The translations under genes and the position numbers were made by a program. DNA of 64,000 nt, taken from assembly GCA_013180625.2 (NCBI GenBank), contig SNVD02003163.1, forward strand, positions 104,272 to 168,271. The letters are read 5' to 3'. Under the pieces are notes generated by a model that was given only the letters and a program-made list of their open reading frames with translations, searched no databases and was not told the DNA's origin. Position 1 is the first letter of the stretch. Every line of letters begins with the position of its first letter. Below are positions 1 through 64,000 of this stretch, in pieces. This stretch comes from Boswellia sacra. Taxonomy: Eukaryota; Streptophyta; Magnoliopsida; Sapindales; Burseraceae.

Positions 1-1679
1 GTACAATTTAATAACATTTATAACACCCTTTATATACATTGGAGTGTATCTTGAGGACACTATAACTATATTTTTTCATTCATGGCCATTTACTTAACTC
101 ATATGCCTTAAAAGATTGCATTACTCACTTCAAACACATTTAGAGTACAAACTTTAAGGACACAACTCTTAAGGACACTACACAATCACTCATGGTAGGT
201 CTTTCAAGTAACACAATTCACAACATGTCATCCGTTATGTATCACCGTTAATGACATGTATTATGCAACACGCATTTAGAGGGACATACCACTCATTACG
301 TATCGTCATCGGTGGTTCATCCGAGTGGCTTAATCATCCGTTACGTATGGCTATCAATGACATGTATTCTCAATAATCGTTTTTTGGGAGTTTGCCGTCT
401 GTTATGTATCACCGTCAATGGCACAACCTGTAGGCCACCGGTCATGTGTTACGTATCCCCATCACTGACACAATTTTGACAATCATTTTCAAGTGATATA
501 ACATCCGTTATGCATCATTGTCAATGGTATAGCCAAGTGGCCATGAGTCACCCATTACATATCGCTGCCTGTGACATATATTTTTCATTAATTCATTTTA
601 GGAAATATGTCATTGGTTACTATCGTCCTCGATGACATACTCCTTGAGCCACTAGTCACCTGTTGTGTGTCCCAGTCGATGACTTAACACACACATATAT
701 TTTTACACACCACATAATCACATATTGCCTATCGTATAGAGAAGTTGAGTGTCCTAGTACATGAGGCATGAATTCCATTTTTCACATACACATATAATCT
801 TAATGGAAGTGTTTCATATGCCTTTCCACACCAAAATTCACCTACACATAATCACATTCAATTTTCCTGTATTTCGCAATCATAAGGTTTGAGCAAAACA
901 TAACTTACATACACCACAAGTGTGTGGAACCAACACATCTCATGATTCAACCCTGAATCATAATCATGCCATTACAAATGAAAGCCGATGTGTTCATGGT
1001 CCTATTCAAATTTCCATCCATAACACATTCATGGCATTTTCATACACATAGCACTTCATAGGCATTCATTATTCATGCCATTTCACACTAAAGTTCAGAT
1101 GCACATGGCAACATTCACATTTATGTTTAAGTCACGTTCATAGTTGTTTAACCAAATATAACTCATGTACATTCATAATCACATGGAATCAACATAACTC
1201 ATTGTAAATAAAACATCAGCTGTGTCCTTAGATGGGGTGTAGCTATTTACCTGATTTCTTCACTCCATGATCCTGATTTCCACATAGAAATCATTAAATT
1301 TCTCAAGGATTAGCAAACACTCAACCAACCAAATGCTTCCACTAACAATTTAACACCATACATACAATTGGTTGGATAATTGTAGTACGGGGATACATTT
1401 ATCCCAATTATCACCAAATTTCATGGGACTCAAGTAAGCACATATATTATATCCCATGAATTTTATTAGATTAAAATGAGGCCATATGCCTTTTGAAATC
1501 TCTTAATTTTGTCCATACTAAAATTTTGCCTATAGGTCTTTTAACTGAGCAGCACTATTTTGAGGAGTTTTATAAAATTCATCAATAATCAATTCTTCTT
1601 AAAACTTTCCAGTATAGTAATACACGCAAATATAAGTCATCTCACAAAAAATCACACCTTTTTAAGGAATTTAAATTGG
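1..1679. repeat. Long LTR-like dispersed repeat, copy 1, left part
   Basis: This segment is colinear with 15022-16690 and differs by scattered substitutions and small indels. It has no long ORF. Positions about 229-690 contain about nine spaced versions of a ~30-bp motif of the form CATCCGTTAYGTATCRCCGT followed by CAATGACA. The repeat resumes at 8149 after the CACTA insertion. Its non-coding character, length and promoter-like stretch near 8930 suggest the LTR or untranslated region of a Ty3/gypsy element (Tekay-like is my guess). No coding domain confirms the family. Confidence 0.6.
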
Positions 1680-1682
1680 TCA

Positions 1683-2156
1683 CACTACAAGAAAAATGCT
1701 CATATTTGACGGTTTTTGGCCGCCACCTAAGTATATATTTGGCGGTCTTGAAAGTGACACCAACGGCACTGCCAAATATGCTCTATTTGGCGGTTGGTCA
1801 AAACGCCAAATATGTATCTATTCATACTTCTCGCATAACAGAGAGACAAGTATAGTTCTCCCATAATGCTGATTTGAGGTCCATATTTATCATTTTTCGT
1901 CTTCATGTGCTTATATATTTGTCACATATCAGTCAAATATAGTTCATAACGAACTGATATTTGTCACTTTTCGGTCAAATATAACTCATTTTAATATTCA
2001 TATTTTTTTGAATTTTTTATATTTGGCGGTTTATGGCCGGCAAGTATTGTTGATTGTAAAATTTAAAAAAAAAACACTTGACGGTGTTTAGCCGCCAAGT
2101 ATAATATATCAAAAAATTAAAAAAAATATAATACTTGATTGTTTAATACCCGCCAA

Positions 2157-2210
<54 letters not shown>

Positions 2211-5200
2211 GAAATTTGATTTTTAAAAAGTGCATAATAATACATCAACTTCATGATCATTACATTAAATTTCTCATACAAGCACCAATACTCCAATCAA
2301 TAACATTCAACAAACAAACACAACCAATTTTACTCTACCTAAAATGCACAAATTCACAATAAACACTAATCCTCTAATCAATCACATTCAACAAGTAAAT
2401 ATAACCCCTAGGCAAAAAAGTCAAGCAGCAAAATAGAAAATATGTTTCATCAAAAAATTAATTATTAGAACAAAATCATCTACATTCTTAGCTAGGTTCT
2501 ATCATTCCTACTGTTTCTTGTTTAATGGTTATGTTTGCAAATGTTTAACAAAGTCCTTAAATTTAAGAAATGCATAATTTGTATCTGTTGTCACATTAAA
2601 CAAATTTCTTATAAATTAAGCATCAATCCTCCAATCAATCATATTTAAAAAATCCATGTGGCAAACAAGTAAGCATAACCAATTTTACTCTATCCCAAAT
2701 CCATAATCACAACAAGAACCAATCCTCCAAACAATCATATTTAGTTATACATCACAAATCTACATAGCAAAAAGTAAATAGAAAAGACTTTACTCCAAAA
2801 CCACTATTTCTACAAGTACAGCAAGCACCAATTTTCTAACCAATCACATTCAATCATATATAAAAAATCCAACGTAGAGAGGAAACAAACAAATATACAA
2901 CATGATTGCAAACACATGGACTTGCAAATAGAAAGACAAAGAAATCACACCTGTGAGGCAAAAGCTTGTCTCAATTGTTGGATCTTTGCCAAATTTTCTA
3001 GGTTCAAACCTCTTAGCTTCTTTTATTTCTAAAGCAAAATTATTAATGGTTGAGTGAGGAACAAAGACAAGGTATACAAGAACAAGTTCAGAATTCAAAA
3101 GAAGTAGTGTCCAAGTTCAAAAGTAGTATCAACTTCACAAATTCCAACTTCCAATATGAGGACTTTCGTTGAAGTAGAAATGAAATAGAACAATTTATTT
3201 ATATTTATTTTAAGGAAATAAGGTATGTAAACCAATAGAACAATTACAAAAGCATCACTAATAATTTGTATGTTTTGCACATATTCTTTTGAAAGACAAG
3301 GTATACACTATTTCAATATGGTTATTTTAAAACTAAATGATTACTCAATCCCAATAATTACATGATTTTATGTGGTTATAGTCTATATATTTCAAATGAT
3401 CTAATGTATATGTAATTTATTATATATTTCGATAGATTTTTTTCCAATTAAACTATTTTAGCACTGTTATATAGAAATAAAGTATGCTAGGATTATGCAT
3501 TAACATTGTATTGAAACAAATAACAGCTATGCAAAATGATTTGTTCTCATGCACCATAGGATCAATGGAACTTTATTTGTTCTTTTAATATGCCTAAAAT
3601 AATAATTTATACATGTTTTTAGCTACAAATTACTTGCACCAATCCTAGAGGAAAAATGCTGAAATTATAACTGAACCATTCTAAAAAAATGATAAGCATA
3701 AGAAGAAAAATTCGCACCCATAAATGACCTATATGTAGTTGGCACACTTCTTTTCTGTGTGATCCCAAAGAAATCAGATTTTCGCATGCTATATAGCCCT
3801 GGGTCAATTATAATTGGCTTAGCTCTTTAATGCCTTTGGACTATGAGAAAGTCTTATGATGAATTAGACATAGAACTACATATATCTTTTACATTATTTC
3901 CAAACCATTCACAAAGAAATAATAATAATAATAATAACAACAACAACAACAATAATAATAATAAGGAGAAGTAAAGGAAGAATGTCACCAGCTAAAAAGA
4001 TCGCAATAAATAAAGGAACTTTTATATAAACCTAGGCAATCTTGACTTTACTAGCAAATGCAATTTTATATACCTTATTGAGTTTTCTTTAACTATAATT
4101 CTTTGTTAACACTAACCAGTCTCATACTGAAATAGAACATGTTTCTTAATAAAGCATTATCAAACTATGCAAGATAGAAGCACCAAATTCACCTATACCA
4201 GTAATATTAAAAAAAAAAAAATCCTTACTTTGTTTGATTAATTCCTCATTTATTCTATTTTCAAGTATATTCAAACACACTAATTAATCATGTTAATATT
4301 ATAAATACCGGTTCATGCTGAACATCCACATCAAATTTGCAACTCAGTAGCTAAATAGAAACGCATCCCTTGTTCTTTACTCTTCACCTTCACCACCTTT
4401 AGAAGAGACGTCCTTTTTTTGAGCATCTTCACCTATGGTAAGAATCACATTAACCAACAAATGAGGACAAAAAACTTAAACAAAAGCGATATCCCAAGCA
4501 TAGATGAAGGTCTAGTAAATTAAGATACTGCAGAAACTAATAAAAAATGAAGCATTGGTAATGCACGAGGACAACAATTTGAAATAAATTAACTTAATTC
4601 CATGAACATGACCACTTCCATAAATATCTTCTTGTAATGAAATCAAATAATGAAATGGGACATTACTTATGCACGAAGGACAAGTTTGAAAGAGCTCAAT
4701 TTCAAAGACAACCATTGAAACAATCCCATCTGATCATCCAAGACACTCCTACCTATAATATGTATAACCAGCTCATAAGAGTTTCGATAAAAGTAGTTTG
4801 GTCACTAACACAATTAAACCTTAATGTAAAAATAAATTCATAAACTAGTCAGGCATAGTCATATGCAAATTTTAAGTAAAAAAAAATTCAATCTCTTCAT
4901 TCTATTTTTTTTAATAATTTAATCTTCACAATAACAATTAATAGTCTAAAACATACTAGCTTAACAACAATCTCCTCTTAACACCTACAAAGAAAAAACC
5001 ATTATGAACAACGACAGTATATTAAGTGAAAATTAACAGCATTTTACTTTCAAACAAGCTATGCAAATGCATTATTATCTTCTAAACAGTAGAATAATAG
5101 CAAAACAATAAGGCACATATAAAAATCCAAGTATAGTAAGTACAAGAACTTACAGTTCTGAGCTTATTAGCTTGTTTGCAACCTCCAGTTGATAAGCTTT

Positions 5201-8148
5201 AAATCGACGAGTGCAGGTCAAAAACGTAATTGCCTAAAAACAAAGTAACCACTTAATCTTTGATAAAAGGAAGAAAGGAATTGTTCTATAACATATAATG
5301 AAGGAAAGAAAGCAATCAAGTAATTGTATAAAGAAGAGAAAATGCAAGGAACTTTCAAAGAAGTTGCCAAGTTTTAACTACCATCTTTTATTCTTAATTT
5401 CTTCACGTCTTTTCCTTAAAACTTTCTATTCTTATTAACTCCCTCTTTTACTAACTTGGACTTGATAATTATTGATTGTAGTTTAACAAGTATAATTAAT
5501 TAACCTTTTTTAATCAATTAAATATTAATAAAAACATAGTTATTACTAGTTTAGAGAATAACTTCTCCCATTTCGATAGTCAACGGGATCAATTTTTCAA
5601 AATAATTATATATAATTAAAAATATATCGCAATAGACTAAGTAGATAGGTTAAAAAAAGTTTTAAAAAATTAAAGTAAACAAGATGAAAAGAGCTAAAAA
5701 ACTAATGGAAGGAACTAATGAATGGAGAAATAATTATAATTATAATTATAATATAATATAATAAACAATAGTTTGTTTTGCTTGGGCTTACCCTATCATG
5801 AAAAGCCTTACACAAAGTCTCATTATCATTAATTAATTGGTCTACCGATAATAATAATGAATCTATTAGACAAAATGGTGACATAAAAATGTTGGGACTG
5901 TTTCAAACAAAATAAAGCTAAAAAGCATGAAATTGAGGAGGAGAACCTAAGTTAATGAATTAAATTTGTTGGGAAGCAGATTAATTAGAACCATATATAA
6001 AAGTTGATACGATATATTTCTCATCCCCCTAGCATGTTCTCTGATTGATTACTTTAATTAACAAACTTTAGTTATAATATAATACGTAATAATATATATA
6101 TGCAAATTAATTGATAAACCGTGACATATAAATTAATTAATATGTGGATGGAAACACCTACAAATGAATTCATTAGATAATGAACAAACTGACCTGTTAA
6201 ACCAATATTAGAGCTTAATAAAGACAATCCATTTGGCTCCAAACACCAAACTCACTTTGATTACTGCAACTTTATTATAATAAGCAAATTAATTTCAAGA
6301 GAAAATTCTTAGCTCACCTCAATTACCACTATACTGTGCAAAATTTATAAACTCTTTAGAACCTGAAGAAGGAAAAGAAATGGGTGAGTTTGACGATACC
6401 ATTCATACTTTGAATCACTTTATGAAAATAATTTCATTACACCACATACTATAGAATAGTGCAAATAAATCCATGTGTGTATTATTTGAAAAAATTTAAG
6501 TACTGAAGTTTTATTAAATGACTAACCAATTAAAAGTAATCGTATTAATTAATTGTTAGTAAAATATAAAAGCAAAAGCAAATATATAATTATGAATGAT
6601 ATACTTAAAGAATTCCCATCAAATCTTCGAGTGAGGACAAACATATATATCAAAACTTAAGAAATTAATTTCCAAGTCTACAAGTAAACTTACAAGCAAA
6701 AATAAACCAAGAAACAAACTATATGGTATACTAGATGATATCGATTAAATACTTAATTTAGTAGAAACAATAAGTTAAAAAACAAGCGCAATCATTTAGT
6801 ATGAATGGCCCATATGCTGAAATGCAGAGAAACAAATTGATTTGAGCTAAAGACACTAACAGTTGTGAGGATCACCAAACTAAAGCACATTGTTTCATTT
6901 CTTCCTTTGGTCGACGCTATCATATTTCCAAAAATCAATAGCCAAACGCACAAACAACATTAAGACAACATTAAGAAAATAACCAACAAAATTAAAAATA
7001 AGAAAAACGCATAACACAGAACACAACAATAAACAAAACCCAGAGAAAAAATTCATATAAAGCAATCGAAGGAAATAATTATGGGAGAGAAGATTTTAAA
7101 CCCCACTTAAAAGTGATAAAAAAATTAAGCAGTAGCAAAAGAAGATTTTAAAAATATATATAGATAGACGTACAAAAATCATCAGCATATTGAGAAATAA
7201 TTAAAAAAAAAGAAAAGAACAGAAAATGTAAAAACCCGAAAGAAGAATAAGACGAAATGAAACGAACCTAATTTCATAAATTCGACAGAAGCAAATGCAT
7301 CAACATAGTACTTTTCGTTGGAATGGACATGGAACAATGCAATGTTGAGCTTCTTGAGCTGTTTGATGTTTCTTGTTACTGCTTGCCCTACACCTATTTT
7401 ATTTATTTATTTATTTTCTTTCTTACATTTTGAAAGAGAAGACAAAAATGAAGATACAAACACTATACAACCATTATAATAACCCATATTAATATGAGAA
7501 AGAAAAAGAATAATCGAAAGGGCTTTCAACCAAATTAATAACCTAGAAAATAATATATTAATAACCCAGAAAGAGTAACCCAACCCCATAACACCATAAA
7601 AGAAACATATTCTCAAAATTTTTAGTCCACCAATAAAAAATTTGGGAAAGCTTTTCTCAAGTAAAAAGAAAGATACCTTAGGATCCTCAAACTCTAACAA
7701 TCTTACGATTAATTATTATCCCTAACAACGAACTCTACATTCAATTGCTGGACAAAATGTTAAAGAAATTCAGTGAGTAGAGAAAACGCCACCACTGAAT
7801 GATGATCGAAACACCAAAATTCCAGCAAGGGAATATATGAGCCAGCAAAAAAAGCCACTGACTAATGAGCGAAGGAATGAGCGGAATGAGCAATCTTAAA
7901 GAGACGAGAGTGATGAATGGAGAGAGTGTTTCACTTTGAGCGGCTAGGGCAAGAGAGAGCAAGAAAGAGGAAATATGAGCTACTTTTATATGAGTGGCAA
8001 ATGTGTAAATTAATGGACATGATTAAGTGACAAATTTTGAAAAGGGGCGGGCTTGACTAGTAGAATAAAGTTATATTTGACTGTTTTTTAAAAAACTGGC
8101 AAATATACAAATTGCAAAGGGACAAATATTTTAGAAATTCTTGTAGTG
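1683..8148. mobile_element. Non-autonomous CACTA (En/Spm) transposon
   Basis: The left end reads CACTACAAGAAAAATGC and the right end is the complement of CACTACAAGAATTTC. The target duplication is TCA at 1680-1682 and 8149-8151. Subterminal repeats related to TATTTGGCGGT occur in both orientations at about 1715-1815 and 2020-2160, and a similar motif recurs near 8070-8110. The paralogous repeat at 16690 lacks the insertion, giving a natural near-empty site. I recognise no transposase; the 6.5-kb interior is AT-rich with only short shadow ORFs. A pyrimidine-rich stretch read on the minus strand at about 7990-7740 resembles the leader of a CACTA transcript. This is a deletion derivative that would need transposase supplied in trans. 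Confidence 0.88.
2160..2206. repeat. (TA)n microsatellite
   Basis: An uninterrupted TA dinucleotide run of roughly 45 bases inside the CACTA element, directly after the left subterminal repeat block. Confidence 0.9.
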
Positions 8149-9250
8149 TCAAAAGTAATTTAATTTGTTTACTCTGTTTTGAAGGTCGAAATTTTCAGTT
8201 TCACTAACCCTAATTTGAAAAATCATAACAATTCAAGAAAACTTCCAAAATGTTTGAAATTTTCCAGCTCAAAAGTAGACATAATCAAGATCTTGCATAC
8301 CAAAAATCAGAGATTATTATGAATGATGAGTCCCTCAGAGATTATTATGAATGATGAGTCCCTGAATCAAAATTCATTCCTTATGCTTTGTTTCAAAATA
8401 GGGGAGGTTCAAATTCGTTTCAGCAATTTCAAAAGTTCACCATAAATCACATCCTTTGAATATTTGAGTGATTCAAAATTCTATAAACTCCTTAAACGTC
8501 TACTTTATGGGGTAAAAATTTTAAAGCCAGAAAACAACGCTAGATTTTCTAGGAATTTTCGTACCCCATACAACCCAGCGTAAAGGCCCTGCAGAATTTG
8601 AGCTCAAATCTCATTTCTAAACTCTAAATCCTCATCCAATCTACTTAGTTTTCCCATAACTCACACCAAATCATGTTGTCAAATAAATTCTTAAGTGTTC
8701 ATGACACCAAACACTTTAGCTCATGCTACAACACAATGAATTCTTTAAAATACACATGAAATAATACAAGGATTCTAAAGAGGGAATTGAATTTTACCTC
8801 TTTCTTTCCTTCTTCTTCCTTCTTCCTCCTTGAATCCTTAGCAATTTTTATGAAGAGAAATGAGAGAGAAAAGGGCTGGAAACTTTTAAGCAAAAAGGGA
8901 ATGAAATGAATTTTCTAGAGGCTACTCCCTTATATAAATGAGCATGCAAGGATAAATTCATGATCATTTCAGTCCTTAACTTCCTTAGTGTTTCAATTAG
9001 ACCCTCCAATAATTTAATTCATTTCATACTCTTATGCATGCACACACATACAATAATAAATATATATAAGGCATTTTAAGAACTAAATGGGGTCTACCGA
9101 TACGAATCTAGGAGTTTAAAATTTTTAATTAGGTGTATTCAAAAGTGAGGGTTGAAAAGGTAGAAAGTGGAGGTTGAATAGAGCAACTCTAAAAATATAT
9201 ATTGGGTCATTCGTCTCATCAAGGGGAGACCAAAAGTGGGCCAAGATCAA
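8149..9250. repeat. Long LTR-like dispersed repeat, copy 1, right part
   Basis: Positions 8149-8795 are colinear with 16690-17295. From about 8800 copy 1 continues with sequence that copy 2 lacks: a pyrimidine-rich tract, then a GA-rich tract. A TATATAA-like box sits on the minus strand near 8930. A stretch near 9200-9240 reading TTGGGTCATTCGTCTCATC has a weaker relative near 10118. The outer boundary near 9250 is approximate. The layout resembles the end of a plant gypsy LTR, but this is inference. Confidence 0.5.
8308..8363. repeat. Exact 28-bp tandem duplication inside repeat copy 1
   Basis: A 28-bp unit starting CAGAGATTATTATGAATG occurs twice head to tail at 8308-8335 and 8336-8363. Copy 2 of the long repeat has the unit once near 16848, so this duplication arose after the two copies separated. 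Confidence 0.9.
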
Positions 9251-10985
9251 TTAACAAAGAATAAAAGCTCATGAAACAAAAACAAGAGTGATGCTATTTG
9301 AACCATTTAATGACTAAATAGTTGTATCTCAAATTTTAATAAGGTTAAAATTGTCAAATAAAATATATTCATTGCTCCTTTATCTAAATCATAACATCTC
9401 TGTTTCATGATTATTACTTTCTCTCTTACCCTTAAATAAACTACTTAAACCTTCTTCTTCTTCAAAAGCCAATTTCATATAAGATTAGATGATTAGATGA
9501 TTTGGTCACCAAATTCCGCATAAGTTATGAGTAATTCGCTCCTCATTCAATGCGATTCGTGGAAGCGTAATCAAGAAATAGTTATGTTTTTTCTTAAACA
9601 AATATTCTTTACTTTAGAATTAGTTCTAAAAAAATAGAATAAATATGCTTAATATGTCGATCAATTTGCTTTGCAATCAATTAGTTCTCGAAACGAAGTA
9701 CTCGATCAATTTGCTTTGCAAAGATATAATATTAATTATAATGATTTAATTTATGTATCTCATCCTTAAACATATTAGGGTTTAATAAGGATACATGTAA
9801 AGAGCATATTAATTTTGGTAAATTATATTATTATATTATATTAATTTTAATAAAGTAAAATTATTTCATTTTTATTTCCTTAATAGTGATTTCACTTTAG
9901 GATGACTTTGTATTTTAGTTTTTTTAATTAAAAAAAGGAAGTGTTGAAAATATTTGGGGGCTCATATAGCCACACCCCAATAAATAACACACATTCCTTT
10001 GTTAAATTGTATATGTTTTGACACATATACCCCCATTTAATTTGAAAATGGGCACTAAATTGTCAATTAGTGGTAGCAGCACTCATTTTGTTATTATAAA
10101 TAATAATAGAAACATTTATGTTGGGTCATCCGCCTTATCTAGGGGTGGAGTTGTGCTATTTGCCCTCCACTAATGGGCTAAGGAAACCCCACGTCAAATT
10201 TACCCTGTTTACAAATTTTAATACTAAAAACACCCCAATTAATTCCACACATATCATTTTAAAGTATACTTCATATGAAAGAATCTATCATGTATAAGAA
10301 AGTTCTATAATAAAGAAATCATTTTACTTACCCATTTTCGTTAAGCCAAAAAAAAAAAAAAAAAAAGAGGAAGAAGAAGATGAAGCAAAGAATAATAACT
10401 TTATCTCTTCTATTTCTTTGTGGGATTAATACAAAGAGGTTATTAGTTTTCTTATTTTTGTGTTATCTCTTCTTTAACTCTTGTTATAGTAATAACTAAT
10501 ATTAATAAGAATGATAGGAATATTACTATCAAAGCTATAGATTAAAAATCTGGGAACTTCACTTTGACAAAAATTTATAATCTTTTTTTTTTAATAAACA
10601 TCTTATTTTTCTAGTTTTGCCATTAGAGACAATTGGCCGAACCATGGAACTAAACAAACAAAGCTACAACCTACAGGACCAAGATATATTGTTGCGTTAA
10701 GTTGTTAAGATAATAGGCTAAAATTTGGGATTATATATGAGGTGTGCAAAGTTTAAATAATAATAGACATATATGGTATATAGATTAACTTCGATTAGAT
10801 TTGGCTTTCTAATTCATTTTAATTGAGGATGATTACGTAATTAAAAGTGGGAGTTATTTAGCTCAATAGTGCGCAGAAATGTCCATTTAACAGAAAGAAT
10901 AAGAAATTAAAACAAAACGGAAAAAGAAAAAAAAAAAAAAGACAAAAGCAAATAACATTAAAGTGAACGTGGGGTAGTGTCGTGC
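9251..10985. other. Intergenic stretch, no gene seen
   Basis: AT-rich DNA without a convincing ORF. A ~77-bp piece at 9494-9570 (AGATGATTTGGTCACC to GCGATTCGTGGAAGCG) recurs with about 80 percent similarity at 14150-14226, on the other side of the DUF247 gene. Homopolymer and TA-rich runs are frequent. Confidence 0.6.
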
Positions 10986-12021
10986 TTTAAATAAATAAAA
11001 ATAGAAGTGAGAGGCAGTCACAAGAATAAAGGAAAACCAAAGAGCAAGAAGGAATGGAATAAAGGAACTAGAGATTTACACTTAAGCCTCAAAATAAAGT
11101 ACTCAAATGAACTCCAATTGAAACTTAAATTTGGAAGACTGGATTTCAGCATCATTCTCTGTGATCGATTTTGTCGATTTGATTTTCCAAATTCCTCATT
11201 AGTGTATTTTTTGATCCACTGGTAAGACGCTAAACTTATTTTATATTGCATTTGTTTGTGGATTCCATAATCTAATGATGATATTATACATGTTCTTGAG
11301 TCAAGACATATTGATGTCCTGATGTTTAATTGTTCATGTTGTGTATCGAGGGATGAACTAATGTAACCCATGATTGTGGCAATGAAAGATTTGATATCTG
11401 AATACAACCTCATGGTTGTTCCCATTTACAGGTTTTCCATGTGAATTGGTGTTCTTCATTTACGATTGATTGTTGATTTATTTGTAATTTATATTTGCCC
11501 ATTGTTTGGGAATCATTGCTTAATTAGCTAACTCATTTAATTACACAAAAGAGAGAAAAAGTTCATATTGTTTTGCTCCAGTTTTATTGGTGATCTTTTT
11601 CAAATTATATAGAACTGATTATTCTAAAAGTTAAATTAAAAAAAGAAAAAACTTCTTAAAAAAGGAAAAAAAAAAAAACTTCTTCTACCCACTGTGCCAT
11701 ATTGCTGTGGAGAAGGGTTTGGTTTTAAAAAAAACAATAACAATTAACTCTGTCCGACAAGAAATTGTGAGTATTATATTATGTAACCGAGCCTTAAAAT
11801 TCTAGCTCATGTCTAGTTAAAGGTCATTTACATAATAGAAATGCCATACTGTGCAAGAATTCTAGCTAAGCGAAAGTTTGTAATTTTTTTTTCTTTTTAT
11901 CCTCCTGCACCTTTTACTCTTAGTCCTTATTTTTTTGAAGCTTGTCGTCGTTTTATAATCCGGTGAGTTTCTTTTTGTCAGTTTTAGAGGGTATTTTTAC
12001 GAACAAACAACTGCGATTTTC
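10986..12021 (+). promoter_or_regulatory. Possible promoter and 5' leader of the DUF247 gene, with a candidate leader intron
   Basis: A TATA-like TTTAAATAAATAAAA lies near 10986. A consensus-like donor (CTG then GTAAGA) is at 11222. A pyrimidine-rich acceptor (CTTTTTGTCAG) ends at 11981, 40 bases before the ATG at 12022. The short ORFs here show no family signature. This is compatible with a spliced 5' untranslated leader, but transcript data would be needed to establish it. Confidence 0.3.
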
Positions 12022-13491
12022 ATGGCTGGGGTACAAGCAGGAGATGTTGATGCAGGACAATCTACTGGTACAAGTGGAGGCGAACACCAAACCATCCAAG
12101 TGAATGATTTAATCAGGGAAAGGCTAAAATCTTTAGTCGAAGAACAAAAGCCGATCGAGAAAACGGCAGAACAAACTAACAAGACGACAATACCAAGGCG
12201 TCCACAAAAGCTGCGTGATTTCATTGTCTTTAATCCGTTGATTGTTTCAATTGGTCCCTACCATCACCATCAAAGTGGAAATCTAAAGGTGGATGAGAAG
12301 ACCAAGGAAAAATTAGCTGCAGTGTTCATCAAAGAACATGAGGTGAAAAAGCTGGAAGATCTCTATTGCACGATTGGAAAGGAGATTAATGATCTTAAGG
12401 ATTGCTATGAGAAGGATGCAAAACCAGAATATAGTGATGATGACCTTGCATGGATGTTTCTTATAGATGGGTGTGTAGTGCTCCATTTCATATACGTTAT
12501 GAAATATGGCTATAACGTCAGGACTCGGAAGTACGAGGGATTGGAAAGACTACTAGCTGTCACTGACACATACAAATTTCAAAGAGATCTAATGTTGCTT
12601 GAGAACCAACTTCCCTATCGACTTCTCCGGCTGATAATAAGCTCCAGTAAAGAAAGTGACCGGGAGAAGTTGGAAGAATCAATCCGAGGCTTTATACTTT
12701 CTTGGACGTGGGATGATCAACCAAAGGAGAAGTGGGTTACAAAGGAGAATCAGGAGAATGCTCTTCATCTTCTCGACCTTTTCTGGAGAACCGTTACTTG
12801 CGTCCCAACAAAAAAGTCCATTGTCATGGAGTGCATTGAATGGCCATTCAAAATGATAGGTAAGCCAGTTCATATTCTAATGAACTTCATTATAAATAAA
12901 AATCCGCGGCTTAGGCGCACCTTCAATGTGCCCAACCTACGTAGTATTCAGGACCTAAAAGAAGCAGGGGTTGACTTCAAGCTTAATACTATGGGTAGTC
13001 TGACGGATGTTAAATTCAGTCATGGAACGTTACTACTCCCTCCCCTTGTTCTGACCCATTATTATGAACTAATGTACAAGTTCTGGAATTTGATGGCTTA
13101 TGAAATTTCTAGACCTAGTACATTACATAATTATGAGGTCTGCTCCTATATTCTCTTCCTTGCTTCACTTATCGAGCGACCCGAAGATGTGAAGGAACTG
13201 CGAGTCAGAGGAATACTCCACAATCAGATTGACGGTGATGAAAAGGTAATTGAACTCTTCAAAGGGTTAAGAATTGATAACACGGTTGATTTTGAATACA
13301 AGTATGGTGAGATCTTAGAAGAAATACGGGAGGACCATACGAAAAGAAGGTACCGTGTCTGGATGGCTCAACTTAAAACAACATATTTCGAAAGTCCCTG
13401 GAGTATAATTGCCCTGATTGGAGCGATCATGGTGCTTCTTATGACTTTTCTTCAGACTTATTACACGGTTTTGGGTCATTACAAGGGTTAA
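12022..13491 (+). CDS. DUF247 family plant membrane protein, complete
   Basis: A single-exon 489-residue protein of the plant DUF247 family (PF03140), within the usual family length. The conserved blocks occur in family order. A basic 'RRPQKLRDF' block is near residue 58 and 'VSIGPYHHH' near 75-83. The 'FLIDGCVVLHFI' block is near 146, 'RDLMLLENQLPYRLL' near 188-202, and a 'LKEAGVDFKL' to 'FSHGTLLLPPL' block near 315-340. One hydrophobic helix lies near the C terminus (about 460-482), as expected for a C-terminally anchored membrane protein. The start is supported because homology with the pseudogene at 17303 begins at the same Met. The biochemical function of the family is not established; members are linked to grass self-incompatibility loci and to growth or defence traits. 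No frame break is seen, so this is the one gene in the window that looks intact. Codon usage and base composition contrast with the AT-rich flanks. Confidence 0.93.
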   Translation: MAGVQAGDVDAGQSTGTSGGEHQTIQVNDLIRERLKSLVEEQKPIEKTAEQTNKTTIPRRPQKLRDFIVFNPLIVSIGPYHHHQSGNLKVDEKTKEKLAAVFIKEHEVKKLEDLYCTIGKEINDLKDCYEKDAKPEYSDDDLAWMFLIDGCVVLHFIYVMKYGYNVRTRKYEGLERLLAVTDTYKFQRDLMLLENQLPYRLLRLIISSSKESDREKLEESIRGFILSWTWDDQPKEKWVTKENQENALHLLDLFWRTVTCVPTKKSIVMECIEWPFKMIGKPVHILMNFIINKNPRLRRTFNVPNLRSIQDLKEAGVDFKLNTMGSLTDVKFSHGTLLLPPLVLTHYYELMYKFWNLMAYEISRPSTLHNYEVCSYILFLASLIERPEDVKELRVRGILHNQIDGDEKVIELFKGLRIDNTVDFEYKYGEILEEIREDHTKRRYRVWMAQLKTTYFESPWSIIALIGAIMVLLMTFLQTYYTVLGHYKG

Positions 13492-13562
13492 GAGAACGAA
13501 TTACTGTACCCGGATTTCAGTTCCTCCCCAGTCCAATCAATCGTGCGGCACCCCATTTCTTG

Positions 13563-13764
13563 TTGTGCATTTGGCTTTGACTGTTTTCACATTTGAGTGT
13601 ACTCTTTAATTTCAGTTGTGCATTTGGCTTTGATTGTTTTCACATTTGAGTGTATTCATTAATTTATGTTGTTCATTTGGCTTTGATTGTTTCCACATTT
13701 GAGTGTACCCTTTAATCTATGTTGTGCATTTGGCTTTAATTGTTTTCCCATTTGATTGTTTTAA
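13563..13764. repeat. 53-bp tandem repeat, about 3.8 copies
   Basis: Units start at 13563, 13616, 13669 and 13722. Each begins TTGTGCATTTGGCTTTGA (the third has TTGTTC) and includes CACATTTGAGTGTA. The last unit is incomplete. The array begins about 70 bases after the DUF247 stop codon, so it is probably in the 3' untranslated region or just beyond it. Confidence 0.9.
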
Positions 13765-14336
13765 GAGGTTGCTCCCATTTAATTCTGGGTCGTCAAGTCG
13801 TTATTCATGGATACGAAGACTGATGGAAAAACCTTTAATGGGAGGATGAAGCCACTCAAAAAGCTTTTCTTGTTACTACTGAGGATTGAATTTGAAAGGC
13901 AAAAACATTTTCTTGGCCTTCTTAATGTTTGTAATTTGACAAATCTTTGTCCATTTAAAACTTCAAAACTTTTTTTTTCTATTTAAAAACTAAATAATTA
14001 AAGTAAATTGATTTGTAATTAATAAAAAATGGGTTAATAAGTGTATAACAAAGTTTGGAGAGGGTGTTCTGAAATTTCATCAACCATAATATTTTTTTTT
14101 TCTTATTGCATAGGCAATTGAGGAGTTAACAAGCGTGACTTGACAAGACTAGATGATTTGATCACCGAATTCTGTATGAATTAACGGTCATTCACTCATT
14201 TGTCAATGCGATTCGTGAAAGCGTATTTCATGCCTTTACAATTCATATGAAATGGTATTTTTTTTTTGTCCTTTAAATTAAAGTTGGCTAGAAAACCAAA
14301 AAAAAAAAAAAAGAATTTGCTAAATTTGAAAACAGC
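13765..14336. other. Intergenic stretch, no gene seen
   Basis: AT-rich, with poly-T/poly-A runs near 13970, 14090 and 14300. Positions 14150-14226 resemble 9494-9570. Nothing else is recognisable. Confidence 0.6.
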
Positions 14337-17295
14337 TATCACACCTCGTATCCTTAAACGATACAGAATGCGAATCCAAGCATTCCCACACCCAATAAAT
14401 GGGAAAATATCATCTTTGTATTAGAATCAACATCCAAAATCTCACAAAGTTCCCGTAATTTCAACCACGAATTCATATTATGTACATTTCTAATTCAAAA
14501 AGAATCAAAGCCAATGACATACAAAAAAATTGCCATCATTGCAACGGTATGATGGTTGCCAAGGAAACTTAGTGTCACTATGCCAAATGTCCTCCAAAAC
14601 CTAGTAATCTAACGTTCACCTGAGGATCACAACAGACTAATAAGTATATTACTTAATAAGCATCAAGAACTAGAATATAAAGATGAATTATGCTGGAATA
14701 AATCAAATAAAACATGACACCATTCCTTTCTAACTAAACAAGCAATCATTTCTTCACCCACAAGTCAAATTAAATAGTGCCCCAAAATACATGGGTCGCA
14801 CTTCTGCGCAGAGTCGCGCTAAGTTTCTATTGTAAACTCACGTTCAACAAAAAGGGTTAGCATAGGATCGCGCTCCAGTGCCAACTTTCTGCCTCAGGTG
14901 GTTTTTGCAGCACGGAGCTTGTGTTGCTGCACAGCCATCATGGTGCTTTGGCGCCAATCTCTTACTTGCCCACTACACTTAAGTCATTTACTTTATTTCC
15001 ACAACACAAGTGTCCTACTTAGCACAATTTAATAACATTTATAACACACTTAATACACATTGGAGTGTATCTTAAGGACACTATAGCTATATTTTTTCAT
15101 TCATAGCCATTTACTTAACTCATATGCCTTAAAAGATTGCATTACTCACTTCAAACACATTTAGAGTACAAACTTTAAGGACACAACTCTTAAGGACACT
15201 ACACAATCACTCATGGTAGGTCTTTAAAGTAACACAATTCAGAACATGTCATCCATTATGTATCGCCGTCAATGACATGTATTATGCAACACGTATTTAG
15301 TGGGACATACCACTCATTACGTATCACCGTCATTGGTGGTTCATCCGAGTGGCCTAATCATCCATTACATATCGTCGTCAGTGACATGTATTCTCAATAA
15401 TCATTTATTGGGAGTTTGCCATTCGTTATGTATCGCCGTCAATGGCACAACTCGTAGGCCACCAATCACTTGTTACGTATCACCATCAAATGACATAATT
15501 TTCACAATCATTTTCAAGGGATATACCATCTGTTTTGCACCTTTGTCAATGGTATAGCCAAGTGGCCATGAGTCACCTATTACGTGTTGCCGTCGATGAC
15601 ATATATTTTTATTTAATTTATTTTAGGAAATATGTCATCCGTTAGTATCGTCGTTGATGACATATTCCTCGGGCCACTAGTCACCTATTATCTATTGGAG
15701 TCGGTGACTTAACACACGCACATATTTTTACACACCATATAATCACATGTTGCCTACCACATAGAGATGTAGAGTGTCATAGTACATGAGGCATGAATTC
15801 CATTTTTCACATACACATATAATCTTAATGGAAATGTTTCTTATGCCTTTCCATACCAAAATTAACATACGCATAATCACATTCAATTTCTTGTATTTCA
15901 CAATCATAAGGTTTGATCAAAACATAGCTTGCATAGACCACAAGTGTGTAGAACCAACACATCTCATGATTCAACCCTGAATCATAATCATGCCATTACA
16001 TATCAAAGCCGATGTGTTCATGGTCCCATTCAAATTTCCATCCATAACACATTCATGGCATTTTCATACACATAGTTCTTCATAGGCATTCATTATACTT
16101 GCCATTTCACACTAAAGTTCACATGCACATGGCAACATTCACATTTACGTTTAAGTCACGTTCACAGTAGTTTAACAAAATATAACTCATGTACATTCAT
16201 AATCACATGGAATCAACACAACTCTTTGTAAATAAAACATCTGTTGTGTCCTCATGAGGGGTCTAACTATTACCTGATTTCTTCACTCCTTGAGTCTGAT
16301 TCCACCTAGAAATCATTAAATTTTTCAAGGATTAGCAAACACTCAACCAACCAAATGCTTTCACTAACAATTTAACACCATACATACAATTGGTTGGATA
16401 ATTGTAGTACAGGGATGCTTATTCTAATTATCACCAAATTTCATAGGACTCAAGTAAGCACATATATTATATTCCATTAATTTTATTGGATTAAAATGAA
16501 GCCATATGCCCTTTGAAATCTCTTAATTTTGTCCATACTAAAATTTTGTCTACAGGTCTTTTAACTGAGTAGCACTACTTTGAAGAATTTTATAAAATTC
16601 ATGAATAATCAATTCTTTACAAAACTTTCCAGTGTAGTAATAGACACAAGTATAAGTCATCTCACCAAAAATCACACCTTTTTAAGGAATCAAAAGTAAT
16701 TTAATTTGTTTACTATATTTTGAAGGTCGAAATTTTCAATTTCACTAACCTAATTTGAAAAATCATAACAATTCGAAAAAAATTCCACAAAGCTTGAAAT
16801 TTTCCAATTCAAAAGTAGACATAATCAAGATCTTGCATACAAAAAATCAGAGATTATTATGAATGATAAGTCCCTGAATCAAAATTCGTTCCTTATGCTC
16901 TGTTCCAAAACATGAGAGGTTCAAATTCGTTTCAGCAATTTCAAAAATTGACCATAAATCACATCCTTCAAATTTTTGAGTGATTCAAAATTTTATAAAC
17001 TCCTTGAATATCTAGTTTATTGGGTAAAAATTTTAAAGACAGAAAACAATGCGAGATTTTCTAGGAATTGTCGTACCCCATACTGCCTAGTGTAAAGGCC
17101 TTACAGAATTTGAGTTCGAATCTCATTTCTAAACTCTAAATCCTCATCCAATCTACTTAATTTTCCCATAACTCACACCAAATCATGTTTTAAAATAAAT
17201 TCTTAACTGTTCATGACACAAAACACCTTAGCTCTTGCTGCAACACAATGAATTCTTTTAAATACGCATGACATAATACAAGGATTCTAAAGAGG
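14337..17295. repeat. Long LTR-like dispersed repeat, copy 2
   Basis: Positions 15022-17295 are colinear with 1-1679 plus 8149-8795. The left end, TATCACACCTCGTATCC at 14337, resembles a decayed gypsy LTR start (TGTCACACC). The array of ~30-bp GTTACGTATC motifs lies at about 15247-15700. The copy stops within about 8 bases of the ATG of the DUF247 pseudogene. It lacks the CACTA element present in copy 1: the equivalent site reads AAGGAATCAAAAGTAA at about 16685-16700. Confidence 0.6.
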
Positions 17296-17302
17296 CAATT
17301 TC

Positions 17303-17999
17303 ATGGCTGGGGTACAAGCAGGAGATGTTGATGTAGGAGAAACTATTGATACAAGTGAAGGCGAACACCAAACCATCAAAGTGAACGATTTAATAATGGA
17401 GAGGCTAAAATCTTTGTTTGAAGAACAAAAGCCAATCGAGGAAACTATAGTTGATGAAGAACAAACTGATAAGCCGACACTGCCAAGGCGACCACAAAAG
17501 CCATGTGATTTCAGTGTCTTTAATCCGTTGATTGTTTCACTTGGTCCCTACCATCACCATCAAAGTGGAAATCTAAAGGTGGAAGAGAAGACGAAGGAAA
17601 AATTAGCTACAATGTTCATCAAAGAATATCAGGTTCGAAAAGAGATTAAATGTATGAGGTATTGCTATCAAGTGGATCAAAGACGAGAGTTTAGTGATGA
17701 TGACCTGGTGTTGATGTTTCTTATATATGGGTGCGTAGTGCTCCATTTCATATACGTTAAGAAATATGGTTATAACATTAGGAGTCAGAAGTACGAGGGA
17801 TTGGAAATACTACTAGCTGTGACTGAGATATACAAATTTCAAAGAGATCTAATGTTGCTTGAGAACCAACTTCCCTATCGACTTCTCCAGCTGATAATAC
17901 GCCCTAGTAAAGAAAGTGATCGGAAGAAGTTGGAATAATCAATTCGAGGCTTTATACTTTCTTTTGACGTGGGTTGATCAACCAAAGGAGAAGTGAGTT
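17303..17999 (+). pseudogene. DUF247 paralogue, truncated and frame-broken
   Basis: The first 211 residues align closely with the DUF247 gene at 12022, from the same initiator Met ('MAGVQAGDVD') through 'RDLMLLENQLPYRLL'. Differences are a three-residue insertion near residue 50 and loss of about 11 residues after 'FIKEYQV'. A GAA to TAA nonsense change sits at 17936-17938. A one-base insertion follows in CTTTTGACGTGG. Homology ends near 17999, where copia LTR sequence starts. The downstream half is not in this window. The upstream side is fused to the long repeat 8 bases before the ATG, so the native promoter is gone. It is a dead tandem duplicate of the intact gene. Confidence 0.9.
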
Positions 18000-18001
18000 G
18001 C

Positions 18002-18254
18002 TGTTGGGATGCAATGCATCCACAGAACAGATTCTAGGAGAAAAATAACTTGTATTTATAGAGAAAATTGATACAAGATTTACATAAAAAAAACTCCCCT
18101 AAACACTCTCCTGGAGCTCTCTGGCTTTATATACCTCTCAAAACTCTCTGATTTTAGTTTGCCTTAACTCTGCAGAATCGTCCTCTACTTATAGGAGGGT
18201 TCTGCATTACAATTCAATGGGTTAGGTGAGTTGGTCACCTAACCTTCACCAACA
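18002..18254 (-). repeat. 3' LTR of the copia fragment
   Basis: Read on the minus strand it starts TGTTGGTGAAGG and ends GCATCCCAACA, a TG...CA LTR with a short inverted TGTTGG/CCAACA end. It is about 253 bp, short as is common for Tork/Tnt1-like copia. A purine-rich stretch lies just upstream of its start. The boundaries rest on the terminal dinucleotides, because no second LTR is available for comparison. Confidence 0.65.
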
Positions 18255-18429
18255 TTGGCCACCTACCTCCCATAGGAGGTGCTTATCTCCACCTCCTTTC
18301 ACATGGGAGGGATTAACTTCTCCAGCAATTCTCCTCCTCTATCCCATGTGAAGGCGAATAATTACAAAGATAATCAGACAGCTTCTAATCCGACTATGTT
18401 TCTACATAGCTTTAGCTTGTTTCTTGTGA

Positions 18430-19446
18430 CTACCTTTGTTAGCATGTCTGCAGGATTCTCCTCAATATAGATCTTCACTAATTTTAATAGTTGTTTATCC
18501 ATCCAATGGTAGTGAATGTCAATATGCTTCGTTCGGAATGATACACTGAATTCTTGCTCAAATCCAGAGCACTTTGACTGTCATAATGTACTTTGTACTC
18601 ATTTTGCTTGATCCCAACTTCTTGGAGAAAACGCTTCAACTACAACATTTTCTTACCAGCTTCCGCTACGGTAATATATTTAGCCTCTGTTGTGGATAAC
18701 GCAACACACTTCTGTAGTTTTGATTGCTAACACACAGCTCCCCCTGCAAAAGTATAGACAAAACCTGACATAGATTTCCTACTGTCAAAGTCTCCGGCCA
18801 TATCTGAATCTGTATAGCTTTCCAAGATTGGATCAGTTCCCCCGTAACACAAGCATATCTTCAAAGTACCTTTTAGATATCTGAAAATCCACTTGACTGC
18901 CTTCCAATGTTCTTTCCTTGGATTAGAAAGAAACCTGCTCATAACTCCTACAGTATGAGCAATATCCAACCTTGTACACACCATGGCATACATTAAACTT
19001 CCTACAGTAGAAGAATAGGGTACCAACACCATGTCCTCTATCTCTTTCTTGGATGAGGGACATGATCTCTTGCTTAGCTTGAAGTGATTAGCCAATGGTG
19101 TAGTAACTGGCTTAGCACCATCCATGTTGAACCTTTGAATGATACGTTCAACATATTTCTCCTAAGACAGCCATAATTTCTCCATTTTCCTATCTCGACA
19201 AATATGCATCCCTAAAATTTGTTGAGCTGGTCCTAAATCCTTCATATCGAAGGTTGTTGAAAGTTCATTCTTCAGCTACTTTATTTTTGTTGCATCTTTA
19301 CCGACGTCAGTATGTCATCCACATATAACATAAGTGCAACAAAATCTCCACTTGGAAGTTTCTGAAAGTAGACATATTGGTCTGCAGCGGTTCTTTTGTA
19401 CCCATGACTTACTATGAGGGAGTCAAACTTCTTGTACCATTGCCTT
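18430..19446 (-). pseudogene. copia pol fragment: RT C-terminal part and RNase H
   Basis: Minus-strand translation gives 'VALMLYVDDIL' with the YVDD catalytic motif of copia reverse transcriptase near 19310. It continues through 'MDGAKPVTTPLANHFKLS' and 'VGSLMYAMVCTRLDIA' to 'SYTDSDMAGDFDSRKSMSG', the RNase H entry block. Past about 18720 the frame is disrupted by stops and shifts, although 'ALSTTEAKYI' can still be read. The N-terminal RT, integrase, protease and gag are absent. It is non-functional. Confidence 0.88.
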
Positions 19447-20932
19447 TGATGAACACTTAAATATGTATGCTTAATAAGAGTTTAATTCATCATATTGCAT
19501 TTATAGTGTCATTAAATTCCTCAACTTAAGTATATTTGTAGTCTTTGCATCTTAGAATTAACTTTCTCTTAATTTCTGTTTTGATGTAGGTTCGGTAAAA
19601 TAGGCATAACTTTCTATTTATAGATTAGAATGGTGCAAATTTTAATGTTTTGAAAGCTGATTAAATTATCTACAAGATTGTGTTTCACAAGAATAATCAA
19701 ATTCGGGTTCTTAGTGGACCAAAAATGGGCTGGAAGTGAACCCATCTGCAGATTCGGTCCAGCCTGACTATGCCTTAGTATTTTGATCATATCTCTCAAA
19801 ATACGTATCTAAATCATATAAATCAATATGTTCTAGAAAGCTGAGACAATTATCTACAACTTTCATGAAGACATGTGATCAAAATGCTCAATAATTCGGT
19901 GCCGAAATTGATGGTCAAAATCGGTGCACCTAATAATCCCAATTGTCAAAGATTTGTGCACCTAATATTTGACAATTGTTCCTTTATAATTTGACAAGTT
20001 TGCCCCTGAATGTATCTATAAATAGAGGTGCCTTGTGACTATTAGGACATCTTGGCCTTGGCTGGAACATATTGGCCTTGGCTAGGATCTTGTATTGTGT
20101 TTTTCTCTTGTGTGTTTATGCTATTAATAAATATTCTTTCTCTTGTAATTTGTTTTCTTTCTTCTATAATGTCTTTCTAATTTCTCTTTCGCTAAAGTGA
20201 AAGGATGAAACCCTTGATATGAGAATAAGGATCTTCCAACCATTAGATATGTGCTTAATAATTATAATCTTTTTTTGTTTATATGATTTATATTTATTTT
20301 CTTAATCAATCTTGACACCACTCGTAAAGTGGAGGTCTTGATCCATTGTCGATAATCCTTGGCACATCAAATGCTTGGATCCTTTTTAGACGTCATATGG
20401 TTCTTCCTTACCGACACAATTCTAGTTGGGAACCTTGATTTGTTGTAGACATATGGTGTTTGGCACATTGGATGCTTGAACCCATTTACAAGAAGTGGTA
20501 TAAATATTGATAACAAAACAAATATAATTCATATAACTAAAATGGGTTATGTATCCTTATTTGAAATATCAAAGGCGGATCCCCTAACCTTAGCTTTCAT
20601 TGTCATTGTGTTAATTTATCTTACTTTTGCACTTTAATTATTCTTATTTATTGTTTATGAAATTATTCTTTATTTGCCATGGTGGGTTTTACCACCTATT
20701 TCTATGATCAGTTTTACAACCTTTTGTTCTTATTTTACTTTTGAATGGTCGGTAGTACCGCCTACAATCTTTACTTCTATTTGTTAATATCTTCTTGATT
20801 AATCATATCATATCTGCTTAGCTTATAATTTGTAGCGCTAAAATCCCCTTCCTCATGGATCGACCCCGGTCTCACCAGTTTATTACTTCGACACTTCTAT
20901 ATTTGGGAGACAATCCTTTTTTGGATGTGTCA
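19447..20932 (+). repeat. 5' LTR of element A
   Basis: Begins TGATGAACACTTAAATATG and ends GGATGTGTCA, the same termini as the LTRs of element B. It is 1486 bp. The last ~110 bases contain the characteristic GTGGATCGACCCC-like block (here ATGGATCGACCCCGG near 20855). The short ORFs in it recur in the LTRs of B and are not genes. Confidence 0.88.
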
Positions 20933-20938
20933 AGTTTT

Positions 20939-20956
20939 TGGCACCATTGTCGGGGA
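20939..20956 (+). other. Primer-binding site of element A
   Basis: TGGCACCATTGTCGGGGA lies six bases after the LTR end. It matches the tRNA-Asp-complementary site typical of Athila elements (TGGCGCCGTTGCCGGGGA) with three substitutions. The cleaner version is in element B. Confidence 0.8.
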
Positions 20957-21121
20957 AGGTAAAATTTGGCGTATAAAATTGTAAGTATTTTCTTTTCTCA
21001 TTTTTATTTTTATTTTTCTTGCATGTGTTCATCTTTTCTTTCTTTTTGCATTCGTTGGTAGAATTATTTGTAGCCACTCATCTTCTTTGAAAAACATGCT
21101 CATACCCAACTAAGAACATTA

Positions 21122-22737
21122 ATGGATTACATAAGAACTTATGCACAATCATGCATAGTCTTCCCTCATGATGCAAAATATTTCAACCATGAACCGGATT
21201 TCATTCAATTCTTAGCCCACTTTTATGGCCTAGATGTTGAAAACCTATATTTGCACTTATGAGAATTTGAAGAGTTTTTTAACTCCTAAAGTGACCCAAA
21301 TTGTAGCATAAACACCATTGGATTAAAGCTTTTTCCTTTTTCTCTAAAAGATAAAGCTAAAACATGGCTACAAACTCTTAGGTCAAGATCCATTAGCTCA
21401 TGGGATGAAATGCAACAACAATTTCTTAAAGAATTCTTTCCTTCTTATAGAACAAATTCTCTCAAAAGGCAAATTAACAATTTCACTCAAAAATAAGGAG
21501 AGACCTCTTACCAATGTTTGGATAGATATAAAGCATTGCTTAATACTTTTTCTCATCATGGTTTGAAAACATGGGAACTAGTTTTAATTTTCTATGAAGG
21601 TCTTACACATCAAGCCAGGCAAATGGTAGAATTAATGTGTGATGGACAATTTGAAGATAAAGAACCTGATGAAGCCATAGATTTCCTAGACTTACTAGCA
21701 AAAAATGCCCAAAATTGGAATAATGTTGACACCTATGAGGTGCCAAGAACATCTAGTAGAGGCATTTATAACTTTAGGAAAAATCATGATCTTCATGTCA
21801 AATTTGCATCCTTAGCTAAAAGAATCGAGGATTTAGAAATGTGGTCACACTTGTAATTCTAGTGATCATCCAACGGATGATTGCCCAAATGTGCCTACCT
21901 TTAGGAAAAGTCTCCATGAAAAAACCAATGTTTTAAACACTTTCCAAAGGTCAAATCCTAATCCTTGCTCATAAAAGTTTGGATGGAAAAATCACTTGAA
22001 GTTTGATTGGAGGAATAATAATCATGCACAATCTCACCAACCTCCCTTTCAATCACATCAAAATTTTCAAAATTCTCATGATCATGCATATGCTCCTCCT
22101 CCTAAGAATGACGTTGAAGAGATATTGCATTCATTCATTGCAAGGCAACAGACTTTCAATAATCAAACTACTCAAACATTAGCAAATTTGTTAGACACTC
22201 TTGCAAAATTTGCATCCACATTTAGCATCCAAGAGAAAAGGTGAGTTTCCATCTCAACTCGAGCCAAACCTCATCAATCCACATCTAAGTAATCTAAGTG
22301 GCCAACATCTATATGAAGATTCGGTAAGTGCTCTTCATGATGGTAAGGTTGATCAAGAACATGTCCTTAACCCTCATGAGAAAGATGATGAATCAATCCT
22401 AAAGGGTAAGGAAGAGGTTAATAAACTTATACCTAACAAGGAAAAGACCGAATCCTCACTTATGCACTCATGTCATCATGCAAAGGAATTTAACCAAAAT
22501 TTTGACATTAATGAATTTTTCGAGCATGATGAAAATGAGGAAGCTAATAGAATTAAAACTAATGTGGAAGACTATATCCAAAATGAGAATTTTTCAACTC
22601 CTTCAGAAATCGGGTTAACTAGTTCATTTGAACCAAGTATGCAACTAGTGCCCATTGCTTCTAAAGAATTCTCATTACTTGATTTTGTACAGGTGAAGGA
22701 GATTAAGAGTTGGGAACCATGTTTCGAAAAAAGGTAG
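21122..22737 (+). pseudogene. Athila-like gag remnant of element A
   Basis: Starts at the ATG at 21122. It reads 'FIQFLAHFYGLDVENLYLH', then 'LKDKAKTWLQTLRSRSISS' and 'SYQCLDRYKALLNTFSHHG', the Retrotrans_gag pattern (PF03732). Stops interrupt it at about 21260 (TGA), 21289 and 21496 (TAA in FTQK-stop-GETS). Frame shifts follow near 21856 and 22240. The zinc-knuckle stretch clear in element B is only partly readable here near 21850. Gag would package element RNA in cytoplasmic particles; this copy cannot make a full protein. Confidence 0.85.
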
Positions 22738-23099
22738 GAAGAAACATCCACACTCAAGAATGCATGCCTCAAGGACAAACAAACTCAGCCAGTGGTAATC
22801 TCTTTCATTCTTACAAATAAAGGAAAAAGAGAGGTACCACCTCAATGGCATATTTTTTATCGTGGTAAATTACTTTCGAAGAGATTCTTATTTTGCCCTT
22901 TTAATCAAATTTTATTTGTGCCATATTTTCATTTTCATTTTTATTTTTATTCTTGATTTTTGCTATCATTTCTAGTTTGTTTATATTTTATTTTATGTGC
23001 TTTTATTTTAGTTATGTGTTTATCTTTTATTTCCCGGTCAAGTGGCGGATACGGTACTCTATGGCTTTTAAAGTCGGTTTTTCAGTTCCCTAAAAACTA
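22738..23099. other. Element A internal non-coding stretch
   Basis: AT-rich sequence between the gag remnant and the spacer ORF, colinear with about 45300-45740 of element B. I recognise no domain. Element A would normally carry pol here if it were autonomous. Confidence 0.6.
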
Positions 23100-23420
23100 T
23101 TGCTCACCTTGCATCCATTTTCTTTTCTTCTCTCTCATTTTCTTCACATTGATATCATTCTCTCAAATTTGAATAAACATTTTCCCTCTCTTCCACAAAA
23201 TGATTTGCTTAAAATTTACAAAGCTCACGCAGCAAGACTAAGGATGTTGATGTGCAAGGGCATTCCTGCTGGTTTAGGATGGTTAATTGAATCCAAGGTT
23301 CGATTTTCTTATGAATTTTCAGACAATCTTGTTTCTCACATGCTAGGCTTGGGAAAAAGCTCTTACGCCAAAAAGCGAAGAGCTAAAAGGTTACAAGTTT
23401 GTCACAAATGTGCACGATGA
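23100..23420 (+). other. Conserved spacer ORF between gag and LOG, element A
   Basis: A 106-residue frame is shared with element B (45000-45293, minus strand). Landmarks are 'LSNLNKHFPSLPQNDLLKIY', 'RFSYEFSDNLVSHMLG' and the basic 'SSYAKKRRAKRLQVC'. Similarity to B continues to about 23700 in broken frames. I do not recognise the family. It could be a remnant of a retroelement gene or a second captured host fragment. The coding-like conservation between two diverged copies is the only reason to list it. Confidence 0.45.
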
Positions 23421-23954
23421 ACTTGTAACCAATATTGCCGCTCTTTAGGATATTTGTCTAACAATCGAGAGGATAAATTATAGTTCATTAAGAATGGACT
23501 AAGAAGGGAGTCTTTGGATGATATCCGAGTGACTCTTGAGACGCATTCTTGTGGACTTGTGCAACGTGAAATCTTGAAATTGTGGACATAATTTCGGGAT
23601 GAGTAGGAACGTTATAGTCTTGGCAATCTAATTCAAAACGACGCTATTTGTCAATTTATAAGAAAACTGGATGGGAAGCATATCCCCAACTCATAGAAGG
23701 TGTTTAAATCGTTTTTGGACGTAAAACCAAAGGAAGATATGAGCCACAGTCACAACTATCTGTACATATGCATGCGTGTCATTATTTTTGAATTTTAAAT
23801 TCCTTATAGCTGTCCTTTTTGAATTTGTATCTTTTGTTTGACTTATGGTGTCTTATTTCATCATCTTCTTTTTTTTGAATTTCTATGCATTATTGTCAGA
23901 TTTTTCAACAAGCAACCTAGCTACCTATCTAGATGTCATCATTAGCATATCTTT

Positions 23955-24019
23955 TTACACTCCATAAATACCACATCTCTTGTTCTCTTCTTCACACATA
24001 GTTAGAGAGTTCTATAAAC
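23955..24019 (+). promoter_or_regulatory. Conserved TATA-type leader of LOG, element A
   Basis: CTCCATAAATACCACATC lies about 55 bases before the LOG ATG, followed by CTTGTTCTCTTCTTCA. The same order stands in element B upstream of its LOG. The spacing suits a TATA box with a short leader, and suggests the capture brought in or evolved its own promoter. This is inferred from position and conservation only. Confidence 0.45.
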
Positions 24020-24618
24020 ATGGAGAAACTTCAAAACATTGAATCTAAAGGATATGTGTATTCTATGGATCTCGACCAGGCAAAAGTTGAAAAGTTTGTA
24101 AAAGTAGCAAATTATCTTGGTAGGTTATTGGTTGAAAGAAAGATTAATGTGGTTTATGGGGGAGGTAGCCTTGGGTTAATGGGTTGTGTGTCAACAACTG
24201 CACATGTAAGAGATAGTCAAGTTTTAGGAGTTATTCCTAAAGCTTTGGCTGTAGAAAACATCGTTGGAAAAACGGTTGGGAAGGAGTTACAGGTTTTCTC
24301 TATGTATGAATGCATGGCATATATGCTTATCAATTTAGATGCCTTTATTGCTTTACCAGGTGGCTTTGGTACCCTTGAAGAAATTTTTCAAATTGATCTT
24401 GGGCCCAACTGAATCTCCATCAAAAACCCATAGGTTTGTTGAATGTTAAAAATTTCTTTGATCCTTTGATACATTTTATTGATGCAATTGTGGAACAAAA
24501 TTTTATTTCTCATTCGACGAGAAAGATCTTTGTTTTTGCCACTACTGCTGGTGAGTTACTTGATAAATTACAAGCAGTTGAGTATGAACCTGAACCAGCT
24601 ATTACTCAAATTAATTAG
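24020..24618 (+). pseudogene. Captured LOG cytokinin-activating enzyme, element A (broken)
   Basis: LOG enzymes remove ribose 5'-phosphate from cytokinin nucleotides in the cytosol, releasing active free bases. The frame shows 'NVVYGGGSLGLMG', then 'DAFIALPGGFGTLEEIF', the PGGxGTxxE signature of the family, intact here. Further on is 'LLNVKNFFDPLIHFIDAIVEQNFIS' in another frame. At about 24394-24400 a one-base loss relative to B shifts the frame and ends it at 24412. At the N terminus a one-base loss near 24026 and a one-base gain near 24080 scramble residues 3-20, so the family's 'CVFCGS' block is read out of frame as 'GYVYSMD'. No introns are present, although plant LOG genes normally have several. 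That fits capture of a spliced transcript. Total length, about 200 codons, is close to the family norm. Confidence 0.88.
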
Positions 24619-25746
24619 TTAAGAGGATAAAATAAAAAGTGCAAATTGGATCTGAATCTTTGTTTGTAATTTTCTTTGTCTTTTATTTTATTTGTAGCAT
24701 TTTATTTTATGAGTCTTTCAGGTCATCTCTCTTGAATAATAGAAGCTTCAGGTAATGTCTCATATACTTTATCGCTTTACATTTAAACATTGAGGACAAT
24801 GTTTCATTTGGTTAGGGGGGAAGGATAATGGACATAAGTGTGTCTTAAATTTTCTTTTTCTTGCAAAAAAAAAAAAAAAAGAAGCAAGTTAGTAATTAGA
24901 TTCAGAGTGCAGTGTAAGGAGTTCAAATCCTCTTGAGACGTATTCTGGGTCAAGAATGGCAGAGTAGGGAGGGCTAATTTGAACTCTTGAAACCCATTCT
25001 AATCAATTTGTCATTTTCTTTTGATTTTGCACTTTTGAAAACTCATTTTAGCTAAATTGATATTATTTAGTTTTGATTTTTGAATTTTATAGCAAGGAGG
25101 TCTCATTCATTTCACTTTGAATTATTCAAATCTATAAACTCTCACAACCTTATCATTTAATAAACTGTGTGCTCATTAAGCAAGTATTCACAAACTTTTC
25201 TTCATACACACACAATCTTGATGCATGATTGTGCATGGTGAAATGAAATGTTGTAATATTTGAGTTATTTTGTTTTGTTTAGGATAACAACAAAAGGAAG
25301 GGGAAAGTTCAAAAAAAAAAGAGAAAAAAGTGAAAGCAAAAAAAAAAAGAAAAAAAAGAAGAGCAATTGTGGATAAGTTTGGTCTCGTAGCCTTCTCAAT
25401 TCGAGCAATTAAGCCTGTGGGGTGCCTCAACACCTGATACCTTAAGACCAACTGGTTTGGGAGCTATTGACCCAAAGCTCATTACATGGATTAAGGAGAA
25501 AGCTTAATGGGATTGAACATTGCACTATCCACAAGTGTCTAAGTAAAAATAAAGCATCGACAACTGGAGTCGTAAGCTCGTAGGGGTGTCTTAACACCTA
25601 ATGCCCTAAGACCAACTGGTCTAGGAGTCATTAGCCTAAGGCTTGCTACATGGCTTAAAGATGCATTCTTTCAAAAAAAAGAAAGGGAAAAAAAATAAAA
25701 ATAAATAAATAAATAATAAATAAATGCCCAATGCCTAAGGTTGTTA
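24619..25746. other. 3' internal tail of element A
   Basis: Non-coding and colinear with 43779-42700 of element B in reverse. It holds a purine-rich TTAGGGGGGAAGGATAATGG near 24813, A-rich runs near 24865 and 25310-25365, and two related blocks with AGACCAACTGG near 25446 and 25610. Colinearity with B ends after CCTAAGGTTGTTA at 25746. The real 3' polypurine tract and 3' LTR are not present. Confidence 0.7.
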
Positions 25747-27785
25747 CACAAGAAGAAAAAGGCCTAAATACGACGACCTTTTATCGTGTTTTTTAAAAAC
25801 TGCCTCAGAAACTTATACGCAAAACCTATTTACGATGGTTTTTAAATCGCCGTATAAATGCTGCAATATCCCAAATCAATTTGCCCTAATCCCGCTTATT
25901 CTCTCAATTTCCCTCTCACATTTTCTCTCATTCCTCCTTCATTACATCCCACAATCGAGTCTGCCTATCATTTGCTTGCATCATCTCGCATTTTGCCCTT
26001 GCTTCTAATCGCTTCTCCTTCCTTCGCAATCGAGTCTGGTGGTTCTCGTTGCTTCGCACATGAATTTGGCTATTCTTGTTGCTGCGTAATCGATTCTGGT
26101 AGTCGCAATCGATTCTATCGGTTGTGTCAAGATCTCCATTTCTCTTGTCTGCCTCGCAATTGTAGCTCATCAATGCTTGCTTACGTCTTCTTCTTCTCTA
26201 CTCATCAATCCAGTGATAACAGAAGGTAAGGTTTACCTCTTACTCGCTAAAAATTTCTCTCCCAATTTTGTCTTCCCGCTTGTCAATTTCCCGTTTGTCT
26301 TGTCTCATCCATCTCGGTTTCTTGCTTTTATTTGCTCTGTAAATAGTTCAAGTCTGGCTGATTTTTACTCTTATAGAGACCAAGCCTCTACTAGTTTTGG
26401 TTTTTGCACTATGTTCAGTTGTCCTATTTCAATAAATTGGCTGTAGAATGCTTTGTGTCCTATGGATGTTTAACTGCATATGTGTTCAACGTTAAGAGAT
26501 GATGAAGTTGCATCAGTGAGAGAAGTAGACTGTTTGGTTGTAGCAATAGGATTATTGGTTTCTACCTCTCTGTAGTCTTTTGTGTTGCGGTTGTTGGAAT
26601 AGAATGTAAGCAATTCATGTAAGAAATAGCAGAAATGTGAGCCCTTGATATGCTAATTTTGATTTTGATTGATTCTGTAGTCAAATTCGGTTGTCAGAAA
26701 GATCTTAAATGAGTTGTTTAGAGTGCGTGATTGAAGTTGTATCTTTCAAACTATATATGTGTAAGTCATGATTTTTTGATGGTTTTAGGTTGTATTGCGT
26801 TGTATAAATTAGTTATATGTTTAGTTTACTTCAGATCTTTTAAACTGAGACACTTTAAGTAGTCTCTTACAATAACTGAACCCTTCTTGTCATCTATCCA
26901 TGACTTGTTTTTTTTTTCTCTAGTCTTTAAGCTAATATTCGAGGAATACAATGTTGCATGTTTAATGAAATAGGAACAACTTTTTGATATGATGAAGAAA
27001 TCAAATATCATGATTATAATTACTATCAAGTTGATAATTTCCTTTCAGGTTCATCCAACATTGTCCTCATTAAGTCAGGAGAAGAGTTCAATAGCTCATT
27101 TAGAAAAAGTTAAAGGTATGTAGGTGTCTATTTGTATTTTTTTTGTTAGAAAATTTTTATTGCTTAATTGTTAAGAAACTTTTTTTTTATCATAATGTTG
27201 TTGAAATTCATTGTGATATTTCTGGATGACTAAGGTTCTGAAGCTGCATTAAAGTTCTGAATCGGTGCTGTTTGTGATGCTGGTGACAGCAGTGGAAGAT
27301 TTTACTCACTGTGGTGATTAATAACGACAGCAGTGGTGAGCGTTTCAAATTCAATTTTGATTCCCGTTTCCCCCATTGTTATGAACTGATAAATAAGATA
27401 GTAAATGAATCATTCAACTTACTATGGAAGATTCAATTATTTGCATGGTTATTGTGTCATGTCCTTTAACCTTTTCCTGGGGAAAGTGCTTAGCATTTGC
27501 AAGAATCTGTCCTTTTTTGGTTCACGTTTAACTTACTATAACGCCTTTTTCGCTTTTTTTAAATGATGTCATAATTTTTGTTTGTTTGTTTGAGTGGGTT
27601 TATGGTCATTGGTTGGTTGGCTTGCATAACTGTGTATGATTCCATGTGCAAGCTGCTGTGACTGTTCCACTGACTGTTCTTCTTTCATAACTATCAGTAC
27701 TCATTTTTTGAGTGATATTTCAGATGTTAGCGGCATTTATCATTTGATTTGTTGCTGCTATTGGTTTTGTTGAATCTTAGTGCAC

Positions 27786-27880
27786 TTTACCAATTACTAT
27801 TAGTACTTAGAACTGGCATTTTCTTCAATCGTTTACCAATTACTATTAGTACTTAGAACTGGCATTTTCTTCAATCGTTT
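27786..27880. repeat. 46-bp tandem duplication
   Basis: The unit TTTACCAATTACTATTAGTA and its continuation to TTCAATCG occurs twice head to tail with a 46-bp period and no visible difference, so it is recent. Confidence 0.88.
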
Positions 27881-28765
27881 GGTAATTTTCAAATTTTAAC
27901 ATGTTTCAGCCCTCATTTTGACATAATGAACCAATTAAACAATTTTAGATGGTATACTTTTACAGGTAGATTGGCCCTGTTGTATACAACACCAACTATT
28001 TTTTGTTTGAGTAGCTTTTTCACAAACAGAGAAGGAAATTGTCTTGTACATTTGAATACTATATGATCAGTTTATAGAAATCTAATTTGAAAGCCAAGAA
28101 AGAATAAAGTTAGTCAAGATTACATTAAAAGAAAAGCTTCATAAACATATAATATTGATCCAACTGTTAATTGATGATTTAGAATTTAGTACTATTGCAA
28201 CTATATAAGCTCATAGCCTTGCAAGTTATAAGAGTAATAATTTAGAATTTAGTACTATTGCAGAGAGTTGATAATCAAAATAGGAACTTATGTAAAGGAA
28301 TTGAAGTATTGAAAACATGTGGAAGCAAGACTTAGGAGACAATTTTTATTGTTATCAGAAGTTGATATGTGTGTTAAAAAGTGCTTTACTTTTCACTCCA
28401 AAACATAACAAGACACGTATATAATTATGTATCCTGGTTATATAGCCTTACTTTTTGTAGATTGTAAAGGAGTGAGATAGGTTAAATCTTGTGTTGATTC
28501 TTTTGAAGGTTAAAATTAATATAATATTCCTAAAAATTATGGTAATATTATTTAGGAAAATTTACAAGGGCTCCCTATTGGCCTGCTGGTTCCTTGCTAA
28601 AAAGACAAAGCACATTTGAAAGAGCCACAAATAGGTAGGGAAGAATTTCCTACGAATATGCAAGGGAATGGGGTTAACTTACAACATCAAGTAAAAGAAA
28701 AAATAGATAAATTATAAAATATTGACTCGATTTTACTCTCACCAGCAAACTCAATAATTCCCATG

Positions 28766-28767
<2 letters not shown>

Positions 28768-28834
<67 letters not shown>
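28768..28834. repeat. (TA)n(GA)n compound microsatellite
   Basis: A TA run of about 38 bases passes directly into an AG run of about 30 bases. Confidence 0.93.
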
Positions 28835-28838
<4 letters not shown>

Positions 28839-29826
28839 TCTCTTAATCTAAGTTAATTAATTTTTGTTTTTTAATTATTTATGGTTAGTTAAGAATTTTT
28901 TAAATCTCTTATAAGTTAAATTTATTTTCTACGAAGTTCTATATGTTTACAACATTGTAGAGAAAATCTATACCAATTAGGTTCTGAAAATGATAACCTA
29001 AAATGATCTTGGAAGTTCTATCCAGCTTAGGGCAAAACAAAGGTCAAGGTACTGTTAGTGTTTTTTATTTATGATTTTCATATATGGGATGAGCGAGTAA
29101 CTGGCTGATAGCTGCTCCACTAATGGAGTTAAACAGTAATTAAGTAAGAAACACTTTGGCTAATTAGGTATTATATCAGCAATTTCTTGATCTAAAGAGC
29201 AACCATTCAAGTACTGATGATCATCAGGAATTGGTGGCTACTTATATATTGGAACTTGAAATAAAAAAGGCCACTCCCTGTTATAACCCTAAGTACACTA
29301 CATGCAGGGTAGCTCAAGGACTTTACTGATCATCAGAATCTGATTCATTTATTGGTGAATGCAACAAGTCAAACACATTCTGACATACCCGAAAGGACAT
29401 TTCAATTCAGAAAACCTTAGCCCAAAACACTTGAAAACATTGAATGGTTATTATAGGTAGTTTGAAGGGTGGTTGAAAGTTTCCACTTTGTTCTTACTAA
29501 TACTCAACTTTAGCCCATCTGAACCAATTTTGCATAATATACAAAATTAAAATAATCCTAAGTTAATCCATTGTAATAATCTATAATGAAATTATAATAA
29601 CATATTAATGTATATTGTTATACACGCACTCTCTTTTAATGTACTCTCTCCTTTTGAACTCAGTCAGTGCTTACCCGCTGCCCTGGCTGGCTAGTTTGTA
29701 ACCTACCTTCTTTTCTTCTATCCTGCCTCGAACTGCACACAAACACGTTGATGCACAGTTCAATTAGAATTATGATGATGAGGGTGTTGTAAACAGTCAT
29801 GTGCTCTGCAGCATATATACATATAA

Positions 29827-29858
29827 TCTCTCTCTCTCTCTCTCTTTCTCTCTATCTC

Positions 29859-29915
<57 letters not shown>
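29827..29915. repeat. (TC)n(TA)n compound microsatellite
   Basis: An imperfect TC run (about 29827-29860) is followed by a TA run to 29915. Confidence 0.93.
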
Positions 29916-29919
<4 letters not shown>

Positions 29920-29986
29920 TTTTTTAGTAAATCTGTTAATTAATATATAAACATCGTAATGTATTAATTAATTAATATCCATCTCT

Positions 29987-31243
29987 CACTACAAGAAAAG
30001 TTGCTATTTACTATGCCGATAAAAAGGACAAGATATGTTGGAGGATTGAATCAGGCAATGCACTATGTGGTCTATGCAGGTTTCATCTTTGTTTTCTGTT
30101 TTGGCTGATGTTAGCTTTTATTAAAGTGAAGCTATGTGATTGACGAAATTTCTGCAAATGAAATTATCAATTGCATGCTTGGTTGCTAGCAATTTCTTGT
30201 TATGAGTTTTTATTTGGCAACCGTGTCTGTATTTGACCATTTGATTCACTTTTTAAGGTTGGGTTTAGCTCTATTGCTATAATCAAGGCAATTGATTCTC
30301 TCCTCAAACAGAATTCAAATTACTTTTATGGGAAAGGTAAGTGAAAGTTCTTTGCTTTAATAATGACCTTGTGTTTTGTGGCTTCAAATGTTAGTTTATT
30401 TATTAGTTTGTTCATAAGTCTCGTATGATTTTAGAAGCTTATATATTCTAGAAGTTTGTGAAGTAAATGACTGACTTGTTATGAATTGTGGTTGTGATAG
30501 TCCTATAATGACCATTTGTGAATTCCATGTCAAGAATTTTGGACACCCTACTTCCTTCATACATGACCAGACATATGCACCAGGAAATGAAATGCTCACT
30601 CCATAAATGGAAATGTACCAGATTTAATTAATCTGGTATAATGACCATTTGCCCGCTTAAATGATAGAAATTAGCAATACATCACTGGAGAACGAATGGT
30701 TTCTCCAATATGTGCACTTCTTAATCAATTTTTCTGATTGAATCTAGCTATAACACATCTATATTATTCCATCAACGTTGATATCACTTTTGACAGATTT
30801 AATTAATCTAAAAACTATAAATCTAGCTTGCTAGCTGCAATGCTCATAGCATTGGTCTCTTATGGCGATTAGAATAGAGATTAAGGGTGATTATTTTCTA
30901 CAATATCTGTCTTGAGAAATGTGAAAAACCTGTTTAGTTGATCAAGCATTTTCATTTCTACCATATTTAGTAATTTATATGAACCAGTCACCCATCGGGC
31001 CCCCAATAAATTATGAGTCGCATTTCAAAGCTTTTTCCTTAAACAAGTTTAATACATACAACTTCCCTATACGCAAGAGTCAGTCTCTCTTATAATTGTT
31101 TCTGTATTTTTCTTTCCTTAGTGTTGGAATAATTAGTTCAAAATATGCTAAATGCTAAACTCTAAAATTTGCAATATATAGGAAGGTCTATTCCCAGAAA
31201 ATTTCTACTGTTGTAGAGGCTTCACAGTTTTACAATTTAGGGT
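29987..31243. other. Uncharacterised stretch starting with a CACTA-type terminus
   Basis: CACTACAAGAAAAGTTGC at 29987 is a perfect CACTA-type terminal sequence in plus orientation. No matching right end was found in the window. The rest, to the target duplication of the solo LTR at 31244, is AT-rich with no recognisable gene. It is either the true left end of the transposase-bearing CACTA, or a separate truncated element inside one that starts at 25747. Confidence 0.4.
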
Positions 31244-31248
31244 AGTTG

Positions 31249-33156
31249 TGTTAGCCCCAAGGCTACATAATAATTTTGATGATAACAATACACATTGATT
31301 CATTGAGATTTACTAATATGTTTATTTATGTGCAAGAATAAGATTATTGAAATAACTATAAAATCAAGAAGAGGCTTATTAAAATGAAGTGTTGAAGCTA
31401 AGGAGAAGACTATATGTTAAAGGCACCAAAGTTTAAGAACAAGGTTTGATTCAAGAAATATGTCACATGAGCAATGTTCAATCAATTGGTCATATATTTC
31501 TATACAAATGCTCAAATGATGTGATTCTTAAGCCTTTAGAAAGCTTGCTCAATTTGTAACATTTCATATGTTATAAAGAAATTCAAATTTCAAGTGCAAG
31601 GTTGTCTAAATCATCATGCAATTTGAACAACAAATGGAAGCAGTTGACATGAGCACCGATTACTTTTTTAGACATATATTAAGCTAGAAATATCCAAATC
31701 ACTTGATTCTTATGGCATTGAAAAGATGACTTAATGAGTAACATATTTTTTGAAGAAATTCAAATTTCAAATGGAAGGCTGACAAAATTGACATGTAATT
31801 CGGTAGATAGATACAGAGAAGAAAAATCAACTCATATGAGCACCAAATGATGTTTTGTCCATATCTTTAGATAGAGATATCCAAATGACTTGATTCTTAT
31901 GGAATTGGAAAGATGATTCAATGGATCACATTTCATATTCTTTGAAGAAATTCAAATTTCAAACGGAAGGTCGACATAATACACATGCAATTCAGTGGAC
32001 TGACACATGGAAGAAAAATCAAGTCACATGAGCACCCAATGGTATTTTGGCCATATCTTGAGCTACAGATATCCAAATGACTTGATTCAATGGATCACAT
32101 TTCATATTCTTTGAATAAATTCAAATTTCAAATGAAAGGCCGACATAATACACATGCAAGTCGGTGGACTGACACATGGAAGAAAAATCAAGTCACATGA
32201 GCACCGAATGATGTTTGACCATATCATGAGCTACAGATATCCAAATGACTTGGTTCTTGACGCGTTGAAAAGCTTATTCAAATGTACAGATCTTTTATGT
32301 TTTGCATATTTTCAAATTTCAAACGGAACATTGACAAAAATAGTAGACAAGATTATGGTTTTCATGGTGGGCAGAAAATTTGGAGTTGGTGTCTTCACTT
32401 GATTAAGTTCATCCTATTTGCCTATCAAAAGAGACCTTCTCCCATGCATTCAGTAAGAGCAAGAGAAACATCTATCAAGCAAAAAAAAAACAAGAGAAAT
32501 ATCAAGTCTAGAGAGCTTTTATATTGTTTATCTACTCTTTGAAGAGAGTTGTACTTTTGTTGTAAAAATTTTCTTTGTTCTTGTATTGTGGTGAGAGTTA
32601 GATCTTCTTGTAAATGATAAAAGTTATCCTTGAGAGAACTCGTGGTGTGGTGTTATCAAGAGTTGAAGGAAGTTGCCTTGATGAGGTTGTTCATCAAGAA
32701 GAACTCTTAATGTGGTGTTATCAAGAGTTGAAGAAAGTTGCCTTGGTGAGGTTGTTCATCAAGAAGAACTCTTGGTGTGGTGTTATCAAGGGTTAAACGA
32801 AAAAGTCTTAATGAGGTTGTTCATCAAGCAAGTTGTAAAGATTTCTACAACTTAATGGAAAGCCTAGCTTGTGGAGCTAGGAGCCCGTGGACGTAGGCAA
32901 GGTTTGCCGAACCACGTAAATTGAGTTTGCACTCTCTCTATCTTTTTACTCTTTATATTTACTTGCACTTGTGATTGTTAATTATTGTTATTCTCTTTAT
33001 TGCATTTTTGATAACTTCTAATTTCATCTTCTTCACCTTCATTCTCAAAGAAAGAGTTAAATAATTTTGATCTTTCAATAAAAGTTTTCTAAATCAGTTT
33101 TTATAAATAAAAACCTAATTCACCCCCCCTCTTGGGTTGCCATACCTGGGTCAACA
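31249..33156 (+). mobile_element. Solo LTR of the Sirevirus-type family
   Basis: Starts TGTTAGCCCCAAGGCTAC and ends ACCTGGGTCAACA, the same termini as the LTRs of element C, in the opposite genomic orientation. A perfect 5-bp target duplication AGTTG flanks it (31244-31248 and 33157-33161). No internal sequence is present, so it arose by LTR-LTR recombination. It contains a ~190-bp imperfect tandem array (about 31480-32340) and a ~65-bp array with three units (about 32640-32830). Small ORFs inside it are not genes. Confidence 0.93.
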
Positions 33157-33161
33157 AGTTG

Positions 33162-34944
33162 AACTTGAACTTTAAAGGACTGTTCAACAAACTCCAAAGG
33201 GTTAACTCCATGGCCAGACCCAATATTTGAGTCTTGATGTGATGCATTTGACGAACTAAAATTATAGGCTGCTAACTAACAGCATGTGCCTCTGCCATGC
33301 GTTGTTGAAGAGATATGGCAAATATTAACCAGTTGGCAAAATATGTAAATGCTGTTTATGGTAGTTATTGTTTTTGATAAATAAATAAACCCAATTTTTT
33401 ATGCATCAACCCCGTAATGCATCTCATGCTCTTATTGATGTTTAATTTATTACTAAAATGTTGTAGACCTACAAATATTGTTGTTTATTTTATTTATTAA
33501 GATAAATAAACACTGAGCCTACTTAATTTAATTTAAGTCTGTAGATTATCATTAATCTACTGCTTAATTATTTTATCTGTAGCTTACTATCAAGCCTAAT
33601 TTCGAGCATCCTCAACAACCTCATTTGTGGTAAATTGCTGTTCTGGTTTGCTTTGAATTAAAATTGAAGTAGTCTGATTGTTATTAATTTACGGCATGCT
33701 GATATTTTTTGCAAATTTGTTCGCACCTTGTTACTGTTTGAAATATTTACTGCCATTAATTTTTTGCTAACTGTTAGATACAAATTTTTTTGTATTGTAA
33801 AAGTAAAAAGTGATTATATATATTTTTTTATTGCAAGAGATTATTAAAGTAGACTTTAGCTTGGAAATACTTGAACAAGGTTAGAGCATAGTAGTAAAAA
33901 TTGTATGACTTACCAGTGGAAGAAGTTATTGAATGTAGCCTTCAATTTATATTAAATTTGGTTAACAAGAGAAGATTACCAAAAAAGAGAAGTGGATAAT
34001 GTCTTTGTGGAATAAGGTTGTGAAAGTAGATTCTGTAGTAGTAGTCAGTGAACAAAAGAGCGGCAGAAAAGACCATTTAAACCCTCCCACACTTACTCAA
34101 AAAATGATATAACAGCCCATTTAAACCATCCCACACCTAGCCCAAACACGTAAAAAGCAGCCCAACCAGCCCACACTTTGCCAAGAAGGCCCTACCAGCC
34201 CACATTTACTCAAAAAATGACATAACAGCCTATTTAAACCATCCCACACCTAGCCTAAACAGGTCAAAAGCAGCCCAACCAAGCCATACTTTGCCAAGAA
34301 GGCCTACCAGCCCACACTTACTCAAAAAATGACTTAACAACCCATTTAAACCATCCCACACCTATCCCAAATAGGTCAAAAGTAGCCCAACTAGCCCACA
34401 CTTTGCCAAGAAGGCCCTACCAGCCCACACTTACTCAAAAAATGATATAACAGCCCATTTTAACCATCCCACACCTATCCCAAATAGGTCAAAAGCAGCC
34501 CAACCAGCCCACACTTTGCCAAGAAGGCCTACCAAGCCAACCATCCCATACTTAATCAAAAAAGGAGAAAGTAGCCAATGTTAAAATCAAAACCCAACCC
34601 AAATCACTTAACCCAAAAGAAAATCATACTAATTGACTCAATTCATATCAAATAAATCAGCCTACACTAACCAAAGATAACCAAAACCCAATTCTTAAAC
34701 CCAATTCGTAAACCCAACTCACTAATCCCAATTCCTAAACCCAACCAACCAAGTACATCCATCACAACCAAAACTAGCCCACACTAACCAAGGAAAACAA
34801 AAAATGAAGCTCACTAAAAAAATGTACCAAACTAGCTCCCATTAACAATTGACAGAATATAGCAAACCAGCCCACTAAATAACAATATAAACCAACCCAA
34901 CAACTTGTAAACTAATAGGGTTTTCCTTATTTGAAATTAATATG
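33162..34944. other. Non-coding host stretch between two insertions
   Basis: No gene was recognised. From about 34080 to 34920 the plus strand is very poor in G and rich in A and C, including the 113-bp tandem array described separately. This DNA continues at 48880 once element B and its target duplication are removed. Confidence 0.55.
34078..34560. repeat. ~113-bp tandem repeat, about four copies
   Basis: The block ACTTACTCAAAAAATGA recurs at 34091, 34204, 34316 and 34429, and in variant form at 34550 (spacings 113, 112, 113, 121). Each unit also holds CCATCCCACACCTA and CACACTTTGCCAAGAAGGC. The last unit has an extra insertion. Confidence 0.9.
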
Positions 34945-35925
34945 TTGCCTGACACATCCAAAAAAGGATTGTCTCCCAAGTATAGGAGTGTCAAAGTAAT
35001 AAACCTGGTGAGACCGGGGTCGATCCACGAGGAAGAGGATTTTAGCGCTATAAATTATAAGCTAAGCAAATACGATACGATGATTCAAAGATATGACAAG
35101 ATAATACCAACAATAGATGATAATAATTAAAATATGCAAGTAAAAGGAATTAACACAATAATAATGAGAGCTAAGGTTTAGGGGATCCGCCCTTGATATT
35201 TCGAATAAGGATAAACAACCCATTTTAGTTATATGAATTATATTTGCATTATTACCAATATTTATATCACTACTTGTAAATGGGTTCAAGCATCCAATGT
35301 ACCAATCTCCATATGTCGTCAACAAATCAAGGTTCCTAACTAGATTTGTATCGGTAAGAAAAAACCATACGACATCTACAAAGGATCCAAGCATTTGATG
35401 TGCCAAGAATTGTCTACAATGGATCAAGACCTCCACTTTACGAGTGGTGTCAAGATTGATTAAGAAAGTAAATATAAATCATATAAAATAAACAATATAA
35501 GATTATGATAATTAAGCACATATTAAGGGTTAGAGAATCCTTACTCTCATATCAAGGGTTTCACCCTTTCACCTTAGCAAGAGAGAATTTAGAAAGACAT
35601 TATAAGAGAAAGAACACAAATTACAAGAAAAAGGAAATTCATTAATAACTTTTTTTGAAAAAATTACTATTCACATAAAAAGAAAAAAGATAGTACAATA
35701 TACGAGGGGCATACCCCAAGAAGAGTATTTAGTACTCACAAGTCCAAAAGGAAATAACAAAGCCCAAAGGCTTCAAACGAATAAACAGAATAAAAGCCAA
35801 AGGCCCCAGACAAAACGATTGCGCATAGGCCCAAAACCAACCACAACATAGCCAAGATCACTCAAACAGTAAAAACAAAAGGGCGTATTAGCCCAATCTA
35901 GCAAAATAAAGTCCAAGAAAACAAA

Positions 35926-38900
35926 CTAATGATGAAGACCACATATGGCACGAGGTTGAGGAGTGATCACATACTTGGCCTCCAAGGTTAGAAGCCGAGA
36001 GCGAACCAAGGTAAAAATCTCATCAATCACCTGACGACAAGTCTGACGACGCTGCTGATACACACGATCATTCCCTCATACTATAGAAAATAAACTGTGA
36101 CAGAAAAGACCAAACGTGCAAGGATATACTCAAAATTCTTTCTGCCCTGAAGATGAAGAGAAGCCCAATGAAGTAGAGTGAGCCAATCAGAAGATGGCCA
36201 AACAATGAGAGTCTTAGCTGTAATCTCCTCCCATACAGAAGATGAGAAAGGACATCTAAAGAAAAGATGTTCATGAGTCTCATTTGCTGAGGCACAGAGA
36301 ACACAGCCCGAAGAGGATAACATGCCATGACGTTGTAATCGATCCATAGTACGAAGACGACCCAAGGAGGCAAGCCAAAGAATAAAAGAGTGTCTTGGAA
36401 TATGGCCAGGGAACCAAAGAAGATGATGAAATGAATTCACGGCTCGTCTACTCCGTAAAAACTCCCATGCTGAGGCAATGGAGAAAACTCCAGAGGTGTG
36501 GCCCTTCCAAACAATACGATCAGGAGTCCCCATCATAGGCCGGAAGCTGATAGAGTCCCAAATTCGTCCAAGGGCCGATCCACCATCAGGAAAAGTCCAA
36601 TCCCCATCCTGAATAATAGCGGAGACCTTGGCATCTGAGGGAAGACCTGTAGATGAAAGATTCCTGAAAGAAAACAAATCACAAAGACGCCCCTGTGGCA
36701 ACCAGTAATCCTGCCAAAGTGAGGTGTCACGACCATCTCCAATACAAGAGACAAATTTACCCCTACACCAATCTCGACTGTGCAAAATCTTCCCCCAAGA
36801 CCAGGAGGCTCCAGAAGTAACTCGAACCTGCCAAAACGAGCGGCCCCGAAGGAGTACTTTATGAATCCAAGAAGACCATGTGGAGGACTTATCAGAAAGA
36901 AGTCTCCAAACATGCTTTAGAATAGCGGCCTGATTCCATTCCTTCACTCGCTTAATTCCCAATCCTCCTTCCTTTAACGGAGAGCAAACCGAATCCCAAG
37001 CTACTTTGACCCCAGAACGAGACAAAGAGGTCCTTCTCCACAGAAAGCAGCCAGAATACCCTCAATCTTCCGCACCACAGTTACCGGCAATATGAATATG
37101 GATGACCAATAGACCTGTATGGAAAAAAGTACCGACTTGATTAACTGAAGACGGCCAGCATAAGTCAACATAGCAGATGTCCATAACCTAACCCTCAATA
37201 GAATCCGTTCTATCAATGGAGTACAATCTGAAGGGCGCAATCTGGTACTAATCAGAGGCACTCCCAAATATCTAACTGGCAGACTCCCCACCTGAAAACC
37301 CAAGATGGCCTGCAACACAGTTCGGTCCTCATCATTGACTCCAGAAAAGAATACATGACTCTTGGCAGAATTCGTCACTAAACCAGAGAGCTCTGCAAAC
37401 TCCTGCAAAGCATTACAAACTACACTAACAGAGCCCGTATCTGCCCTACAAAAAACCATCAGATCATCTGCAAAATAAAGATGAGTGAGAGAGACCTGCT
37501 GACATCTCCAATGATATCGGAAACTAGGCCTCTGAGAAGCCTCCCGAAGAATACCATTCAAACCCTCCATTACCAACACTAAAAGGTATGGTGACAACGG
37601 ATCACCCTGTCGAACTCCTCTAGAGGTGGGAAAAAAACCATGAAACTCTCCATTTAAAGCAATAGAGAAATGTGCAGAAGACATGCATGTCGCGATCCAT
37701 CGAACCATACACTCTGGAATACCGATCGTCCTTAACCCCAAAAGAATGAAATCCCAACTAACAGTATCAAAAGCTTTGCGAATATCCACCTTTAAAGCAC
37801 ACCGGGGAGGCGAGCACCCAAGATGGTAATTATGCATGAGCTCTTGAGTCAATAGGATGGCATCAGAGATCCTCTGACCTGGGACAAAAGCAGACTGTGA
37901 ACTCCCAATTACATCAGGTAAAACTAGTTTAAACCTATTCACAATCACTTTGGAGATGCACTTGTAGAGTACATTACAGTAAGAGATTGGTCGAAAGTCA
38001 CTCATAGTCCTCGGAGTCTCAACCTTGGGGACCAAGGCAACCCTAGTTGCATTAACACACTTCGGCATCCGACAAGTCGCAAAGAAGTAGCACACAACAG
38101 CCTTAAACTCGACACTAATAATGTCCCAAGCCCTCTTAAAGAACAGAGAGGTGTACCCATCCGGCCCTGGAGCTTTATCATCGGGAATCGAGAATAAAGC
38201 TAACCTGATCTCATCATCAGTAATAGGGCACACCAAAGAAGGCAGCATCTCCTCAAAAACTCTTCCAGAGAAAAACCAAGAAGTATCTACAATAGAAGGT
38301 CGAGAAGGAACTGTAAGCAATTTCTGAAAATACCTAACAACCAGATAACCTAAGTCACCTCGATCTGTAACGATAGTACCACCCTCATCCTCAAGCTGAT
38401 GAATCTGATTTCTGACCTGTCTATGGATCAGAGACTTGTGAAAGAACTTGGTATTCTGATCCCCCAAAGAGAGCCATTGGATCCTTGACCGTTGCCGAAA
38501 GAAAGCCTCATCGTCCCTGCAAAACTGAGAATAGTGCTTAGCAAAATCCCTCTCAGCCAAAATACAATCTGGGGAATAAGGGCTCTCATCCAAAGCAGCC
38601 TGAGCTGTGGCCCACTGAGCCCTAGCCTCAATGACCCTACCAGAGATGTGACTAGAAGCCTTGGCATGCAAAGTCTTAAACTCACATTTCAACAAACCCA
38701 ATTTCTGTGTTACTCGAAACATAGGATCCCCATCTATAGGCATAGACCATACTCTCTGAACAATCTCCAAGAAATCCTCTCGGTCAGCCCAAAAGTTCAA
38801 AAATTTAAAAGGACTGGAGGTCTGCCTACCTTAATCTCCAAACCTGATGACCAAAGCACTGTGATCAGAAGCATCTCGTGGAAGAACTTCAGAAGTTGTG

Positions 38901-39540
38901 TTTGGCCAAGTCAAGAACCATAAAGCACTACCAAAACTCCAATCAAGAGTTCTAAGAATAGTACCGTCTCCCTACTGCCATTATGCCAAGTATACCGAAG
39001 CTCAAAAGATGGTACCCTGATCAACGCTGCATCATGAACACACTGTCCAAAATCATCCATGTAACCACGCCAAGCCTGATCCCCACCAACTCTATCCGAA
39101 GAGCATAAAATCGCATTGAAATCACCCAATGCCAACCAAGGTAAGTCACCAAAAACCATGGACTGAGCTCTGATAAAGTCCCACAACTATCGACGAACAC
39201 CCAGATCATTAGAACCATAAACAAAAATCAGACCAAAAGAAACCCCATCTAATAATCTGGTAGCTCGACAAACGATCCACTGTAGAGAAAGCTGTAGACC
39301 ACTCAAACTGTACAAAGTAGGATCCCAACACACCAAAACTCTACAAGCAATTAACTCAGTGACATTGGATAAGAACTTCCAAGAAGGACAAATATCCGAA
39401 ACAACTGAAGCAAAGCGTTGCTAATTAACCTTAGTCTCCAAGAGACCAATCAAACCCAAAGAATACTTAGAAATCCAGTTTTTAACTGCTTGCTGCGTAG
39501 AGAAGCCATTAAGGCCTCTAATATTCCAACTTCTTATCAT
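35926..39540 (-). pseudogene. LINE ORF2: endonuclease and reverse transcriptase (broken)
   Basis: The start 'MIRSWNIRGLNG' at 39540 opens an APE-type endonuclease domain with 'GLLETKV' and 'WLALGDFNAIL'. A frameshift lies near 38900. RT then reads openly from 38800 to about 37040: 'KAPGPDGYTSLFF', 'DFRPISYCNVLYK', 'LKVDIRKAFDTVSWDFI', 'RGVRQGDPLSPYLL' and the catalytic 'LYFADDLMVF' (FADD at about 37463-37474). A second shift near 37040 leads into the C-terminal zf-RVT region with 'CVLCASANETHEHLFFRCPF' (about 36300-36230). A TAG near 36080 stands where related ORFs have Trp. The last codons ending at 35926 give about 1205 codons, normal for plant L1. The enzyme nicks target DNA and primes reverse transcription there; this copy cannot make it whole. 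Confidence 0.93.
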
Positions 39541-39578
39541 AGGAAGCTGGAAAATCTCAGAACTCAATAAAGAAATCA

Positions 39579-40823
39579 TCAGGGGCGCATGCCCCCTTTA
39601 CCCCCATTTCCACCCTTCTTATTATGACCTTTTTTAGCCTTACCAGTAGGTGGTCAACCGTCTGAAGCCGTCTCAGTGGAAGCAGGAGGATCCGGAGCAA
39701 CAAACTTTTCTGAGTGAGCAATCCCTGAAGGATCAGAATCAACTATAGGGATAGAAGAGCCCTTCAAAATCTGATCCTGGTGATCCTTAATAGGAGATAG
39801 TGAATCAGAATCAGAAGCAGACTCAGAACTCGAGCCAGTGGCAGTAAGTTTACTTTTGTCTTGCAGAACTGGAGTTACATCTGCAATAATAGCCAGATCC
39901 TGACTAGTCTCAATATGGACTGCTGCTGCAATAGAAGGGTCATCCGTCTTCCTATTGTCTCGCAAGACAAGGGTTGTAGTAGTATTTGGTGCCTCGGCCT
40001 CTCTAGAAGAATAATGCACGACAGGCACAGGACAGGTATGGCCAAATAAACAACACTTGGAGCAGCGTTTTGGTTTCCATTCATATTCCACTCTGATCTT
40101 GATAGGTTCAGAAGATAGTTTACACCGGAGCTCAAAGTCCTGCGCAGGAGAATGGTCCGCATCTATCTCAACACAAACCCTGGCATAGGATAACCGAGTG
40201 TGCTCATAAGTCATCCTGTCACATGATAATGGTCGACCAACCATACTAGAAATAGCACTGAGTGCTTTAGCTTACCATAATGAAAATGGTAGTTCATGCA
40301 ATCGAACCCAGACTGGGATCCTGGTAATCCTACTCTGATCAAAAGAAAAATGAGGATTCCATTATTGCAGAATGATGTGCTTCCCACCAAACATCCAAGG
40401 CCCTCTTTCTAAAATATCATGAACCTCCTCTACCGTTCTAAATCTGAATATCAAGAAACGCGTCCCAGTAGAGCGGACATCCTCCAAACCACTAGACTTC
40501 CATGCACGCATAGCAATAGAACTTGCAGCATGGAAAGGCATAGTATACCCCGAAAAAAATCTCACAATACAGCGCAACCAATCAGCCCTCGCATCATCAA
40601 CTAAATCATCAGGAAGCTCAAGAATCGAACCCGGAACCTTCCAGGCTATTGAGTCAAGATGAAATCTAGTGTTGGCCTCAGTAACCCGAACCCTGTCGGC
40701 CCAAGAGCCAGGTGGTTTAGGTAAAGATTGTGTGTGGGTGTTGTTTCGAGCAGATGGACGTGTTTGAGTGTCACGAGGTAGACGTTGGAGTTGGTTAAAT
40801 TTGGTAGGGGCGAGGGTGGCCAT
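39579..40823 (-). pseudogene. LINE ORF1: DUF4283 / zinc-knuckle RNA-binding protein (broken by stops)
   Basis: One continuous frame of about 414 codons starts at 'MATLAPTKF' (40823). The DUF4283 part includes 'FFSGYTMPFHAASSIAMRAW' and 'ILERGPWMFGGKHIIL'. A 'CSKCCLFGHTC' segment near 40055 matches a degenerate CCHC knuckle of the zf-CCHC_4 type. A Ser/Asp-rich stretch follows, then a Gly/Lys-rich tail read past a TGA near 39652. In-frame stops also occur near 40360 and 40275, but no frameshift is seen. ORF1 proteins of plant L1 bind element RNA. The upstream Met at 40898 is less likely because the MATL start fits the family pattern. Confidence 0.88.
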
Positions 40824-42441
40824 GGTGGGAATGGTGTGGTACAAACTAGGAAATGTGTGGTGAAAATAGTGGAAAAAACTCCAACCCGTAGCAATCAACC
40901 CAAATCAACTCCAAAAATCCAACCAGCAATCAAAGCAACCAAATGCACGCAAGATAGTAAATTCACAATAATTTTAAAGTGAAATTGCAATAGAAGGAGT
41001 GCATACCAGTCACCAGATCGAGCATGAATGTACTGATAAATAGTTCTGGTTGGATGAATAGTAAACAGTGGCTTGCACGTTTGACGTCGCTCCTTGGATT
41101 TTGATGATCTATAAGGAATCTGAGGGGCAGGCAAAAAGCAAAAGTGCGTGGAATAGCCCGAGGAGCAAACTAGTCAGGTTGGTGAACAATATCCGCCGGA
41201 GGAACAGTAACAGCCGTCGTGAATAGTACTTATCGAAAATTGAATCGCAATTACAGGGAGATTTACTGGGAATCTGACGATACTACTGAAGAAAAATCTG
41301 ACCAGCGTCCTTTGATCTACAACTCAGTGGCAGAGGTGTCGACCCACTCGCCGTTTGTCAAAAAAAGCGGTAATGGATAGTAATATTAAAGGCCGTGGAT
41401 GGAGGTGATAGTAATTGAAATAGGTGTCGGTGATGAAAGAAAAATTATAGATCGGGTTGAGACGATGGCGATAGTAGTGGCGGTGACAATTCACTCGCCC
41501 TTCCACGGTGAATGAATAGTAAATTTTGATTGTGTTTTCTATAACTTTGAACGTTTTCTGTTCAGAATCTGGAGAGGCTCAAGAAGGAATGTTTGTTTAG
41601 GATACTTCGATCTACAATATATGTAAATCTTATAGCCAAACTCGCAAAACCGACGGAGTAAACAGTAACTCCGACGATGTCATTTCTCTCCCACTATCCC
41701 ACCTTACGCAGGAACATCCTGACATATACACACTTAGACTTACAGTGGACCACCAAATTCATTAATAACATTAACACACAAGAGAGAAAACACAATAACA
41801 AGAGATACACAATACAAGATCCTAGCTAAGGCCAAGATGCCCAATGGGTCACAAGGCACCTCTATTTATAGATACATTTAGGGGTAAACTTGTCAAATTA
41901 CAAGGGAATAATTGTCAAATATTATATGCACCAACTTTGACAATTAAAGTAATTAGGTGAACCGATTTTGACCACCCATTTTGACCTTAAATTATTGAGA
42001 ATTTTAATCACATGTCTTCATAAAAGTCGTAGATATTTCTCTCAGCTTTCTAGAACATCTTGATTCATATAATTTGGATACGTATTCTGAGAGATATGGT
42101 CATAATACTGAGGCATGGTCAGCCTGGACCAAAACTACAGATGGATTCACTTCAAGCCCATTTTTGGTCTACTAAGAGCCCGAAGTTGATGAACCTTGTG
42201 AAATACAATCTTGTAGATAATTTAATAAGCTTTCCAAAACATTAATATTTTAACCATTCCGATCTATAAATAGAGAGTTATGCCTATTTTACCAAACCTA
42301 TAACAAAACCAAAATTAAGAGAAAGTTAATTCCAAAGATGCAAAGACTACAAATATGCTTAAGTTGAGGAATTTAATGATACTATTAATGCAATATGATG
42401 AACTAAACTCTTATTAAACATGCATATTTAAGTGTTCATCA

Positions 42442-42455
42442 CACCCCCCAACTAG
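42442..42455 (-). other. Polypurine tract of element B
   Basis: Minus strand reads AGTTGGGGGGTG directly before the 3' LTR start TGATGAAC, the expected place for plus-strand priming. Confidence 0.75.
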
Positions 42456-43779
42456 CTTATTGCTAGTCCCTAGCAATTAAAGCGTTATTATTTAGAAGTG
42501 ATTTATAGAATTTTACATCTAAGGTGGTCATTATTGCACTCTCCTTGATTTTATCCAAATAAACAAAATCTCAACTGATTTTTTTTAAATGACTCATGTA
42601 CCCTTCAGTCAAGATATCAACAAACCTTCTTTTTGTGCTCAGTTGACAGATGACTATGGGGCTTATTAGAAAGAGAGTATTTGTTAAGGCTAACAACCTT
42701 AGGTAGGGGGCATTCATTCATTTTATATATATGTTTTTTTTTTTGAAAGAATGTATCTTTAACCCATGTAGCGAGCCTTAGGCTAATGACTCCCAGACCA
42801 GTTGGCCTTAGGGCATTAGGTGTTAAGACACCCTTACGAGCTTAACGACTTGGGTTGTCGATGCTTTATTTTTGCTTAGAAACTTGTGGATAGTGCAATG
42901 TTCAATCCCATTAAGCTTTCTCCTTAATCCAGTTGGTCTTATGGTATTAGGTGTTGAGGCACTCCTCGGGCTTAATTGCTCGAATTAAGGAGGCTACGAG
43001 ACCAAACTTATCCACAATTGCTTTCTCTTCTTTTTTTTCACCTTTTTTTTCTTTTTTTTTTTTGCTTTCATTTTTCATTTTTTTTCTTTTTTAACTTCCC
43101 CCTTCCTTTCGTTGTTATTCTAAACAAAACAAAAGAACTCAAATATTGCAACATTTCATTTTGCCACCCACAATCATGTATCAAGATATGTGTGTGTGTG
43201 AAGAAAGGTTCATGAATACTTGCTTAATGAGTACATAAGCACACTGTTTATTAAATGATAAGGTTGTGAGAGTTCATAGATTTGAATAATTCAAAGTGAA
43301 ATGAATAAGACCTCCTTGTTATAAAATTCAAAAATCAAAACTAAATAATATCAAGTTAGTTAAAATAAGTCTTCAGAAATGCAAAAATAAAATGATAAAT
43401 TGGTTAGAATGGGTTTCAAGAGTTCAAACTGGTCCTCCTTACTTTGCCATTCCTGACCCAGAATGCGTCTCAAGAGGATTTGAACTCCTTACACCGCACT
43501 CTGAATCTAATTACTAACTCGCTTTTTTTTTTTATAAGAAAAAGAAAATTCAAGACACGCTTATGTCTACTATCCTTCCCCTCCAACCAAATGAAACATT
43601 GTCCTCAATGTTTAAATGTAGAGAGATAAAGTATAGGAGATATTACCTGAAACTTCTGTTATTTAAAAGAGATGACCTGAAAGACTCATAAAATAAAATG
43701 CTAAAAATAAAATAAGGACAAGAAAAAATTACAAAAGAAGATTCAGATCCAATTTGCACTTTTTGTTTTGCCCTCCTGA
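42456..43779. other. 3' internal tail of element B
   Basis: Non-coding. Minus-strand order matches 24619-25746 of element A as far as about 42700, then continues 260 bp that A lacks. It contains two blocks around AACTGG (near 42800 and 42930), a poly-T/CT run at 43020-43090, and an inner purine-rich stretch (TTGGAGGGGAAGG on the minus strand near 43585). Confidence 0.7.
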
Positions 43780-44379
43780 CTAATTAGATTGAGTGATGAC
43801 GAGGTCAAGTTCATACTCGACTACTTGTAACTTGTCAAGTAGTTCACTAGCAGTAATGGCAGAAACAACGATCTTTCTCGTCAAATGAGGGATAAAATTT
43901 TGTTCCACAGCTGCATCAACAAAACTTATTAAAGGATCAAAAAAATTGTTAACATTCAACAAACCTATGGGTTTTTGATAAAGATTCAGTTGGGCCCAAG
44001 AGGCAATTTAAAAAATTTCTTCAAGAATACCAAAGCCACCTGGTAAAGCAATAAAGGCATCTGAATTAATGAGCATATATGCTATGCGTTCATGCATAGA
44101 GGAGACCTGTAACTCCGTCCCAACCGTTCTTCCAACGATGCTTTCTACGGCCAAAGCTTTAAGAATAACTCCTAAAACTTGACTATCTCTTACATGTGCA
44201 GCTGTTGACACACAACCCATTAACCCGAGGCTACCTCCCCCATAAACCACATGAATCTTTCTTTCAGCCAGTAGCCTACCAAGATAATTTGCTACTTCTA
44301 CAAACTCCTTACTTTTACCCGGTCGAGATCCGCAGAATACACATATCCTTTGGATTCCACGTTTTGAAGTTCCTTCCAT
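43780..44379 (-). pseudogene. Captured LOG cytokinin-activating enzyme, element B (one nonsense codon)
   Basis: One 200-codon frame is interrupted only by a TAA at 44008-44010, where element A has CAA. It has 'RICVFCGSRPGKS' near residues 10-22, 'HVVYGGGSLGLMGCVS', 'DSQVLGVI', and 'DAFIALPGGFGILEE'. After the stop come 'ASWAQLNLYQKPIGLLNV' and 'RKIVVSAITASELLDKL'. These cover the full LOG domain in family order. The PGGxGTxxE signature has Ile for Thr, a change at a conserved active-site position that is likely damaging in itself. No intron is present. The sequence differs from the commonest LOG clade (SWAQLN, GCVSTAAH), suggesting a divergent subfamily as donor. It is not a functional gene as it stands, although the ancestor of both copies probably was. 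Confidence 0.9.
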
Positions 44380-44445
44380 ATCTATGCAACTCTCTAATTA
44401 TGCATGAAGAAGAGAACAAGACATGTGGTATTTATGGAGTGTAAA
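44380..44445 (-). promoter_or_regulatory. Conserved TATA-type leader of LOG, element B
   Basis: Minus strand reads CACTCCATAAATACCACATG about 55 bases before the LOG ATG, then CTTGTTCTCTTCTTCA, matching element A nearly base for base. The conservation suggests it was carried in the family's common ancestor. Confidence 0.45.
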
Positions 44446-44999
44446 AAGGTCTGCTAATAATGACATCTATCTAGGTAGCTCGGTTGTTTGGTGAAAAAGT
44501 TGACAATAATGCATAAAAATTCAAAAAAAAAAGATGATGAAATAAGACACTATAAGTCAAACAAAAGATACAAATTCAAAAATGACAGCTATGAGACATT
44601 AAAATTAAAAAATGATGGCACGCATGCATATGTACAGGTAGTTGTAATTGTGGCTCACATCTTCCTCTGGTTTTACGTCTAGAAACGGCTTAAACACCTT
44701 CTATGAGTTGGTGATATGCTTCTCATCCAGTTTTTTATAAACTGGCAAACAGGGTCGTTTTGAGTCACATTCCCAAGACTATAGCGTTCCTACTCATCTC
44801 GAAATTGTGTCCATAAGTTAAAAATTTCATGCTGCACAAGTCCACAAGAATGCGTCTCAAGAGTCACTTGGATATCATCCAAAGACTCCTTACTCAGTCC
44901 ATTCTTGATGAACTGTGGTTTATCCTCTCGATTATTAGACAAATATCCCAATGAGCGGCAACGCTGGTTACAAGTCTATCTTGCATATTTGGGACAAAC

Positions 45000-45293
45000 T
45001 TATAACCTTTTCGCTCTTCGCTTTTTTGCGTAAGAGCTTTTTCCCATACCTGGCATGTGAGAAACAAGATTATCTGAAAATTCATAAGAAAATCGAACAT
45101 TGGCTTCAATTAACCATCTTACTTCAACAGGCATACCCTTACGCATCAACATCCTTAGTCTTTCTGCGCGAGCTTTGTAAATTTTAAGCAAATCATTTGG
45201 AGGAAGAGAGGGAAAATGTTTGTACAGATTTGAGAGAATGGTGTCCATGTGAAAATGCGAGAAAAGAAAAGAAAATGAATGCAAGGTAAGCAA
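45000..45293 (-). other. Conserved spacer ORF between gag and LOG, element B
   Basis: A 97-residue frame homologous to 23100-23420. Landmarks are 'LSNLYKHFPSLPPNDLLKIY', 'RFSYEFSDNLVSHMPG' and 'SSYAKKRRAKRL'. It ends at a TAA where A has CAA, and homology continues beyond that to about 44700 in a broken frame ('LSKESLDDIQVTLETHSCGL' region). The family is not recognised and no catalytic motif is seen. It has the same position and orientation relative to gag and LOG as in A. Confidence 0.45.
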
Positions 45294-45745
45294 CAGTTTT
45301 TAGGGAACTGAAAAATCAACTTTGAAAGTCATAGAGTACCGTATCCGCCACTTGATCGGGAAACAAAATACAAACACACAAATAAAATAAAAGCACATAA
45401 AATAGAATAAGAACAAACTAGAAATGATGGCAAAAATTAAGAATAAAAATGAAAATATGGCACAAACAGATAAAATTTGATTAGTAGGGAAAAAAGACAA
45501 AAAGAGGAATCTCTTCGAAAGTTCTTTACCACGGTCAAAAATATGTCATTGAGGTGGTACCTCTCTTTTTCCTTTGTTTACGAAAATGGAAGAGATTACC
45601 ACTGATTGAGTTTGTTTGTCCTTGAGGTATGCATTCTTGAGTGTGGATGTTTCTTCCTACCTTTTTTCAAAACACAGCTCCTAACTCTTGATCTCTTTCT
45701 CTTGTATAAAATCAAGTAATGAGAATTCTTTAGAAGCAATGGGCA

Positions 45746-47293
45746 CTAGTTGCATCGCATACTTGGTTCAAATGAATTGGTTAACCCAATTTCTGAAGGA
45801 CTTGAAAAATTCTCATTTTGGATATAGTCTTCCATATTAGTTTTAGTCCTATTAGCTTCCTCATTTTCATCATGCCTGAAAAATTCATTAATGTCAAAAT
45901 ATTGGTTAAGTTCCTTTGCATGATAACATAAGGGCAAAAATGAGTATTCGATCTCTTCCTTTTTAGGTGTAGGTTTATTAACCTCTTCCTTATCCTTTGA
46001 GATTGATTCATCATCATTCTCATAACGGTTAAAAATATGTTCTTTATCAACCTTACCATCGTGAAGAGTACTGACCGAATCTTCGTCTAGATGTTGGCCC
46101 CTTGGACTACTCACATGTGGATTGATAAAGTTTGGCTCTAGTTGAGATGGAAACTCACCTTTCTCATGAGTATTAAGTACAAATGCAAGTATTTCAAGAG
46201 CATCATTCAAGTTTGTCATAGTTTGAGCAACTTGACTGTTAAAAGCCTCTTGCTTTGCAATGAATGAATCCAATGTTTCTTCAAGATCCTTATAAGATGC
46301 ATGATCATGAGATTTTTGAAAATTTTGATATGATTGAAAGGGAGGTTGGTAAGATTGTGCATGATTATCATTCCTCCAATAAAAATTCAAGTGATTTTTC
46401 CATCCAAAACTTTGTAAGTAAGTATTAGGATTTGACCTTTGAAAATTGTTTAAAACATTGGTTTGCTTATGGAGACTTTTTCTAAAGGTAGGCACCTTTG
46501 GGCAATCATCCGTTGGATGATCACTAGAATTACAAGTGTGACAGACAATTTCTTGCATAGACCACATTTCTAAATCCTCGACTTTTCTAGCTAGGAATGT
46601 AAATTTAGCATGAAGATCATGATTCTCCCTAAAGTTATAAATGCCTCTACTAGATGTTCTTAGTACCTCATAGGTACTAACATTGTTCCAATTTTGGGTA
46701 TTTTTTGCTAGTAAGTCTAGGTAATCCATGGCTTCATCAAGGTCTTTGTTTTCAAATTGTCCATTACACATTAAATCTACCATGTGCCTAGCTTGATGTG
46801 TTAGACCTTCATAGAAAATTAAAACTAATCTCTATGTTTCCAAACCATGGTGAGGACAAGTATTAAGTAATGCTTTATACCTATCCCAACATTGGTAAAA
46901 GGTCTCTCCTTGTTTTTGAGTGAAATTGATGATTTGCCTTTTGAGAGAATTTGTTCTATAGGGAGGAAAGAATTTTTTAAGAAATTATTGTTGCATTTCA
47001 TCCTATGAGCTAATGGATCTTGACCTAAGATTTTGTAACCATGTTTTAGCTTTATCTTTAAAAAAAAAAGAAAAAAGTTTTAATCTAAAGATGTTTATGC
47101 TACAATTTAAGTCACTATATGTGTTACAAAACTCTTCGAATTCTCTCAAGTGCAAATATGGGTTTTCAACATCTAGGCCATGAAAGTGGGGTAAGAATTG
47201 AGTGAAATTCGATTCATGGTCAAAGTATATTGCATCATGAGAGAAGACTATGCATGATTGTGCACAAGTTTTTCTAAGATTTATGGAGCCCAT
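45746..47293 (-). pseudogene. Athila-like gag, element B (three nonsense codons)
   Basis: A continuous 515-codon frame from Met at 47293. It shows 'FTQFLPHFHGLDVENPYLHL', 'FKDKAKTWLQNLRSRSISS', 'CWDRYKALLNTCPHHGL' and the CCHC zinc knuckle 'CHTCNSSDHPTDDC' near 46520. These place it with Retrotrans_gag of the Athila group. In-frame stops are at 47003-47005 (TAG; A has TGG), about 46987 (TAA; A has CAA) and about 46832 (TAG; A has TGG). Near the 3' end a 5-base insertion (GATGC) ends the frame early relative to A. Gag would form particles and package RNA. No protease follows it, unlike an autonomous element. Confidence 0.88.
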
Positions 47294-47514
47294 TAATGTT
47301 CTTGGTTAGGTATGAGCATGGGTTTTTTTTTTTTAAGAGAAGATGAGTGACTCCTAACAATTCTACCAATTGATGCAAAGAGAAAGAAAAGATAAACAAA
47401 TGCAAGAAAAAATAAAAATAGAAATGGGGAGAGAAGAGATGAACATATGCAAGAAAAATAAAAATAGAAATGGGAAAAGAAAATACTTACAATTTTGGAC
47501 ACCAAATTTTACCT

Positions 47515-47532
47515 TCCCCGGCAACGACGCCA
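47515..47532 (-). other. Primer-binding site of element B
   Basis: Minus strand TGGCGTCGTTGCCGGGGA lies six bases after the 5' LTR end. It differs by one base from the tRNA-Asp-complementary site used by Athila elements, which is the best lineage marker here besides gag. Confidence 0.88.
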
Positions 47533-47538
47533 AAAACT

Positions 47539-48874
47539 TAACACATCCGAAAAAGGATTTCTCCCACGTATAGGAGTGTCGAAGTAATAAACCCAGTGAG
47601 ACCGGGGTCGATCCACGAGGAAGGGGATTTTAGCACTACAAATTATAAGCTAAGCAAATACGATATGATGATTCAAAGATATGACAAGATAATACCAGCA
47701 ATAGATTAGAATAATTAAAATATGCAAGTAAAAGGAATTAACACAATAATAATGAGAGCTAAGGTTTAGGGGATCCGCCCTTGATATTTCGAATAAGGAT
47801 AAACAACCCATTTTAGTTATATGAATTATATTTGCTTTGTTACCAATATTTATACCACTACTTGTAAATGGGTTCAAGCATACAATGTGCCAATCTCCAT
47901 ATGTCGACAACAAATCAAGGTTCCTAACTAGATTCGTGTCGGTAAGAAAAAACCATACGACATCTAAAAAGGATCCAAGCATTTGATGTACCAAGAATTG
48001 TCTACAATGGATCAAGACCTCCACTTTACGAATGGTGTCAAGATTGATTAAGAAAGTAAATATGAATCATATAAAATAAACAACATAAGATTATGATAAT
48101 TAAGCACATATTAAGGGTTAGAGAATCCTTACTCTCATATCAAGGGTTTCACCCTTTCACCTTAGCAAGAGAGAATTTAGAAAGACATTATAAGAGAAAG
48201 AACACAAATTACAAGAAAAAGGAAATTCATTAATAACATTAACACACAAGAGAGAAAACACAATAACAAGGGATACACAATACAAGATCCCAGCTAAGGC
48301 CAAGATGCCCAATGGGTCACAAGGCACCTCTATTTATAGATACATTCAGGGGTAAACTTGTCAAATTATAAGGGAATAATTGTCAAATATTATATGCACC
48401 AACTTTGACAATTGAAGTAATTAGGTGAATTAAGAATTTTAATCACATGTCTTCATGAAAGTCGTAGATATTTCTCTCAGCTTTCTAGAACATCTTGATT
48501 CATACGATTTGGATACGTATTCTGAGAGATATGATCATAATATTGAGGCATGGTCAGGCTGGGTCAAAACTGCAGATGGATTCACTTCAAGCCCATTTTT
48601 GGTCCACTAAGAGCCCGAATTTGATGAAGCTTGTGAAATACAATCTTGTAGATAATTTAATCAGCTTTCCAAATCATTAATATTTGCACCATTCTAATAT
48701 ATAAATAGAGAGTTATGCCTATTTTACCAAACCTGTAACAAAACCAAAATTAAGATAGTTAATTCCAAAGATGCAAAGACTACAAATATGCTTAAATTGA
48801 GGAATTTAATGACACTATTAATGCAATATGATGAACTAAACTCTTATTAAACATACATATTTAAGTGTTCATCA
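47539..48874 (-). repeat. 5' LTR of element B
   Basis: Minus strand starts TGATGAACACTTAAATATG (48874) and ends GGATGTGTTA (47539), 1336 bp. It shows the uninterrupted LINE target sequence near 48222. The flanking TTGCC at 48875-48879 is the target duplication. Confidence 0.93.
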
Positions 48875-48879
48875 TTGCC

Positions 48880-49573
48880 TTCTAGGTGGATGTTGTAGTT
48901 ACTACAAACCAATAGAGCCCAAACAAGAAGGTGCCACAAGTTATTTTGCATAAAGTATGGATCCCGATTCTATACTTTGTTATAAATATTATGTTTTCTT
49001 ATGTTCGTTGACAATTTTGTTAACATGGTTATATTCAATTGTCATTCATGCATATAAACTTCGATCCCGTTCAAGAATTATTATTTGACATATATTTTTC
49101 TTCATTTTCATCCAAAGATGACAACGAAGAGTGTATGTCTAGTAATGATTCTTGAATTGTCCAGATTCGGACAGTTCGAGCATGCATAAGTTTGTATTGT
49201 AAATTAGTTGGTCATGTTTTGTTTCATCTTATCAGAAAATTTGGTTACATTTTCTCATGTTCTCTCAGTACATAATAGATGATTGTCCATTTTGTGTGGA
49301 TTTTCGAACATCAAAATGACACATGCATTTAATCAACTCTATCTATGTGTACTTGGAGAACTATAGGGAAATGCTGCCAAATTTTCTTTAGAGATGGAGC
49401 AACTTGTGACTACTACTTTATAGTACAAACTTATGCATTCTTGAATGGGATAGGACCACCAACCTTTTAGATAAATGCTTGCAACTAGGTTTCATATTAT
49501 ATTTATTCACTTATGCATGAATAAATTTGTATTGATGTAAATATTGTTGTTATTACTTTTAAAGGAAATTCTC
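48880..49573. other. Upstream non-coding part of the CACTA transposase gene
   Basis: Continuation of the host DNA from 34944. No gene was recognised. It precedes the first readable transposase codon at 49574, and may hold leader or intron sequence of that gene. Confidence 0.5.
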
Positions 49574-51822
49574 ATGAATAAGAGTTGGATTGACTTACCA
49601 AATCAATGTTGTTGAGCATATTTCATTGGGGTGGAGGGATTTATAAATTTTGCCTTTGGTAATTTAGTGTATGACAATAGAATATTATGTCCAAGTAAGA
49701 AATGTCAAAATCGATATCTTTTGGATAGATACACAGCTAGGGAGCATTTAATATGTAATGGGTTTTTAAGAACGTACAAGAGATGGGCCTTACATGGTGA
49801 ACAATATACAACTATAGAGTCTGACCAACCTAACCAACATTTTGAGGTTGGTTGTGATTCTACAAGGGGTGATGATATAGTTGGAATGATACATGAGACC
49901 ATGGGGATTCCGAATAATGATTTCGGTGAAGGTAGTAGTTGCCCAGTAGGTAGTGAAACTGAAACATATCTTAAGCTGCTTGAACAAGTATAGTGTCCTT
50001 TGTATCTGGGTTGTGAAAATTTTACCTCCCTATCATTTACTGTTCAACTTTTGCAACTAATGTTGCACGGATGGACCGATAAATCAGTGACAAAGTTATT
50101 AGAACTTGTGAAGAATGCCTTTCCTGATCAAGTCAAAATTCCTTCTTCATATTATGAAGCACAAAAGATAACTACTAACTTGGGGTTTACGTACAAGACT
50201 TGGGATGCTTGTCCTAACAATTGTATGTTGTTCAGAGGCGAGTTAGCAAATTTGGATAGATGTTGCATATGCCAAAAGTCTCGCTATAAGAACTTTGATG
50301 AGTTGAATGATGCATCAAATTCGCATGGGAAGATAGTTGCAAAGCAAGTTAGGTACTTTCCATTAAGTTCTAGGTTTAAAAGGTTATTCATGTCCTCAAA
50401 AACTGCTTTTCTTATGCGTTGGCATATAGAAGATCGCATTAAAGACGGTGTTCTTAGGCATCCAGCTGATAGTCTTTGTTAGAGAACTTTCGATGAAAGA
50501 AATCCAGAGTTTGCTGCTGATTGTCGTAACGTGAGACTTGGCTTAGCAACTGATAGATTTAATCCTTTTAGGACTATGTCTATAGCTCATAGTACATGGC
50601 CTATTGTGTTAATGCCGTACAACTTACCTCCTTGGCTATGTATGAAAGAAAGTTTTTCCATATTGTCTATACATATTGATGGTCCCAAAGGTCCTGGGAA
50701 TGAAATAGATGTCTATATGCAACCATTGATTGAGAAATTGAAAGAATTATGGAGTGAAGGTGTACTAACCTATGATGCATCATGTCAACAAATGTTCAAG
50801 CTACATGCAACATTGTTGTGGACTATAAATGACTTTCTGGCATATGCAAATCTATCAGGCTGGAGTACAAAAGGGAAGAAAGCATGTCCTTGTTGTTTAG
50901 GAAATATGGTTTCCAAATGGTTGTCTCATTGTAGGAAATTTTGTTATATGGGTCATCGACGATATTTACCAACTACTCATAGATTTCAAAAGGATAGGAT
51001 TTTCTTTAATGATAGAGCCGATATGGGACCTGCTCCATCTCGGTTATCTGGTTTTGATATAAAACAACAAGTACAAGATACACTAACTGAATATAAGATA
51101 AAAGATCTTCAACGGAGAATGAATAATCCTCAAAATCATGCAAACATCTGGAAGAAGAAAAGTATTTTCTTTGAACTACCATATTGAGAGCATCACTTGA
51201 TTAGACATAATCTTGATGTCATGCATATTGAGAAGAATGTCTGTGACAATATACTATGGACATTGTTGGGGGATCCTAGGAGATCAAAAGATAATTTGAA
51301 AGCTCGCTATGATTTAAGGGATATAAAAATTAGAAAAGCATTGCATCCTCAAGAATGGGGGGCTAACAAATTATATTTACCTCCTACATGTTTCTTAATG
51401 ACCAAAGAAAATAAAGACGTCTTTCTTAGGGTGTTGAAAAAGGTGAAGTTACCAGATGGTTATGTATCAAATATCTCTCGTTGTCTTCACATGAAAGAGC
51501 GAAGAATTTAAGGTTTAAAGAGTCATGACAATCATATACTGCTACAACAACTGCTTCCTCTTGCTGCTCGAAGAGCATTACTGAAAAATGTTGTTGCCAC
51601 TTTGATTGAGTTGGCTAACTTTTTTAAGCAATTATGCTCAAAAGTGAACACTGAAAAAGATTTAAATAATATTCAAGATAAAGTGGTGCTTACATTATGT
51701 CATCTTGAAAAAATATTCCCACCTTCATTCTTTGATATTATGGAGCATTTCCCTGTTCATCTTGCTGAGGAGGCATCATTAGCGGGACCAGTTCAATTTA
51801 GATGAATGTATCCAATTAAGAG
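49574..51822 (+). pseudogene. CACTA transposase TNP2/TNPD type, first long exon
   Basis: A single uninterrupted reading frame of 749 codons with six in-frame stops and no frameshift. The N-terminal transposase-associated domain has 'GFINFAFGN', 'ILCPSKKCQNRYLLDRYT' and 'HLICNGFLRTYKRWALHGE'. The TNP2-like catalytic region (PF02992) follows: 'CPNNCMLFRGELANLDRC', 'WHIEDRIKDGVLRHPADS', 'RLGLATDRFNPFRTMS', 'LPPWLCMKESFSILSIHIDG', 'RHNLDVMHIEKNVCDNIL' and, near the end, 'GPVQFR-stop-MYPIKR'. Stops lie at 49613 (TGA), 49991 (TAG), 50480 (TAG), 51185 (TGA), 51509 (TAA) and 51803 (TGA). Three of them replace a conserved Trp. The protein binds and cuts CACTA ends. The exon ends at 51822, where Sirevirus-type element C sits at the splice donor. 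Confidence 0.92.
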
Positions 51823-51827
51823 ATACT

Positions 51828-53630
51828 TGTTGACCCAAGTATGGCAACCCAAGAGGAGGGGTGAATTGGGTTTTTATTTATCAAAACTGATTTAGAAAAC
51901 TTTTCTTGAAAGATCAAAATTAGTTCACTCTTTCTTTGAGAATAAAGGTGAAGAAGATGAAATTAGAATTTATCAAAGATGCAATCAAAAGATTAATAAT
52001 AATGAACAATCACAAGTGCAAGTAAATATAAAGAGATAGGGATAGAGAGAGTGCAAACTCAATTTACGTGGTTCGGCAAACCTTGCCTACGTCCACGGGT
52101 CCTAGCTCTACGAGCTAAGCTTTCCACTAAGTTGTAGAAATCTTTACAACTTGCTTGATGAACAACCTCACCAAGACTTTTTCCTTCAACCCTTAATAAC
52201 ACCATACCAAGAGTTCTTCTTGATGAACAACCTCACCAAGGCAACTTCCTTCAACTCTTGATAACACCACACCAAGAGTTCTTCTTGATGAACAACCTCA
52301 CCAAGGCAACCTTCTTCAACCCTTGATAACACCACACCAAGAGTTCTTCTTGATGAACAAACTCACCAAGGCAACTTTCTTCAACTCTTGATAATATCAC
52401 ATCAAGAGTTCACTCAAGGATAACTTTTATCCTTTACAAGAAGATCTCACTCTCACTACAATACAAGAACAAAGAAAATTTTTACAACAAAAGTATAACT
52501 CTCTTCAAAGAGTAGATAAAGAATATAAAAGCTCTCTAGACTTGATATTTCTCTTGTTTTATGCTTGATAGATTCTTCTCTTCTTGTTACTGAATGCATG
52601 GGAGAAGAGCTCCTTTTATAGGCAAATGAGATGAACTTAATTAAGTTAAGACACCAACTCCAAATTTTCTGCCCACCATAAAAACTGTAATCTTGTCTGC
52701 CATTTTTGTTAATGTTCTATTTGAAATTTGAAAATATGTAAAACAGAAAAGATTTTAAAATTGAATAAGATTTCCAACGCATCAAGAACAAAGTCATTTG
52801 GATATCTGTAGCTCAAGATATGGCCAAAACACCATTCGGTACTCATGTGACTTGATTTTTCTTTCTTGTGTCAGTCCACCAACTTGCATGTGTATTATGT
52901 CAGTCTTCCATTTGAAATTTGAATTTCTTCAAAGAATATGAAATCTGCTCCATTGAATTATCTTTCCAATGCCATAAGAATCAAGTTATTTGGATATCTC
53001 TAACTCATGATATGGATAAAATATCCTTTAGTGCTCAAATAAGTTGATTTTTCTTCTCTATGTCAGTCCACCGAATTCCATGTCAATTATGTCGGCCATC
53101 TGTTTGAAATTTGAATTTATTCAAAACATATGAAATGTGATTCATTTAAGTCCTCTTTCCAATGCCATAAGAATCAAGTTATTTTGATTTTTCTAGCTCA
53201 AGATATGTCCAAAAGAGTATTCAGTGCTCATGTCAGCTGCTTCCATTTGTCTTTCAATTTGCATGATGATTTGGACGACCTTACACTTGAAATTTGAATT
53301 TCTTTAAAACATATGAAATGTTATAAATTGAGAAGCTTTCCAAAGGCTCAAGAATCACGTTATTTGGACATTTGTAGAGAAATATATGACCAATTGATTG
53401 AATATTACTCATGTGTCATATTCCTTGAATCAAACCTTGTTATTAAACTTTGGTGCCTTTAACATGTAGTCTTCTCCTTAGCTTCAACACTTCATTTTAA
53501 TAAGCCTCTTCTTAATTTTACAATTATTTCAATGATCTTACTCTTACACATAAATAAACATGTTAGTAAATCTCAATTAATCAATGTGTATTGTTATCAT
53601 CAAAATTATCATGTAGCCTTAGGGCTAACA
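51828..53630 (-). repeat. 3' LTR of element C
   Basis: Plus strand starts TGTTGACCCAAGTATGG and ends TTAGGGCTAACA, 1803 bp. It contains four units of a ~65-bp repeat (about 52150-52420, each with CACACCAAGAGTTCTTCTTG) and a ~190-bp array (about 52740-53400, each with CATTTGAAATTTGAAT-like text). Confidence 0.93.
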
Positions 53631-53821
53631 ATCTCCCCCTTTTTGATGATGACAAACCATTGATCTCTTTAAAATATAATCTAAAATCAAGATTGAAAAT
53701 AAAATCAGGAATAAGCAAAGAATCAACAAAAGATAATAATTGTTATAAATATAAGCAATCCAACTATTTCTCCCCCTTTTGTTATCATCAAAAAGATGTA
53801 ATCAAATTAACTACTCCCCCT
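53631..53821 (-). other. Multiple polypurine tracts of element C
   Basis: Three G-rich tracts on the minus strand: AAAAAGGGGGAGAT at 53631-53646 beside the LTR, AAAAGGGGGAGA near 53770, and GGGGGAG near 53814. Repeated tracts upstream of the 3' LTR are a known Sirevirus feature. Confidence 0.8.
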
Positions 53822-53863
53822 TAACATATGCTACCATTCAAAGATTGTCATATTAAAGCAAAA

Positions 53864-56800
53864 TTAAGACATATCCAACATGCCTAATTCTCTTCTAATT
53901 AGGCAAAATCTATCTTGACTAAGGGGTTTAATAAATATATCGACTAATTGTTTATCAATGGGAACAAATTCTAAAGAAATATTACCTTTTTGCACATGAT
54001 CTCTAATAAAATGATGTCTAATCTCTATACGCTTTGTCCTAGAGTGTTGTATGAGATTTTTTGAAATGTTGATGGCACTTGTATTGTCACATTTGATGGG
54101 AATATGATCAAATACCACACTATAATCTTTTAAAATTTGTTTCATCCAAAGAGATTGTGCACAACAACTTCCTACTGCAATATACTTGGCTTCCGCGGTT
54201 GATAAGGCAACAGAATTTTGTTTTCTACTAAACCATGAGACTAATGCATGTCCTAGAAAATGGCAAGAGCCACTAGTGCTCTTTCTATCAAGAAGACTTC
54301 CAGCAAAGTCGCATCGGAATAACTAATTAGATCAAAATTATCACACTTAGGATACCAAATACCTAGATTTATGGTTCCAAGAAGATATCTAAATATCCTT
54401 TTGACAGCCTTAAAGTGAGATTCCTTTGGACAAGATTAAAATCTAGCACACATACATACACTAAACATAATATCAGGTCTACTAGCAGTTAAATACAAAA
54501 GAGAGTCAATCATACCTTGATATTTTGTTACCTCAACATCTTTTCCTTTCTCATCCTTGTCAAGCTTGGTTAATGTACCCATAGGTGTGTTATATGTCCT
54601 CGAATTATCCATGCCAAACTTCTTGAGAAGATCTCTTGTGTATTTAGCTTGATTAATGAAGATCCCATCTATTGATTGCTTGATTTGAAGTCCAAGAAAG
54701 AAATTTAATTCTCCCATTAAGCTCATTTCAAATTCTTGTTGCATGCACTTGGAAAATTCCTCACACATAAAGACATTAGTAGCACCAAATATAATATCAT
54801 CAACATAGATTTGAACAATTAATAAATCATCATTTTTTGTCTTAACAAAAAGAGTAGTATCAACTTTTTTCATTTCGAAACCATTATCAATGAGAAATTT
54901 GCTCAATCTATCATACCATGCTCTTGGTGCTTGTTTCAAGCCATAAAGTGCCTTTTTGAGTTTGAAAACATGGTTTGGAAAATCATGATTTTGAAAACCA
55001 AGAGGTTGCTCTACATATACTTCCTCCATAATGTAACCATTAAAAATGCACTTTTGACATCCATTTGATATAATGTAAAATTTTTATAACATGCAAATGC
55101 ACACAACATTCTAATTGATTCTAATCTAGCAACTGGTGCAAAGGTTTCCTCATAATCAATACCTTCTTCTTGATTGTATCCTTGAGCAACAAGTCTAGCT
55201 TTGTTTCTAATAATGGTGCCATTTTCATTTACTTTATTTCTAAAAATCCATTTAGTGCCTATAACAGAATGATTTTTGGGTCTAGGGACTAATTCCCAAA
55301 CTTGATTTCTCTCAAATTGATTCAATTCTTCTTGCATAGCCAAAATCCAACTTTCGTCATTTTCGGCTTCTTTAAAAGATTTTGGTTCAAATTGAGAGAC
55401 AAAAGCAAAATGATTACAAAAATTCCTAAAAGAAGATCTAGTTCTCATACCTTGTGATGGTTCACCAATAATGAGATCTTTAGGGTGAGCTTTTGCGTAC
55501 CTCCATTCCTTTGGTAATTCTTGGGAGGAATCATTTACTTCCTCAAGCTTTTCTTGTTGAAGTTATAATTCATCTTGGCTTTTTTCATCAAGCCTTGATT
55601 CCTTGATTTGCCTTTCTACCTCAACAATATCATCATCTAAATTCTTTGAAGAAATAACATTAGTTTCATCGAATTCAACATGCATAGATTCTTCAATAGT
55701 AAGAGTCTTTTTGTTAAAAACTCTATATGTTTTACTATGGTTGGAGTAGCCAACACAAATTCCAATATCGGCTTTTGCATCAAATTTTCAAGGTTATCCT
55801 TGGTGTTTAAAATAAAACATTTACATCCAAAAACTTTAAAAAATCCAATGTTGGGTTTTCTTCCTTTCCAAAGTTCATAAGAAGTTTTCTTTATTAAAGC
55901 TCTAATATGGACTCTATTGATTATAAAGCATGCAATATTAATGGCTTCGACCCAAAAATATTTTGGCAAATAATTTTCAAGTACATAGTCCTAGCCATTT
56001 CTTGGATAGTCCTATTTTTCCTCTCAATAACACCATTTTGTTGTGAAGTTCTAGGTGCAGAAAAATTATGTTCAAAACCATTTTCATCACAAAGATTTTC
56101 CAATGCAATATTGTCTACTTCACCACCATGATCACTCCTAATGGACACAATGGAATAACCTTTTTGATTTTGGACCCTTTTTGTAAATTTTAAAAAAGCT
56201 TGTGTGGCCTCATTTTTAGTTTTCAAGAATAACACCCAAGTGAATCTTGAATAATCATCTACAATAACAAAAACATAATACTTTCCACCAAGGCTTTGAG
56301 TTCTTGATGGTCCAAATAAATCCAAATGAAGTAATTGTAGAGGTTTATTTGTTAAAATAAATTTCTTTTTGTTTAAAAGAAGTTCTCACTTGTTTTCCAA
56401 ATTGACAAGCATCACAAATTTTATCCTTTTCAAATTTTATTTTTGGAAGACCATCAACTAAATCATTTTTAGAAATTTTTGAAAGTGTGTCCATGCTAGC
56501 ATGACCTAACCTTCTATGCCATAACCAAGCATCATCATTAACAATGAAACAATTTTCTACATGATCATTAACATCAATATCAATTGTATAAATATTACCA
56601 CATCTATTACCAACAAATAATATCTTATTGTTACTAAAATCCTTAATCACACATCTATTAGGCTAAAAAACAACAAAATATCCTTATCACACAATCGACT
56701 AATGCTAATCAAATCATGTTTCAAACCATTAACAAGCAAAACATTTTTAATAATAGGTGAAGAAGGGTTACCAATATCACCATGTCCGATTACCCTTCCT

Positions 56801-57072
56801 TTGGCATTATCACCGAAGGTCACATATCCTCCTTTCTTCATGATTAATCTTGAGAACTTGGAGGCATCTCCGGTCATATGCCTTGAGCATCCACTATCTA
56901 AGTACCACTTGTGTTTGCCACTTTGTCTCTCATCTTCACTTAAATCCATGAAGCACATGTTTGCCACTTTGCAATCTTCTTCTTCGGTGGAGCTAGCATC
57001 ACTATCATCCCAATTTGTGGCTTTCATTGCTTTGGATTTCTTGTTTTGATTCTTGAAGTAAGGATAATCCAT
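53864..57072 (-). pseudogene. Element C pol: protease, integrase, RT, RNase H (several frameshifts)
   Basis: Protease: 'WYLDSGCSRHMTG' (56890 region). Pre-integrase HHCC block: 'LWHRRLGHASMDTL' with 'CDACQFGKQ' (56345-56560). Integrase core: 'MDLFGPSRTQSLGGKYYVF', 'RSDHGGEVDN' and 'NGVIERKNRTIQEMARTM' give the D, D, E residues (55921-56325). RT: '[12 protein letters not shown]', '[13 protein letters not shown]', '[15 protein letters not shown]' and the catalytic '[10 protein letters not shown]' near 54800. RNase H C-terminal part: 'CDNTSAINISKN' and 'DIFIKPLSQDRFCLIRREL' (53864-54145). The pieces sit in different frames, with shifts near 56650, 55950, 55630, 55030 and 54430. The domains are in standard copia order. 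The set would copy and integrate element DNA if intact. Confidence 0.92.
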
Positions 57073-57177
57073 CTTTACATGTCCTGATTTCTTGCACTCA
57101 TAGCAAATGACTTGATTGTTTTTCTTATCTTGCTCTGAGCTTTGCCCTTTGTACTCCCTTCTAGAATTCTTCTTGAA

Positions 57178-57978
57178 TCATTGGTTTCTTCTAATCATTC
57201 TTTTTAGCTTTCTTGTGATGAATGCAAGATCTTCATCATCTCCTTCATCGTCGGACTCATCATCTTCTTTTGTTGAAAATTTGAAAGCGATATTTTTCTT
57301 TTTCTTGAAATCTTCTTCATTCTCCTTCAAGGTGATTTCATGAGTCATGATAGAACACATAAGTTCTTCTAATGGTAGTTTGGTGAGGTCCTTTGCTTCT
57401 TGAATTGTCGTCACCTTTGGCTCCCAAGACTTTGGTAGACTCCTAAGAATCTTTCTCACCATTTCAACATTAGAATAAGATTTACCAAGAGATTTCAAAC
57501 TATTAATAATATCCGTAAATCTAGTAAACATTTCAAAAATTGATTCATCCGATTTCATCTTAAAAAGCTCATAACTATGAACTAGCATACTAATTTTGGA
57601 TTCTTTACCTTGACTAGTTCCTCCATGAGTTACTTCAAGTGTATGCCATATTTCTTGGGTCGTAGAACAAGTAGATATTCTATTAAACTCATTTCTATCT
57701 AGAGCATAATACAACATATTCATAGCTTTAGCATTCAAACTCAATTTCTTTTTATCATCTTCACTAAACTCTTTAGGTTCTTTAAGCATGCATTCCCCAT
57801 TTTCAATTTTGGTAAGAGCAAAAGGTCCTTCCAAAACAATATACCACAAATCATAATCAAAAGATTTCAAGAAAATACTCATTCTAGTTTTCCAATAAGA
57901 GTAATCACTTCCATTAAAAAATGGAGGTCTAGAGATAGAAAGTCCCTCAACATATGTAGTTGAATTAAAAGTTGTCAT
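57178..57978 (-). pseudogene. Element C gag, copia UBN2 type
   Basis: A 266-residue frame starting 'MTTFNSTTYVEGLS', then 'RPPFFNGSDYSYWKTRMSIF', the UBN2-type gag opening (PF14223), and 'LEELMCSIMTHEITLKE' near residue 210, followed by an acidic stretch. A TGA ends it at 57178. The same frame continues into a CCHC knuckle ('CYECKKSGHVKMDY') and the protease at 57072, so the TGA is probably a nonsense change rather than the natural end. The ATG lies about 40 bases from the primer site. Gag forms particles around element RNA. Confidence 0.9.
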
Positions 57979-58015
57979 AGCTCAAAAATCGATTAAGATT
58001 TAAAAAATTGAGCAA

Positions 58016-58031
58016 CCTTGCTCTGATACCA
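58016..58031 (-). other. Primer-binding site of element C
   Basis: Minus strand TGGTATCAGAGCAAGG lies two bases after the 5' LTR end, complementary to the 3' end of initiator tRNA-Met as in most copia elements. Confidence 0.93.
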
Positions 58032-58033
58032 CT

Positions 58034-59837
58034 TGTTGACCCAGGTATGGCAACCCAAGAGGGGGGGTGAATTGGGTTTTTATTTATCAAAACTGATTTA
58101 GAAAACTTTTCTTGAAAGATCAAAATTAGTTCACTCTTTCTTTGAAAATAAAGGTGAAGAAGATGAAATTAGAATTATCAAAGATGCAATCAAAAGAATA
58201 ATAATGATGAACAATCACAAGTGCAAGTAAATGTAAAGAGGAAAGGGATAGAGAGAGTGCAAACTCAATTTACGTGGTTCGGCAAACCTTGCCTACGTCC
58301 ACGTGCTCCTAGCTCCACGAGCTAAGCTTTCCACTAAGTTGTAGAAATCTTTACAACTTGCTTGATGAACAACCTCACCAAGACTTTTTCTTCCAACTCT
58401 TGATAACACCACACCAAGAGTTCTTCTTGATGAACAACCTCACCACGGCAACTTTCTTCAACCCTTGATAACACCACACCAAGAGTTCTTCTTGATGAAC
58501 AACCTCACCAAGGAAACTTTCTTCAACCCTTGATAACACCACACCAAGAGTTCTTCTTGATGAATAACCTCACCAAGGTAACTTTCTTCAACTCTTGATA
58601 AAATCACACCAAGAGTTCACTCAAGGATAACGTTTATCCTTTACAAGAAGATCTCACTCTCACCACAATACAAGAACAAAGAAAATTTTTACAACAAAAG
58701 TATAACTCTCTTCAAATAGTAGATAAAGAATATAAAAGCTCTCTAGACTTGATATTTCTCTTGTTTTATGCTTGATAGATTCTTCTCTTCTTGTTACTGA
58801 ACGCATGGGAGAAGGGCTCCTTTTATAGGCAAATGAGATGAACTTAATCAAGTGAAGACACCAACTCCAAATTTTCTGCCCACCATAAAAACTGTAATTT
58901 TGTCTGCCATTTTTGTCAATGTTCTGTTTGAAATTTGTAAAATCTGTGAAATATAAAAGTTTGTAAAATGGAATACGCTTTCCAACGCATCAAGAACAAA
59001 GTCATTTGGATATCTGTAGCTCAAGATATGGCCAAAACACCATTCGGTACTCATGTGACTTGATTTTTCTTCCTTGTGTCAGTCTACCGACTTGCATATG
59101 TATTATGTCAGTTTTCCATTTGAAATTTGAATTTCTTCAAAGAATATGAAATCTGCTCCATTGAATCATCTTTCAATGCCATAAGAATCAAGTCATTTGG
59201 ATATCCCTAACTCAAGATATGGACAAAACATTAGTCGGTGCTCAAATGAGTTGATTTTTCTTCTCTGTGTCAGTCCACCGAATTGCATGTCAATTATGTC
59301 AGCCTTCCATTCAAAATTTGAATTTATTCAAAACATATGAAATGTGCTTCATTAAGTCCTCTTTCCAATGCCATAATAATGAAGTTATTTTGATTTTTCT
59401 AGCTCAAGATATGTTCAAAAGAGCATTTGGTGCTCATGTTAGCTGCTTCCATTTGTCTTTCAATTTGCATGATGATTTGGACAGCCTTACACTTTAAATT
59501 TGAATTTCTTTAAAACATATGAAATGTTATAAATTGAGTAAGCTTTCCAAAGGCTCAAGAATCACATTATTTGAATATTTGTAGAGAAATATATGAGCAA
59601 TTGATTAAACATTACTTATGTGTCACATTCCTTGAATCAAACCTTGTTCTTAAACTTTGGTGCCTTTAACATGTGGTCTTCTCCTTAGCTTCAACACTTC
59701 ATTTTAATAAGCTTCTTCTTGATTTTACAATTATTTCAATGATCTTACTCTTGCACATAAATAAACATGTTAGTAAATCTCAATTAATCAATGTGTATTG
59801 TTATCATCAAAATTATCATGTAGCCTTAGGGCTAACA
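58034..59837 (-). repeat. 5' LTR of element C
   Basis: 1804 bp, same termini and internal arrays as the 3' LTR, with scattered substitutions. Four units of the ~65-bp repeat are at about 58360-58640. High similarity between the two LTRs indicates a comparatively recent insertion. Confidence 0.93.
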
Positions 59838-59928
59838 GTACTATGAACTACCATGTTAATGTCTTTTAATTTTCATAAATTCTAAATGAATTGATTGATA
59901 GTACTTATAAATTTCATGAGTTGTCTAG
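59838..59928 (+). other. Intron of the CACTA transposase, cut at its donor by element C
   Basis: The pre-insertion sequence reads AAGAG/GTACT at the donor and TTGTCTAG/G at the acceptor. It joins 'PIKR' to 'YLLTLKRYV' in frame, exactly as expected for TNP2 proteins. The GTACT that starts the intron is also the element C target duplication. Confidence 0.75.
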
Positions 59929-62586
59929 GTATTTGCTAACTCTGAAGAGATATGTGCGTAGTCGTGCATATCCTGAGGCTTCTATTGCTAAAGGATACCT
60001 AATGGATGAGTGCACAAATTTTTGTTCAAGATATCTTGATGAAGTGGAAACTAAACTCAATCGAGGACCTCGGAATAAAGATGGTACCTGTGATGAAGGA
60101 GGGCAATTCGAACTTGATCATATCTCTTCGGTTCAAGCACATAGATGTGTGCTAGTCAATACAACTTCTATTGATCTATTTCGAGAGTAAGATATGCATA
60201 ATTTTCCTTCGTTACCTCAGTTCTTTTTGATATACAACTAAGTTAAGGTACTTTTTTATCTCTTTTTGATATCTTCCAATGTCTTCTCACACAGAAAGCA
60301 TCTTAATGAAATGCCACGTTCTTCTATTCATGAAATTCACAAAGAGCATAACAGAAAATTTCATGAATGGTTTCGAAATCATGTAAGTGCCAGAAATTTA
60401 GTTAACATTTTGTTGTTATAAAGATTTTTGTTGCTAACTATATGTGTTTCCATAGGTTCACTCATTGCAAGAGACCTCAAATGTATCATTGTATAAGGAA
60501 ATCATTCATTTAGCTAATGGCCCTAAATGGGGTGCATGTAGCTATAATTCTTATGTTGTTAACGGCTTCAAATTTCGTACCAAGGATGCAGATAAATACA
60601 AAAACACGTAACAATCTGGTGTTATTTTAAAGGTCGATACCATGAGTTATGCTAGTGCACGAGATCAAAACCCTCTTTTCGGTAGTGTAACATTTCTTGG
60701 AGTGTTAATAGATATAATTCAAATTTGATATGTCAATGACATGACTTTTATCATGTTCAAGTGTAATTAGGTTGATAATCAGACTGGAAAGAAGTGTGAT
60801 GAGTTCGACTTCACAATGGTTAATTTTAATCATCTGTTGTACAAAGATAACAGTATTGATGATAAACCTTTCATTTCAGTGGAGCAACGGAGCAAGTTTG
60901 CTACATCCAAGATCTGGTAGATGAAGATTGGCATGTTGTCATTAAAATGTCAACAAGAGATACATTTGATCTTACGTCCAGTAATTCATCTATTACGAAC
61001 ATGGTGCCTGATAAACGCATGAAAGTACACTCTTAAGCATAAATAATTAATGCTAATTGGACAGTATTATAAAGCTTTTATGATATTTTAGCATAATTAT
61101 TTTGCTTATGCCTCTTTTACATTTGTTTCATTTCTTTTGCATTTTCTTTAGTCTTTATCTTGAAATAAAGTATTGTCCTTAAATTGTGATTAATGGAAAT
61201 CATTTTTTTCAGGTTTAATAAAATGGACACAACTCTCAATCTATAGATCAAAATGGAGAGATTATTGAACCTGGAGCCACATGTCTCAATTTTACACAAA
61301 GTTGAAGAACAATCAAAAGCCCAAATCCAACATTTGATGGGCCGAAATTAAGACAGAACAAAACCAAATTGTAGTTGTTTCTCAACCCGACCCATGTCCA
61401 GTATTTGGGCCATATCTCAGAGAATAATTGTCCAAATTGCATGAATCTGGTGGCCCTGGAAAGATGAGACAAAATGCTACAACTTTCATGTTTTCTAGAA
61501 AGCCCAATTCGGTCCATTTGGTGGTCAAAAATCAGCTGCAAGTTAGTGGAATGTTTGGTGGCCGCCAATGTGGAAAAATTGGTGGAGGTTTGGTATAATA
61601 ATTCCATTTCATCACCTATTCAAGGACAACTTGAGGAATTGAATAGGGAGAGAGAAAAATCATTTGAGTTTATATTTTATCATTGTATATTATAATTCTC
61701 TCTTGTATTTTCTTTTTAGAAATGATAAGAATGAATTGTAAGTTAGGCTATAACTCTTGGTAAGGCTAGAGATGAACTTGTATGTGTAGTTTATCTATTT
61801 CTTCACTTTTATTCTACCTCAAGGGCTATAAAGATTGTATGTTTGTTTATGTGTTAAACTCTTTCTCATCTTGTGATTTCTTTTTAAACCAGAAATTATA
61901 ATTCTTAATTTCATATAAATTCAGTCATGCTTTCTTTATGTGATTCGTGTTGAATTATAATTGTTACTGGTAGTTTTGTTTTATGAGTTAGTCCTTTACT
62001 GCAATATTGTCATGTGATATATTGTCGCTGTTGGATAACTTGTAAGGATGAATGTTGTTGGTAAATATTGCTTGTAAAGAGTTTATGCATATCAAATACA
62101 TGTGTTTGTCATTTATGCTATACTATACATATTTTTCGATTGATTGTTTGGGATGTGAAACTTTCAATTGAGTTATAATTATTGAATCAAAGTGGAGATT
62201 AGATTTACAAAATATATAAGTGATTCTCAATGCCTTACTTCTTAATTACCATCGATTGTTTCCAATTATTAAACATTGTATTTTCTTTAGAACCAAACAC
62301 TTCAAAGTTAAATTTTATATCTTTATTATCTTTTATATTTTTGTTTTACTAACCTCTTTTATCAAAGGCCTCCTTGTGGATTCGACACCTCAACGTATAC
62401 TACAATAACCGCGGTATATTTTGGGCGTAAACAGTGCCACAAGTTGAGCTATATACACAGCAAGAACTAGATGAAAGGGGTTATTTTCATGAGGAAGATG
62501 TTCAATGGGTTAGACAAGTAGTTGAGAGAATAACAGCGATCATCAATCGAGAAGACAATGATGATGATATGTATGATGTTGATTGA
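59929..62586 (+). pseudogene. CACTA transposase, 3' exons, with a solo LTR inside
   Basis: Exon 59929-60186 reads 'YLLTLKRYVRSRAYPEASIA' and 'GYLMDECTNFCSRYLDEVE' (DUF4218-like region). Further exons are 60295-60382 ('MPRSSIHEIHKEHNRKFHEW') and from 60456 ('LANGPKWGACSYNSYVVNGF', the start of DUF4216). All have GT-AG borders. A TAA occurs in 'KNT-stop-QSGV' near 60609. A small frameshift precedes 'QVCYIQDLVDEDWHVVIKM' near 60890. The frame then reaches 'TNMVP' at 61008, is interrupted by the solo LTR, and resumes at 62439 as 'QVELYTQQELDERGYFHE', ending at TGA 62584-62586. The C-terminal acidic 'EDNDDDMYDVD' is typical. This completes the TNPD-like gene begun at 49574. Confidence 0.88.
61009..62433 (+). 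mobile_element. Solo LTR, probably Ty3/gypsy, inside the transposase
   Basis: Starts TGATAAACGCATGAAAG and ends TTTGGGCGTAAACA (1425 bp) with a perfect GTGCC target duplication (61004-61008 and 62434-62438). The end block CTCCTTGTGGATTCGACACC resembles the corresponding block of Tat/Athila-type gypsy LTRs. No coding sequence is present. Its removal restores the transposase reading frame across the junction. Orientation is inferred from that end block. Confidence 0.9.
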
Positions 62587-62845
62587 CAGTACTTCATTCG
62601 ACATGTTTTTTTTTTATTCCATGATTTTTTATATGGCTTTTGTTTTAGGGGCATTCTTCTTTTGTCCAATTATGTGACTTCCCCTCGACTGTGTAACCAT
62701 TACTTTTTATGAATGAAATATATAATTTTTTCAATTGAACTTGTATCGATTGTAATATTTTATTATATGCATATATTACTTATCGTGGAACTTAAACAAA
62801 TATATTAGCATTCTTTGACTGTGAATGTTTTTTGAATAGATAACT
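62587..62845. other. Spacer between the two CACTA genes
   Basis: AT-rich, about 260 bp. It probably holds the 3' untranslated region of the first gene and a short spacer or intron before the second. Confidence 0.5.
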
Positions 62846-63957
62846 ATACCGCCAAAGAGACCAAGAGACACCTCCATGGAGAGTATAATAGAATGAGAAG
62901 TAGAAGCTCGACGACAATCAGCAACATCTTCTCAAACTCAAACGAATAATGAAGGTATATAAATGTTTATTTAATTTTTTTTAAATTTATGATTGTTTAA
63001 ACATTTGTTGTTGTTTTTTTATAGATACGGGTGGTACATCAGGTATTGTGAGAGGATGTGGAGATGCTCGTATTGTTCGTGAGTGGGGTATAGGCCAAAG
63101 GTTGCATATTCAGTTTAACTCTCAACGGCAACCAATAAATGCAACCAAAGACAAATTAACCACCCAACTTGGAATCATAGCAAAAAATAGCAACATGGCT
63201 CCATTGACTTGTCCTCGATGGCAAAATTTGCCATCACATCTTTTGGATGCCATCTGGAAAGAAGTGAAGGTTATTTATCTTTAAGAAATCCATAAGATAA
63301 CATGTATATTGAGTTTGAACCTCGATTAATCTATTGTAATTTGTTTATGCAGGATAATACAGATGTTCCAGACAAGTATAAACCCTATTGTTTACAGCAT
63401 ATCGGGAACCTTTGGCGGGATTGGAAATCTCGTGTAAAGAGGGAGTACTACAAAAAATATGATACCGATGAGGATCGGTTACAATTTACTCCTCCCAGAG
63501 TTCAGCCGAATCAGTGGCCTATTCTTGTAGCTTATTAGGGAACAGAACAGGATAAAGTACGTGCCTAACATAATAACAAAAGTGTAGATTTCATATTTTC
63601 TTTTATATATATTGCAAGTCATATAATATAATTGTTGTTAATTTTGTTTATATTATAGGAAGCTGTAGAGAAGAATAAGGTAAATCGAGCACAACAAGTT
63701 GCACTTTATCGAACAGGCCGCGCGTCATTTTCTCAGAAACGAGAAGAGGTAAGTTACATTTGTTTGTTTATACACTCTTTATCTGTTGGTTATCAAGATT
63801 TACTTATATCTTTTTAGTAGTTGTATTATTGTAGTTCTGTTATTTTCTTGTTTAGATGATAAGGAATGGAGAGCAAACTGATCGCATTAGTGTCTTTGTC
63901 AAGACAAGAACAAAAAGTAATGGCGAAGTAGGTGATGATGAAAGTGCAGAGATAATT
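62846..63957 (+). pseudogene. Second CACTA gene, TNPA / Transposase_24 type, runs past the inspected exons
   Basis: In En/Spm elements the second product binds subterminal repeats and assists excision. Reading starts with 'PPKRPRDTSMESI' after an ATA at 62846 where an ATG is expected. Exons with GT-AG borders: 62846-62954, 63025-63269, 63353-63556, 63659-63748 and 63856-63957. Family features are 'GCGDARIVREWGIGQRLHI', 'LPSHLLDAIWKEVK', 'YCLQHIGNLWRDWKSRVKRE' and 'QPNQWPILVAY' (PF03004). Stops occur near 62894 (TGA) and at 63536 (TAG, where related proteins have Trp). The gene continues past the last donor at 63958 towards the window end. It lies downstream of, and in the same orientation as, the TNP2-type gene, as in En/Spm relatives. 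Confidence 0.82.
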
Positions 63958-64000
63958 GTAAGTTCTTTAATCTTTTGAATTTTTTATTCATCTACTATCG

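Follow-up and report, generated by a model that had tools for sequence, protein, structure and literature searches.

A large Athila-like retroelement family of Boswellia sacra with a LOG-family gene and a probable nucleic-acid-binding protein gene in the 3' extra-ORF position

Why should an LTR retroelement carry a gene of the LOG family, and does this gene stand in the place of pol? The question is raised by two Ty3/gypsy elements on opposite strands of the window, the 64,000-nucleotide stretch of Boswellia sacra DNA analysed here. Element A (19447 to about 25746) and element B (48874 to 34950) were both found where the initial annotation had placed them, with a common internal order of LTR, primer-binding site, gag, ORF and LOG. 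Their alignment extends for about 5 kb with 85% identity; the 5' LTRs are likewise 85% identical and the gag pieces 89-92%. That they are halves of one segmental duplication is ruled out by their opposite strands, their different flanks and a target-site duplication that belongs to B. No piece of protease, RT, RNase H or integrase was matched in A or B by protein-versus-DNA comparison, in agreement with the initial reading that no RT, integrase or protease could be read.

Element A, on the forward strand, starts with a 5' LTR whose TG...CA ends can be read (19447..20932). Its primer-binding site (20939..20955) matches TGGCGCCGTTGCCGGGG at 14 of 17 positions; sites of this type are complementary to the 3' end of tRNA-Asp. 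A broken gag remnant follows (21123..22737; tblastn matches to Populus gag-type proteins), then a broken ORF, termed NABP-like below (23148..23759; tblastn P0222 E 7e-71, P0225 E 1e-73), and a LOG ORF disrupted by frameshifts and stops (24020..24669). A 3' non-coding tail, read and aligned to B, covers 24670..25746; a 3' LTR is absent and the element ends near 25746. In element B, on the reverse strand, the 5' LTR (47539..48874, TG...CA) could be aligned to that of A and to its own 3' LTR. The primer-binding site (47516..47532) agrees with the same sequence at 16 of 17 positions, and gag (45744..47273) contains an open stretch of 361 aa (45746-46831). The NABP-like ORF of B is also broken (44632..45254; tblastn P0225 E 2e-74, P0222 E 9e-61), and its LOG ORF (43729..44379) is interrupted in frame after 123 codons and again by a stop ahead of the C-terminal tail, the latter shared with A. 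The polypurine tract (42442..42458) recurs as an identical or near-identical motif 5' of the 3' LTR in six of six other copies. A 6.1-kb LINE with an RVT_1 domain and its own 15-bp duplication (35650..41754, reverse strand) has inserted into the 3' LTR and divides it into a stretch before it (41755..42441; K2P 0.048 to the 5' LTR) and one after it (34950..35634; K2P 0.038). The 5-bp duplication GGCAA lies on both sides of B (34945..34949 and 48875-48879).

A search of the genome with the LOG of A returned at least 40 places at 91% identity or more (40 of 40 scored, one being A itself), and a host-type LOG7 protein matched at least 150 places, where 137 of the 150 matches listed were free of internal stops. 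Twenty related copies were mapped for domain content: six with all pol domains, one lacking INT, one cut before RT, seven pol-less and five otherwise partial. In the six complete copies (L013, L016, L017, L020, L024 and L025) gag-PROT-RT-RH-INT is followed by the NABP ORF and then by LOG, while the seven pol-less copies read LTR-gag-NABP-LOG, as A and B do. The description of LOG as sitting where pol should be was therefore abandoned, because pol-bearing relatives carry it as well, 3' of integrase and the NABP ORF: LOG is placed as a 3' extra ORF, and the two window elements belong to a subfamily that lacks pol and has a distinct gag. Paired LTRs (K2P 0.008-0.042) enclose LOG in all six further copies checked, three with and three without pol; a 5-bp target-site duplication is perfect in four of these six and in B, matches at four of five positions in one and is missing in one. 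In these copies LOG thus lies inside the LTR pairs and not outside them, and the proposal of an amplified family is supported. That LOG was acquired long before A and B separated also held, since two LOG subfamilies in the genome stand at dS of about 1.2 and the spacer-LOG order recurs in gene models of other plants. The TATA-type leader is present in the subfamily of the window (three other copies looked at). As a family-wide feature it was rejected, being absent from two aligned copies of the second LOG subfamily.

The family is Ty3/gypsy and, by primer-binding site and domain order, Athila-like. Eight copies have a tRNA-Asp-type primer-binding site, matching 17 of 17 positions in six and 16 of 17 in two, and this is presumably the Athila type. 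Pol-bearing members show RVT_1, protease and integrase zinc domains in Pfam, and the order PROT-RT-RH-INT fits Athila, yet it is general to Ty3/gypsy. Athila ORF-1 (PF03078) had no match among the proteins scanned against Pfam; in the available sections of one survey this ORF is found in 16% of Athila elements, so it is not obligatory (PMC6317226).

The ORF between gag and LOG, initially described as an unknown spacer, could be identified through its relatives, whose open copies (about 182-186 aa) match Viral_NABP/Carla_C4. Two exceed the curated Pfam cut-off for PF05515 (L038, E 1.7e-10; L014, E 1.6e-7) and both also pass PF01623. Five of a set of ten proteins lie above the curated cut-off of at least one NABP family, and at E 1e-3 PF05515 is matched by 20 and PF01623 by 21 of 32 relatives; the window's own broken piece (68 aa of B) matched no Pfam family. 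Among 65 matches of this ORF in gene models, 17 also carry LOG Pfam domains and six carry protease, RT, RNaseH or integrase, and the NABP-LOG pair has one and the same order over a plant range that extends from Citrus and Acer as far as Orobanche. The ORF probably encodes a zinc-finger nucleic-acid-binding protein of the carlavirus type, a putative silencing suppressor and/or transcription regulator; that it would work against silencing in particular we hold to be slightly short of an even chance. A retroelement's own basic zinc-finger protein could also have come to resemble viral NABPs by chance, which we regard as unlikely, if well worth considering. Such convergence would fit the restriction of the Pfam similarity to some 30-115 residues of the basic/Cys region, the 11-12 of 32 members that miss each Pfam family at 1e-3, and the viral contigs searched with P0002 and A1, which yielded no relative; the predicted structure (pLDDT 61) is too weak for a fold search. 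However, two viral-NABP families are passed at curated cut-offs, the best match extending over 110 residues, although PF05515 and PF01623 may be related and are then not fully independent.

The second ORF of the pair was correctly recognized as LOG in the initial annotation (PF03641, E 3e-14 in A and 7e-15 in B), but the segments given for it, 24020-24618 and 43780-44379, end too early: the homologous frame reaches 24669 and 43729, through a basic tail with an LxLxL motif. Two open copies match PF03641 at E 4e-39 and 5e-39, the PGGxGTxxE motif stands in 85 of 100 rows and the catalytic Arg in 91 of 93 parsed element-borne LOGs (retro-LOGs). The product is probably a cytokinin-activating phosphoribohydrolase, partly nuclear, and is on balance expected to be catalytically active. 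The residue adjoining the catalytic Arg is Lys in host LOGs; it is I, L or M in 76 of the 93, so that cytokinin activity should not be taken for granted. Broken window pieces score 106.9 (B) and 82.8 bits (A) against TIGR00730 of NCBIfam (cut-off 96.35), and 78 and 64.7 bits against the equivalog NF058542 (threshold 300). In the LOG tree 56 rows fall on one side of a branch (95/93; bootstrap not settled), opposite 12 host and one bacterial sequence. The Populus gene models P0150 and P0199 lie inside this retro-LOG clade; some plant models named LOGL10 or 'hypothetical', these two for example, are probably transposon genes, which is a warning for annotation. The LxLxL sequence occurs in 69 of 105 non-host rows, a set that includes four misfiled host LOGs and several cut gene models, and in none of 27 host rows, which likewise have no basic tail with LxLxLxL; early-branching Xanthoceras and Acer copies are without this end. 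That the tail functions as an EAR motif is a candidate role to which we give about one chance in three. Capture from a host gene, as first proposed, is plausible. The 12 sampled host LOGs lie outside the clade, and no host donor was found in the same genome among the matches listed for the LOG7 query (52-54%) or a 75-aa middle piece (55-59%); both queries gave at least 150 matches, and all 150 scored were read as retro-LOG copies. The replaced Lys, a match of the element copies scanned to PF18306 (SLOG cluster 4) and the separate clade with its own tail would also suit a LOG-fold enzyme with another job, one whose targets for cleavage are different nucleotides or nucleotide signals of immunity and for which cytokinin is no longer the main substrate. 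We consider this improbable: the PGGxGT motif and the Arg are retained in most rows, and the best-matching solved structures are Arabidopsis LOG-family proteins.

Are the two genes maintained, or merely carried? The comparison of captured copies called for initially gave LOG dN/dS values well under 1, namely 0.22 (66 pairs) and 0.11 (10 pairs) within subfamilies and 0.34 in three pol-plus pairs. Between subfamilies the ratio is 0.33 uncorrected (0.25-0.42) and 0.19 corrected, at near-saturated dS. NABP gives 0.15 (three pairs) and 0.19 (six pairs), and RT, as a yardstick, 0.115 (six pairs). The sample comprises full-length-frame copies among the best-scoring only, and the pairs are not independent. 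The A/B pair alone gives 0.45 for LOG, a value that mixes post-insertion decay with earlier selection, and the estimates therefore rest on open copies. In the first subfamily the tail codons show no nonsynonymous against 47 synonymous pairwise differences (66 pairs), with 0.95 in the preceding 15 codons; in the second the tail has 0.13 and the preceding codons 0, so the tail is not more constrained there. Thus, both genes show signs of retention under selection during family amplification, at dN/dS of about 0.1-0.3. Neutral passengers, alike only through the youth of the copies, would account for the many copies, A and B included, in which LOG and NABP are broken, and transduced genes do occur in plant LTR elements according to the sections available of PMC7264820; the low ratios within and between subfamilies and the NABP-LOG order maintained in several plant genera make this very unlikely.

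By gag, the pol-less elements form a group of their own. Nine pol-less gags, including A and B, separate from seven pol-plus gags at 100% (SH-aLRT for B with the other eight) and are 73-75% identical to them. Some pol-less copies have long open gag stretches (PF03732 at E 7e-21 in the one scanned), and 5' of NABP some 540-570 bp are unshared with pol-plus copies in the two pairs compared. That A and B each arose from an ordinary element by a recent pol deletion of its own, as their lack of pol beside six pol-complete copies in 20 might suggest, is therefore most improbable, given the identical layout in seven of 20 copies, the single gag clade and this unshared sequence. In the NABP-LOG tree nine pol-less and eight pol-plus copies are intermixed with seven changes (471 of 500 shuffles give a number as low), an intermixing that may partly be missing signal in a poorly resolved tree. 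The NABP-LOG block seems to have been exchanged by recombination between the two classes, and the pol-less elements presumably obtain pol in trans.

Order, copy abundance, LTR placement, the LOG clade among sampled rows, tail conservation, dN/dS and pol-plus/pol-less mixing were computed, and on this basis we think it likely that A and B are defunct copies from the pol-less subfamily of a large Athila-like family, and that this family holds, at the env position, a cassette of two genes for manipulating the host. Pol-bearing members have the layout LTR-gag-PROT-RT-RH-INT-NABP-LOG-3'LTR, and the subfamily of A and B LTR-gag-NABP-LOG-3'LTR, presumably with borrowed pol; the cassette stands where other Athila elements hold env-like ORFs. 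NABP may relieve silencing and/or regulate transcription, LOG may activate cytokinin with part of the protein directed to the nucleus, and its tail may there recruit TOPLESS-type corepressors. Both proteins would act on the host in favour of element expression and spread, by silencing relief and by keeping cells dividing; a benefit through growth or the meristem is a tentative part of this proposal. More speculative, and rather doubtful, is an endogenous-retrovirus-like lineage whose env position was taken over by an RNA-virus-type anti-silencing gene and a hormone enzyme with a nuclear, TOPLESS-recruiting tail, the two having passed together through rosids and lamiids with pol-less satellites unable to shed them. 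If this were true, satellites that shed replication enzymes and not the cassette would imply an action of the cassette in cis or cell by cell. How extra ORFs 3' of pol benefit plant retroelements is a general question. Here two such ORFs receive a likely biochemical class and link a retroelement lineage both to a protein family of plant RNA viruses and to cytokinin; with low dN/dS and many open LOG frames in a very large family, their function is directly testable.

Several known systems resemble this family. TR-GAG elements are non-autonomous LTR elements with LTRs, primer-binding site, polypurine tract and open gag but no pol. The pol-less copies (seven of 20) share these features, with long open gag stretches in some, and differ in retaining two genes besides gag and in their apparent recombination with a pol-bearing partner. 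Steinbauerova et al. in 2011 reportedly described two Athila-like elements with similarity to LOGL4. LOG capture is not new in itself: Ty3/gypsy elements that bear LOG/YgdH, and so likewise hold a LOG-family domain, are already published for Citrus and Populus from an RT-based screen (PMC9289625, citing Steinbauerova et al., 2011), in an account whose available sections do not include the NABP partner, the tail, the clade, a selection test or a pol-less subfamily. The same source describes Gypsy elements of Phalaenopsis that carry an AlkB-like RNA demethylase, in the sections available from two species of this genus only and active in vitro, which are alike in a captured enzyme as extra ORF over many copies (PMC9289625); here the enzyme is a different one, LOG. 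Athila elements with 3' extra ORFs share the gag-PROT-RT-RH-INT order and the position between pol and 3' LTR, but as far as the available sections go their ORFs are ORF-1 or env-like proteins instead of NABP and LOG (PMC6317226; PMC7264820). Carlavirus NABPs such as p12 of Chrysanthemum virus B, described in the part available as activating transcription in the nucleus and suppressing silencing in the cytoplasm (PMC7588395), resemble the element ORF in its Viral_NABP/Carla_C4 match; the latter, at about 182-186 aa, lies inside a retroelement and is likened to p12 through Pfam families. New here are the NABP-LOG pair in constant order across plants, the LOG clade and its tail, the low dN/dS of both genes and pol-less elements that retain gag, NABP and LOG.

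Maps of relatives in the same genome place LOG, a member of the cytokinin-activating phosphoribohydrolase family, after pol, with pol absent in one subfamily; the initial annotation, which had LOG standing where pol should be, is corrected by the copies that carry pol (pol-plus). With the LOG of element A of the window as query against the 638.6-Mb assembly, the best 40 of 40 scored places, A among them, were at least 91% identical along 589 or more of the 599 bases (from 3836 first-look candidates, unconfirmed). A host-type LOG protein as query matched at 150 of 150 scored places, 137 of them without internal stop (13,187 first-look candidates); both counts come from the best-scoring copies and are lower bounds. 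Twenty of the 40 places, picked non-randomly for upstream room, were mapped. Six (L013, L016, L017, L020, L024, L025) read LTR, gag, PROT, RT, RH, INT, NABP, LOG, one shares this order without INT (L010) and one begins within RT and runs onward (L021). Seven lack pol and keep LTR, gag, NABP and LOG (L009, L011, L014, L015, L023, L027, L028), and five hold parts only (L012, L018, L019, L022, L026). LOG lies inside paired LTRs in all six copies with the 3' side retrieved (three pol-plus, three pol-less). Their LTR pairs differ by K2P 0.008-0.042, and target site duplications are perfect in four, match at 4/5 positions in one and are absent from one. Taking 1.3e-8 substitutions per site and year, the six elements would have inserted about 0.3-1.6 million years ago. 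A second LOG subfamily (L029-L040) carries a variant form of the same C-terminal tail, and a motif scan found NABP upstream of LOG in 5 of its 12 loci, some of which are incomplete.

The two LOG-carrying elements recognized earlier in the window, and their shared layout, hold up. Element B is a complete insertion on the minus strand (48874-34950) with the order 5' LTR, PBS, gag, spacer ORF, LOG, long A/T-rich tail, PPT and 3' LTR, flanked at both ends by the duplication GGCAA. Its 3' LTR is interrupted by a LINE, and the two stretches so separated, each measured separately, differ from the 5' LTR by K2P 0.048 and 0.038. Element A (plus strand, 19447 to about 25746) has the same internal order without a 3' LTR and aligns with B at about 85% identity. 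Neither A nor B gave a match to protease, RT, RNase H or integrase. LOG and spacer ORF are disrupted in both; the LOG of B meets an in-frame stop following 123 codons, and that of A carries frameshifts, with 130 codons open. A stop directly preceding the LOG tail is common to A (24616-24618) and B (43780-43782), at the same codon despite their 15% divergence, and reflects either shared descent from a tail-less lineage or a recurrent transition mutation.

Several other features surround these elements. The translation of 18727-19446 resembles, by eye, the end of a copia polyprotein, and a Pfam scan of this stretch gave no match; since it directly abuts the 5' LTR of A, A may have inserted there. 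CACTA-type transposase pieces (Transpos_assoc, Transposase_21) at 49616-51187 lie shortly beyond the 5' end of B. At 51825-59837 lies a Ty1/copia element with RVT_2 and copia gag domains and ~1.8-kb LTRs; a related LTR is found in inverted orientation at 31243-33159. DUF247 (PF03140) genes, which are of interest in self-incompatibility, occur at 11959-13491 and, shortened, at 17291-17938, close to duplicated blocks (1-1675 and 15024-16695; 8335-8634 and 16847-17146).

The spacer ORF, previously called unknown, can be assigned through its relatives as NABP-like. In the Acer yangbiense gene model P0135, found via LOG searches, residues 1-140 match the spacer ORF of the window and the remainder is LOG. 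The NABP part of this model retrieved 65 proteins, many annotated PF01623 or PF05515; 17 of them also have a LOG domain (Acer, Citrus, Rhamnella, Orobanche, Diplodiscus), six have protease, RT, RNase H or integrase domains (Citrus, Populus and Orobanche included), and the Citrus model P0277 has the order integrase, NABP, LOG end, all these orders being those of database gene models, known from protein records alone. The curated Pfam cut-off of PF01623 or PF05515 was passed by five of ten such proteins scanned, and at E 1e-3 PF05515 matched 20 and PF01623 21 of 32 single-domain relatives. Two open copies of this genome score above the cut-offs of both families (best E 1.7e-10). The window's own broken piece gave no Pfam match; its putative NABP identity comes by way of these relatives. 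The conserved core reads KKRRAKRL, then mostly C-x2-C-x4-C-x3-C. The carlavirus example, p12 of chrysanthemum virus B, is a transcriptional activator in the nucleus and a silencing suppressor in the cytoplasm (PMC7588395), and the retroelement NABP may function after this model.

Among the matches listed (120 rows per search), the closest named relatives of the retroelement LOG come from Reevesia and Diplodiscus, where they are 'hypothetical' proteins encoded on many chromosomes; more remote ones occur in Xanthoceras, Populus and Paulownia. In a tree of 69 rows, a branch (95/93, with a bootstrap that had not converged) separates 56 retro-type sequences from 12 host LOGs (mostly LOG7, with LOG3 and LOG8 of Arabidopsis) and one bacterial sequence as outgroup. 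The simplest reading would be a single capture of LOG, with hosts sampled as LOG7, LOG3 and LOG8 types and element context known for part of the 56 rows. The Arg-Lys pair of LOG binds substrate; among 93 parsable rows the catalytic Arg is retained in 91. Host LOGs have Lys at the following position, which in these rows is taken by I, L or M (76 rows) or by Lys (15 rows). Two Populus proteins named LOGL10 (P0150, P0199) fall within the retroelement clade and have its tail; both may belong to transposons and have been taken for host genes in annotation. The parasitic plant Orobanche has NABP-LOG gene models (P0267, P0276, P0282); the LOGs of P0267 and P0276 sit on very long branches, for which rapid evolution, decay or horizontal transfer between host and parasite are possible causes. 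In most full-length members of the retroelement LOG the C-terminus is a basic stretch followed by LxLxLxL (69 of 105 non-host rows of 195-265 aa, four of them misfiled host LOGs and several incomplete gene models, versus 0 of 27 host rows, selected by core motif). This tail is absent from the Xanthoceras and Acer copies, the earliest branches of the retroelement LOG. EAR motifs, which recruit TOPLESS, have the form LxLxL (PMC12349606).

dN/dS among captured LOG copies (Nei-Gojobori, full-length frames only, five loci removed as duplicates, pairs non-independent) is low, 0.22 in the first subfamily (12 copies, 66 pairs) and 0.11 in the second (5 copies, 10 pairs). NABP gives 0.15 (3 pairs) and 0.19 (6 pairs), and 0.20 between subfamilies (12 pairs), with RT at 0.115 (6 pairs) as yardstick. 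Constraint on LOG persists in the pol-less kind (0.14, 6 pairs) and, judged from few changes, in the pol-plus kind (0.34, 3 pairs). Such values fit LOG and NABP being working parts of the element and not freight. Uncorrected LOG ratios with codon bootstrap are 0.23 (0.13-0.39) and 0.12 (0.07-0.22) within subfamilies; between them the ratio depends on correction, being 0.33 (0.25-0.42) uncorrected and 0.19 corrected, at dS about 1.2. Across the 11 codons of the tail, the first subfamily shows 0 nonsynonymous versus 47 synonymous pairwise differences, against a ratio of 0.95 in the 15 preceding codons; the second subfamily is without this contrast (tail 0.13, preceding codons 0). The dependence on correction and the restriction of the tail contrast to one subfamily slightly lower our confidence in the explanation offered below.

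Pol-less and pol-plus kinds hold the NABP-LOG cassette in common. Their gag blocks (9 rows including A and B, and 7 rows) split at 100% SH-aLRT, with 73-75% identity between kinds. In two pol-less/pol-plus pairs, about 540-570 bp upstream of NABP are unshared, while LTRs are 94% and NABP-LOG-3' blocks 92-94% identical; A and B are more distant in the same comparison (85-90%). The two kinds are interspersed in the NABP-LOG tree of 9 and 8 rows, where 7 changes separate them no better than a shuffling of labels would. Most simply read, and with the weak resolution of this tree as a caveat, the kinds would have swapped sequence repeatedly, as expected if RNAs of both are packaged and copied together.

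We consider it probable that the family carries a NABP-LOG cassette after pol, of predicted function, held in common with pol-less satellites. The computed basis is position, order, abundance, constraint, and the mixing of kinds in the NABP-LOG block but not in gag. NABP would bind nucleic acid and damp silencing or change transcription, LOG would liberate, partly in the nucleus, active cytokinin or a different base, and the two would jointly promote element expression in dividing cells. Pol-less elements would obtain pol from partners; their retention of NABP and LOG suggests that these, unlike pol, act in cis or inside the expressing cell.

Steinbauerova et al. reportedly named, in 2011, two Athila-like elements with similarity to LOGL4. 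A later study places a YgdH/LOG domain in Ty3/gypsy consensus elements of two citrus species, Citrus sinensis and C. clementina, and under less strict filtering also in those of Populus trichocarpa (PMC9289625, citing Steinbauerova et al., 2011); LOG capture by such elements is thus known. In the open-access literature, judged mostly by titles, we found no report of the NABP-LOG pair in retroelements, nor of the tail, the selection or the sharing with pol-less satellites; two papers that mention the NABP Pfam families do not, by their titles, concern retroelements. Several pol-less copies retain long open gag stretches, and gag of the single pol-less copy scanned matches PF03732 (E 7e-21). The pol-less kind thus resembles TR-GAG elements, but with two additional genes.
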